Assembly: GCF_964275005.1 (NCBI RefSeq)
Contig: NC_092704.1
Span: 8,990,371-9,054,370 of the forward strand
Reading direction: 5' to 3'
Source: Diadema setosum
Lineage: Eukaryota; Echinodermata; Echinoidea; Diadematoida; Diadematidae
DNA length: 64,000 nt
Part shown: positions 1-64,000 of the stretch, in pieces
Numbering within the stretch: the stretch's first letter is position 1
Layout of the letters: each line of letters begins with the position of its first letter
Program-made: the position numbers and the translations under genes
The notes under the pieces: generated by a model
Databases searched by the model: none
The model's input: the letters and a program-made list of their open reading frames with translations, nothing else
What the model was told of the DNA's origin: nothing

Positions 1-1077
1 CTATATAATTTTGTACCTTTTCATGTTTTCAGGAGTAGGTTTTCTCAGAGATATTTTATAAAGACGGTTTCGAGTGAGAATAGAACATATAAGACCTTGA
101 GTAATCCAGGGTTGCCGAGCTTTTTTCTTTCCATTTCTTTTGGGAGTTAAAGGAATGTGTTTATCACAATAATCTAATAATTTTTGTAAAAAAATTTCAT
201 AAGAAGAATTAACATCTTGGAGTTCAAAAACGTCATTCCATTGTTCTTCAAATAGATCTTGATTCAATGAATCAATATTATGTGGCGTTACGTTTCTATG
301 CATTTCCAAATATTGTTTGGGTTGGTGGCGTATTGGGGTTGCTACAGATTTATCATTAATCATAAAAATTGGTAGGTGGTCGGATATATCTGAATAAATA
401 ATGCCGTTCGTACAGGTTTCCGTTATTACGTTAGACATTATGTTATCTATTAATGTTTTGCTATGGGTGGTGTTATTTATTCTGGTGGGCTTATTGATGT
501 GGGGATGCGGTGAATTGGAAAATAATATGTCATGGAAATGGGTGGGTTGTAATAAATCTATATTGTAATCTCCCATCAAGAAAATGGATTTGCTCTCTCC
601 GAAGATTTCATTAATACAATGGTCGAAGTTATCAAAAAAAGATTGAATGTCATTTTGCGGAGGACGGTAAATGGTACCAACTATGATATTTTTTTCCTTA
701 TCATTTAAGATTTCAATAAATAAACTTTCTGCTTCCTTAATACACAAATCAGTTCGAATTTTAAATTCAATTTGATTATTGACGTACATGGCAACCCCAC
801 CTCCTTTGCCATGCTTTCTATCATTACGAATAAAATTGTAATTTTCAATACCAAATAGGTCCGGGGAATTGGTGTGCAACCATGTCTCGGTAACTCCTAT
901 GACGGAAAATGGGAAATCATTGAGGGAACTTAAAAATAATTCAAATATTTTAAAATTTTTATATAAACTCCTGATATTAAAGTGAATTAAACTGAAATTA
1001 GCACAAATCTGATTTGCGTTATTGAAAGAAAACTGACTGTTAAATTCGTCGATAGTGAAGTACTGGCTTGTATTGTT
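1..1077 (-). mobile_element. LINE (non-LTR retrotransposon) endonuclease region, cut by window edge
   Basis: A minus-strand frame stays open to the window edge and encodes an APE-type endonuclease. Visible motifs in order are an N-terminal HFNIRS block, TETWL (the catalytic Glu region), GGGVAMYV, GTIYRPP, MGDYNIDLL and the C-terminal SDHLPIF block, followed by a basic linker before the RT domain, which would lie left of the window. The family is CR1/L2/Jockey-like by general appearance; I cannot assign the clade. The first 15 or so codons of the open frame lie in flanking host sequence also present near 51042-51090, so the LINE begins near 1077 and the apparent start codon is not its own. Confidence 0.85.
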
Positions 1078-1780
1078 CAGTGAGAGGCATGTTGGTGATA
1101 GTGACGATACGTTCAGCAAATGATTTGCTTTGCTTTTGTCTTATTAGATTTCGAAATCTTTTTGTTTCAACCTTATTCCCCTTTGTCTTCTTTTGAAATT
1201 TTCTTCCAGAAATTCATGGATATCAACCCGTTGCATTTTTTACGGTGATGGCGTTGGGACTTATAATTCCTGTTTCCATCCTGGTCCTGTTCGGCGTGAT
1301 AATCTACCTACTGAGAGAAGGTATATCACAGCTGTTTTGAAAAAGCCTTACTTCAAATTATGCAGATGATCCTTTTACAAGTAACCGGACGTGCCCAAAA
1401 GAATTTGACCTATATAGTACAATGTACAATAAATCACCATTATCTTCATCACCTAACTCGAATATTTATAATGCTGTAATCGATTGATGATTATCACAAA
1501 CAATGAGAATATATAATTATGTAAGCAAAACAAGATCAAGAGGACAAAAACATCAAACATTAGTATGGTGATAACATGTACACACATCCACTCACATACA
1601 CTCAAACAAAACGCATACGATGCACACACGAACTGGAATATAACGGTAATCTGTATTTTGTGTTATTGATGGCTATAGAAGAAGTATTTTCTCCTCCTCC
1701 GTATGCCACCCTTCCCTCTCCCTCTCTTTTACACCGTCATCACTATGAGCCATGCATGACGTATAGAAACAATTAAAAGT
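1078..1780 (+). repeat. segmental duplicate of 51042-51744 carrying a transmembrane exon
   Basis: This stretch aligns along its whole length with 51042-51744, with scattered substitutions and small indels. Similarity starts abruptly at the LINE junction (1077/1078) and ends abruptly near 1780, just before the next LINE. It contains the last part of an intron, the 111-nt exon at 1210-1320 and several hundred bases downstream. It shows that two paralogous copies of the receptor gene lie in the same orientation about 50 kb apart. Confidence 0.9.
1210..1320 (+). CDS. gene 1 transmembrane exon (TNFR-like paralog)
   Basis: The exon is preceded by a pyrimidine-rich acceptor ending TTCTTCCAG and can be followed by a donor GTATAT at 1321. 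It is 111 nt, phase 1 at both ends. It encodes a short juxtamembrane piece (EIHGYQPVAFF), a hydrophobic helix of about 23 residues (VMALGLIIPVSILVLFGVII) and the stop-transfer residues YLLRE. If the donor is ignored, the frame reads only six further residues (GISQLF) and stops at 1338-1340, giving a tailless form. The paralogous exon at 51174-51284 keeps the same borders, donor and read-through stop. The 5' exons of this gene would be left of the window. The join to the microexons from 12066 onward is inferred from matching phase and order. Confidence 0.7.
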
Positions 1781-4700
1781 AGTAGGCCTCCGTCGGTCAG
1801 TGTTGACCATGGGTAATGCGCTCTAGGAGTTGACAAGTTTTGGTGATAATTCTTCCACTGGTGCCACAGCATCGGCTGTGGCTCACAAGTCCAATTCGCG
1901 AATGGCAGTCTCTACCACATCTGTGACAAGTGTGGGTAGTCGCAGGTTTTTCTCCGCGTGCTCGTGCTTTCCGTCTGGCTCTCTTTTCATCTGCAAGGCT
2001 CAGGATCCTCGCTTCACCTGCTTTGAGTTGCCTCTGAAGCGTACTGCGCCATCTGTTGCGGTCTGCTGATACGTCCTCCCAACCGTTGGTATCAATGTCC
2101 AGGGCTTTCAGGTCATGCTTGCAAACATCCTTCTACCTCAACTGGGGGGGGGGGGGGGGGCAATAGATATTTTTCCAGAGGCGAGCTCACCGCACATGCC
2201 CGAGCCAACGCAACCTGTGTTTTCTTATCAGCGTGTACATGGTGGGGAGGCCAGCTCGCTCAAGGACCTTGGCATTTGACACTTTGTCGATGCAGTTTAT
2301 GCCGAGGATGAGCCGCATGCTGCGGAGATGGAAGCTATTCAGCTTCTGCTCATGTTTGGCATAGCAGTAGTCCACGCTTACTGATAATACATGCATTGTA
2401 CACTGCCATCTTTGTTGTTATCGTTAGCTTGGGATTCTTCCAGACTCGTGTGTGAGTTAGTCGGCCAAGTGTAGTCACTGCCTTCCCAATGCGACAGTTG
2501 ATTTCAGCATCGAGGGATAGATTTTCGCTGATTGTAGAACCAAGGAAGGTGAACTTGGGGACAACATCCAGCTTATAGCTGTCAATAGTGATGACAGGTG
2601 GAGTGTCAACATCTTGGCCCAAAACATTGGTCTTTTTCAAGCTTATGGTGACACCGAAGTCTTATTGCAAGCTTTAGAGAGTCTGTCCATGAGACACTGG
2701 AGACCCTGCTCACTGTGTGATGTAACTGCTGCGTCCGATCGTCAGTAAATAGTAGGTCTCTGATGAGAACTACGCGTATCTAAGTCTTCGCTCTCAGTCT
2801 TACAAGGTTGAACAGTCTACCATCTGATCTGGTGTGTAGGTATACCCTTTCATTTTAGTTCCCAAAGGCATTCTTCATAGTACTATGGAGAGGAAGATGC
2901 TGAAGATGGTGGGCGCAAGGACATAGCCTTGTTTCACACCACTCTTGACATCAAAGACTCGGAAATGTTGCCCTCATACTGTACAGTTGTGCTCATGTCG
3001 TCATGTAAATACCTAATTATTTTGTGTAGTTTCGGAGGACATCCCATTTTCAGCAGGATGTTGAAGAGCCCTAATTCCCTGCTCACCTGGTCAAATGCTT
3101 TAGTCAGGTCAACGAAGGTGACATACAAGGACTTTTGCTGTTCTCTGCATTTTCCTGCAGGAGGTTGAGGGAGGGAGAAGATCATGTCCACTGTCGAGCG
3201 TTCTGCACGGAAGCCACATTAGGACTCTGTGTAGACGCGCTCTGCTAGCTTCTGCAGGCGCATGAGCACGACACGGGCAAAGAGTTTGCCGACAACACTC
3301 AGGAGGGAGATACCTCTGTAGTTGTTGCAGTCACTTTTGTCATCCTTGTTCTTGTACAGGGGGGCAATCTTGGCATCTCTCATGTCTTGTGGTAGGGTTC
3401 CCTCTCTCCAACATTGGCAGAGGATGTCAAGAGGGGGCAGAAGAAGGGTATTTTTGCAGCACTTGATCAGGTCTGGCGGGATGCCATTATTGCCAGGTGC
3501 CTTGCCACAAGTTAAACTGTCGACAGCCTTGCAGAGCTCCTCCTGTGTTGGATCTACATCAAGTTCCTCCTTTACAGGCAGAGGTACAATAGAGTCAAGG
3601 ACGGAATAGACAACAACATTTTCTTTGGAGTACAGCTCTGATTAAGTGCTCAACCCGTCTCTCCATCTGTTTTCCTTTGTCAGTAATTACTTCCCCACTA
3701 GAAGTTTTGAGGGGGCTGTCTTGGTCTGTGTTGGGCCTAGCGCACACTTGATTCGCTCATACATCCTTTTGATGTTGCCTGTGGCAGCTGCGGTCTGGAT
3801 GGCATTACTGAGCTGCTGCCAATATTCGTTAGCACATCGTCTTGCTGTCTGCTGCACTTTGCCCCTGGTAGCTCTGAGTGCTTGAAGAGATTTCTCGTTT
3901 GGTGAGCGCTTGTATTCAGTGAGGACAGCACGCTTTGCATCGATGATGGGCATCATCACATTTGACTTGGCTTCAAACCAGTCGCAGTTCTTGGAGGTCT
4001 TCCTTCCGAATGAATGAAGAGCTGTTTTCTGAATGGTCTCCAGAAGGTGGTCCCACTTCTCAGAAGCCGAGTTTCGCTGTTTGTCTGCAAACAATGCATC
4101 CACGAGTGACTTGGCAAACCCCTCAACTTTATCCGGACACTGCATCTTTGTGGTGTCAATTCTCGGCTTCCCCGCTGTCTTTGTTCTGTGGAACTTCTTC
4201 GGGTGAAGTCTGAACTTGCTGCACACCAGTGAGTGGTCGGTGTCGCAGTCTGCACTGTGGTATGAGTGAGAAGCACAGTCTTGAGGCTTGTTCGTCTGAC
4301 AATGACCAGATCCAGTTGATGCCAGTGCTTGGAGCGTGGGTGTCTCCATGACACTCTGTTCTGTGGCTTAGTCTGAAAGTAGGAGTTGGTTACGCAGAGG
4401 CCGTGGAAGGAGCAGAGTTCTAGCAGGCGCTACCCGTTCTCGTTGATCTTACCCACACCGAAGTGCCCTAGGCAGGATGGCTAAGAGTCGTGGTCAGCAC
4501 CCACTCTGGCGTTAAAGTCACCAAGAAGGACGAGGTGTTCATTGTCTGGAATGACTGGGCCATTAGAGGTTTGGAGTCGGAGAGTCAGAAGTCGTTCACT
4601 ACCCTTGTCACCTGGCTCAACCATACTCAGCAAGGAGTTCCTGACTGCAAATCCCACTATCGTGTTCTTTGCGCTCCTCTGTGCTCTTTCCTTGCCAGGA

Positions 4701-7700
4701 GAAGGTGTAGTCTCTCTCTTTTAACATGCCTGATCCAAGTAGACGTGTTTCTTGTAGGGCAGCAATATCAACCTGTAGTCTCAGTAGTTCATCATTAATG
4801 ATGGCAGTCTTTCTTGCATCGTTGATGCCTTGAAGGTCAAAATCATGTCGTGTCCAGGGGTCATTGTTCGAACGTTCCATGATCCAAGTTTGAGAGCTAG
4901 TCTCTTGGTTTTCTTTTCTTCCTGTTTTTGCTGGGTGCAATAGTATAGTCCGAATTATATGCTTTTTCAAGCACTTAAAAGGGGTCTTTTGAGGGTGATT
5001 TAAATGTAATAAATTTTGATAAATTTTGGCGGGAGAGCGCAGCGAGCGAGCCGAAAATTTTTGTATTTCAGCTTACAAAACGAGAGAGTGAGCTGAACTT
5101 TGTATATTTCCACGTCATCATTACGTTTTGTTCTTATCTTGTTTGATTTGTGTTTTTTGCGCCCCTCCCCCCCCCCCCACTATTTTCGAAACCGTTGGCG
5201 ACCTCTTTTGATCCAATCGGCGATCGCTTCAGAACGAAAGAAATTGCAGCTGCTGCTTCGTGTAACATTTTGCCTGCTGAATAATAAGTGACATGTGTGA
5301 AGTGTGAACACAATAGACATTGTCATTTTGTCCTCGTCATCATCACGTTTTGTTCTTATCGTCTTTTTTTACAAATTTAAGCGAGCGAGCGCAGTGAGCG
5401 AGCCGAAAATTGTTGTATTTCTGCTTACAAAACATGGAATTCTTGTCATGCTTGTCATTATCGCAAAGAGTAGGGTGCCAACCGTGCCAACCCGGTGAAA
5501 TGGTCCCCCTTTTTTCCTCCCATACAAGAAAACGGGCGAATGATACCGATCCCTGGTGTGTGGCGCGCCATTTGCCCAATTTTATCGCCGAAAAAATCAA
5601 TTATCTTTTTATTCAGTCGATAAACTAAGTTGGGTTTTTTTTTCAAGAGAAACTGTGTTTATCGAGCGATAAGCTTTATTTATCAATTGAAAAACGCAGT
5701 TTATGGAGCGATAAACTAGGTTTATCGGGATAAACTAGGTTTTTCGTTCGATAAACTTAGTTTATCTACTCACAAACTGAGTTTTCGGCGATAAACACAG
5801 TTTCTCTCTCGGAAAAAAAACAAAGAAAAGCTTAGTTTATCGTTCATCTGAGTTGTTCAAGCCTTGTCAGTAGCTGACGCTTTGAGCTTATGGCGTAGCC
5901 AGAGCCTTGAGCGTAGCCTTAACTAGAAGGCTCTGAGTGTAGCCACTGATCACGTACCAGCTCCAGGCGTAATGGGACACTGATAGTTGCCTTGCGGCAA
6001 GTTGTCAACTTAACCATTCAACGGTCATTTTGCTCGCTGTTTTGCCATGGCCACGGAAGGTACAAGTGGGCAGCCAAGGGAGGTGTTATATCCAGAGCTT
6101 AGAGTTTTGTTGGGTTTTTTTTTTTCCACCTGGGATGTTTACCGTCGCGACCACTAGCTGGTAATGGGTACTACTGTAGTCGGTAATACTGTACAGTAGT
6201 TTATTAGGGGGGAAAAGTGTTTATCGAGCGAAAAACTAGGTTTATCGAGAAACTCTGTTTATCAATAAAAGAACTCTGTTTAGCCAGTGAAAGTCTATGT
6301 TATTCGTGATAAACTCGATAAGCAGCGTTTCTCTCCAAAAACGTAGTTTATCGACTGATAAACATTTTTTTTTTTTTGCGATAAACTCAGTTTATCGGAA
6401 TTAGTGGGCAAATGGCGTTCCATACTCGTGGTTCGCCCCGGATGACTAGCAATAGTCAGCAAACGGTATTCTAATAATATGTTAACCGATATTTTATTTC
6501 GTAAGTCTCGACATCGAGACTACGCATTACTGCGTATGAGAATATAGGAGATCCCGCGCGCGTGCACGTGTTCAATTCGTGCGAAGCCGTGTTCTGGAAA
6601 GGAGCAGTTACGATACTGCTCCAGCGTGATCGGGAATTTCTACCCCTTTTTGCCGTTTCTCCGAGATTCTATTTCCGAATTGCTGAAGTATCGTTACGGA
6701 AAATACAAGAACTATGGAGAAGCAATCTCCACCCTCTAATTCACCGCTTGCTGCCTCGCGTTTCCAACCCAAAATGGCTCCTACGCAGCGGGATGCCAGC
6801 AGTTGCAGTGGAGCTGCATCTGCCGTAACGGACAGTACATGTACTAAGAAAAGTACGAAACCACAGGCTGACCGCGTAGCGGCGGCTGGAGGTAGTAGCG
6901 GGAAGAAAAAACCGAGCAGGGTGAAACCTTGCTCAGAGTCAGACGCTGGATCGCGATCTTCTACTGTCGGTACGAATTCGGATTTGGCAGAATTCACCGG
7001 GAGGCTAAATAAACTCGAAAATCTTCTCTCCCGAGTCGTTGATGCTCTGCCCGGAGCATCGATGCACTACACGCAAGACGACTATGATATGGCAACGGTG
7101 ATAACACGTGGGGGATTCAACCGTGATTTGAGCGGGCTCGCGGAGTCACGCGATGAACATCTGCCTACCGAGCGCGGTAGTATGCAGGGCGACGATCCAG
7201 ATCAGGGCAAGGTGCCTGCCTTCGCAGCAAAATTCGCGGTGCATTCAGAGATCGGGCAGGCTATCGACGAAGAGCTAGCAAACTCCGTGACTTATTTAAT
7301 GACCAACAACCTGGAAGAGAAAACGCTCGAGGATACAGCTCACAAATAACCTTGCCCGGCAAACTGCCAGTTGATCGACTCGCCGCGTGTAAACCAGACA
7401 ATCTGGGACAACCTCAGCACAACTACTCGCACTCGCGATGCTAGGATCCAGAAAGTGCAAAGGTCATTAACTCGCGGTGTTAATGCGTTTCTCCTCACAC
7501 TCGACCCAGAGATAACTGAGGCCCAGCAAGATGCGCTTGCTCTCCTGTGCAACGCTAATTACGAACTGAATGCACTCCGAAAAGAACTGATTAGACCAGA
7601 TCTGAACAGTAAGTTCACACACCTGTGCAAGGCCACTCACCCCGTGACCAAGTACCTCTTTGGAAATGACTTGGGAGAGAAGTCAGAGAGCTTCAGGACC

Positions 7701-10700
7701 AGCACAAGGCTGCTGCCGGGGTTATGAAAGCAGCAAAGCACTCGCGTCCGCTGTACCATCCTTACAGACTTTCAGCCGACTTTCTCGTCGGCAGTTCAGA
7801 GATGCAGGTTGGATGAGATCACCAACTTCAGGCAACCCAAACAGGCCTTTTTTAGGACAACGACCAGCTTGGCGGAAGCGATTTCAACCGCCACATACTT
7901 ACACCCCGACTGCCTCCCAAGGGAGCCAGCTACCTGCTCAGAGGGCAGGCCAAGGGAGGAAGTAACTCCGACAGCAGAGACAGCAAAGGAGGTAAAGCTC
8001 AAAATAAATTGATCGGACCTGTTGGAGGCCGACTGAAGCTATTTCATATCATATGGGGCAAGATCACTTCAGACCCGTACATACTCAATGCAATACAAGG
8101 CTATGAGATTGAGTTTGAGCCAGAAAAATTTCCACCAGTTAGAAGTTTACCCCTCCATCAATACAAGCACAATGAAGCTGACGCAATGACAATACAGGAG
8201 GAACTCCTGAACTTACAAGCCAAGAATGTTAAAGAAACATGTGATCATGAAGAAGGGGAGTTCATATCAAACATTTTCACGAGGCCAAAGAAAAATGGTG
8301 GAATTCGATTGATTTTGGACCTGTCAGATCTAAATGAGTGTGTTGTCTATCAACATTTCAAAATGGATAGCTTGAAATCAGCCATGCCTCTTATCTCACC
8401 CAACTGTTACTTAGCTTCAGTCGACCTCCAGGATGCTTACTATTCAGTACCTATTCACTCCAATTGCAGGAAATTTCTGAAGTTTATGTGGCTTGATCAA
8501 TTGTGGCAGTTTAAAGCCCTCCCAAATGGACTTAGTTCAGCCCCTAGACTATTCACTAAACTGCTAAAACTAGTTTTCGCTTCCCTCAGAGAACAAGGGC
8601 ACACAGTGATTAGGTATCTGGATGACACTGATCTTAGGCAAGTCAAAGGAGGATGTTCATTTGGCAGTAAATGCAACAACTGCACTACTGGCTGACCTGG
8701 GGTTCCTTATCCACCCACATAAATCTGTTCTGGTGCCAACTCAGAAATTATCTTTTCTTGGGTTTAATTTGGATACGGCAAACATGAAGATTGAATTGCC
8801 AAGTGAGAAAGCTACTGAAATCAGACAGATGTGTATAGAGTTGAAGCACATGGAGAGTCCTACAATTCGATTCGTTGCCAAAGTCATAGGCAAACTTGTA
8901 GCTTCATTCCCTGCAGTGCAATATGGGCCCCTCCACTACAGAGAACTAGAAAGAGACAAAATCTGGTCCCTTCGTAAAGAAAGAGGACATTTTGACAGAA
9001 TCATGATCTTATCAGAGGGTGCTATATCAGAATTAGAATGGTGGATACGTAGTGTTAATTCCCAGTACAGTCCCATTCAAAGGAAGGCACCAGAGATGGA
9101 ACTGTGCACAGATGCAAGTGGGAAAGGATGGGGTGCTACTGATCAAGTCACAAAAACAGGGGGTCGTTGGAACCATTCAGAATTACATTTGGCTAGCAAG
9201 AACAAAATCAACTATCTGGAGATGTTAGCGGTGAGCATGGGACTGAAATCATTTTGCTCAAATCAACAAAATGTTCAGGTTCTTCTAGTTAGGGTACATA
9301 ACATGACTGCTGTGACTTACATCAACAATATGGGAGACACCAAGTCTCCAGACTGCAATGAAATGGCTATCGCCATATGGGAATGGTGCATCAACAGAAA
9401 TATTTGGGTAACTGCAGCACATCTACCCGGTTCCGATAACATTGAGGCAGACCAGATGTCCCGTAATTTCTCAGATAGAACAGAATGGATGTTAAGCAGA
9501 GACAAATTTCAGAGAATTGTAAATAGATTTGGAAAACCAGACATTGATCTGTTCGCTTCCAGACTGAACAGACAAGTAGAGAACTATGTCTCATGGAAGC
9601 CAGACCCAGAAGCTATTGCAGTTGATGCCTTTACCATAAACTGGAAGACATTGAACTTTTACGCTTTCCCTCCATTCTGTCTTGTTTCTCGTTGTCTGCA
9701 AAAGATTCGTGCAGACCAAGCAGTAGGGCTATTACTCATACCAAATTGGCCAACCCAGGCGTGGTTTCCTCTATTACAAACGATGCTGCTAGAGGACCCG
9801 TTAATAATCAGAGACCAAAAGAAACTTCTCACTCAACCGGTGTCAGGTTAACCACACCCCTTAAATAAACATCTTTCTCTTCTTTGCTGCAGGCTTGGAG
9901 GAGACCATATGAGCTGCAAGGACTCCCCAGCGAAACTGTAAATATCATAGCAGCATCGTGGAGAAAGTCTACTAAATCACAGTACAATGTATATATCAAG
10001 AAGTGGACTAAGTTCTGTGAGGAGAAGCATCTCGACTTTTGTATCCAAGTGTTCAGACAGTTTTAGCCTTTTTAAGTAAGATGTTCTATGTAGATAAAGC
10101 CAGTTACAGTAGTCTTAATTCAGCAAAAAGTGCTCTTAGCTCGTTCATTACTTTGAAAGGTAGCAGTGACAACTTAGGGTCACATCCAGTGGTTTCCAGG
10201 TTTATGCGGGGTGTTTTCAACCTGCGACCTCCAGTCCCGCGTTACTCATCTATTTGGAATGTAAAAACTGTCTTAGACCATTTGCGCAGACTCTCGCCAG
10301 CCAAGGCACTGAACCTCCAGCAGCTAACAAAGAAAGTGACTATGCTGCTTGCATTAATTTCTGCACAAAGAGTCCAATCGCTACATCATATTCGGATTGA
10401 TAACATGAAAAGAACAAAATCATCAATCGAAGTCAATCTAGGTCATGTGATCAAGCAGAGCAGACCCGGACACTGTGGACACAGCTTCATTTTGCAGGCC
10501 TACCCGCCAGACAGGAGACTTTGTATAATGAACTATCTTACCGAGTACCTCAACAGGACGCAAAAGTTTAGAGGCACAGAACAATTCCTCTTGTTGACTT
10601 TCAGAAAGCCACATCACCGTGCGTCATCACAAACAATCTCTCGCTGGCTGAAACAAGTATTGACTGATGCTGTTATAGACACACACAGATACAAGTCACT

Positions 10701-11482
10701 CTACGAGAGCTGCCGCAGCCTCGGCTGCAGAAAGCCTGCATGTCCCTGTTGCCGAGATATTATCCAGAGCGGGATGGACTTCTGAGAAAGCATTCAGAAA
10801 GTTCTACAGAAAGCCACTTCTTGACACAGGGAAATTCGCGAAAGCTCTACTGGACCAATAGCGGATCCAGGACTAAAGAAAAGGTGAATGTGAAAGGTGT
10901 GTATTCCCTGGTATTGACTTATGAATGTTGACTACTAAACATTCCCTTATGCCTATTCGGGCTTGTCATGTAGACTAAGTGCCCACAGAGCTTTAAAATC
11001 TCCTATATTCTCATACGCAGTAATGCGTAGTCTCGATGTCGAGACTTACGAAATAAAATAGGAAGATTAAATGAGAACTTACCTGTTCGAAATTTGATCT
11101 TTATTTTATGAGTAATGCGAAGAGGAGAGACTACGCACCCACCTCTCCCACCCTAAATGGCGCCTTACTCAATATATAATGGTAAGCTCTCAACCTTATC
11201 TTGGGTTCTGGAATCTGTGGACACTTAGTCACTTTAAAAATTGAACACGTGCACGCGCGCGGGATCTCCTATATTCTCATACGCAGTAATGCGTAGTCTC
11301 TCCTCTTCGCCTTACTCAAAAAATAAAGATCAAATTTCGAACAGGTAAGTTCTCATTTAATCTTCCTATTATTTGTAATTCTTATTTGATTTTGTAACCT
11401 TTGTATTTGATGCAGGGCTCCCTTGCAAAGTAGGCCATTGGGGCTCTGAACGGGACAACTCTGTTTTTAAAGAAAACATGAA

Positions 11483-11521
<39 letters not shown>

Positions 11522-14500
11522 CCAGGCACACTGTGTCATACCCTTGAATGAACGCATTCCTGAAAGAGTGGTTTAATATGATTGTGATCCCGTCTGTGCT
11601 CTTGTAATGATTAGAATCACTTAACTCTATAGCGCTATTAAAATCTTTCATATCTGAAGTGGATATGTGTTTGTCCGTACTATGTTAGAATACGATAAAA
11701 ATGGAAGAATGAGAGCACAATATAACATTTGTAAGACGTTATTCGGCAATATAGGGCTTATATGAAATAAAGATAGGGGGAATGACTTGCGTACAGACAC
11801 GACAGAAAAACTAAGAAGAAAAGGATGGAAGTGACTTTCTTAATGCTAAATTACATCGTTAAACATTATGTTGAAAATAACATTTTCAGAATTGTGAGTT
11901 TCTTTCAACTTAGACTTTACCCGATGAAAGCCGTCTGTAAAATCTGTGTTCAAATTTTAGTACCCGTCCATTCTAATGCGACCTCATTTACTGTGTGATG
12001 CTTAACAAAATGTCAGTTGGACAGCTGTAGGGCTATAAGTCACCTCCTTTCTCTTCTTTTCACAGACAAAGCCCGGGGCAGAGATGAAGGTAAACATAAT
12101 GTAATTTAGTACATAATATTTACATTTCATTTTGATCAAGATGGCAGCCTTGATTTAATTTGACTTGAAATGATTTAATTATTTTCCGTGTTATCATTGT
12201 TCATGAACACACATTGTTGGTAGCATTATACAGCTGCATATGTATACAATATTGCGTAGAAAACAATTTTGTCTCCATTAGATTTATAATGTGAGAAACA
12301 AAAGTGTACAATTGATATAATATAGATAATACAGAAAAGCTACAATAATATGAGGGCAGCTTGATTTGCTTGCAACTCTTATACATAATACAAAGTGAAT
12401 ATTGAAAGAAGGAGTGACTTAGGATGGAATTAACTTTATGCTAAACTATACAGATCTTACAAATTATACAACGACACGTTGAAAAAAGAGAGAATTGTGA
12501 GTTTCTTTTAACTAGACATTACCCGATGAAAGCTGTCTGTAAGATAATTATATTTTATGAAAGGCAAGATGGCAGCCCTGTTTTGTTTTCATTTGATATG
12601 ACTGGTTTCCGCGTTATCATCTTGATTCAAAATCTTGATTTGCCAAATATTGTACTCTCCCGAACGTTCTTCTTCATTGAAACTGTGAAAAGGTGAAATT
12701 ATAAAACCGGATTGAATGCTTGAGCAGTAAAATTCCACACTGTCTTTTGGATCGTGTGATTTTCCAGATTTATTTTGCACTAATTATTTGGCGTGCTTGT
12801 GCTGTTAAGCTTGGCTCGGGAACTGATGTAGCTTTATACATACTGTGTACCCTATTTATTATCGAAAATTCAAAGAGGATTACTACCACTCGTTAAAGTT
12901 GACCAGTCAAGTTACCTTGTAGTGGAAATGAAAGTATTGAGCTGTCCAAATATCTTGGTATAAAGTGGAGAAAATTGTTTCTTTTCCATCATGGCGTCGC
13001 CAACGTCCGTAGTGGATGCTTCCTCGAAGAAGCTGGTTGGCGTAATCAAGGAATTGAAGGCAGACATCTTGAGGAAATTCACCAAGTTACACGGTAAGTT
13101 GACTGAACAGGGACAACGATTGAAGGACATGGAGCTGAACAACAAGTCGCAATCCAAAGAATATCTACTTCTGTGGCTGATCAGAAGGCGACAATCACCA
13201 ATCCGCGTCTATCAACATGTGATCTAGAACAGTATTCACGCAGGAAATTTCATTACAGTGCACTCACGTTATAACGAACCGCTTTGCATCGATGATAGGC
13301 ATCATCACATTTGACTTGGCTTCAAACCAGTCGCAGTTCTTGGAGGTCTTCCTTCCGAATGAATGAAGAGCTGTTTTCTGAATGGTCTCCCGAAGGTGGT
13401 CCCACTTCTCAGAAGCCGAGTTTCGCTGTTTGTCTGCAGACAAAGCATCCACGAGTGACTTGGCAAACTCCTCAACTTTATCCGGACACTGCATCCTTGT
13501 GGTGTCTATGCACGGCTTCCCCGCTGTCTTTGTCCTGTGGAACTTCTTCGGGTGAAGTCTGAGCTTGCTGCACACCAGTGAGTGGTCGGTGTCGCAGTCT
13601 GCACTGTGGTATTCGGATGAGCGAGTGAGAAGCACAGTCTTGAGGCTTGTTCGTCTGACAATGACCAGATCCAGCTGATGCCAGTGCTTGGAGCGTGGGT
13701 GTCTCCATAACACTCTGTTCTGTGGCTTAGTCTGAAAGTAGGAGTTGGTTACGCAGAGGCTGTGGAAGGAGCAGAGTTCTAGCAGGCGCTACCCGTTCTC
13801 GTTGATCTTACCCACACCGAAGTGCTCTAGGCAGGATGGCCAAGAGTCGTGGTCAGCACCCACTCTGGCGTTAAAGTCACCAAGAAGGACGAGGTGTTCA
13901 TTGTCTGGAATGTTCCTAATGACATCGCTGAGGTTACTATAGAACTCGTGTCCTTGGCCTCTGGCGTGGAGGTCAGAGTTGGTGCATATAGGCATTGACA
14001 AGGGTGACTGGGCCATTAGAGGTTTGGAGTCGGAGAGTCAGAAGTCGTTCACTACCCTTGTCACCTGGCTCAACCATACTCAGCAGGGAGTTCCTGACTG
14101 CAAATCCCACTATCGTGTTCTTTGCGCTCCTCTGTGCTCTTTCCTTGCCAGGAGAAGGTGTAGTCTCTCTCTTTTAGCATGCCTGATCCAAGTAGACGTG
14201 TTTCTTGTAGGGCAGCAATATCAACCTTTAGTCTCAGTAGTTCATCATTAATGATGGCAGTCTTTCTTGCATCGTTGATGCCTTGAAGGTCAAAATCATG
14301 TCGTGTCCAGGGGTCATTGTTCGAACGTTCCATGATCCAAGTTTGAGAGCTAGTCTCTTGGTTTTCTTTTCTTTCTTCCTGTTTTTGCTGGGTGCAATAG
14401 TATAGTCCGAATTATATGCTTTTTCAAGCACTTAAAAGGGGTCTTTTGAGGGTGATTTAAATGTAATAAATTTTGATAAATTTTGGCGGGAGAGCGCAGC

Positions 14501-17500
14501 GAGCGAGCCGAAAATTTTTGTATTTCAGCTTACAAAACGAGAGAGTGAGCTGAACTTTGTATATTTCCACGTCATCATTACGTTTTGTTCTTATCTTGTT
14601 TGATTTGTGTTTTTTGCGCCCCTCCCCCCCCCCCACTATTTTCGAAACCGTTGGCGACCTCTTTTGATCCAATCGGCGATCGCTTCAAAACGAAAGAAAT
14701 TGCAGCTGCTGCTTCGTGTAACATTTTGCCTGCTGAATAATAAGTGACATGTGTGAAGTGTGAACACAATAGACATTGTCATTTTGTCCTCGTCATCATC
14801 ACGTTTTGTTCTTATCGTCTTTTTTTTTACAAATTTTGGCGAGCGAGCGCAGTGAGCGAGCCGAAAATTGTTGTATTTCTGCTTACAAAACATGGAATTC
14901 TTGTCATGCTTGTCATTATCGCAAAGAGCAGGGTGCCAACCCGATGAAATGGTCCCCCTTTTTCCCTCCCATACAAGAAAACGGGCGGATGATACCGATC
15001 CCTCGTATGTGGCGCGCCATTTGCCAGATTTTGTCGCCGAAAAATCAATTATTTTTTTATTCAGTCGATAAACTAAGTTGGGTTTTTTTTTTCAAGAGAA
15101 ACTGTGTTTATCGAGCAATAAGCTTTATCAATTGAAAAACGCAGTTTATGGAGCGATAAACTAGGTTTATCGGGATAAACTAGGTTTTTCGTTCGATAAA
15201 CTTAGTTTATCTACTCACAAACTGAGTTTTCGCCGATAAACACAGTTTATCTCTCGGGAAAAACACAAAGAAAAACTTAGTTTATCGATCATCAGAGTTG
15301 TTCAAGCCTTGTCAGTAGCTGACGCTTTGAGCTTATGGCGTAGCCAGAGCCTTGAGCGTAGCCTTAACTAGAAGGATCTGAGTGTAGCTACTGATCACGT
15401 ACCAGCTCCAGGCGTAATGGGACACTGATAGTTGCCTTGCGGCAAGTTGTCAACTTAACCATTCAACGGTCATTTTGCTCGCTGTTTTGCCATGGCCGCG
15501 GAAGGTACAAGTGGGCACAGGCGCGGTGGAGCACCCCAATTATCTCGCAGAAATCCATCGGCAGCCGAGCCTTATTTGCATAAAGTAAACAACATGTACT
15601 CGCGTAGTTGAGAAAAAGTAAACAACTTCTCAAGCTAATAACAATTTAAGAAACCTATTTTCGGATTAAAATTGAGTTAGTTTGAATTTGAAAACATGTC
15701 CGAATATGCACATATAACATATTAAAGGATTTGACAATGATAAAATGTGAAATTTTAGCGAAAACCTGGCGAGCAAAATTACCGAAAATATGCCTCGAAA
15801 ATCATCCTAAAATTCACGAAGTGTGATTGCGGAACCAAAGCGCCGTTCGAACAAAGTACACCGAAATTTATTTATCTGCTTGCATTTTAAATTTCATACC
15901 GCAATATTCCCGGCCATGGTTGTGTCGGAAAAAACAGAAGGTGATGTCAAAAATGACACGAACGCAAAGCGTGCAGGTCGGTCCGATGTATAATCGCGTC
16001 ACTGTAGCGTTGCATGTCACAGCACACACAACGCATTGCTGCATGCCGCGTGCGCGGCAGCCGCTCAGCAGTCACCGCCGTGCGACACTCAGCAAAATTG
16101 ACTGCGTCAATGCAAACCAACAATGAGCACGAAATCCTGAATCTCACGTACCACGCATGCCCAATATTACGGGAAAAGAAATGACGTCATTTTCAATTCT
16201 TTCGCTGACTACAATTTTCTATTCCAAACCCTGTAGAAACAAGTTGATTTCTCAAAAAGCACAGGTGGAACCAAGCGAAAACTTTCACCATATATGGATT
16301 GAGGCCTGATGAACTTATGTTGCCAATTTCGGACACATTGGAGCCCGGCCATAGTCCAGTCGGAAAAAAACATAGAGCATGTTTTGCGAGAGGTGATTTT
16401 CAAAACGCTTTAATATCTCAAGTTCTAGTGCAGCAAATTTCATTATTTTTTAATCAAAAGGAAGGTTTTTAAAAACTTAGATAGTGTGGGAAGTTTGAGT
16501 TTACTAGCGGCACGCATAGCGGCACAAGGAGAAGGTAAAGATTTGACTTTTTCATGCACACAGTTTCGGGCAGCCGTGGATGCCTGTTGGAAATTCAAAT
16601 AGAACGGGGCGATAATGAGATGCAAATTGGGGTGCTCCACTGCGCCTGGGCAGCCAAGGGAGCTGTTAGATCCAGAGCTTAGAGTTTTGTTGGTTTGTTG
16701 TTTTTTTTTCCACCTGGAATGTTTACCGTCGCGACCACTAGCTGGTAATGGGTACTACTGTAGTCGGTAGTACTGTACAGTAGTTTATTGGGGGGGGGGA
16801 GTGTTTATCGAGCGAAAAACAGCTTTCAAACTGCTGTTTTTTATGTATAAATATACATTTAATTGTCTTCCAAAAATGTTTGATGGCTTCTTCACTCCAA
16901 ATTCCACCGTTCATTCATATCCAACACGTCAGTCGTCCGATTACCATCTCGAAAACCCCAGAATCATTTTAGCTCAAAAATTATTAAAACATAATGGACC
17001 AGATATTTGGAATTCTTTACCCCCTAATTTAAAACAATGTACGTCGTTGAACATTTTCAAACGAGAACTAAAAAACACCCTCATAATCCAGTATACTTCT
17101 GATACATAAATATTCATACCACCTGGTCAACAAACACCCTAAACAATGAGTTCACGGCCATAACTGAAGTAACACTCACCTCATCACACTGATACACAAA
17201 ATAACACTCAACGTACAAACCAAGATTCACCCCAGTACAATGCACACCGCACTGCACCGCACGCCCTTCGCACAATATTACTTCCCACTCAGTGAGTGGC
17301 AAGATTTTCTTTATGTATCTCTTTACATGGGGCCATCTTCCTCGTCAAGCTTAGCTTATGATGATGGTCCCCTGCATTTCATTTTTATCATTTCCTATTG
17401 CTTCCTTTTATATATAATATTCGTTCTTGAAGAAAAAAAAATGTATGTATGATCCAAACGTTACGAATATTAGCTCTGTAAATGACTATGTAAGTATTTT

Positions 17501-20500
17501 GTTGATTTGTTGATTTGTATTGATTTTGAAATGCAGAAATAAAAACTGAACTGAACTGAACTGAACTGAAAAACTTATTAGACGAAAAGTTTATTTGGCG
17601 AAAAACTAGGTTTATCGAGAAACTCTGTTTAGCAATAAAAAACTCTGTTTAGCCAGTAAAAATCTATGTTATTCTTGATAAACTCGATAAGCAGCGTTTC
17701 TCTCCAAAAACGTAGTTTATCGACTGATAATTTTTTTTTTTTTTGCGATAAACTCAGTTTATCGGAATTAGTGGGCAAATGGCGTTCCATACTCGTGGTT
17801 CGCCTCGGATGACTAGCAATAGTCAGCAAACGGTATTTTAATTATGTTACCCGATATTATTTGTAATTCTTATTTGATTTTGTAACCTTTGTATTTGATG
17901 CAGGGCTCCCTTGCAAAGTAGGCCATTGGGGCTCTGAACGGGATAACTCTGTTTTTAAAGAAAACATGAATAAATAAATAAATAAATAAATAAACTGTGT
18001 CATACCCTTGAATGAACGTATTCCTGAAAGAGTGGTTTAATATGATTGTGATCGCGTCTGTGCTCTTGTAATGATTAGAAACACCTAATTCTATAGAGCT
18101 ATTCAAATGTTTCATATCTGAAGTGGATATGTGCTTGTCCGTACTATGTTAGAATACGATACAAATGGAAGAATGAGAGCACAATATAACATTTTGTAAG
18201 ACGTTATTCGGCAATATATAAGGCCTATCAGACACTCCGGCCCTGACACTTGGAATTCCCTTCCCATCGAAATTAAAAACATGACCACTATGTATTCATT
18301 TAAGGAGGCTGTAAAACTTCACCTCCTTAAGCAGTATTCCCCAGGATAACATTCTGATTCCTTTATTGTATGTACGTGGTACATGATGCATGTATGTGTG
18401 CATACATATATCGATGTATTTATCTATCCATATTATGAATATGAATATATATGTATGTATAGGATAGGTACATCATGTATATTATATGAGCATGTATATG
18501 TATTAAAAACTATGTGTCGATTTATACTGTTTGTCATAAATGACATGTACATAATCATATCTGATGTAACGGAATTAAGCAGAAATAAATCAAATCAAAT
18601 CCAAAAAAAAAAAAAAAAATCAAATCAAATATGAAATAAAGATAGGGGGTATGACTTGCGTACAGACACGACAGAAAAAACTAAGAAGGAAAGGATAGAA
18701 GTAACTTTCTTAATGCTAAATTATATCGTTAAACATTATGTTGAAAATAACATTTTCAGAATTTTGAGTTTCTTTCAACTTAGACTTTACCCGATGAAAG
18801 CCGTCTGTAAGATCTGTGTTCAAATTTTATTACCCGTCCATTCTAATGCGACCTCATTTACTGTGTGATGCTTAACAAAATGTCAGTTGGACAGCTGTAG
18901 GGCTATAAGTCACCTCCTTTCTCTTCTTTTCACAGACAAAACCCAGGGCAGAGATGAAGGTAAACATAATGTAATTTAGTACACAATATTTACATTTTAT
19001 TTTGATCAAGATGGCAGCCTTGATTTAATTTGACTTGAAATGATTTAATTATTTTCCGTGTTATCATTGTTCATGAACACACATTGTTGGTAGCATTATA
19101 CAGCTGCATATGTATACAATATTGCGTAGAAAACAATTTTGTCTCCATTAGATTTATAATGTGAGAAACAAAAGTGTACAATTGATATAATATAGATAAT
19201 ACAGAAAAGCTACAATAATATGAGGGCAGCTTGATTTGCTTGCAACTCTTATACATAATACAAAGTGAATATTGAAAGAAGGAGTGACTTAGGATGGAAT
19301 TAACTTTATGCTAAACTATACAAATCTTACAAATTATACAACGACACGTTGAAAAAAAGAGAGAATTGTGAGTTTCTTTTAACTAGACATTACCCGATGA
19401 AAGCTGTCTGTAAGATGATTATATTTTATGAAAGGCAAGATGGCAGCGCTGTTTTGTTTTCATTTGATATGACTGGTTTCTGCGTTATCATCTTGATTCA
19501 AAATCTTGATTTGCCAAATATTGTACTCTCCCGAACGTTCTTCTTCATTGAAACTGTGAAAAGGTGAAATTATAAAACCGGATTGAATGCTTGAGCAGTA
19601 AAATTCCGCACTGTCTTTTGGATCGTGTGATTTTCCAGATTTATTTTGCACTAATTATTTGGCGTGCTTGTGCTGTTAAGCTTGGCTCGGGAACTGATGT
19701 AGCTTTATACATACTGTGTACCCTATTCATTATCGAAAATTCAAAGAGGATTACTACCACTCGTTAAAGTTGACCAGTCAAGTTACCTTGTAGTGAAAAT
19801 GAAAGTATTGAGTTGTACAAATATCTTGGTATAAAGTTAAGAAATTTTTTTCTTTTCCATCATGGCGTCGCCAACGTCCGTAGTGGATGCGGGTTCCTTG
19901 ACGGAGCAAATCAAGGAAATGAAGGAAGACATCTTGAGGGACTTGAGGGAATTCACCAAGTTACACGGTAAGTTGACTGAACAGGGACAACGATTGAAGG
20001 ACATGGAGCTGAACAACAAGTCGCAATCCAAAGAGATTGCATGTATATCTACTTCTGTGGCTGATCAGAAGGCGACAATCACCAATCGGCGTCTATCAGC
20101 AGGTGATGTGGAACAGTATTCACGCAGGATATTGCAGTGCAGTGCACTCACGTTATAACGAACCGGATTAAAACAAAATTGTTGTAACAACGAAATAAAA
20201 GCACAGGCCCCAAAATTATCGGGTAACTTTATGTCACACGACCGACACTCATGAGTCATAGAGCCCACGCGTTACATAGCCCACAAGTCATACAGCCCAT
20301 ACACGAGTCATACAGCTCTCAAGTCATACAACCCACTAGTTATACAGTCCACGAGTTCGACATGAAGTAAAATAAGAGATGAGTTATACAGCCCATGAGT
20401 TCGACACCACGCACAAAAAGCTCACAAGATCGACACTACGCAAAGAAAGCCCACGAGACAGAAACTATATACGCTTAAGAACTGACAAGACCGACATTAC

Positions 20501-23500
20501 CCAAACAATGCTCATGAGACCGACACAACGCAAAGAATGCTCACGAGACCGACATGATGAACAACGCCACCTAGACCAATTAATAGTACATTGTATAGGA
20601 TGTCCAGATAATGGTATAAAGAAGATAGAAATGGAAAGGGAGAGTTGTTGGGGTGTTACCCGTCAGTTGCCCTCCCTCACCCCCTGAAATGTTCAAGATA
20701 TTTAATTGTGCTTACGTGTGTGAGTGTTTGTGACAAAATAACAAACTTCAGGAAAGTGTGCATCAGATCTTTTTTACATTAATTGCAAAATGCCAAAACG
20801 CCCTCGTTTCCCTTTCCGCAAAACACATAATGTACACTTATACTAAGAAAAACAATATGATGTGTACATTCAGATCAACCAACTAAAAAAATATTAAGTT
20901 GTGAAAAATGAAGTTTACAAGGAAATATTTAACAAAATGGTCAATGTTGTATAGTGCTGCACACCTGCTTTACATGACCTGAACGGGGCCTCATCTGCAA
21001 AGTTGTTGATTAAGTATAAATTCACAGAAAATAACGTAATCGTCTGTAAAGGTAGCGTTAAGGATTCGGAATAAGAAGATGCATCCATGAAAAGAGATAT
21101 TATATATTATTATATATTATAATTATATATTATGGGCTGTTTTTACCTAGTGTCGGTCTCATGGGCTTTATTTGCCCAATGTCGACCTCTTGGGCTGTAG
21201 GACCCGTGGGCTGTATGACTCATGGGTGTCGGTCTTGTGGGATGACCCCGTATAAGTCACATCCTTTCTCTATTTCGCACAGCCGAGGGGGAAGGAAAGC
21301 AGGACGGCAACAATCAAGGTAATCATGTTCTGCGAAAGTTGTACATTTCAAACATTGTTGAAGCCTTTATTTGGTTTGATTTGATTTGATTTGATTTACA
21401 TTGGTTACTGCATTAACAGTGTTTATGTATAGCCTACACATATCATTGGTAGCTTTATTATAATTATACATAAGTTGCGTAGGAAATAAAATAAGTCTCC
21501 ATTGGATTTACAATGTGTAACAAAATGTTTAATATTGAGAAGCACATACAATGAATTTTAGACAGTGGATCCTGCTTGAGTACAGCCTAATTTTTACTCC
21601 AGCCATTATTCATAGTACATAAAGACAATAAACATATAGGAGTGACTTGCAAAACGATAGAATAGAAAAAAAAAATGGGAAGGAACGGATGGAAGTATAG
21701 CTTTCTGGTAAACCGTACAAATTATACAACTTCATGATAAAAATAACATTTTAAAAATTGTGATCCTCTTTTGATAACTAGACTTTATCCGCTAAACGCC
21801 GTCTGTAAAATATCAGTTCACGTTTCAGTAGCTGTTCATTATCATGCGAACTCATAAACTGCATAAGCTAAAGAAAATATCAGTTGGGCAGCTGTATAAG
21901 TCGGGTGCACGTCACGAGACCGACACCCACGAGTCATACAGCCTACAAGTTATACAGCCCACGAGTCATACAGCCCATGAGTTCGACGCTGTTAAAGCAA
22001 ACAAGGCTTACTAGACTGACACATTAAACCCCGTATTACATCTGTCGAACTCGTGGGCTGTTTTTACCTAGTGTCGGTCTCATGGGCTTTATTTGCCCAA
22101 TGTCGACCTCTTGGGCTGTAGGACCCGTGGGCTGTATGACTCATGTCTTGTGGGATGACCCCGTATAAGTCACATCCTTTCTCTATTTCGCACAGCCGAG
22201 GGGGAAGGAAAGCAGGACGGCAACAATCAAGGTAATCATGTTCTGCGAAAGTTGTACATTTCAAACATGGTTGAAGCCTTTATTTGGTTTGATTTGATTT
22301 GATTTGATTTACATTGGTTACTCCATGAACAGTGTTTATGTATAGCCTACACATATCATTGGTAGCTTTATTATAATTATACATAAGTTGCGTAGGAAAT
22401 AAAATAAGTCTCCATTGGATTTACAATGTGTAACAAAATGTTTAATATTGAGAAGCACATACAATGAATTTTAGACAGTGGATCCTGCTTGAGTACAGCC
22501 TAATTTTTACTCCAGCCATTATTCATAGTACATAAAGACAATAAACATATAGGAGTGACTTGCAAAACGATAGAATAGAAAAAAAAATGGGAAGGAACGG
22601 ATGGAAGTATAGCTTTCTGGTAAACCGTACAAATTATACAACTTCATGATAAAAATAACATTTTAAAAATTGTGATCCTCTTTTAATAACTAGACTTTAT
22701 CCGCTAAACGCCGTCTGTAAAATATCAGTTCACGTTTCAGTAGCTGTTCATTATCATGCGAACTCATAAACTGCATAAGCTAAAGAAAATATCAGTTGGG
22801 CAGCTGTATAAGTCGGGTGCACGTCACGAGACCGACACCCACGAGTCATACAGCCTACAAGTTATACAGCCCACGAGTCATACAGCCCATGAGTTCGACG
22901 CTGTTAAAGCAAACAAGGCTTACTAGACTGACACATTAAACCCCGTATTACATCTGTCGAACTCGTGGGCTGTTTTTACCTAGTGTCGGTCTCATGGGCT
23001 TTATTTGCCCAATGTCGACCTCTTGGGCTGTAGGACCCGTGGGCTGTATGACTCATGTCTTGTGGGATGACCCCGTATAAGTCACATCCTTTCTCTATTT
23101 CGCACAGCCGAGGGGGAAGGAAAGCAGGACGGCAACAATCAAGGTAATCATGTTCTGCGAAAGTTGTACATTTCAAACATTGTTGAAGCCTTTATTTGGT
23201 TTGATTTGATTTGATTTGATTTACATTGGTTACTGCATTAACAGTGTTTATGTATAGCCTACACATATCATTGGTAGCTTTATTATAATTATACATAAGT
23301 TGCGTAGGAAATAAAATAAGTCTCCATTGGATTTACAATGTGTAACAAAATGTTTAATATTGAGAAGCACATACAATGAATTTTAGACAGTGGATCCTGC
23401 TTGAGTACAGCCTAATTTTTACTCCAGCCATTATTCATAGTACATAAAGACAATAAACATATAGGAGTGACTTGCAAAACGATAAAATAGAAAAAAAAAT

Positions 23501-26500
23501 GGGAAGGAACAGATGGAAGTATAGCTTTCTGGTAAACCGTACAAATTATACAACTTCATGATAAAAATAACATTTTAAAAATTGTGATCCTCTTTTGATA
23601 ACTAGACTTTATCCGCTAAACGCCGTCTGTAAAATATCAGTTCACGTTTCAGTAGCTGTTCATTATCATGCGAACTCATAAACTGCATAAGCTAAAGAAA
23701 ATATCAGTTGGGCAGCTGTATAAGTCGGGTGCACGTCACGAGACCGACACCCACGAGTCATACAGCCTACAAGTTATACAGCCCACGAGTCATACAGCCC
23801 ATGAGTTCGACGCTGTTAAAGCAAACAAGGCTTACTAGACTGACACATTAAACCCCGTATTACATCTGTCGAACTCGTGGGCTGTTTTTACCTAGTGTCG
23901 GTCTCATGGGCTTTATTTGCCCAATGTCGACCTCTTGGGCTGTAGGACCCGTGGGCTGTATGACTCATGTCTTGTGGGATGACCCCGTATAAGTCACATC
24001 CTTTCTCTATTTCGCACAGCCGAGGGGGAAGGAAAGCAGGACGGCAACAATCAAGGTAATCATGTTCTGCGAAAGTTGTACATTTCAAACATTGTTGAAG
24101 CCTTTATTTGGTTTGATTTGATTTGATTTGATTTACATTGGTTACTGCATTAACAGTGTTTATGTATAGCCTACACATATCATTGGTAGCTTTATTATAA
24201 TTATACATAAGTTGCGTAGGAAATAAAATAAGTCTCCATTGGATTTACAATGTGTAACAAAATGTTTAATATTGAGAAGCACATACAATGAATTTTAGAC
24301 AGTGGATCCTGCTTGAGTACAGCCTAATTTTTACTCCAGCCATTATTCATAGTACATAAAGACAATAAACATATAGGAGTGACTTGCAAAACGATAGAAT
24401 AGAAAAAAAAATGGGAAGGAACGGATGGAAGTATAGCTTTCTGGTAAACCGTACAAATTATACAACTTCATGATAAAAATAACATTTTAAAAATTGTGAT
24501 CCTCTTTTGATAACTAGACTTTATCCGCTAAACGCCGTCTGTAAAATATCAGTTCACGTTTCAGTAGCTGTTCATTATCATGCGAACTCATAAACTGCAT
24601 AAGCTAAAGAAAATATCAGTTGGGCAGCTGTATAAGTCGGGTGCACGTCACGAGACCGACACCCACGAGTCATACAGCCTACAAGTTATACAGCCCACGA
24701 GTCATACAGCCCATGAGTTCGACGCTGTTAAAGCAAACAAGGCTTACTAGACTGACACATTAAACCCCGTATTACATCTGTCGAACTCGTGGGCTGTTTT
24801 TACCTAGTGTCGGTCTCATGGGCTTTATTTGCCCAATGTCGACCTCTTGGGCTGTAGGACCCGTGGGCTGTATGACTCATGTCTTGTGGGATGACCCCGT
24901 ATAAGTCACATCCTTTCTCTATTTCGCACAGCCGAGGGGGAAGGAAAGCAGGACGGCAACAATCAAGGTAATCATGTTCTGCGAAAGTTGTACATTTCAA
25001 ACATGGTTGAAGCCTTTATTTGGTTTGATTTGATTTGATTTGATTTACATTGGTTACTGCATTAACAGTGTTTATGTATAGCCTACACATATCATTGGTA
25101 GCTTTATTATAATTATACATAAGTTGCGTAGGAAATAAAATAAGTCTCCATTGGATTTACAATGTGTAACAAAATGTTTAATATTGAGAAGCACATACAA
25201 TGAATTTTAGACAGTGGATCCTGCTTGAGTACAGCCTAATTTTTACTCCAGCCATTATTCATAGTACATAGAGACAATAAACATATAGGAGTGACTTGCA
25301 AAACGATAGAATAGAAAAAAAAATGGGAAGGAACGGATGGAAGTATAGCTTTCTGGTAAACCGTACAAATTATACAACGTCATGATAAAAATAACATTTT
25401 AAAAATTGTGATCCTCTTTTGATAACTAGACTTTATCCGCTAAACGCCGTCTGTAAAATATCAGTTCACGTTTCAGTAGCTGTTCATTATCATGCGAACT
25501 CATAAACTGCATAAGCTAAAGAAAATATCAGTTGGGCAGCTGTATAAGTCGGGTGCACGTCACGAGACCGACACCCACGAGTCATACAGCCTACAAGTTA
25601 TACAGCCCACGAGTCATACAGCCCATGAGTTCGACGCTGTTAAAGCAAACAAGGCTTACTAGACTGACACATTAAACCCCGTATTACATCTGTCGAACTC
25701 GTGGGCTGTTTTTACCTAGTGTCGGTCTCATGGGCTTTATTTGCCAAATGTCGACCTCTTGGGCTGTAGGACCCGTGGGCTGTATGACTCATGGGTGTCG
25801 GTCTTGTGGGATGACCCCGTATAAGTCACATCCTTTCTCTATTTCGCACAGCCGAGGGGGAAGGAAAGCAGGACGGCAACAATCAAGGTTGTACATTTCA
25901 AACATGGTTGAAGCCTTTATTTGGTTTGATTTGATTTGATTTGATTTACATTGGTTACTGCATTAACAGTGTTTATGTATAGCCTACACATATCATTGGT
26001 AGCTTTATTGTAATTATACATAAGTTGCGTAGGAAATAAAATAAGTCTCCATTGGATTTACAATGTGTAACAAAATGTTTAATATTGAGAAGCACATACA
26101 ATGAATTTTAGACAGTGGATCCTGTTTGAGTACAGCCTAATTTTTACTCCAGCCATTATTCATAGTACATAGAGACAATAAACATATAGGAGTGACTTGC
26201 AAAACGATAGAATAGAAAAAAAATGGGAAGGAACGGATGGAAGTATAGCTTTCTGGTAAACCGTACAAATTATACAACGTCATGTTGAAATAACATTTTA
26301 AAAATTGTGATCCTCTTTTAATAACTAGAATTTATCCGCTAAACGCCGTCTGTAAAATATCAGTTCACATTTCAGTAGCTGTCCATTATCGTGCGATCTG
26401 CATAAGCTAAAGAAAATATCAGTTGGGCAGCTGTATAAGTCACACCTCCATTCTCTATTCCTCACAGCCGAGGGGGGACGAAAGTAGGACGGCAACAATC

Positions 26501-28238
26501 ACGGTAATCATGTCCTACGAAAGAAGTAGGACATTTCAAATGTGATGGAAGCCTTGACTTGACTTGATTTTTTGGTTACTGCATTAACATTGTTTATGTA
26601 TAGTCTACGTGTCATAATTATTATTGGTAGCTTTATTATAATTATATATAAGTTGCGTAGGAAATAAAATAAGTCTCCATTGGATGTACAATGTGTAACA
26701 AAGTGCATAATATTGAGAAGCACATACAATGAGTTTTAGGCAGGGGATACTCTTTGAGTATAGCCTGATTTTTACTCCGGCCCTTATTCATAAAACAATA
26801 ACGACAATAAACACTAGGAGTGACTTGCAAAACGATAGGATATGAATAAAAATTGAAGGAACGGATGGAATATCTTTCTCGTAAACCGTACAAATTATGC
26901 AACGTCATGTGGAAAATTACAATTTAAGATCTGTGATCCTTTTTTCCCGATAAAAGCTGTCTGAAAATGTCAGTTCACATTTCAGTAGCCGTTCGTTCTT
27001 GTACGATCTCATGAACTGTATAAGCTAAAGAAAATATCAGTTGGGCAGCTGTGTAAGTCACCTGTTTTCTCTATTCCTCACAGTCAAAGGGGAAGGGGAG
27101 CAGAACGTCAATGGTCCAGGTAATCATATTCTACGAAAGAAGTACATTTTAAACATGATGGAAGCCTTGGTTTCGTGTGATTTGATTTGATTTGATTTGA
27201 TTTGACTTGATTTGATTTGATTTGATTTTGTAATTGTATTAACATTGTTTATGTTAAGGCTACTGCAAACATTATTGGAAGCTTTATTATAATCATACAT
27301 AAGTTGCCTAGAAAGTAAGATTGACTCCATTGGAATTACAATGCGTAACAAAGTGTATGATATTGAGAAGCATATACAATGAATACTGTAGACAGTGGAT
27401 ACTGTTAGAGTACAGCTTGAGTTTTACTCCGTCCCTTATTCATAATACACAAGGACAATAAACACTAGGAGTGACTTAAAACGATAGGATATGAATAAAA
27501 ATTGAAGGAACGGATGGAAGTAGCTTTCTGGTAAACCATACAAAAGTATGCAACGTCATGTGGAAAATAGCTTTTTCAGAACTAGGATCCTCTTTTAACT
27601 TAATTTACCTGATAAAAACCGTCTGTATAATGTCAGTTCAAATTTCAGTAGCCGTTCGTTCTTGTGCGATCTCATGAACTGTATTATAAGCTAAAGAAAA
27701 TATCAGTTTGGCAGCTGTATAAGTCATCTCCATCCTTTATTCCTCACAGCCGAGGGGGGACCAAAGCAGGAAGGCAACAACCAAGGTAATCAAAAACGAA
27801 AGAAGTACATTTTAAATGAATGGAAGCCTTGATTTTGTTTGATATGGTTAGAATTTTTTTTTTTTTTTGTTACTGCAATTTACATTGTTCATGTATAACC
27901 TACCCCATTATTTGTAGCTTTATCATGGTTATAGAGAATTTGCGTAAAAAAGTAAGATTTTTTTCCAATGGATTTACAACGTGTAACAAAAGTGTATAAT
28001 TTTGTGAAGCACAGTTAGCACTCTGTATTTACTCCCATCAAGGTTTTAGTAAAGAGGAAAGGTCACCTTCTTTTTCTATACAGATAATGAAGAAAAGGCT
28101 AAAAAGAACCCGATTGAAGACCACAAAGAGGCAGCCGAGAAACTAAATGCGGCACAAGATAAAGAGGACGTAACTGACGAACATACAAAATTGATCACTC
28201 ATGTTGATGGCACAAATTCCTCCAGTGTCCACACTTAA
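1210..28238 (+). CDS. predicted gene 1: TNFR-like receptor, transmembrane exon plus repeat-exon tail
   Basis: Proposed exons are 1210-1320 (transmembrane), 12066-12089, 18936-18959, 21283, 22196, 23108, 24020, 24932, 25852, 27084 and 27750 (36 nt each) and 28084-28238. The stop-bearing 26468 exon would be skipped. Every junction is phase 1. The product would have a single transmembrane helix and a cytosolic tail of two 8-residue and eight 12-residue repeats, then a charged C-terminus. The ectodomain is outside the window; its nature is inferred from gene 2. The weakest link is the first intron, about 10.7 kb and full of LINE and DIRS sequence, joining the transmembrane exon to the microexons. 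Confidence 0.5.
1790..4980 (-). mobile_element. degenerate minus-strand LINE, nearly full length
   Basis: Minus-strand fragments in the expected order form one decayed APE-endonuclease LINE. The endonuclease N-terminus (ETRLLGSG) is at 4970-4617. The endonuclease end and linker (SADCDTDHSLV) is at 4349-3687. The RT palm is at 3191-2934 (VTFVDLTKAFD). The RT thumb region is at 2640-2350 (FTFLGSTIS), and the C-terminal block is at 2396-2187 (RLRWLGHVR). A Cys/His-containing tail lies near 2060-1830. Frameshifts and stops break it throughout, and a run of 18 G at about 2143-2160 interrupts the C-terminal part. It lies in the presumed first tail intron of gene 1. The clade is not assigned. The tandem duplication breakpoint at 3931 lies inside this LINE. 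Confidence 0.85.
5020..5480. repeat. GAGCGAGC / GTCATCATYACGTTTTGTTC repeat field
   Basis: Two related modules occur here, around 5035-5135 and 5330-5440. Each has an AGCGAGCGAGCCGAAAATT core, a TTGTATTTC..GCTTACAAAAC segment and a CATCATYACGTTTTGTTCTTATC segment. The same field recurs at 14480-14900 as part of the tandem duplication. No coding potential is visible. Confidence 0.7.
5590..6420. repeat. field of dispersed GATAAAC..GTTTATC palindromic motifs
   Basis: About twenty degenerate copies of a short palindrome built from CGATAAAC and GTTTATCG lie in two clusters (5605-5845 and 6210-6395), separated by about 360 bases of ordinary sequence. Spacing is irregular, unlike a satellite. The field is also present in the right duplicate at 15060-15285 and 17575-17765. 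Confidence 0.7.
6714..8012 (+). pseudogene. DIRS gag-like region, broken
   Basis: A frame from the Met codon at 6714 runs 211 codons, rich in Ser, Lys and Glu, to a stop at 7347-7349. The same frame resumes and stays open to 7727, with the DIRS gag-like block SPRVNQTIWDNLS followed by a basic helix region. A further frame, 7660-7965, carries an RPAWRKRF basic tail. The pieces are best read as one gag gene with an in-frame stop and a frameshift near 7680. Identity rests on position before the RT and general resemblance, since DIRS gag is poorly conserved. Confidence 0.65.
8009..9851 (+). pseudogene. DIRS reverse transcriptase and RNase H, one frameshift
   Basis: The frame from 8009 carries RT motifs in order: TRPKKNGGIRLILDLSDLN, the first Asp block SVDLQDAYYSVPI, KALPNGLSSAPRLFTKLL, and the catalytic IRYLDD at about 8608-8630. 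A frameshift near 8635 moves the reading to the frame of 8622-9851. That frame continues with the thumb (LGFLIHPHKS, LSFLGFNLD) and an RNase H domain (ELCTDASGKGWGATD, YLEMLAV, HLPGSDNIEADQMSR). A DIRS-specific extension follows (PDIDLFASRLNRQVENYVSWKP). The family and order are clear; the single shift makes this copy non-functional as written. Confidence 0.9.
9884..10931 (+). pseudogene. DIRS tyrosine recombinase, frame-broken
   Basis: The N-terminal SAM-like part (AASWRKSTKSQYNVYIKKW) lies in the frame of 9884-10066. A shift near 10040 moves to the frame of 10039-10785, which holds the catalytic Arg region LALISAQRVQSL. A second shift near 10695 restores, in another frame, the HSTR motif and AEILSRAGWTSEKAFRKFY with the presumed nucleophilic Tyr. 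The catalytic residues are therefore still encoded, but in three frames. The enzyme class integrates DIRS circles by site-specific recombination. Confidence 0.88.
11001..11140. repeat. DIRS internal complementary region
   Basis: Bases about 11005-11060 are the reverse complement of the element's left end, including the TCGATGTCGAGACTTACG block. They continue directly into the reverse complement of the right end (AGGAAGATTAAATGAGAAC..). The join gives the predicted circle junction, with a single ATT (as AAT on this strand) between the two ends. Confidence 0.88.
11371..11525. repeat. LINE 3' tail with (AATA)n microsatellite
   Basis: TTTGTATTTGATGCAGGG and GGCTCTGAACGGGACAAC are followed by an AATA-type run at about 11477-11520. 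This looks like a LINE 3' end with its simple-repeat tail on the + strand. The paralogous stretch is at 17860-17995 with a shorter run. Confidence 0.6.
12066..12089 (+). CDS. gene 1 microexon, 24 nt, phase 1-1
   Basis: A long pyrimidine tract ending TCTTCTTTTCACAG precedes it and the donor GTAAAC follows. With a G carried from the previous exon it reads DKARGRDE and leaves a G for the next exon. Flanking intron sequence (CGTCTGTAAAATCTG.., TCAGTTGGACAGCTGTAG..) is homologous to the flanks of the 36-nt microexons from 21283 on, so it belongs to the same exon family. No transcript evidence. Confidence 0.55.
12991..13227 (+). pseudogene. LINE ORF1-like fragment (coiled-coil start)
   Basis: The peptide begins MASPTSVVDA and continues as a charged helix (KLHGKLTEQGQRLKDMEL) before a frame break; its paralog at 19862-20158 extends into ADQKATITNRRLSAGDVEQYSRR. 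The EQYSRR-type motif after a coiled coil is typical of ORF1 proteins of some LINEs. It lies at the end of each copy of the tandem duplication and is truncated, so I do not call a host gene. Confidence 0.6.
13280..14431 (-). mobile_element. LINE endonuclease fragment (right duplicate)
   Basis: This is the minus-strand counterpart of 3931-4980, covering the endonuclease from its N-terminus (ETRLLGSG near 14200) to SADCDTDHSLV (near 13600). It keeps a block at 13913-14006 that is missing from the left copy, including part of the endonuclease core with LLGDFNARVGAD. It is still broken by stops and frameshifts. Confidence 0.85.
15518..16648. mobile_element. DNA transposon/MITE with 24-bp terminal inverted repeats
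   Basis: The ends read CAGGCGCGGTGGAGCACCCC.. and, reversed, CAGGCGCAGTGGAGCACCCC.., one mismatch in 24. It is flanked by GGCA on both sides (15514-15517, 16649-16652). The empty paralogous site in the left duplicate (about 6070) has a single GGCA. The interior has no recognisable transposase. It is 1131 bp and the superfamily is unassigned. Confidence 0.88.
16821..17570 (+). mobile_element. 5'-truncated LINE insertion with (CTGAA)n tail
   Basis: A frame from 16801-17109 (real start of the insert at 16821) encodes the C-terminal end of a CR1/L2-like RT: HSYPTRQSSDYHL, then DIWNSLPPNLKQCTSLNIFK and a terminal KRELKNTL. It is followed by a 3' UTR and ends in a CTGAA repeat at about 17546-17570. 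The matching site in the left duplicate (about 6230) is empty. Confidence 0.85.
18221..18630 (+). mobile_element. 5'-truncated LINE 3' end with AAATC/poly(A) tail
   Basis: A short open stretch encodes an RT C-terminus (DTWNSLPIEIKNMTTMYSFK ending KQYSPG and a stop near 18346). A 3' UTR with ATGTATGTAT repeats follows, and a tail of AAATC repeats around a poly(A) run. The left duplicate lacks it at about 11755. Confidence 0.8.
18936..18959 (+). CDS. gene 1 microexon, 24 nt, phase 1-1 (second copy)
   Basis: The acceptor (TCTTCTTTTCACAG) and donor (GTAAAC) match those of 12066-12089. It reads DKTQGRDE after the carried G. Relative to the first copy there are two substitutions, both changing the amino acid, at positions 3 and 4 of the peptide. 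It was produced by the ~4.5-kb tandem duplication. Confidence 0.55.
19862..20158 (+). pseudogene. LINE ORF1-like fragment (second copy)
   Basis: This is the counterpart of 12991-13227 with an intact frame of 98 codons. It has a Met start, an acidic coiled-coil helix with EQIKEMKEDILRDLREFTK, and the motif DVEQYSRR near residue 84. It then diverges into ILQCSALTL and a stop at the duplication edge. Truncated LINE ORF1 is the best reading. Confidence 0.6.
20221..20570. repeat. left arm of a foldback-type repeat (CCCACGAGTCATACAG motifs)
   Basis: About fifteen degenerate copies of a roughly 18-bp motif, of the form CCCACGAGTCATACAG or CTCACGAGACCGACACAACG, lie head to tail. The inverted counterpart is at 21130-21250, just before the first 36-nt microexon. 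The roughly 560 bases between them (20571-21130) show nothing recognisable and end in a (TATATTATA) run. Confidence 0.7.
21283..21318 (+). CDS. gene 1 microexon 1 of the 36-nt family
   Basis: Acceptor TTTCTCTATTTCGCACAG, donor GTAATC. Phase 1-1: with the carried G it reads AEGEGKQDGNNQ. This frame is open, charged and hydrophilic, consistent with a cytosolic repeat. The next four copies are identical in exon sequence and lie about 912 bp apart. Confidence 0.6.
21903..22163. mobile_element. TU-like foldback MITE in the microexon intron (first of five)
   Basis: Arms made of CCCACGAGTCATACAGCC-type repeats face each other (21903-22010 against 22045-22163). The 8-bp direct repeat TATAAGTC flanks it (21895-21902 and 22164-22171). 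Diverged units at 26430 and 27050 have the single uninterrupted site. Copies inside the array are 22815-23075, 23727-23987, 24639-24899 and 25551-25819. Each ends about 30 bases upstream of a microexon start. Confidence 0.85.
22196..22231 (+). CDS. gene 1 microexon 2 of the 36-nt family
   Basis: Identical in sequence, acceptor and donor to 21283-21318; encodes AEGEGKQDGNNQ, phase 1-1. Confidence 0.6.
23108..23143 (+). CDS. gene 1 microexon 3 of the 36-nt family
   Basis: Identical exon, same acceptor and GTAATC donor; encodes AEGEGKQDGNNQ, phase 1-1. Confidence 0.6.
24020..24055 (+). CDS. gene 1 microexon 4 of the 36-nt family
   Basis: Identical exon with intact splice sites; encodes AEGEGKQDGNNQ, phase 1-1. 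Confidence 0.6.
24932..24967 (+). CDS. gene 1 microexon 5 of the 36-nt family
   Basis: Identical exon with intact splice sites; encodes AEGEGKQDGNNQ, phase 1-1. Confidence 0.6.
25852..25887 (+). CDS. gene 1 microexon 6 of the 36-nt family, altered donor
   Basis: The exon is identical to the other array copies, but a deletion of about 20 bases right after it replaces the donor GTAATC with GTTGTA. The new donor is much weaker by consensus, so this copy may be skipped; skipping keeps the frame because the exon is symmetric. Confidence 0.5.
26468..26503 (+). pseudogene. gene 1 36-nt microexon with in-frame stop
   Basis: Splice sites are intact (CTATTCCTCACAG; donor GTAATC) and the length is still 36 nt. 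The fifth codon after the first complete one is CGA AAG TAG, giving AEGGRK and then a stop. Inclusion would truncate the receptor before the terminal exon; skipping preserves phase 1. The unit also lacks the foldback insertion, so it is one of the older, diverged units. Confidence 0.6.
27084..27119 (+). CDS. gene 1 diverged 36-nt microexon
   Basis: Acceptor TTCTCTATTCCTCACAG, donor GTAATC, phase 1-1. Reads VKGEGEQNVNGP after the carried G. Despite about a third of bases differing from the array copies, the length and the open frame are kept, which supports past coding function. Confidence 0.6.
27750..27785 (+). CDS. gene 1 diverged 36-nt microexon with PKQE
   Basis: Acceptor TTTATTCCTCACAG, donor GTAATC, phase 1-1. 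Reads AEGGPKQEGNNQ. The PKQE stretch fits the loose TRAF-binding consensus (P/S/A/T)x(Q/E)E known from TNF-receptor tails, but a four-residue match can arise by chance. Confidence 0.6.
28084..28238 (+). CDS. gene 1 terminal coding exon
   Basis: A pyrimidine-rich acceptor (CTTCTTTTTCTATACAG) is followed by a phase-1 frame open for 50 full codons to TAA at 28236-28238. With the carried G it begins DNEEKAKKNPIEDHKE, is rich in Asp, Glu, Lys and Ala, probably helical, and ends GTNSSSVHT. It enters in the same phase as every microexon donor upstream. No known signalling domain is visible, and no death domain. The 3' UTR and polyadenylation site are not clear. Confidence 0.6.
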
Positions 28239-28603
28239 GAAAGAGGAAGAAAATGACATAGCGGCGTTAAGACAAGAATCGGAGGAGTATGCGCATGCAC
28301 AACAGTGGCAACAGGAAGCTGTCAGATTGAACTACATGAATGCAACAGCTCTGATCATAATGAAAGTCGTTTGTTTTGTTGAGGGGATAGGGCAAAGATA
28401 AGGACGATCGGTGTTGAAGACATCCGCCTAAAGGGCTTGAAACTAAATACATGTCTAGTTCACGTCTTGTCTGTGCTTTTCTTGAAAAGGTCAACTCAAG
28501 TGGACGAATTTTAAGAGACTCAAGATTTGTTACAATGCAATACCCTATGCAATACACGAAAGATGACTAAATTGAAGATGGCATCAAAGGAAATATCTAT
28601 CTA

Positions 28604-28648
<45 letters not shown>

Positions 28649-30497
28649 TAACGTAACTTTTCATTGAGCAATGTTGAAGAAAAAAAGACTAATCATGCTA
28701 ATAGCAATACAAGTTGGTTCAGACTGTAGAAGTCATGAAACTCGCACATCACGCATACAGCATGCTCGACTGATTCAATGACAGCTTGTTGAAATGAATT
28801 TTTTTTTTTGTAACTATGAGATGATATATATATATATATATATATGTGCAAAACTTGCACATAGACGTGGTTGGTGTTGGGTTGCACCCCTTTAATCAAG
28901 CTTTCGGGCGAAATGCCCTTCTTCAGGATCTACACAGTCAATGTCAACAACGTATAAACACAATCAACCTAGATGTAAAATCATGCTAAACTTAACTAAC
29001 CTTCAATATTATCCATCACAAAATATACTTAACATAACAATAAATACAACACATTTTTAACAAAAAAAAAAACCCGAACATATTATTACTAAATACAATC
29101 TCGGAACAAAATTTACTGTATTGATGCTAATTGCGGTGTTGTGATTTTTTGGGGGTAAAAAAAAAAATTGTTTTGCTAAAAAAAAGTATATATAAATAAC
29201 CGTAACGCATTTTGGAAATATAACCAAAGAAATAGGATATATCAAATTGGTAATAGGGTGCCTACGGTCATTCATTCAAAATGGGATACTTGCATGTGAA
29301 ATGTGGAATTCGTAACTAATCCTTGTATTAGTCATGTATCACCGTGTCTTCCTATTGATGTTTGATGATAATTACCAGATCATCGAGTCAATGCTTTGTT
29401 GTGCAGTTGCGGAGTTGAATTTTTAAACGATCAGGTACACACTTTGTGAAATATTTGCAATTTTTTCTACTTGACAAAAAAAGTATTAAAGACAGTTAAA
29501 TTTTCAGAAACAATGAATACTGCACGCCTTCGTGCTGTAGCATTGTTAACTAAGCTTGTACTTTCCTCCAGTTAAAGAATTAGAAGGCCTACTAATCAGC
29601 ATCAATACTCTAACTGTACATATAGATTAAGTTTGCATGTCACAGTATATGTTAAAAATCTATTGTTTGTTTGTTTTTTGTGAGTGATCCATGTTTTACA
29701 AGCTCCCTGGTACAAGCTCCGCTTTTCAGTCGATTACCCTCTCCATATTGTAACAGGGCCTACAATGTATTTGCTTTTTGTCACCATTGCGAAGTGTGCG
29801 TTATTTTCTCATTCTATAATACTCCGTACAAGTATTTGTGTTTTACTTTATGACCCGTTCTTCTTTTATAATGATTGTTAAGCAACATGAATTGACAAAA
29901 ACTTGTAATATTTTATAATATGCAGTTGTTTGACTGAAATAAAGTATAACTGAATTGAAAAAAATTGTGAGTGGTTGAATAGTGTTAGACCTATTCATCA
30001 CTTCTTGATCAGCATGTGCTTCTTGATTCATTGTGTACTACAGTAAGTGTATATTGAGGGGGACCTACCCCTTACGAGGAAGCTTTTGCATTTTTTAATT
30101 GAAATTCAACGATTTTAAGTTGGTTTTCATTCAAAAGTATGCCATGCAGTACATCCTCATAAACTAGAGCATGTGCTACAAATATGTCTTAAATCCATAA
30201 AGTGGGCAGTTCCATTTTCTCTATAAACATAATATAATATGTGCATTCCTATCGAGTGCCTCTCGGGGAACTGTAAAACCGAAATTCGTATAATTCATGC
30301 CCGTTCTGAGAACACGCATGGAAAGTGCACTCACAGCACGTATTATACTCGTATCTGTGTCTTAACTGTTTAAATGGGCAATCGATGCGGATTACACACT
30401 CGACTTTTAAATGACAATGATGATAATAATTATAATAAAGTTAATGAGAGCAAGAGATAATCAAACAAGGGGATGAAGATATTGGGATTGAATTTTT
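28239..30497. other. intergenic, repeats only
   Basis: After the gene 1 stop I see (TA)n at about 28605-28646 and 28824-28844, a Penelope-like fragment at 28890-28935, and AT-rich unique-looking sequence. A possible LINE-type tail (GACTGAAATAAAGTATAACTG) is near 29933-29955. No supported gene. Confidence 0.5.
28885..28940 (-). mobile_element. possible Penelope-like element fragment with hammerhead-like core
   Basis: On the minus strand the sequence reads CCTGAAGAAGGGCATTTCGC and then CCGAAAGCTTGATT. The order CTGAAGA, a short GGGC/GCCC stem, then GAAA resembles the conserved core of hammerhead ribozymes carried by Penelope-like retroelements, with A in place of U in CUGAUGA. The remaining stems are not evident. 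Tentative. Confidence 0.3.
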
Positions 30498-31630
30498 ATG
30501 CCTCCGCCACAAAGGGGTGCCGGAGGCATTATGTTTTCGGGTTGTCCGTCCGTCCGTCCTTCCGTCCTTCCGTCCGTCCGTAATGAATTTTGTGGACAGC
30601 GTAACTAAAAAACCTTTTAAAGGTATCCTAATGAAACTTGGAATGTATGTGTATTAGGGGGTGAAGTTGTGCCTATAAACTTTTGGGTGCACATGCTTAA
30701 GGTCAAAGGTCAAAAGGTCAAGGTCAAATACGTAAAATTTCACTATTTCCACCATATCTATGCAATGCCTGAAGATATTTTCTTGAAACTTAGTGTATAC
30801 ATGTATTACCCAATTAAGATTCTTTGGTGAAAGTTTGGGGTCATGAGGTCAAAGGTCAAAAGGTCGAGTGAACATATTAAAACTTCACTTTTTTTCTCCG
30901 TACCTTGGAAATTGTCCAAGGTATCTTCATGGGACATAGTACTATAGACCGTATACATGTACTGACTGGCAGTGATTATCTAGAGAATTTAGGGTTCATG
31001 GGGTCAAAGGTCAGGGAACAAAGGTCAAGGGCAACACTTCAAAATTTTACTATTTCCCTCATATTTATGCAGTGCCAGCAGGATTATTTTTTTTTACACT
31101 TGGTGTATGCATGTATAACCTAATAGAGATTCTCTGGAAACTTTCTTTTTTTTTCTTCTTCTTTTTTTTTTGTTTGCCTAAAAGGTCAAAAGGTCAAAGA
31201 TCCAGGGAAAGTGCTGAACTAACTTTTTCCTCCATATCTCTGAAGTGGCTCAAGTTATCCTGAAACTTACTACATAATTTGTGCATGTTCTGCCTGACAG
31301 TGATTATCCTATGAATTTTATGGTCAAAGGCCAGATGAAAATGGTAACAAGGTACTTTTCAATACAGAAATTGCACTTTTTCTCCATACCTTGAAAATTT
31401 CTCAATGCATAAACTTATGAATGGGTCAAAGTCAAGTTAAAGTCCTTAAATCCCCAAATACATGCTCTCCTATTCATCCAATTAAACCTAGGTAAAGGAA
31501 GGTGAACATTCAACACATTTGTGACAAACTTGTCATTTTGATATTTTGCCAATTTTGTGAAAATGTGGTCACACATTGTCCACACGTACTATAGACCTAT
31601 TAGGAGAATCATGCATTATGGCGGAGGCAT
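30498..31630. mobile_element. TIR element with AGGTCA half-site repeats
   Basis: The ends match as ATGCCTCCGCC (30498) and GGCGGAGGCAT (to 31630). The left end also has a small hairpin (CTCCG..CGGAG) and a (CCGT)n run; the right flank has a GTCGCC..GCGAC stem. The interior carries repeated GGTCAAAGGTCA and AAAGGTCAAGG stretches. No transposase frame. Likely a non-autonomous DNA transposon. Confidence 0.65.
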
Positions 31631-31649
31631 ACCAGTCGCCTTAGCGACA

Positions 31650-34600
31650 TTTCTAGTCTTCATTCTGTCTCCTTCTGATGTACAAAAGAAATTTGTTTAT
31701 GATCTACATTTTTAACAAACCATGTCGGAAGAAAGAAACCAGCGGTAATCAAACGTGTCACCTATTTCTTATGGGGCATTATTTCATCTGTACATAGGGA
31801 CGCTAATGGAAAAAAAAAATCATAACCAGACAGACAGATATATTTCTAAGTCATGCACAACAGATGAGATATAAATAATTACATGCATCTATACACTTTA
31901 TTATCGGAGTGGTTGCATAACAGCAAAACCAGTTGGTTTGAGTGCGAAGAGGTGTTGGGGAGATGGAATAAACATAGGTAGTTGTCGGAGAAATGTGAAT
32001 GGGAAGTAAATTGTGATGGCCATGCAAGAGAAGGCGATGGTGTGTAATACTGAATACTGACCGATATAGAGGGATGATATAGTATTGGTGGAGATGAGGA
32101 TTGGGCTGTTAACTTTTTTTTTGGCAAGATACAAAGGAACTACTTATGAAATAGTACAGAGCATGCAATTCAAAGAGGGATTTATTTGATAAAATCGGCC
32201 TTGGAATGACTGAGACATCAAAAAAAGTAAAACAAAGCAATCCTAATAAAAGGTGGGTCCTAACTTTTCTCAGAATTACTCTGTTTTGGATATTTCAGCC
32301 ATTTCAAAAATAATTTTCATCAAATAAACTTTCAAAATAAACTTTCAATTCCTTACGGAATTACATGCTCTTTCTCAACAATATCTCAACAACAACAACA
32401 AATGTTAGAAGCCTGAAGTTAGGTCTCAACCAAAACTATACATAATCCCTTTAAAAAGTGCAAGGTGGACATTCTCCGGTCCTCTGCATTCATATCCATA
32501 TTAGATATTCTGTAGTTTCAATGCGGGGTAATAAGTATAAGACCTGATTTTGTTATCAAATGAAGATAATTTAAAAACATTTCACATGTATGATTATGAT
32601 TAGTCGAGGCCTTTTCTTCATCTTTACAAAATGGAAGGTTGCGCCTTCAAAGTAAGTCTAAAATTGATAAATGGGTTTAGATGAAATTTTCAGAAAAAAA
32701 AAAGTTAATACTAAGACAAGAAACAAATGATAAAATGTTGGCAGAAATTCATATCACCGTCGAGAGCGAGCAATTTATTCAATTTTTGGAAAGATTTTTT
32801 TTTTTTTAAAATCACAGGTGTTGGAGCCAATTGTGAACGCTAGATGGCGCGATAACTTTTTGCGATCCTCATAGCCAGTGCGCTGTAGAAGTTGGCCAGA
32901 AAGGACAGCTGCGAAGACAGCCTGCGACACCTCATCGGCAGTGATCATGGTATACTTCGATGGTTAATGAATCTAGTAATGCATAATGATATGAATTTAA
33001 TAATGACAATGATGTAGGGTGGCGGCCATGACCTATGCGTGAAAATGAGCTTCTTGGTGGAGGTCTGCGCTCTCCAAGGCTTTTCTTCTTCTTTTTAGTG
33101 TATGTTTAAATTGAATCATATCACAAACGTAATCAAATTATTTACAAATGATTTGCAATGATTGGAGAAACAAATGAATAAAGCACAAATAAAGAAAAAG
33201 GGTGACAAAAAAGTGGAAAATAAACTCCAATATCGAATAAGCAATGCACGCGTACCAAGCCACCGAGATAATTAAATAAACTACATAAATAAACTTGAAC
33301 AACTAACTATATTATCACAAGTAGGGATTCTTCGAATTGACATCGTAGTGTCAGCCCTAAACTAAAAATTAAAGGAAAACAAAACCTCAATCCGTCAAGG
33401 GTCAATGAATTCAGGGCACATTCCACGTGCTGGCTGAAACTCATATTGCATGCATGAAAATCACACGTTAAAGCCAACTCCGAGGCTTTTCTAGTTGACA
33501 TCATACAATCATGCTGTTACACAGTTTGGTCATCAAGGCTGCATCTTCAGTTCCAACCATTAATCCTTTTCCAAACAGTCCAATCTTTACCTCTTACCAA
33601 TACTATACCATTCCTTTAATGTGAGCTGGAAAATAAGATGTTACATCTAAGGCTCCTTATTGTACCTTAACATGTGTTTTAATCAAAAGAAAATAAAGAA
33701 AACGATTAGTTAGTATGCAAGTGAAATAGTCCATATCTATACCTACTAAAAGCAGTCTCAGTTAGTGAAACAAACTTCAAAAAATCCGAAATAAACATAA
33801 AATGAATGTATACATCACAATCGAGTATGTACACAATAAGTGTACAGTCATGCATACGATCATTTAGAAATAAATGGTAGACCTAAAGACGCTTCGTAAA
33901 ATAAATGACAGTCACCTGTTTCACAAAAGAGCGCAAAAAATTAATGTGAACGTGATATAGGTGAAACGTCGTGAAACGCGACTGTTCGTTACTCTTTGAC
34001 CTATTCCTACTATTCAACACAAATAATTATGTGAACCTTAAAATCTAATCACTCTCTCGTAAAATTTGGTACTTTTTACAGCCAGTGAGACTTCTAAACG
34101 AGTCATTCTGTTCGACGTCTAATTACATCTTATTAAAGTTAACTTTAACATGGTGTGGAATCGAGCTTTGAAATACGACAAATCGCCCATCCTAAATGAA
34201 GCTTCTGATACCATTCTGTTCAGCGTAACACCACTCTTTCCTCACTTAAAATAGAATAAAAATCAAACAGGACCTCTGCAGTGCAAATGCGAGTTGACTT
34301 CTGTTGATTCCTGATACACGTACATTAACATCCGTAGCGAAGAGATATCTAAATACATTCCATATATTTTATAGCATTTTCCAACAATATATTTTTCTTC
34401 AGATTACAAGGATACGCAAAAAAAAAAACAAACAAATAAACAAATCAGCCTTTCAAACCAAGATTCCGAACTGCCCGTCATTTCTAAAGTATATTAGGCC
34501 TGCTATAAGGCCTATAGGCCCGGGATATGTTTAACAAAAGGAATTGGAACGCACCTTCCCCTAGATCGAGAATAACTTGCATTTTTCCCTGCAATGCCGG

Positions 34601-34845
34601 AGTACGTGGAAGTCATTCTAGGAACATCATCATCATGAAACATTTCATATCCATCCACAGGCCCACTTTTTGTGACCTCTTAATTCCTCCGCCTGCTTTT
34701 CTATTCACTGGGACATGAACATGTAAGGTAGTAACTAAAGTGTATGTTTACAAACAGAAACAAAAAGTAATCTAGACATATAATCATGCAGATTGGTTCT
34801 GCTTTTCCTGAAATCTTTTTTTTTTTCTTGTACAATGTATTTTTT
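31650..34845. other. intergenic, no gene seen
   Basis: AT-rich sequence without a convincing coding frame. A palindromic MITE-like stretch near 32165-32400 (ATTTCAGCCATTTC.. with ..GAATGACTGAGACATC) is related to the element at 52646-53034. The rest is unassigned. Confidence 0.45.
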
Positions 34846-34852
34846 TTTCTTT

Positions 34853-34976
34853 TCTTCTCCTTATGCAAGCTTCAGAGTGCGTGTGTCTGATAACAGAAAC
34901 AAAAAGTAATCTAGACATAATCACGCAGATATCAGACGCACGCACTCTGAAGCTTGCACAAGGAGAAGAAAAGAAA
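34853..34976. repeat. near-perfect inverted repeat (hairpin)
   Basis: CTTCTCCTTATGCAAGCTTC and onward to GTGTCTGAT pairs with ATCAGACGCACGCACTCTGA and onward to GGAGAAG. Arms are about 38 bases with few mismatches around a loop of about 45. The loop repeats ACAGAAACAAAAAGTAATCT, which also lies just upstream at 34754. Confidence 0.8.
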
Positions 34977-35483
34977 ACCTACTCTGTACAAAAAGAAAAA
35001 AATATTTCAGGAAAAGAAGAACAAAGACGAGAAGAGGAGGACGGAGGAAAGAGTGAGCATGAGGAGTAGGAGGAGAAATATCACCATCACATCACAAGAG
35101 GGGGCAATCAAGGGAGGGGGGGGGGAATGAGTGGCGGGGTGAGTCACTGAGTAGCCCCTGAGACCACTCGACACGTTTTTTTTTTTAGCCCCGCCCCCTT
35201 TGTTCACACACCGACAGTGTCTGAAGCTCAAGGGAGGTACCTGTGCTCTGTACCCCGCCGAAGCTCACCTCTCACCTGTCTTCCCAATACCAAGCCTCCC
35301 TCGCCCTTGCACTAAACGGTTCCCGAGAGAAACGCAAAATATGGACTTCAGACTTGACCCTGAACCAAACTCGCTAGAAAGGCTGGTGCAAAGTCATGTG
35401 CATATTAATATCAAAATAATGCGCTGCGGACTGACTGACAGTAATTTGTTTACATTGATGCCATTCAATTAGGAAACTCGCTT

Positions 35484-38400
35484 TAATGCCCCTGTCACAC
35501 AATGCTTTACGATGGGTTACGTCCGCAGCGGATAAATACGGATGAGTGGACGAAAGGGGGACGCAGCGTGGACGCAGGCATCCGCAGGGACGTATGTAGA
35601 CGTAACTGTCCGAAACTCATCCGCAAAGACACGCAAAATGACGGCGCCAAGCCTGCGAAATTTTGAAATGTTCAAAATTTCGCAGAGGGACTCCACGGAT
35701 GCAGACTTACGCAAGTAACCGTAACCAAACGTAACTACCCGTAACTGAACGTAACTACCCGTAGCTTGGACGCAGACCATCCGCAAAAAAAAAAAAAAAA
35801 TACTTCCCGTCCGTTTGCGTTCGTTTTCATCCACCGTAAGTATCCGAAATTAACCGCAAGTCAACGTATCACGACACTTTCTTCCCCTTGGGCCCCAGTC
35901 ACATAATGCTCTGCGTCCGGAGTTAGTCCTACGTCCAAAAAAAAAAAGTTATTTTTCCTGCGGACTCTCGCGGATCCCTTGCCGTCACAAGAATTTTTTA
36001 CACAAAAAAAAAAATCGGAAAAAATGCAGGCGATAGGGACAGATACGATCAGATGCGGACACCTGCGTCCACTTGCGTATAATCTTGTGAATTGACACCT
36101 TATTTGTTTTTTCGACTTGCGTAAACTTCCGAATACTGAATACTTGCGGAGAGTTACGCATAGTTACAGATTGTTATGAATAATCATGGACAATGTGGTT
36201 TTCTCTGACGATCCCTGCTCAGTTAGTGTATATAAGGTTATCACATATCGGACTGTCTTATATTGTACATTAGGGAAAAGCTGAAGTTATGTCACGTACA
36301 ACTTGTGAAGACTTCGCATTCCTTTAATTTGTTTTACATAAATAGAGGAAAAATGAAATTTTGAACTGTAAGTTTGAATTGATTTTGTGCAACTCAAACA
36401 TGAATATATACATCATCAATGTCCAGTATACATAGCATAATTATACCATTAAAATATAATGTAATATAGATCGATAAGTTAAACAATAGAGTAGGAACAA
36501 ATAAATTACAGTCATGGAATAGACAAGCTTTGCTTTAGCTGTAATTGTGCATCGATAGTCATGACCTACTGCGTTATGTTGAGGAGACTGATATAATAAA
36601 GTTACCGTAATGCTTCATAAGTTTCCAGACATAAAAAATAAACATCTGGACTTTAGAATACCCATCCATTTCCAAAATATAAAATAAAAATGTAATACAC
36701 ATTCCATGGCGTGTAAAGTGGTTAAAGGAGTACATTATATATCTCTTGTTGTGTGTTGCTTCAGAATGGCCTCATATTCAAGTAATGTGCAGTTTAATGT
36801 TTCAAGGTTACCATGCTTGTACAGTGACGGAGTGGTCGTTAAAGGCCCGTTAACTATCGCCCCGACACTGTACAAGCATGCACATTACTTGAATATGAGA
36901 GCATTCTGAAGCAAATAACTTTCACACAACAATAGATATATAATGTACTCTAAAATGAATCCCACAAAGATTGGAACTATCATCCCCCGGATTCCCACTG
37001 ATTCCCACTAATCAGTTACTAGCCATTCCCTTTAAGACTTTATAGAAATACAGTCGTTCTCATTTTATATAGTTTATCGCTGCCCCACATCCTCCCCGGC
37101 CAGAAAAGTAAATAATATGCTGTAACCCCATTCCCTTCCCAAAATATTTACCTTTTTCGAATAACATTCATTCAGAGAGTGCAAGAAAAATAAGTTCAGC
37201 ATCAAGGATCAACAATGTCATCTGTATATGGGTGCCACCTAAAATGACCATTATTTGCGGGAGAAATTTCATAATTTGACCATGCAGCCGTTCTGCCACT
37301 CCACCGCTCCGACTGAGTTGCAGTATTCCTTCAGATACAATGCGCTGCAGCTTAGCAAAGAACACGGTTGGTGTACTAGTAGTTTACCATGAGTCTCTAT
37401 TCCCATGGGAGAGTAAAATGGAAAACGCCAAAGGACGCAATTGTCCGCTGCATCCGTAACTGTCCGTAAATGTCCGTAAGCGGTAGTAAGTGTTGTGATA
37501 CGTTAACTTGCGGTTAATTACGGATACTTACGGTGGACGGGAATAAACGCAAATGGACGGGAGGTAAACTTATTTGCGGATGGTCTGCGTCTAAGCTACG
37601 GATCGTTACGTTCAGTTACGGAAAGTTACGTTTAGTTACGGTTACTTGCGTAAGTCTGCATCCGTGGAGTCCCTCTGCGAAATTTTTAACATTTCAAAAT
37701 TTCGCGGCGGACGTAACCCATCGTAAGGCACTGTGTGACTGGGGCATAACGGATATACTGTATGCGGACAGTTACGGATGCTGCGGACGATTAGGGCCTA
37801 CGTCCTTTGACGTTTTTCCGTTTTCCATTCGCATGGGAACACAGAGACTGATGCGAAGCCACACAACTCGTGTTGCTAAGCTGCAACGCATTTACCTGAA
37901 GAAATGCTACAACACAGTCGGAGCAGTGGAGAGGCAGAACCGCATGGTCAAATCATGAAATTTCTCCCACAAATGGTCATTTTAGGTGGCACCCATACAC
38001 ATGACATCGGTTGATCCTTGGTGCTGATTTTTTTTTTTTTTTCTGGCACTCTTTGAATGTATATTTTTCGAAAAGGCAATATTTTGGGTAGGGGATGGGG
38101 TGACAGCATTTTATTCACTTTTCTGGCGGGGAAAGGTGTGGGACAGCGATAAAATATAGAAAATGAGAACGAATTTAGTATTTCTCTATAGTCTTACCCA
38201 CTTTACGCTGCATGGAATGTGTTTTACATTTTTTTATATTGTACTCGGGTGCGGGAGGGGTGTTTGTAAGTCCTAATGTCTTTTTTTTTTTTGGAAATGT
38301 AATAAGCATTGCAGCTGCTTTATTATAACAATCTAAAAAAAAAAAAAAAAAAAAACATAACCCAGTAAGCCATGAATATCGCTGCACAACGACAACGTAA

Positions 38401-39036
38401 CTACAGTTCGTCTATTCCATGACTGTAAGTAATATTTTATAACTCTAATGTTTAACTTACTGATCTATATTGTATTTTATTTGTGGTATAATAATAAGTA
38501 TTCTTTACATTTATGATGTTTATTCACATTTGAGTTGCACAAATAAAATCCAAACTTCAAGTTGAAAATTTCATATATCTTTTATTACTGTAAAGCAAAT
38601 TAAAGGAATACGAAATTTTTTCACAGCTTGTACGTAATTCAATTTCAGTTTTCCCCAGTATTCAATGTAAGACAGTCCAATATGTGATAACCTTGCTGTC
38701 CTAATACACTGACTTGGCAGGGATCGTTAAAAAAAAAAAAAAAAAAAAAATATTGTCCATAATCATTCCTAACAATCTGTAACTATCCGTAGCTATCCGA
38801 AAATATCCGCAACTCTCCGCAAGTGTTCAGAACTATTATGTGTCAATTCGTAAGAATATCCGCTAGTGGACGCAAGTATTCGCATCTGGTCGTATCTGTC
38901 CGTATCGCCCGCATTTTTTCTTCGTATGTTTTGTACAAATTTTCTGATGACGGCAAAGGATCCGCAGGAGTCTGAAGAAAAAATGACTTTTTTTGGACGT
39001 AACGCCGGACGTAGAGCATTATGTGACTGGGGCCTA
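35484..39036. mobile_element. large palindromic foldback region with CGTAACT-type subrepeats
   Basis: Left arms at 35484-35885 and 35890-36200 start GCCCCTGTCACACAATGC and GCCCCAGTCACATAATGC. The right ends at about 37700-37748 and 38745-39036 are their inverses. Arms carry many CCGTAACT/CCGCAA decamer-like repeats. Inner sequence is also inverted: 37197-37430 pairs with 37800-38020, and 36250 with 38690. A smaller palindromic element sits at 36720-36960. No coding sequence. It resembles foldback (FB/TU-type) transposons. Confidence 0.75.
36720..36960. mobile_element. palindromic MITE, also partly present at 52440-52640
   Basis: GGAGTACATTATATATCTCT at one end pairs with AGATATATAATGTACTC at the other. 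Internal halves are also inverted (CATATTCAAGTAATGTGCA with TGCACATTACTTGAATATGA). A half copy lies at 52465-52565. Confidence 0.7.
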
Positions 39037-39039
39037 ATA

Positions 39040-41160
39040 ATGGGTGTTGAGACACCATGAACGCGGGCAGGAGATATGGGAACACTTGTACTCTGAACGG
39101 AATGAGATTATCGACATATTCAAGGAAAAAAAATGTAAACAAGCCGATGAAGTATGTAGATTGTTGCTACACTTGTGTATAGTTTAAGTGAATTCGAGCA
39201 TGTATTAGCGTATGCTTGTTTAGTCTGTGTATACTGTCATAGCAAAGACGGCTGTAAAAATGACTTGTTTGATTTGCCGTGATTGTTTGACTTCCCAATC
39301 ATTCTTTTACTCGTCTTAACACTATACTACTAGTTTGTTCACTGGACGAACACGGAAGGTTCGACTATTTCAACTTTGTGAATTGCATTGCTTTTTCCGT
39401 AAGTAAAGATATCGGTTAAATTTGTTACTGCACTCTAATTATTGCGTTTCATATTTACAATAATCTCCAACGGTAAAATGTGATTTAGTGGGAATTTAGA
39501 ATTTTATTGCCGGATTCAAACTTAGCTACGGACTGTAAGTCCGGTGCCTTAGGTACCCTACTCATTTAACACATGGTAACATTACACCCCGGCCCATACC
39601 ACTCCGGGATCGGAGAGATCTCATGCGTGTTCTCTATCTCCAGTAAAGGGATAGTATATCGTGTGACGTAATCACGTCTGAGAATATTGTTTTATGAAAA
39701 TGGGGTGTATCTGACTCTTTGCCCAGAGATGTTTATCAAAAAGGTCTCTCCCACTCTCTCTCTCCCCCCTCTCTCTCAATACCCTTTTATATTTACACTC
39801 CTGAGAAACTAAATAGTCATAAAGTACTATATATAGAATGAGGGAAATCAATCAGAAAATCTGAGAATTACAGCTAGTTTTGAGAGCTCATTCCTCATTT
39901 AGGTGTGTGTGTGGGTGTGTGTGTGTGTATGTGTGTGTGTGTTATGAGCAGAAACCTTGGTCCTCAGTCCCCCATCATTAATTGACTGTCGGACATAGCG
40001 TATGCAGTATCTTCAACACAAACATATGAGATATAGGGACATTTACACGACACATTCGGGGAAAATCTTATCGTCTATTGTTCAGTTATTGGGAGATTAA
40101 ACTTATGCTATGTCCCATAATGACCCTTTTCATCTTTGACCTCTGACCTCATGACCCAAATTTAATTGTTTCTTTCTGTTATAAACACAATGCAAATTAT
40201 ATGAAAATCGGTAGCCCGTTCTTGAGTTATTGGCCGGGTGATTTAGCTTATCTTACGTCCTTCATGACCCCTTTGACCTTTGACCTTAACCTTTGACCTC
40301 ATGACCACCAACTTAATGTATCTTTATTACCTCATTATGAACGCACGAAAGTCCAGTCATCCGCTTTTAAGCTTTGGGAGATTAAGCTTATTCAATGTCT
40401 TTATGACCCCTATGACCTTTGACCTTCACCTCATGATCCCTCCAAATTGATCTGTTTTTCCTACTTTATTATGAGCACACCCTGCAAAGTGTGTGAAAAC
40501 TCGTTCATGTCTTGTACACAGACACACGGACAGACAGATCAATATGCGGAACTGAAAACACACCTTCCGCCGGCAATAGGTTTCATCACCCCCCAGCTGA
40601 GGTGAAATACCTATATACCTACATATTGAAATGACAGCTCATCAAAGATGATGTGACGGTGCCTCTCTCGAGATAGGAAGTTAAAACAGGGAGGTGAGAC
40701 GTAACCTCCCCGGTTAAAACGAGAGCACACAGACATATACACATAAACACAAACACATACACACACAAACGAACAAATATACACAAATACAACTGTTTTT
40801 CAAAACTTACTCTATAATTGCTATATGGGGAATTTCAATTTGATGGTATTTGCTTACTTGGGAGAGTGAGAGTTGTGAAGGATGTTTGCGTCGTGTATAT
40901 TTGTTCACAAAACAATATTTGAGACCGGCGTTTTGCTTTCCAGTACAAATCCGTCAATATTTTACCGAAGATTAATATGCATACCCAAAGATCTTGATGA
41001 TTTGATGAATTATAGGCACATTGTCAACCTTCAATACCTTGCTAGCTACATTGTATTATAAGGGAATATATCAACACCATGGTTGCATGAGTAATTGCAT
41101 AGATTTGATTTGTATACCAAATCACAGTCAGGTTATCGATGATTCCACAGTATGGAAATA
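39040..41160. other. intergenic, with a TGACCT-rich block at 40130-40460
   Basis: No gene seen. A (TG)n run is at about 39905-39940. The 40130-40460 block contains several CTTTGACCTTTGACC-type repeats, the reverse complement of the AGGTCA repeats at 30700-31200, so probably another copy of a related element. Confidence 0.5.
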
Positions 41161-41280
41161 GCCCTGATAAGAGCTTTAAATGAGTTTGTTTCCCTCGGTA
41201 TAAAGGGTGAAGTGATTATATCGGTATTATCTGATTACACGTCAGCCTTTGACACTATAGATCATGATCGCTTGTCATGA
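41161..41280 (+). pseudogene. LINE reverse transcriptase fragment (palm start)
   Basis: A 39-codon open stretch reads LNEFVSLGIKGEVIISVLSD and then YTSAFDTIDHDRL before a stop. The xAFDTIDH block is the first catalytic region of CR1/L2-like RTs. Nothing recognisable continues on either side, so this is a small dead fragment. Confidence 0.75.
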
Positions 41281-43439
41281 CATGTTACCCGAATAACGAT
41301 CATCACCCCTCCCGCAAGAGAATCGAAAGAAATATTCAATGAAATATTCAAACATAACTGATTGCAAACGGTTGGCAAAAAACAATAACAAACAAACACA
41401 ATACATGTATAAATACAAACCAGAACAGACAAGCAGAATGCCAAGGTGAAAATTAATGTTATGCACGCACTGTATAAGGACAGTCACTATGGCTAAAATC
41501 ATTGGAAACTGTATGTTGTCATTAAATTTACTTTTAGAAACATTGCAAGTAGTTACTGCAGTAATTGCAATGGAAGCAGAGTTCTATACGATGGAAAGCT
41601 TTTACCTGAATATCAAAGATAAATAGAATTCCATTACAGGTATTTATCATTCGATTTCGTGTATTATAATCTATGAGCAGAACTAGTCAATACCAACATA
41701 TTGGATAATGATCTCAACTGCAATGTCCTTGCCTACAGAAAGAATTTTTAACTTATGTATTATTTTACATGATGAACCTATCATTATATTTAGAAGTTAG
41801 AGATTTTGACATAGAAGTTTGAATTGACCAACTTGAACAGGAAAAAAAAAACACGTAGGCAGTCGACTTTCCTTCGTGAAAAGAAACGACTATAAATCAA
41901 ACAGGGTAATAGTAAATAATACAAATTGTACTTTTGTGAGCCTGGCCCATGTGACATTCCATATATTTTGTTATACCCTGTACGTATGTTACATGACATT
42001 GTACTGTATATCAAAGATGCAAAGATTCAAACTTATTTTCATTTCCATCAAATAAACAGAGAAATTATCAACAATGTATAAACAAAAGATATTTGTAATA
42101 ATTGACAAAAACGTAATTTAACAAAGTACATGTGAAAATGAGGAACAGATGAAGAAAACGCAATTGTATTTTTTTGACATATACATATGCATATAATACA
42201 AGCTAAACAAGGATGGGGATGGAAGTGGAGGGTCCCACTAAGATGTGAAGCTTGAACGATATGGAACCCTATCGCAGTTGTATGGCCAGATAATAATAGT
42301 AATGATAATGATAAGATGGAGCCAGAGCAAAATCAGCCTTATCTGAGAGGGAACAAGATAAAACATAATGATAATTGTGCACATAACAAGGGCAAAGTAG
42401 GATTTTTTTTCGGGGGGGGGAGCTAGGGGATAGAGGGAGGATACGTGAAAAAGAGAGCGCAGCGACTGATCGAGACGGGGGAGGGGGTTGGAGGAAGGGA
42501 GGGTGTATCCCCTGGCATAAGAGGGAGCTTCTGCATCTTTAGAATTGAAATTAAAAGATCTGGTGCACACAACGATTTTTCTTTGGAAAAATTTTCAATC
42601 AAATATGTCAGAATATGTTTATTCAAGGACTTATAAGAAGAATACTAAAGACCAACTAAGAAACAATGTGAATGGATTAATCGTGGAAAATCTCCCCTCT
42701 TGTGCAACCATGCATTCTTATACGTGGTGAAGCTACCATGTCATCATTCTTGCTCATTGTGGTTTGTCATAACTGAATTTTGAAAACATTCTTATTCTTC
42801 ATCCCAATCTTTTACTATCTTATTCTGAAACTCCATGCCAAGTATAACCATAGAAATCTAAATGCAAAAGTAAAAAATGAAATAAAATAAAAGGTGTAGG
42901 GCTCCTTTAAAGAAATATAGCATCGATTCTACCACCAACTGGGTAAACGAGATAACAAGCAGAACTGACTGGCGTCAAATTAACAATTGTGGCTCACCTG
43001 CAGAAGTCCAGGAAAGCTGCTGCTGAAATCAAACGTGCTGACATGAGTCATTGCATCAACAGCAGCAGCAGGCAGCCCAGCTCCCGTAAAAACAGTGACT
43101 ATAATCTGTGATAGTGTGTGTTTGTTTCAAGACTAGGTCTCCATACATAGCCCTCATCGCACTCGGATCAGCATTTGATTCAAAACGTTCTGATTGTCCT
43201 TCGTCGACGCGATGGACGTCCAATAAGAGATACTCTAATTTCGTAGGTACATTGTTCGACTTTTACCTTGCTGTCAGGGCCCTATTTCATAAAAAGCTGA
43301 TAATATATTATGATGGTAACTCTTCCTGGAATGGCAATTGTCAAAGTAACGACAGGAATCCAGCTTCCTGATTGGCTGTTGCCAATGAAAGTCGCCATTC
43401 CAGCAAGAGCTGCCATCCTAAATTCTTTTCCCAGGTCGA
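41281..43439. other. no gene seen
   Basis: AT-rich sequence with short low-complexity runs (poly-G near 42412, GA-rich 42445-42510). A possible MITE lies at about 43278-43420, where AACTCTTCCTGGAATGGC is partly inverted as GCCATTCCAGCAAGAG. Confidence 0.45.
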
Positions 43440-43692
43440 AAAACCAGTTGGCAACTGGTACTGGTACCAGTTGATTCCAGTTAAGGCAACTGGTTTCAAT
43501 ATGGAAATTGGAATGTGTGACTAGAAATCAACTGGCATCAACTGGTATTCATTCAATTGGTATCAACTGGTATTCGTCCAACTGGTAACAGTTGGTACCA
43601 GTTGGAATCGACTGGTATTTGTCCAACTGGTACCAATAATTGGTACCAGTTGGAATCAACTGGTATCAACTGGAATCAACTGGGATCGAGTT
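43440..43692. repeat. CAACTGGTACCAGTTG-type array
   Basis: About twenty close copies of CAACTGGTA or its variants (AACTGGTATC, TACCAGTTG, TTGGAATCAACTGG) occur in both orientations over 250 bases, forming nested small palindromes. No coding frame. Confidence 0.75.
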
Positions 43693-44487
43693 GACAAAAT
43701 TAACTTTGTGTTGAATTATTTGATGTATGGGTGTTTCGTGTATGTCAAAACATGTCTAACATAAATATATCTAACATAATATCTAACCTATCATAATCCT
43801 ACAGCTAGTCTTAAAGCCTATGCCTATAAGTATATTTAGGCTTAGCCTGCATCCTAGACCTAGTAGTACCAGGGATATTTCATCCATTTATATAGGACCA
43901 TATAGTTGTAATGATTTAAGACATGTGGCTCTGGTCCATCGTCACTTCCATGTTCCTATGTTTGTTTGCATTTCATTTTATCTGATTTTATATTTTGAGA
44001 CGTTGTTTTGTGATTATTGGACAATTGTATTGTGTGTCAGGTTAGGGGTATCATCTCTTTGGGTATCATCTTTACGTACATGCAGTTCCCTTCCATCTTA
44101 TCATTATAGCTAATGTGGGTTAGTATAGCTAATGTGAGTTAACTTGACTCGGGCCCCTTTGCCACAAACTTGAAAATGGAAACTTGCCTCTAATGTAGAA
44201 ATGTCTCGCAGGATGAAGAACAGGATCATAAGTTAAAATCAATGCGCTCTAAGTAATTGACAAAATGATCGTGTGTATGTGATAGAATTGTGAAAGTACT
44301 TTTTTCTGTCAATAGTAGGTCGGGAAACTTGACACGATCCGTCATTATAAACCGACGAGAATTTAAAATGAAATTGATAATTGTAATTGTTATTTTTCGC
44401 TTCAAGTTCGGGAGGTGTATCATTTAAAAACATATCCCGTTTCACTCATTACTTTGTATATTCAGTTTAAAAAAAAGAATATATATA

Positions 44488-44522
<35 letters not shown>

Positions 44523-44695
44523 TGATCGCACTGAATATTCATTATATTGCCCCCGAATAATGCACCATATGATATAAATCCCGTATCATTTCGTCCTCAT
44601 CTTTTTGTCAACTACAACTTGGAGGTGACCTAGGCCTATTGGTCAATAACCTTTACAATGTCTACACAGAAAAAGGAAAAAAACCGACAACACAC
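43693..44695. other. upstream of gene 2; no promoter identified
   Basis: Contains a (TA)n run at about 44484-44519 and AT-rich sequence. I see no convincing TATA or initiator arrangement before the signal-peptide exon. Confidence 0.4.
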
Positions 44696-44779
44696 ATGGC
44701 AGACTTGAGTAAGCCTCCTATCTACAGTCTACTTCTGACATGTGTTTTCCTTGTGTGCAGGGGCAAGCCAATAAACCTG
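44696..44779 (+). CDS. gene 2 exon 1: signal peptide
   Basis: Twenty-eight codons from ATG encode a short polar start (MADLSKPP), a hydrophobic core (IYSLLLTCVFLVC) and a likely cleavage region (RGKPINL). It ends at a consensus donor, CTG|GTGAGT, in phase 0. It is too short to stand out as an ORF; it was chosen because the signal peptide, the strong donor and the phase all fit the next exons. Confidence 0.7.
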
Positions 44780-47700
44780 GTGAGTATACTCCACCTTACA
44801 AATAAATGACTAAGTTATAATAACTAAATGAATACGCATAGATAATAATCGTTTTATATCAAGAACATAATTATTACATACTAATGAACAATCATTCAAA
44901 AAGTTATGCATACACTACATACGACCAGTATGTGTATGCGTAAGTTTCGTTGCAATTACTATGGATAACTCAATCACTCGACTTATTGTAATCTAGGTCA
45001 TTCCACGAGCCTTGGCAATCACGAGTCATAGAGTTCGATATTATAATAAGAGTCCTTGAGTCATGCAGCCCATTAGCTCAACACTGCGCAAAATAAGGGT
45101 CACGAGTCCACCACTAAGCAACCAAGGCCCACGAGTTCGATACTAAAAAAAAAAAATGCCGATGAGTCCTACACTAGGCAAAGAAGGCCAATGATTCCGA
45201 CATTATAGGCAAAAAAAAAAAAAAAAGATACCACATGCAGACATAGCCCAGTCATGTATCGAGCATCGCACCCGAACCTTGTTTGCCTAGTGTCGGACTC
45301 ATAGGCATTTTTGCATGGGTTATCCCCGAGACCGACACCAACGAGAAATGCAGTCCACTTGTCATACAGCCCATTAGTTGGACACTTATGTAAATAAGGC
45401 CCATGAGTTTCATACGTGTATACTATGTAAAAACAGCCCACGAGTTCAACATTACAACATAATGTGTCGGTCCCATGGGCCTTGTTTGCTTAGTGTCGAA
45501 CTCTCAGGCTGTATGACTCGAGGCTGTTTCATTGTGGGTGTCGAACTCTTGACGTGCCCCCTTTTCGCCTATTTTCTGACTTGTGGGCTTTGTCATGGTG
45601 TCGAACTCGTGGGCTGTATGACTCGTGGGTGTCGGACTCGTGACGTGAACCCTTGTAATCGACGTTCTTTTCGTTGCGTAGCATGCATGGACTGCAGAGT
45701 TTCCCTCATGTATACACATACAATATTTACCATTGTACCCATAAGAAGGAGTATGTCCTGACAAGTTTTTATGCGAGAAAGGCAGTATGTTTACAACCGC
45801 AATAGTCGCAATATTTCCCACATTTTATGATAATGTAATCTACATTACATCATTACATCAGTATCATGACTATCCTTTATTTATAAATAATAGACACAAT
45901 GTACGTTTTTCACTCAAGTTTGATGATTTAGCCTATCATGCTTTCCTCACATCTGCCATGGTACTGATTTTCTACGATTGAAACCAAAAAAAAAAGAAAA
46001 GAAAAACGTATACGTTATACCCTTTATTTTCGCTTGAGATAGAAACTACCATAGCTTGACTCTTGAAAAACACACATATGAAAATGAAGGTTTTCTACAT
46101 GTACCACATCTGTATTCGTTCAGGTGATTGCTTTGATAAAAACAATAATGAGATTTATATATTTTGTTTATTTTCTCTGTGGGCGTCAGCGCAAGGGGTT
46201 TGCGAGATTACCAAAGTACAAGGTGCATGTTCACCCGCTGTCAAGTCTTCAGCAATCTTGTTTATAATGCATGTCTATCATGTTGTTTATACATTTCAGT
46301 CAAGAGGTAAAATCAAGGGCAATTAGACAAAATTTATGGTATCGGTTAAAGGCGTGAATTGCAAATTCTTCTCAAATATGAGAGACCACTCCTCTGTTGT
46401 GTTTGAATTTAATTCCCTGTTAAGCCGATATACATGAATCTAGGACTCGACACTTTATTTGCTCTGGTGGCCCGTTCGAGCGATTAGTATTTTTACATTT
46501 CAAATTTGGTATCCAACCCTCATGTCCAGCCCTGACATATTGTATGCATATAAATATATACTATGCACATAAGAAATATGATATCATTGAAGACTGAACC
46601 AAATGTTTTAAACCGTTCCGGAAATCCGTCTAACAGATGTAAAAACAACCATTCAGCAATGTTCAGGTCCAATTGATAGGTAACATCAACTCTTCTAATG
46701 TATCATCAACTTTTCCAGTGAAAGACATCAGAAAATGCTTCATGTGCTTCATGTGCCATTATCATAATATTTCGAAATTTGTCCTCTATTGACCTGCATT
46801 ATTTAGGTCTCGCCGACCAATGATTACATAAAATTTAAATAAAACAGTTATAGCATTCATCAGCATGTTGTTTGCTGTCCCTGTTCCAAGGCATTGTGAG
46901 AATCAATCTGGAAATTGTGCCTCTCTGATGATTTACTTTGCTTGCCTTTTTTGTTTTAACCGTTTTATTTTTTTTTATTCAAAAAAGTCATGTTCTTTGT
47001 TCTCATTTTGTTTACACGTGAATTAATGTGTTCTGATTCTAGCAGCATTTTTATGTATGCTCACATTCATCTTAATTCTATACCTTTATACTTCTTGACC
47101 GAAAATATATTGTTACTTTTTATATTCAGTTACAAATATGAATTAATAACTTTTCACCTAATCAGATAAGATAACGAAGTCATTGGAACCACAGGACCCA
47201 CCGGTTTGTCTTCATGACAAAACGAGTAAACCTGTAGAAGTGGTCTCAGGGAATAGGCCTATAATGTGTCGTCAAGGTCGTGTCATATCCACGAATATGC
47301 AATAAAGATGGCAATGATTCATTTAATATCTCGATTACGACGCCATGTAATTTTGTTCAGAATATCTTTATCTATTCCTTACTGAAATGTTATCTCACTC
47401 CTTGTCACTCCGTTAGCAGACTTACGACTCAACTTCATGGGGACGTTATGACAGAGCAGCGGAAGAGGTAAGAAAATTTTCCATTAAATCATGTTGACAC
47501 CACCCAAGAGACTTGTAGCTTCTTGGACTTACACACAATACTATGCGGCCGCGCATTCTCAGCGGGGTCCATAGTTCTAATGTAAGAGATAAGCTCACAA
47601 TCTTATCATTCTCCATTACAATATTTAACAAGCCTGAAGGGTAATTTCGCATTGAAGGGCGCCATGACATACGCATTCGTGGCAAACAATAGATTACACA

Positions 47701-50340
47701 TTAAAATGAGCACGGACCTAGGGTCCGAGCATGTTCTGTGCAATCACTTCACACCAGAGCCACGGAAAGTTTTTGTTTTTTTTTTTTTTGTTTTTTTTTT
47801 TTGTGTTTTGTTTTTTGTTGTTGTTGTTGTTGTTTGTTTGTTTGTTTGTTTGTTTTTTGTGTTTTTTTTTTTGTTTTTTGTTTTTTTTTTGGGGGGGGGG
47901 TCATTCTCAAACCGGAAACGCCGTCACGAGGACCAATCACCACACCTCAAACGGCCTCACCGTCCGAACAGGGAAGTCAAAAAAAAAATCATGAGAGGTC
48001 TTACGCCACAAGGTCCTGGTTTTGTTCGCATAGGCCCAAGTTCGGAAACGTTCGGAAAACTGTTAAGAAAGTAAGGATTGTGTAAGAAAAGCTTTAGGAA
48101 AGCGTTACCAATGTTAGGAAAGTGTTCGCAAAGTGTTCGAAAGTGGGAGCTGCCCAATCCCCTCAATCTGCCGCTCCATGTAGGTATCAACAATGGAATT
48201 ATGTGCGCGGCTATGATGTGGTCGAGGGTGGGGGCGTGGGGGTAGGGGGTGAGTTAATACATCCCACGAGGTAGACACTCAAATAAGGCCTATTGTCTAG
48301 CTTGCTGACCCTATAATACTGTTTGGCCAAGTTTACTTGATGCGAGCTCAAGGGCTGTATGACTCGTAGTCAACTCGTGTTACTATGGTATCCCCTGGGC
48401 TTGTATGACTCGTGCGCGGGCTGTATTTCTCGTGAGCTGTATGACTCGTGGGTGTCTAAAGCTCGTGAAGTGCACCCGATGACATCATCTGATGCATAAA
48501 GTGATTGTTACAAGCGCGTGTATAACAGTTTCGTCATGACATGTGAAACTGTAATTCTCGTTGTTTTCTTTAGGCCTTCTCCATTTCGGATTTCAAGAAG
48601 AGTTTACAGAGTTTGGATATTCTTTTAATTACATGCCGTTTCGATAGGTTCATTATTTTGTCCATCAAAAGTCACACTGGACAAAGAGTGGCTTTTCACA
48701 CCAACAACTCTTCACTCCATTTGCTCTTGGTGACCACGGCTCTACTACAGTTAACTGGTTTTGGAGATAGGATAGACTATACCAAGCGTATACCGGGATG
48801 GCAACAAAATGACTTAAAATATATATACTTCTACAATAAAAATCGAGATGATCGCGATACTTGTATTTTTTCATTCTTCTCACAGGGGATTCTCCATTCT
48901 GTTTTTCCCCTCTGAATTTAATTCGCAGCTGTGGGATTGTGAGTTTGACTCACAGATGCCGTACGACGAGGGTCCCGAGTGCCCGAACGGTGCGACAGGC
49001 CTCAAACTGTGTCCGGCGGGGCAGGTGAAGAAAGAAGAATGCATCAGTGAGGATGAAGAAAAGACAAACATGTGAGAAAATCAAAACTTTCCCTTTACTT
49101 CATAGCCATTCTTTTCCCATCTCACTGAACATGACGACTGATACTGTCTCAAAGTCTTGTGCTTTGATTTATATATACATGTACTATGTATTGGGGGGGG
49201 GGTACAACAAACAAAATAATACACACATGTAAACACAAGTACAGTCCTGAACAAACATTCCAGATGAATCAACAAAAGGAAGAAGAAGAGAAGAAATTAG
49301 TATATACGTGGATTTCTTTCTTTTCTGCTCTGTTTTGGTTTGGTTTGGTTTTTGGTATGTCTTTGTTTGTTGTTGTTGTTGTTGTTGTTTTGCCTTAGCT
49401 GTCTGTTTTTATTTGTTTGTTTCTTTGTATTTTGCTGGGTTTCTTTCGCTTCATGATGCTTAATCATACTGCATGGTATTGACAGTTCCACGGAATGACT
49501 GATCACATGAACTTATTTTTAACTGCAATGTTAATTATTGGGTTTATCCTGGGTTTACCTGGGGGGCATTTCATGAAGCAGTTTGGTCGGATATTTTGCT
49601 GACAAACTGTTACAAGCTTCTGAAATCCTTGCATCTGATTGGCTGAGAGCTCACTTGTCGGACAACTTTGTCGGACAAAATGCTTCATGAAATGCCCCCC
49701 TGTTGTGTATCAAATCAAGGCATAATCTAAATCCTAATGGATCACGACTTACCTACCCAATTAAGATACATGCTCTCGGGTGATCACGTTGCAAGTGGAA
49801 AAGGTGAAGCATGTAATTCTGAAACTGAATAATGGTTTCTCTTGTTTCGTTTGATTCTATCAACCGGCAGATGTGAAATTTGCCCTAATAAGTATTACAT
49901 GTCAAAGTATAATCGGTGCACAATGTGCCACGAGTGCTCAGAATGTGGAATGAATGAACGAGTCAGGGCTATCTGCATCGCGACGTCAGACACTATTTGT
50001 GAAAGCATCCTTCCAGAACCGGAAACGACGTCACATGGACCAACTACAGCATCTTCAACTGCCTCATCAGTGTCCTACCAGGCCAGTTCAACATCTCGTG
50101 AAGGCGTTGCCATGACAACTTGCAAGAACTGCGAGACTACACGGAACAGTGACGACACGACAGATACAGCTGAACCAGAAATAAATACTGGAATCAGAGG
50201 GACTGGAATCACAGGGACTGGAATCACAGGGCCTGCAAATGTGGAATGCTATATAGAAGGTTGTTATGATTGTTATTACTTGACTAATATCAAAATGTTT
50301 CCGTGCGCATCATGTTTCCCTAGTGGCTGTGTTTGAAATG

Positions 50341-50382
<42 letters not shown>

Positions 50383-53300
50383 CATATTTATTTATTTATA
50401 AATATTATATACATATTATATATTTATATATATACAGAAAATCACATTGAAAGTCTGGAAATTATAAAGAGAATAACTAAATCAGGAGCTGTTGAACCAG
50501 GGACTGGGACTGTGGCAGTAGTCCCCCCCCCCCCCCCCCCCCATACACACACATACACACGCATACACACAGAGACAAATACACATTTGGCTCTTCAAAG
50601 CAGAGGAATAAAAAAAAAATAGCAATTAAAACAAAACCCATGACTCCCCCGTATGTTCTAGACAGAATATACTAATTGCCCCCCCCCCCCTCTTTCTCTC
50701 AATCGATGAGAAGCTCCCACTCTAAAAAAATCCCTCGACACCTATTAAAATTTTAGGGATAGACGACAACAAGAAGCAAAGGGGGACGTGATTTGTACGT
50801 CTGTATGCGTATATTATGTGCGTATAATATGTCAGTGAAAAACAACGTTCAACTAATTGCGCTGGTAATGGTGAATTCGACGCAGTTAGCATGATAAACT
50901 TGGCCCTACAAATACAAGGGGCATGAGAACAATCTACAAATTTGTGCAACATAATGTGTAGTGTAGAACTTGATGATAATTGTCATAGTAATCCTGCTTT
51001 CAACTATGAATACTACTGCCAAAAAAACCCAAATACAATGTCAGTGAGAGGCATGTTGGTGATAGTGACGATACGTTCAGCAAATGATTTACTTTGCTTT
51101 TGTCTTATTAGATTTCGAAAACTTTTTGTTTCGACCTTATTCCCCTTTGTCTTCTTTTGTAATTTTCTTCCAGAAATTCATGGATATCGACCCGTTGCGT
51201 TTTTTACGGTGATGGCGTTGGGACTTATATTTCCTGTTTCTGCCCTGGTCCTGATTGCCGTGTTAATCTATCCAATGAGAGAAGGTATATCTCAGCTGTT
51301 TTGAATTAGCCTTGCTTCAAATTATGCAGATGATCCTTTTACTTAAGTAACCGGACGTGCCCAGAAGAATTGACTCTATAATACAATATATAATAAATCA
51401 CCATATCTTCATCACCTAATCACCTAATAATCGATTGATCATGATTATTACAAATAATGAGAATATATAATTATGTAAGCAAAACAGAAGATCAAGAGGA
51501 CAACAATATCAAACAATAGTATGGTGATAACAGGCACACATACCGTGTACACACACCCACTCACACACACTCAAACAAAACGCACACGATACACACGAAC
51601 TGGAATATAACGGTAATCTGTATTTTGTGTTATTGATGGCTATGGAAGAAGTATTTTCTCCTCCACCGTATGCCACCCTTCCCTCTCTACTACATCGTCA
51701 TCACGATGAACCATGCATGACATATAGCAACAATTGTTATTATGATATAGTATACCAGGTTACTTAAAGGCAGAGAAAAGGTACAAAAACAAATCACTCA
51801 TCTACGTACTAATCATTCCCTTTAAAAGGGTCATTATTTTATGCTGCCCGGCTGGTCATGATAGGCCAGCCCCTTCCCACGCTCTATTACACAGAAACAA
51901 CTGGACAGACACGATACCTCCCCCCCCCCCCCCCCGCCTTCGAAATAACCAACTCTATTTCAATTTCAGATTAACAAAACTTATTTCAGTTTCGAAATAA
52001 CCAACAATATTTCATTTTCGGATTAACGAACCTTACTTCCGTGTCGGATTAACGAATCTAAATAATATCTAACATTACTTGTTTTTCGGGAAAACGGACC
52101 TTCGGAAAAACGAATCTTCAAAATTAAAACAAAATTTGAAACAAGATGACAGGCTCTATCTGATTTGATTTGATTTCTTTTAATATCACTCTGTTAATTT
52201 TCATTTACTTTGCTTTGCTTTGCTATGCTTTCCTTTCCTTTCCTTTATTTCTTTTCTCCTTTTTTTTTTCATTGGTTCTTGCATTACCATTGTTCACTAA
52301 CACACATTGCTTTTGTTGATAACATAATAGTCATTGTATTGTGCATTAGGAGTACAAAGTATTTACTTTTTGCATTTGATTCGCAATGTGTGTAGCAAAA
52401 GTGTATAGGCGATACAATAGATAATACAGAATGGATCGTTAACGATCGCCCAGACACTGTATACAGGCATGCTAACATGGAAACATTAAACTGCACATTA
52501 CTTGAATATGAGACCATTCTGAAGCAAATAATTTTCACACAACAATAGATATATAATGTACTCTTAAATAAATCCCACAAGAATTGGAACAATCATCCCC
52601 CAGCGTTCCCACTGATTCCCACTGATCAGTTACTAGCCATCCCCTTTAAAGGGTGTGTACAGTTCTGGTCGAGGTGAGGATTTAGCTTTTAACGTTTTGC
52701 GAGATATTCAGAAACCACTCTATGAGATGTCAAAGAGCATGCAGTTCTAAGGGGTATCAAAAGTTTATTCGATGAAAATCGGTTTTGAAATGGCTGAGAT
52801 ATCCGAAAACAAGGTGAAACAAAGAGATCCTAATAAAGTTGTGGCATGTCGCCTTTTATTATTAGCACTTTTTTGATATCTCAGCCATTTGAAAACCAAT
52901 TTTCATCAAATAAACGTTGAATCCTTCTTAGAATTACATGCTCTTTCATATTTCATAAGAGGCTTTTCATTTTCTCACTTTGGAATGTTCAAAACATGAA
53001 TCCCCACCTCAAGCAGTACTGTACAGTCCCTTTAACTACAGAGTTGCAAATAAAACGTCTCATCAATTCTCACTAAGTCATAGTATCTATAGATCCTCCT
53101 CCCATGGCTATTAATGAAAGAGTGTCTAGATGAATTTCTTCCTGTAATATCTCACATCCTCAACTTTTCATTGTGATCAGGCTCAGTTCCTGAGCACTTC
53201 GAAAGGTCGCTTACATTGCCCTTTTTGAGGAAACCTAGCTCAGACCGTAATGATTTTAACATTTTTTTCTCCCCATTGCTAATCTGTCTTTTCTTGGCAG

Positions 53301-56235
53301 AGTTTCGGGAGGTGGTTGCTCGCCAGCTCAGAAATCATTTTGATAAACACCAGTTGTTTCCTAGTGATCAGTCTGCCTACAGGCACTTTAAAGGACTATT
53401 TTGGTCTTACGGGAACATCAGTCTTGAGATGTGTTGCATCTTACCAACATGACCGGCCACCGGCACCAGATGGTTACTGTTAAAATGGCGCCTTTTCCTG
53501 GTCGTTCCTCTCAAACATGGTGTCCCCCGGGGTCTGTGGTTGGTCCTTTACAATTTCCTGTATACACAGCCCCTCTGTCGTCGGTAATCAACTTTCATGA
53601 AGATACTCTACATGTTATGTATGCTGACAATACTCGAGTTTACATAATCATACAACCAAATACCCAAGTCGAAGCACTCTGTAAACTTAGTTGTGTTGAT
53701 GATATTAAGCAAAGGTGCCGCGATAACTATCTAACACTAAAATGTGTCAAATCAGAATTCTTATATGTCCATGTTAATTTCAGGATTTTCTTTTGAAGAA
53801 AGTAATCCCCATCTCTCAGTCCGTCAGAGATCTTGGAGTTATCTCTAGATAAGCATTTGAACTTTCGACAACACATCAAGAACTCATGTCGTTCTACTGC
53901 ATGGGGTATTTGTAAAATTGGTAAAATCCGCAAATTATTGGATCAGTCTTTCACTGAACGTCCTATTCACGCATTTGTATCTTATCACCTCGATTACTGT
54001 AATTCCCTTCTTGTTGGCCTCCCTGCTTCGAGTCTCGCACACTACAAAGAGTTCAAAATACAGCTGCAAGGCTTATGACCCTTACAAAATGTTACTACAT
54101 CACTCCAGTCCTGCAATCCCTCCACTAGCTCCCCATACATGAACGTATCACCTTTAAGATCATTCTCATTGGTAATAAGAAAATCTGTATGTAATAATCT
54201 TGCCCAATCTTATCTCAAAGACTTGATTTTTTTTCCGCTCCTCCACTTCAACCTGTTCTCACCATTCTTCCCCCATTCTCCAGTTATCACTGTATGGTCC
54301 CCGCACCTGTACCCGTTATGGCGATAGGACCTTTATTTTTTCTGTCATTTCTGCATCTTTTGGGAATAAACTCCCCCTTTATATTCTAAATGCTGGAGGT
54401 GTTGATAAGATTTAAATCATTTCTGAAAACGTATCTACTTATCTAATCCTAACGTTTGTTGTTGTTGTTGCTGTTATATCATATGTATATAATACTTGAT
54501 TTTATTTTTTTTTCTCGGACTAATGGGTTTAGAAACGTTAGTATTTAGCACTAGATAGGTGTTTTATTATCATTTTCACCATATTTTTCATTGCTAAACT
54601 CGAGTAACGGACGATGTCAGAATTGGTTGATAGAATCACAAATGATGACGATATTGTTTAAGCAAAACTGGAAATTATGACGACAAAAATATCACACAAT
54701 GGCAGATGGTGGTATAACGATCCGAAATACTTCTAGAAACGTGTTTTCCAATATTACTGGCATTTCACAGAGGGGTGATACTTAGCTTGAAGCGCACATG
54801 CAAACGAGAACAAAAATTTAGGTTCTGCTGCTGCAGGTATTATACGAATAACTTCTGCTACACCTGTCCGTGGAACTAGTTCAATTTCTAGTACCATTTC
54901 ATTCGATTGTAATCTTATACCAGTTGCGGAAAGGAGGAAGTCACCTTTACCCGATTCCTCACAATCATAGGGAAAATATGAAAATAACGACCATGGGAAT
55001 TGCAAGAACGTGATCATTTTCCTCTGTGAAACAAGTAAAAACAGGGTTGCAGTCTTTACGAAAGTACCTTTCTGCTATTGAAGCACTAATTACGCAACGT
55101 CATGCTGAAAATACGAATCTGAAAGTTGAATAGGTCATATCTTTGGTTACAGTTCGTTATTTCACAGGTGCGTTATTCTGATGTTTCTTTAATCTAAAAA
55201 TAAAATAAGGTTACTTTTAGGAAGTTTTGTTGATACAAAAATGAAAACAACAAAAATAACATTAAGGTTCGCTGTTCCGAATTTTCATCAATCCCATGCA
55301 AGCGAAATAAGGTTCGTAATTCCCCTACAGAAACACAACGCATACTAAAACGCAGTTATACTAGTATACAAATAGTGAATGGTCACGAGTGCAATGGTAC
55401 GAGATTTCGCGCGAGGTGAAAGATAGAGGCGCTCTATTCAACGAGGCGAAGCCGAGTTGAAAAGTGCGCCTCATCTTTCACCGAGTGCGAAATCTCGTTC
55501 CATTGCACGAGTAAAGACCATACACTATTTGATTTATACAACGTCCAAGTAGATCTTTTTGGTCTAAGTAGGCCTAGAAGTCTATATATGTATGAAAAAT
55601 ATAGCCATACTTACATGTGGATCCACTGCGATTCTCTTTCTGGCTTGTGCAATCAGTGTACAGGTCACAGCTATACTAGCGCTCATACACGTACACTAGC
55701 ACTACGTAGGCGTACGTACGCGCATGCATGTAATGTACGGCACACGTACCTGCGCTAGCTGCATGCGATTCTCAATATGCAACACATAGTACACGCAGTA
55801 CCGTACAATTTCTCGAACCGTGGAATAGAACGAAAAAATCGAACCAAGTTGCACGCAAAAATAGAACCAAAATTGCACGGCGCGTTGAATGGAGTACTTA
55901 TTTAATATCACGTCACCAACAATCCTCCAATCAAATTACAAGGATCTACTTGGACGTGGATTTCTATCCTCCAAAACAGCGCAAGACACACACAAAAACA
56001 CACACACACACGCACGTACAAACACACATGCACACAATGACGAACACCACCCTTATACAAGACATTAATTTTGCATTATCTATCAAAATACATTTCTTAT
56101 TTTCTGTAAAAATCCACAGGAGGGCGGCGAAGTGAGACGCATGGTAGAACCAATTCACCGGCACCGAATAACACTGGTTCGGCAACGAATTTGAATTCCG
56201 GTGAGTATTACAGATCAATGACGAGTGTTATCATG

Positions 56236-56273
<38 letters not shown>

Positions 56274-59200
56274 CTAGAGTCAACAACAATATCCCCTGTA
56301 ATATCTGTCCTGTAATATCTCACATCCTCAACTTTTCATTGTGATCAGGCTCAGTTCCTGAGCACTTCGAAAGGTCGCTTACATTGCCCTTTATGAGGAA
56401 ACCTAGCTCAGATCGTAATGATTTCAACAATTTTTTCGCCCCATTGCTAATCTGTCTTTTCTTGGCAAAGTTTCGGGAGGTGGTTGCTCGCCAGCTCAGA
56501 AATCATTTTGATAAACACCAGTTGTTTCCTAGTGATCAGTCTGCCTACAGGCACTTTAAGAGACTATTTGGTTTTACGGGAACATCAGTCTTGAGATGTG
56601 TTGCATCTTACCAACATGACCGGCCACCGGCACCAGATGGTTACTGTTAAAATGGCGCCTTTTCCTGGTCGTTCCTCTCAGACATGGTGTCCCCCGGGGT
56701 CTGTGGTTGGTCCTTTACAATTTCCTGTATACACAGCCCCTCTGTCGTCGGTAATCAACTTTCATGAAGATACTCTACATGTTATGTATGCTGACAATAC
56801 TCGAGTTTACATAATCATACAACCAAATACCCAAGTCGAAGCACTCTGTAAACTTAGTTGTGTTGATGATATTAAGCAAAGGTGCCGCGATAACTATCTA
56901 ACACTAAAATGTGTCAAATCAGAATTCTTATATGTCCATGTTAATTTCAGGATTTTCTTTTGAAGAAAGTAATCCCCATCTCTCAGTCCGTCAGAGATCT
57001 TGGAGTTATCTCTAGATAAGCATTTGAACTTTCGACAACACATCAAGAACTCATGTCGTTCTACTGCATGGGGTATTTGTAAAATTGGTAAAATCCGCAA
57101 ATTATTGGATCAGTCTTTCACTGAACGTCCTATTCACGCATTTGTATCTTATCACCTCGATTACTGTAATTCCCTTCTTGTTGGCCTCCCTGCTTCGAGT
57201 CTCGCACACTACAAAGAGTTCAAAATACAGCTGCAAGGCTTATGACCCTTACAAAATGTTACTACATCACTCCAGTCCTGCAATCCCTCCACTAGCTCCC
57301 CATACATGAACGTATCACCTTTAAGATCATTCTCATTGGTAATAAGAAAATCTGTATGTAATAATCTTGCCCAATCTTATCTCAAAGACTTGATTTTTTT
57401 CCGGTCCTCCACTTCAACCTGTTCTCACCATTCTTCCCCCATTCTCCAGTTATCACTGTATGGTCCCCGCACCTGTACCCGTTATGGCGATAGGACCTTT
57501 ATTTTTTCTGTCATTTCTGCATCTTTTGGGAATAAACTCCCCCTTTATATTCTAAATGCTGGAGGTGTTGATAAGATTTAAATCATTTCTGAAAACGTAT
57601 CTACTTATCTAATCCTAACGTTTGTTGTTGTTGTTGCTGTTATATCATATGTATATAATACTTGATTTTATTTTTTTTTCTCGGACTAATGGGTTTAGAA
57701 ACGTTAGTATTTAGCACTAGATAGGTGTTTTATTATCATTTTCACCATATTTTTCATTGCTAAACTCGAGTAACGGACGATGTCAGAATTGGTTGATAGA
57801 ATCACAAATGATGACGATATTGTTTAAGCAAAACTGGAAATTATGACGACAAAAATATCACACAATGGCAGATGGTGGTACAACGATCCGAAATACTTCT
57901 AGAAACGTGTTTTCCAATATTACTGGCATTTCACAGAGGGGTGATACTTAGCTTGAAGCGCACATGCAAACGAGAACAAAAATTTAGGTTCTGCTGCTGC
58001 AGGTATTATACGAATAACTTCTGCTACACCTGTCCGTGGAACTAGTTCAATTTCTAGTACCATTTCATTCGATTGTAATCTTATACCAGTTGCGGAAAGG
58101 AGGAAGTCACCTTTACCCGATTCCTCACAATCATAGGGAAAATATGAAAATAACGACCATGGGAATTGCAAGAACGTGATCATTTTCCTCTGTGAAACAA
58201 GTAAAAACAGGGTTGCAGTCTTTACGAAAGTACCTTTCTGCTATTGAAGCACTAATTACGCAACGTCATGCTGAAAATACGAATCTGAAAGTTGAATAGG
58301 TCATATCTTTGGTTACAGTTCGTTATTTCACAGGTGCGTTATTCTGATGTTTCTTTAATCTAAAAATAAAATAAGGTTACTTTTAGGAAGTTTTGTTGAT
58401 ACAAAAATGAAAACAACAAAAATAACATTAAGGTTCGCTGTTCCGAATTTTCATCAATCCCATGCAAGCGAAATAAGGTTCGTAATTCCCCTACAGAAAC
58501 ACAACGCATACTAAAACGCAGTTATACTAGTATACAAATAGTGAATGGTCACGAGTGCAATGGTACGAGATTTCGCGCGAGGTGAAAGATAGAGGCGCTC
58601 TATTCAACGAGGCGAAGCCGAGTTGAAAAGTGCGCCTCATCTTTCACCGAGTGCGAAATCTCGTTCCATTGCACGAGTAAAGACCATACACTATTTGATT
58701 TATACAACGTCCAAGTAGATCTTTTTGGTCTAAGTAGGCCTAGAAGTCTATATATGTATGAAAAATATAGCCATACTTACATGTGGATCCACTGCGATTC
58801 TCTTTCTGGCTTGTGCAATCAGTGTACAGGTCACAGCTATACTAGCGCTCATACACGTACACTAGCACTACGTAGGCGTACGTACGCGCATGCATGTACG
58901 GCACACGTACCTGCGCTAGCTGCATGCGATTCTCAATATGCAACACATAGTACACGCAGTACCGTACAATTTCTCGAACCGTGGAATAGAACGAAAAAAT
59001 CGAACCAAGTTGCACGCAAAAATAGAACCAAAATTGCACGGCGCGTTGAATGGAGTACTTATTTAATATCACGTCACCAACAATCCTCCAATCAAATTAC
59101 AAGGATCTACTTGGACGTGGATTTCTATCCTCCAAAACAGCGCAAGACACACACAAACACACACACACACACGCACGTACAAACACACATGCACACAATG

Positions 59201-59409
59201 ACGAACACCACCCTTATACAAGACATTAATTTTGCATTATCTATCAAAATACATTTCTTATTTTCTGTAAAAATCCACAGGAGGGCGGCGAAGTGAGACG
59301 CATGGTAGAAGCAATTCACCGGCACCGAATAACACTGGTTCGGCAACGAATTTGAATTCCGGTGAGTATTACAGATCAATGACGAGTGTTATCATGCTAT
59401 CTCTCTCTC

Positions 59410-59440
<31 letters not shown>

Positions 59441-62400
59441 TGCTAGAGTCAACAACAATGTCCCCTGTAATATCTGTCCTGTAATATCTCACATCCTCAA
59501 CTTTTCATTGTGATCAGGCTCAGTTCCTGAGCACTTCGAAAGGTCGCTTACATTGCCCTTTATGAGGAAACCTAGCTCAGATCGTAATGATTTCAACAAT
59601 TTTTTCGCCCCATTGCTAATCTGTCTTTTCTTGGCAAAGTTTCGGGAGGTGGTTGCTCGCCAGCTCAGAAATCATTTTGATAAACACCAGTTGTTTCCTA
59701 GTGATCAGTCTGCCTACAGGCACTTTAAGAGACTATTTGGTTTTACGGGAACATCAGTCTTGAGATGTGTTGCATCTTACCAACATGACCGGCCACCGGC
59801 ACCAGATGGTTACTGTTAAAATGGCGCCTTTTCCTGGTCGTTCCTCTCAGACATGGTGTCCCCCGGGGTCTGTGGTTGGTCCTTTACAATTTCCTGTATA
59901 CACAGCCCCTCTGTCGTCGGTAATCAACTTTCATGAAGATACTCTACATGTTATGTATGCTGACAATACTCGAGTTTACATAATCATACAACCAAATACC
60001 CAAGTCGAAGCACTCTGTAAACTTAGTTGTGTTGATGATATTAAGCAAAGGTGCCGCGATAACTATCTAACACTAAAATGTGTCAAATCAGAATTCTTAT
60101 ATGTCCATGTTAATTTCAGGATTTTCTTTTGAAGAAAGTAATCCCCATCTCTCAGTCCGTCAGAGATCTTGGAGTTATCTCTAGATAAGCATTTGAACTT
60201 TCGACAACACATCAAGAACTCATGTCGTTCTACTGCATGGGGTATTTGTAAAATTGGTAAAATCCGCAAATTATAGGATCAGTCTTTCACTGAACGTCCT
60301 ATTCACGCATTTGTATCTTATCACCTCGATTACTGTAATTCCCTTCTTGTTGGCCTCCCTGCTTCGAGTCTCGCACACTACAAAGAGTTCAAAATACAGC
60401 TGCAAGGCTTATGACCCTTACAAAATGTTACTACATCACTCCAGTCCTGCAATCCCTCCACTAGCTCCCCATATATGAACGTATCACCTTAAAGATCATT
60501 CTCATTGGTAATAAGAAAATCTGTATGTAATAATCTTGCCCAATCTTATCTCAAAGACTTGATTTTTTTCCGCTCCTCCACTTCAACCTGTTCTCACCAT
60601 TCTTCCCCCATTCTCCAGTTATCACTGTATGGTCCCCGCACCTGTACCCGTTATGGCGATAGGACCTTTATTTTTTCTGTCATTTCTGCATCTTTTTGGA
60701 ATAAACTCCCCCTTTATATTCTAAATGCTGGAGGTGTTGATAAGATTTAAATCATTTCTGAAAACGTATCTACTTATTTAATCCTAACGTTTGTTGTTGT
60801 TGTTGCTGTTATATCATATGTATATAATACTTGATTTTTTTTTCTCGGACTAATGGGTTTAGAAACGTTAGTATTTAGCACTAGATAGGTGTTTTATTAT
60901 CATTTTCACCATATTTTTCATTGCTAAACTCGAGTAACGGACGATGTCAGAATTGGTTGATAGAATCACAAATGATGACGATATTGTTTAAGCAAAACTG
61001 GAAATTATGACGACAAAAATATCACACAATGGCAGATGGTGGTATAACGATCCGAAATACTTCTAGAAACGTGTTTTCCAATATTACTGGCATTTCACAG
61101 AGGGGTGATATTTAGCTTGAAGCGCACATGCAAACGAGAACAAAACTTTAGGTTTTGCTGCTGCAGGTATTATACGAATAACTTCTGCTACACCTGTCCG
61201 TGGAACAAGTTCAATTTCTAGTACCATTTCATTCGATTGTAATCTTATACCAGTTGCGGAAAGGAGGAAGTCACCTCCTTTACCCGATTCCTCACAATCA
61301 TAGGGAAAATATGAAAATAACGACCATGGGAATTGCAAGAACGTGATCATTTTCCTCTGTGAAACAAGTAAAAACAGGGTTGCAGTCTTTACGAAAGTAC
61401 CTTTCTGCTATTGAAGCACTAATTACGCAACGTCATGCTGAAAATACGAATCTGAAAGTTGAATAGGTCATATCTTTGGTTACAGTTCGTTATTTCACAG
61501 GTGCGTTATTCTGATGTTTCTTTAATCTAAAAATAAAATAAGGTTACTTTTAGGAAGTTTTGTTGATACAAAAATGAAAACAACAAAAATAACATTAAGG
61601 TTCGCTGTTCCGAATTTTCATCAATCCCATGCAAGCGAAATAAGGTTCGTAATTCCCCTACAGAAACACAACGCATACTAAAACGCAGTTATACTAGTAT
61701 ACAAATAGTGAATGGTCACGAGTGCAATGGTACGAGATTTCGCGCGAGGTGAAAGATAGAGGCGCTCTATTCAACGAGGCGAAGCCGAGTTGAAAAGTGC
61801 GCCTCATCTTTCACCGAGATATACATATTTTGATTTATACTATTTGATTTATACTATTTGATTTATACAACGTCCAAGTAGATCTTTTTGGTCTAAGTAG
61901 GCCTAGAAGTCTATATATGTATGAAAAATATAGCCATACTTACATGTGGATCCACTGCGATTTTCTTTCTGGCTTGTGCAATCAGTGTACAGGTCACAGC
62001 TATACTAGCGCTCATACACGTACACTAGCACTACGTAGGCCTACGTACGCGCATGCATGTACGGCACACGTACCTGCGCTAGCTGCATGCGATTCTCAAT
62101 ATGCAACACATAGTACACGCAGTACCGTACAATTTCTCGAACCGTGGAATAGAACGAAAAAATCGAACCAAGTTGCACGCAAAAATAGAACCAAAATTGC
62201 ACGGCGCGTTGAATGGAGTACTTATTTAATATCACGTCACCAACAATCCTCCAATCAAATTACAAGGATCTACTTGGACGTGGATTTCTATCCTCCAAAA
62301 CAGCGCAAGACACACACAAAAACACACACACACACGCACGTACAAACACACATGCACACAATGACGAACACCACCCTTATACAAGACATTAATTTTGCAT

Positions 62401-62524
62401 TATCTATCAAAATACATTACTTATTTTCTGTAAAAATCCACAGGAGGGCGGCGAAGTGAGACGCATGGTAGAACCAATTCACCGGCACCGAATAACACTG
62501 GTTCGGCAACGAATTTGAATTCCG
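44696..62524 (+). CDS. predicted gene 2: TNFR-like transmembrane receptor
   Basis: Proposed exons are 44696-44779, 47420-47467, 48929-49071, 49871 to about 50097 or 50259, 51174-51284, then 56120-56200, 59281-59361 and 62444-62524, continuing past the window. Junction phases are 0, 0, 2, 1, then 1 throughout, and all fit. The product would be a type I membrane protein: signal peptide, Cys-rich TNFR ectodomain, Ser/Thr-rich stalk, one helix and a repeat-exon tail. The TNFR family binds TNF-like ligands at the cell surface; the ligand here is unknown. The 3' end of exon 4 is unresolved. The terminal exon is beyond the window, and no death domain is visible in the exons present. Confidence 0.6.
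44994..45652. mobile_element. TU-like foldback element, 8-bp target duplication
   Basis: Head-to-tail CCCACGAGTTCGACAC-type motifs in the left half face inverted copies (GTGTCGAACTCGTGGGCTG) in the right half. It is flanked by TTGTAATC on both sides (44986-44993, 45653-45660). It lies in intron 1 of gene 2 and is the same family as the insertions in the gene 1 microexon introns. Confidence 0.82.
45661..47419. other. gene 2 intron 1 remainder, no exon seen
   Basis: AT-rich. A short open stretch at 46063-46326 has an LFSLWASAQG segment but no fitting splice sites. A candidate acceptor near 47164 leads immediately to an in-frame stop in phase 0. I find nothing to annotate. Confidence 0.45.
47420..47467 (+). 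CDS. gene 2 exon 2, 48 nt, phase 0-0
   Basis: The acceptor CACTCCGTTAGCAG and donor GAG|GTAAGA are both good. It reads TYDSTSWGRYDRAAEE, joining exon 1 (phase 0 end) to exon 3 (phase 0 start) without a frame change. The peptide has no Cys and would be the mature N-terminus. Being symmetric, it could be skipped. Confidence 0.6.
47901..47980 (+). pseudogene. fragment related to the gene 2 stalk exon
   Basis: ACCGGAAACGCCGTCACGAG matches ACCGGAAACGACGTCACATG of the stalk exon at 50019-50038. Similarity continues for about 70 bases, and the reading KPETPSRGPITTPQTASPSE parallels PEPETTSHGPTTASSTASSV. It follows a long T/G simple repeat (47770-47900) and has no clear splice sites, so I read it as a partial duplicate inside intron 2. 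Confidence 0.6.
48246..48472. mobile_element. degenerate foldback element of the same CACGAGTCATACAG family
   Basis: GGGCTGTATGACTCGTG-type motifs cluster at 48345-48460, ending AAGTGCACCC, the inverse of the GGGTGCACGTCACGAG end seen at 21903. The left half is short and degraded, and no target duplication is evident. Confidence 0.6.
48929..49071 (+). CDS. gene 2 exon 3: first Cys-rich part of the TNFR ectodomain
   Basis: Acceptor AATTTAATTCGCAG; donor AT|GTGAGA. It encodes 47 full codons plus two bases (phase 0 in, 2 out). Four Cys are at exon residues 4, 18, 28 and 38, in the blocks LWDCEF, GPECPNG, LKLCPAGQ and EEECIS-like KEECISEDEE. The CPxG block is typical of TNFR Cys-rich domains. 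It joins exon 4 to make an Ile codon across the junction, just before CEICP. Confidence 0.7.
49561..49699. mobile_element. short palindromic MITE
   Basis: GGGGGGCATTTCATGAAGCA at the left pairs exactly with TGCTTCATGAAATGCCCCCC at the right. Interior TTGGTCGG.. and ..TTGTCGGACAA also pair partly. It is 139 bp, within intron 3 of gene 2. Confidence 0.85.
49871..50259 (+). CDS. gene 2 exon 4: TNFR Cys-rich domain and Ser/Thr-rich stalk
   Basis: After the acceptor CTATCAACCGGCAG the frame reads CEICPNKYYMSKYNRC, then TMCHECSEC, RAIC and SDTIC. The Cys spacing and the closing DT(I/V)C are characteristic of the TNFR domain. It continues as a Ser/Thr-rich stalk (TTSHGPTTASSTASSV) and a GTGITGTGITG repeat. 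The 3' end is uncertain: phase-1 donors that fit the next exon are C|GTGAAG after 50097, A|GTGACG after 50148 and G|GTTGTT after 50259. Without splicing the frame stops at 50334-50336 after further Cys residues, which would give a secreted form. Confidence 0.72.
50345..50545. repeat. (TA)n run, possible cryptic exon, poly-C
   Basis: A (TA)n tract at 50345-50378 is followed by more TA-rich sequence and an acceptor-like TATATACAG. After it, a phase-1 frame from 50439 (NHIESLEIIKRITKSGAVEP) runs into a run of 20 C at 50523-50542. No donor is convincing, so I do not call an exon. Confidence 0.5.
51174..51284 (+). CDS. gene 2 transmembrane exon, 111 nt, phase 1-1
   Basis: Acceptor TTGTAATTTTCTTCCAG; donor GAAG|GTATAT. 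It reads EIHGYRPVAFF, the helix VMALGLIFPVSALVLIAVLI and YPMRE. Like the paralog at 1210-1320 it can read through into GISQLF and a stop (51302-51304). Residue differences from the paralog cluster in the second half of the helix. It is placed 3' of the TNFR ectodomain and 5' of the tail exons, as expected. Confidence 0.75.
52150..52435 (+). repeat. remnant of a microexon-type intron unit 3' of the gene 2 transmembrane exon
   Basis: AAGATGACAGG.., TTCATTGGTTCTTGCATTAC, GTTCACTAACACACATTG and GTGTGTAGCAAAAGTGTATA align in order with the post-exon part of the gene 1 microexon units (for example 12140-12345). No exon is left in it. It suggests that gene 2 once had the same microexon region downstream of its transmembrane exon. 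Confidence 0.65.
52646..53034. mobile_element. palindromic MITE
   Basis: AAAGGGTGTGTACAGT at the left and ACTGTACAGTCCCTTT at the right are inverted, as are CCATTTGAAAACC and GGTTTTGAAATGG inside. A relative is near 32165-32400. No coding sequence. Confidence 0.7.
53141..54445 (+). mobile_element. 5'-truncated dead LINE (unit 1; copies at 56309, 59478 and 62627)
   Basis: RT blocks appear in order but in different frames: FREVVARQLRNHFDKHQLFP (53300-53360), PPGSVVGPLQFPVYTAPLSS with MYADN where MYADD is usual (53520-53635), SLDKHLNFRQHIK and SYHLDYCNSLLVGLP (53840-54030), and a C-terminal part near 54190-54380. It is CR1/L2-like. The same breaks occur in all four units, so the copy was dead before the array expanded. 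Confidence 0.88.
54754..55017 (-). other. unassigned open frame, repeated in each 3.16-kb unit
   Basis: Eighty-seven codons, MITFLQFPWSLFSYFPYDCE at the start. Copies are at 57920-58183 and 61084-61350; the last has a 3-base in-frame insertion adding one Gly. I recognise no domain. Conservation between copies only reflects recent duplication, so coding function is unproven. Confidence 0.25.
55365..55538. mobile_element. palindromic MITE in unit 1
   Basis: AATAGTGAATGGTCACGAGT.. pairs with ..CGAGTAAAGACCATACACTATT, and GAGATTTCGC with GCGAAATCTC. In the third unit (about 61697-61865) the right arm is deleted and replaced by repeats of TATTTGATTTATAC. Confidence 0.8.
55539..55958. mobile_element. 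TIR element, ends ACGTCCAAGTAGATC
   Basis: ACGTCCAAGTAGATC at 55540 is inverted at the right end as GATCTACTTGGACGT. About 420 bp with no transposase. It abuts the preceding palindrome and is present in every unit of the array. Confidence 0.75.
56120..56200 (+). CDS. gene 2 tail exon, 81 nt, phase 1-1 (copy 1)
   Basis: Acceptor TTTTCTGTAAAAATCCACAG; strong donor TCCG|GTGAGT. Only the phase-1 frame is open across the exon: GRRSETHGRTNSPAPNNTGS then ATNLNS. The peptide is polar and low in hydrophobic residues. It enters and leaves in the phase of the transmembrane exon, so one or more copies can be added to the tail. Unlike the gene 1 repeats it is not acidic. Confidence 0.6.
56232..56271. repeat. 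(TC)n microsatellite after the 81-nt exon
   Basis: A CT-dinucleotide run lies just after each tail exon (about 56242-56271, 59399-59440, 62563-62589). Its length differs between units, a useful marker for telling copies apart. Confidence 0.8.
59281..59361 (+). CDS. gene 2 tail exon, 81 nt (copy 2)
   Basis: Same splice sites and frame as 56120-56200, with one substitution changing Thr to Ser (ACC to AGC) in the HGRTNS stretch. Confidence 0.6.
62444..62524 (+). CDS. gene 2 tail exon, 81 nt (copy 3)
   Basis: Identical to copy 1 in exon sequence and splice sites. The spacing from copy 2 is 3163 bp. A further copy would be expected right of the window. Confidence 0.6.
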
Positions 62525-63050
62525 GTGAGTATTACAGATCAATGACGAGTGTTATCATGCTATCTCTCTCTCTCTCTCTCTCTCTCTCTTGCTAGAGTCA
62601 ACAACAATATCCCCTGTAATATCTGTCCTGTAATATCTCATATCCTCAACTTTTCATTGTGATCAGGCTCAGTTCCTGAGCACTTCGAAAGGTCGCTTAC
62701 ATTGCCCTTTATGAGGAAACCTAGCTCAGACCGTAATGATTTCAACAATTTTTTCGCCCCATTGCTAATCTGTCTTTTCTTGGCAAAGTTTCGGGAGGTG
62801 GTTGCTCGCCAGCTCAGAAATCATTTTGATAAACACCAGTTGTTTCCTAGTGATCAGTCTGCCTACAGGCACTTTAAGAGACTATTTGGTTTTACGGGAA
62901 CATCAGTCTTGAGATGTGTTGCATCTTACCAACATGACCGGCCACCGGCACCAGATGGTTACTGTTAAAATGGCGCCTTTTCCTGGTCGTTCCTCTCAGA
63001 CATGGTGTCCCCCGGGGTCTGTGGTTGGTCCTTTACAATTTCCTGTATAC

Positions 63051-63502
63051 CAGGGCTCGACACTAACTTTTTTGTTTGGTGGCCCGATGGGGCCACCAAA
63101 ATCCTCAATTTCAAATTTTTGGTGGCCCGAGAGAAAAAATTGGTGGCCCCGAAAAAAAAAAAACATTAAAAGTCCTGGTTTTTTTTTTAATGAGTAAAAT
63201 ATCTAAGTTTTATCCGGTCATAGTAAGAATTGGAAGTTGGACATACATCTACTCATAAATAAACCTCAACAAACTCGCAACACTCACTCTCAGGCACTCA
63301 TTAAGTCCTTTTCATCCATCCTTTAAACATATATAACTGCTAATTTTCGGGCGCAAAAAGTTACGAATTATTTGACGTACGTTTCAAAACATTTTGGTGG
63401 CCCGAGGCGGGCCACCAAATTTGCCCTTTTGGGAAATTTGGTGGCCCGACTTTCAATTTTGGTGGCCCCGGGCCACCGGGCCACCGTTAGTGTCGAGCCC
63501 TG
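63051..63502. mobile_element. hAT-like MITE inserted in the fourth array unit
   Basis: Ends CAGGGCTCGACACTAAC and GTTAGTGTCGAGCCCTG are exact inverses. TGTATAC is repeated on both sides (63044-63050, 63503-63509), and units 1-3 have the uninterrupted site. The interior repeats GGTGGCCCGA and its inverse. CAGGG ends with a 7-8 bp target duplication suggest hAT. Confidence 0.88.
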
Positions 63503-64000
63503 TGTATACACAGCCCCTCTGTCTTCGGTAATCAACTCTCGTGAAGTTATTCTACATGTTATGTATGCTGACAATACTCGAGTTTACATAATCATACAAC
63601 CAAATACCCAAGTCGAAGCACTCTGTAAACTTAGTAGATGTGTTGATGATATTAAGCAAAGGTGCCGCGATAACTATCTAACACTAAAATGTGTCATATC
63701 AGTATTCTTATATGTCCATGCTCATTTCAGGATTTTCTTTTGAAGAAAGTTATCCCCATCTCTCAGTCCGTCAGAGATCTTGGAGTTATCTCTAGATAAG
63801 CATTTGAACTTTCGACAACACATCAAGAACTCATGTCGTTCTACTGCATGGGGTATTTGTAAAATTGGTAAAGTCCGCAAATTATTGGATCAGTCTTTCA
63901 CTGAACGTCCTATTCACGCATTTGTATCTTATCACCTCGATTACTATAATTCCCTTCTTGTTGGCCTCCCTGCTTCGAGTCTCGCACACTACAAAGAGTT

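Follow-up and report, generated by a model that had tools for sequence, protein, structure and literature searches.

A Candidate Cytosolic Tail of Tandem Microexons in a TNFR-like Receptor Gene of Diadema setosum

The DNA analyzed here is a stretch of 64,000 nucleotides from the sea urchin Diadema setosum (the window; coordinates are counted from its first letter and features lie on the plus strand unless stated otherwise). It contains what is, with some reserve, probably a TNFR-type receptor gene whose cytosolic tail would be encoded by tandemly duplicated, frame-neutral microexons and a terminal exon. The blocks with their splice signals, their common descent, the layers of duplication and a neighboring receptor gene can be recognized in the DNA itself, and the balance of this evidence favors assigning the microexons to the receptor as its tail.

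Microexon Blocks and Their Splice Sites

An earlier note on this DNA had listed two 24-nt and nine 36-nt microexons followed by a terminal coding exon, and the coordinates and the arrangement of AG, block and GT were recovered. The 24-nt microexons are m1 (12066-12089; DKARGRDE; acceptor rank 3 of 7092) and m2 (18936-18959; DKTQGRDE), the latter within a segment duplicated from the m1 region. Five 36-nt microexons, r1 to r5 (21283-21318, 22196-22231, 23108-23143, 24020-24055 and 24932-24967), encode AEGEGKQDGNNQ. Block r6 (25852-25887) has the same exon letters as its sister units, but in those the donor is followed by bases that are missing here; what remains is a degraded site, AAG/gttgta. 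Block r7 (26468-26503) reads AEGGRK, TAG, DGNNH in phase 1 and is either decayed or stop-carrying, whereas r8 (27084-27119) and r9 (27750-27785) encode VKGEGEQNVNGP and AEGGPKQEGNNQ, respectively. The terminal coding exon (28084-28238; acceptor rank 27 of 7092) has 51 codons and ends with a TAA at 28236-28238. Two good splice sites combined with an open phase 1 frame are found in 9 of the 11 blocks, the 24-nt pair included, and thus in only seven of the nine 36-nt blocks; the earlier count of nine good 36-nt exons was too high on account of r6 and r7.

Splice sites were scored on both strands with approximate matrices, which gave 7092 AG sites and 7565 donors. The microexon acceptors take ranks 3-43 and the donors of ten blocks ranks 98-403, the r6 donor being placed at 2761. 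When the weakest block sites were taken as thresholds (a post hoc choice, made with the r6 donor excluded), 15 acceptor-donor pairs 12-60 nt apart occurred on the plus strand and none on the minus strand. Ten of the 15 are microexon blocks, all open except r7, and these ten are the only pairs with lengths that are multiples of 3. In 60 order-1 Markov sequences, a control based on resampled dinucleotides instead of an exact shuffle, the mean was 1.08 pairs and the maximum 4, with 7.5 acceptors compared to 33 observed. A chance origin of the blocks was rejected on these grounds, with the qualification that, because related blocks were scored against post hoc thresholds, about five diverged lineages (the 24-nt pair, r1-r6, r7, r8 and r9), and not eleven independent cases, stand behind these statistics. 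On balance, the exons are judged likely to be real.

The reading phase is less tightly fixed. An open frame is weak evidence of phase 1, since none of the three phases is closed in blocks r1-r6, r8 or r9; for the same reason, the earlier remark that the diverged blocks r8 and r9 keep both exon length and open frame is correct as to the 36 nt and the openness but carries little weight for the latter. Of the three phases, only phase 2 is incompatible with the 24-nt blocks and the last exon. In phase 0 every block is open, r7 included, and the end is 20 codons long, so that the blocks alone do not establish phase 1. Furthermore, at least 51 open phase 1 codons follow 119 of the 888 CAG sites in the window, which counts against the tail reading. 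The purine content of the microexons is 72-78%, in the top 1.1-4.1% of windows of equal length; the microexons may therefore hold their own splicing enhancers, which would also account for the peptide bias.

Receptor Genes and Their Family

Only the transmembrane exon of gene 1 lies within the window (1210-1320; 111 nt, phase 1 at both ends, encoding EIHGYQPVAFFTVMALGLIIPVSILVLFGVIIYLLRE), its 5' exons and ectodomain being expected to the left. Its donor, AAG/gtatat, is in phase 1 at 1320, and the exon is 79% identical over 34 residues to the D. antillarum protein P0001. A retroelement-like frame matching the endonuclease family PF03372 lies beside it on the minus strand, at 1-1119.

The paralogous gene 2 (44696-51284) is intact through its membrane exon and has five exons (44696-44779, 47417-47467, 48929-49071, 49871-50259 and the transmembrane exon 51174-51284, with a phase 1 donor). 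Its product is 82% identical to P0001 over 255 residues and has a hydrophobic start, MADLSKPPIYSLLLTCVFLVC, which looks signal-peptide-like by eye, and, also by eye, one membrane helix (EIHGY...LIYPMRE). The region of the main exon (49869-50336) matches TNFR_c6 at E=3e-6 with 28 bits, just below the cutoff of 29.4, and a PDB search gave a match to UL144 (E 0.0064). The PDB also yielded SAKe designs, whose scores add up weak repeated matches, and 3i7t (E 0.71); neither was considered further. The acceptor of exon 2 is doubled (TTAGCAG, 47410-47420), by which one glutamine could be gained or dropped.

All 14 matches at E<=0.001 in a family-profile protein search, which covers only proteins having short words in common with the query, come from D. 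antillarum or D. setosum. Each of the 14 matches PF00020 (TNFR_c6) at E up to 0.1, P0001 with 30 bits and above the cutoff. Together with the identity of gene 2 to P0001, this bears out the earlier description of the receptor as TNFR-like. A 20-residue stretch with mean hydropathy >1.6 past residue 90 is present in 12 of the 14 relatives, the exceptions being P0006 and P0011. The AlphaFold2 model of P0001 has a mean pLDDT of 43.9, with the ectodomain <50, which makes that part of the model unreliable, and values >70 only in blocks 231-260. No death-domain family appears in the list of 11 families obtained for the 14 relatives (E 0.1), and the last exon of the window (28084-28238) has no death domain match at E 1.

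The 3' End of Gene 1

The sequence of P0001 departs from that of the membrane exon after 37 residues, which is the position of the phase 1 donor of gene 1, and an exon boundary at the same place in both would explain this. The next residues of P0001, ASAVAHK, are compatible with a phase 1 junction to a homologue of its ending that sits 0.55 kb past the gene 1 membrane exon (1870-1937, with 13 of 15 residues alike at 1892-1936). Reading in phase 1 from the AG before 1870 gives ASAVAHK, as in P0001; the remainder of the ending is in a different frame in the window, entered via the AG before 1890. A second retroelement-like frame runs antisense to this homologue on the minus strand, at about 1800-4970. 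The ending of P0001 is antisense to a frame that looks LINE-like by eye, as does the one at about 1800-4970 in the window. A Pfam search with the frame 3687-4349 (minus strand) gave no match.

Another candidate 3' end is obtained by reading through the donor, which adds GISQLF and a stop (1321-1340) and is followed by an AATAAA at 1428. The same GISQLF and stop are found in gene 2, with the equivalent AATAAA at 51392. Gene 1 might thus end early, either as REGISQLF with polyadenylation near 1428 or with a P0001-like exon near 1870-1937, and the microexons would be dead or rarely used. We regard this as rather unlikely, though several observations are in its favor: the read-through stop and AATAAA are common to both genes, while downstream of the last exon the nearest AATAAA is 0.8 kb away, at 29039; P0001 itself has an ending that differs from the microexon tail, which counts against the tail reading, and its homologue is close by; and r6 and r7 are decayed, while the recognizable units of gene 2, described below, lack an acceptor. 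However, the two genes are about 92% alike here (45 of 604 sites differ over 1080-1700), and a common GISQLF is therefore expected by descent. By segment, 13 of 111 sites differ in the membrane exon, 4 of 130 in the preceding intron, 27 of 343 compared sites past the read-through stop and 20 of 93, with many gaps, in the next stretch. Moreover, the splice sites of m1, m2, r1-r5, r8, r9 and the last exon are still good, and a long-dead tail would lose them, while the ending of P0001 is divided between two frames in the window.

Units Downstream of Gene 2 and the Assignment of the Microexons

A remnant of the intron of a microexon unit (52134-52431) begins 0.85 kb past the transmembrane exon of gene 2. 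Its part 52267-52431 is 67% alike over 169 nt (5e-13 in a lax BLAST search), and 52134-52175 reaches only E 0.0096 in a profile search. Degenerate microexon units follow at 54921-55058, 58087-58224 and 61251-61391 (nhmmer E 2e-4, 2e-4 and 4e-6, respectively), all of which have lost the acceptor AG, a point counted against the tail reading. All matches of the exon unit at E<0.001 in the window are 3' of a receptor membrane exon, that of gene 1 or of gene 2, and share its strand, and the lax BLAST search was concordant on this placement after matches of an inserted repeat element had been set aside. The change of sequence in P0001 at the gene 1 donor, together with the remnants after the gene 2 membrane exon, suggests that the microexons are probably the receptor's.

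The region downstream of gene 2 also contains a candidate 81-nt phase 1 exon (56120-56200), which recurs at 59281-59361 and 62444-62524; its three copies are part of a 3.16-kb tandem array. It reads GGRRSETHGR[TS]NSPAPNNTGSATNLNS, and in the first copy the acceptor ranks 298 of 7092 and the donor 7 of 7565. These exons possibly form a second, separate repeat-built tail. The array also repeats the frame at 53431-53796, which gives a weak match to reverse transcriptase, under the cutoff.

Alternatively, the microexons could be part of another gene starting between 1340 and 21283, for example one for a small micro-exon protein, either secreted or intracellular, with phase 0 or 1 as its reading phase. 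The openness of all microexon blocks in phase 0, r7 too, fits such a gene, as does the long first intron full of mobile elements that the receptor would need: the gap from 1320 to 12066 would be an intron of 10.7 kb, which counts against the tail reading. Nevertheless, this alternative is quite improbable, as the units lie 3' of the membrane exon in both receptor genes, no alternative first exon has been noted so far and protein searches found no annotated protein with the tail. With a 281-aa query that included the tail, 3 proteins were matched at E<=1; the matches span 53-58% of the query and leave the tail out. With the 115-aa tail as query, none of 11 candidates was at E<=1. That the tail has no annotated relative in the protein searches made was also counted against the tail reading. 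Gene predictors often miss exons of 24-36 nt, and such a tail could for this reason be absent from annotations. Within the first intron, the interval 8009-10785 matches the reverse transcriptase family PF00078 (2e-11) and, below the cutoff, the tyrosine-recombinase family PF00589 (0.0023); this element is presumably DIRS-like.

Duplication History and Sequence Change

All the blocks and their introns are linked by BLAST and by a profile, and these alignments reveal common descent in three layers of duplication. The oldest separates the 24-nt type from the 36-nt type, with about 61% likeness over the downstream intron; because its donor is placed further upstream, the 24-nt type stops 12 nt short of the other in the alignment. 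The 24-nt pair reflects duplication of a segment several kb long (3931-6072 and 11367-13281 versus 13280-15517 and 17855-20165). The units of r7-r9 start 616 and 666 nt apart and are 77-81% like those of the array. The youngest layer is the 912-nt array itself, in which the units of r1-r5 differ at 0-6 of 912 compared bases. This divergence is lower than the heterozygosity of D. setosum, given as 2.11% (PMC11066563), so that copy number may well vary between animals.

A 260-nt insertion (21903-22162), which lies between two copies of GTATAAGTC, ends 33 nt before the r2 exon. It has counterparts before r2-r6 and only its 3' part before r1, and it is absent before r7-r9, m1 and m2; this repeat element was inserted right before the array microexons and amplified with the array. 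Pieces similar to the element with its GTATAAGTC flanks occur near 20233-20554, 45000-45650 and 48396-48479.

The exons of r2, r7, r8 and r9 were compared with their flanks, r6 with its degraded donor being left outside. No exon has an indel and the donor hexamer GTAATC is invariant, although the flanks differ by 4-29%, depending on pair and stretch; this was counted in favor of the tail reading. In the three pairs without r8 the exons differ by 11-14%, inside the flanking range, whereas in the three pairs with r8 they differ by 31-44%, more than any flank. No purifying selection was detected in these four exons, a point on the other side of the balance, and the ratio of nonsynonymous to synonymous changes is near neutral; between r2 and r8, for example, 8 changes are nonsynonymous and 3 synonymous, with 28.7 of 36 sites nonsynonymous. 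Of 29 comparable exon sites, 11 carry a change found only in r8; for flanking sites the figure is 11 of 172 (p=2e-5, the best of four lineages tested, the other three giving p 0.17-0.71). This excess could have its source in exchange with another unit. The pattern resembles the fast evolution of schistosome micro-exon genes, for which high dN/dS is reported (PMC4350168), but it is also expected from an unconstrained flexible tail or from exchange between units.

The neutral kind of the exon changes and the 260-nt element borne by the array copies would fit blocks that are never-spliced intronic repeats with exon-like ends, the 912-nt array being a satellite-like expansion driven by the inserted repeat, but this is very improbable, as the insert-free blocks (the 24-nt pair, r8 and r9) still have acceptors and donors of high rank and remain 24 or 36 nt long.

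The Proposed Tail

In the favored reading, in which the microexons are the tail of gene 1, the receptor pre-mRNA would be joined from 1320 to 12066, 18936, the 36-nt exons and finally 28084. Since every microexon is a multiple of 3, its gain, loss or skipping would alter the tail by 8 or 12 residues with the frame intact, and the G common to the microexon junctions, together with these lengths, would permit any number to be joined. The predicted product consists of the membrane segment, a basic stretch (DKARGRDE), several 12-residue units and an end of 51 residues, the units presumably acting as a flexible, charged spacer rich in E, G, N, K, D and Q ahead of this end. Blocks r6 and r7 would be decaying or skipped, and tail length is expected to differ among isoforms; as the five array units differ by so few bases, it probably also varies between individuals. 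The most likely job of such a tail, speculatively, would be to set the reach or spacing from the membrane to an adaptor-docking sequence. The PKQE of r9 resembles what we take to be the TRAF consensus. It is a single occurrence, and PxQE arises in 4.7% of shuffles of the tail, the broad motif in 61%, which is too weak for a TRAF motif to serve as proof of function. A TRAF-like [PSAT]x[QE]E occurs in the inner tails of 4 of the 12 membrane-bearing relatives (P0007, P0009, P0010 and P0012; shuffle p=0.02).

Repeat-built tails are found among annotated members of the family. The inner tail of P0008 (NCBI, D. antillarum) has four 27-residue repeats with 18-24 of 27 residues identical, while P0003 and P0005 have a single such repeat and P0013 a related stretch; annotated members therefore do vary in the length of a repeat-built tail. 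Homology of the P0008 repeats to the 12-residue units is not supported, as 1822 of 2000 shuffles score as high, and neither is homology to the 81-nt exon of gene 2 (1173 of 2000). A wider and tentative proposal is that the inner tail is an evolvable module, with tandem arrays of small exons that originated independently from one member to another (units of 12 residues here, repeats of 27 in P0008). Taken as a whole, this proposal, which is somewhat doubtful, would further imply that tail length differs among isoforms, paralogues and probably individuals, that change is fast or diversifying (as in r8), and that the micro-exon-gene design was reached independently outside flatworms, on the signaling side of an immune-type receptor.

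Comparison with Known Systems

To our knowledge, a tail built from microexons is not known in the TNF receptor superfamily, and among the matches listed, taken by title and start of the abstract, there was no report of such a receptor tail in echinoderms. The proposed receptor shares with this superfamily the TNFR_c6 cysteine-rich repeat and a single membrane pass, gene 2 serving as stand-in. It differs in that no death-domain family was found among the 14 members (E 0.1), a domain that only some superfamily members have. Within its own family, P0008 is comparable, with one membrane pass and a tandem-repeat inner tail; its repeats are unrelated to AEGEGKQDGNNQ in length and sequence (shuffle test), and it is known from the protein alone.

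Micro-exon genes are described as appearing restricted to platyhelminths and as mostly coded by very small symmetric exons (PMC4350168). The same text gives the schistosome genes runs of such exons that can be skipped without loss of frame (PMC4350168), and here, likewise, there are many small symmetric exons, 11 blocks of 24 or 36 nt. Unlike in those genes, microexons would encode only the tail, which follows a TNFR-type receptor and is predicted to lie on the inner side of the membrane, and the coding sequence would not be mostly in microexons, to judge by gene 2, whose exons through the membrane exon measure 51-389 nt. Nor is the origin platyhelminth: all 14 family matches at E<=0.001 are from the echinoid Diadema. 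The resemblance to schistosome micro-exon genes drawn in the earlier note therefore holds for the design and not for descent, given the apparent restriction of those genes to platyhelminths (PMC4350168). A further parallel in design is schistosome VAL-6, an ordinary gene made partly of very small symmetric exons and thought to be composite (PMC4350168); it encodes a VAL protein, not a membrane receptor, and is likened by design alone.

If the tail is real, the inner part of a receptor can lengthen or shorten stepwise without damage to the frame, and the near-identical array makes tail-length polymorphism directly testable in a wild sea urchin. Diadema would then be the second lineage of animals to show a design like that of micro-exon genes.
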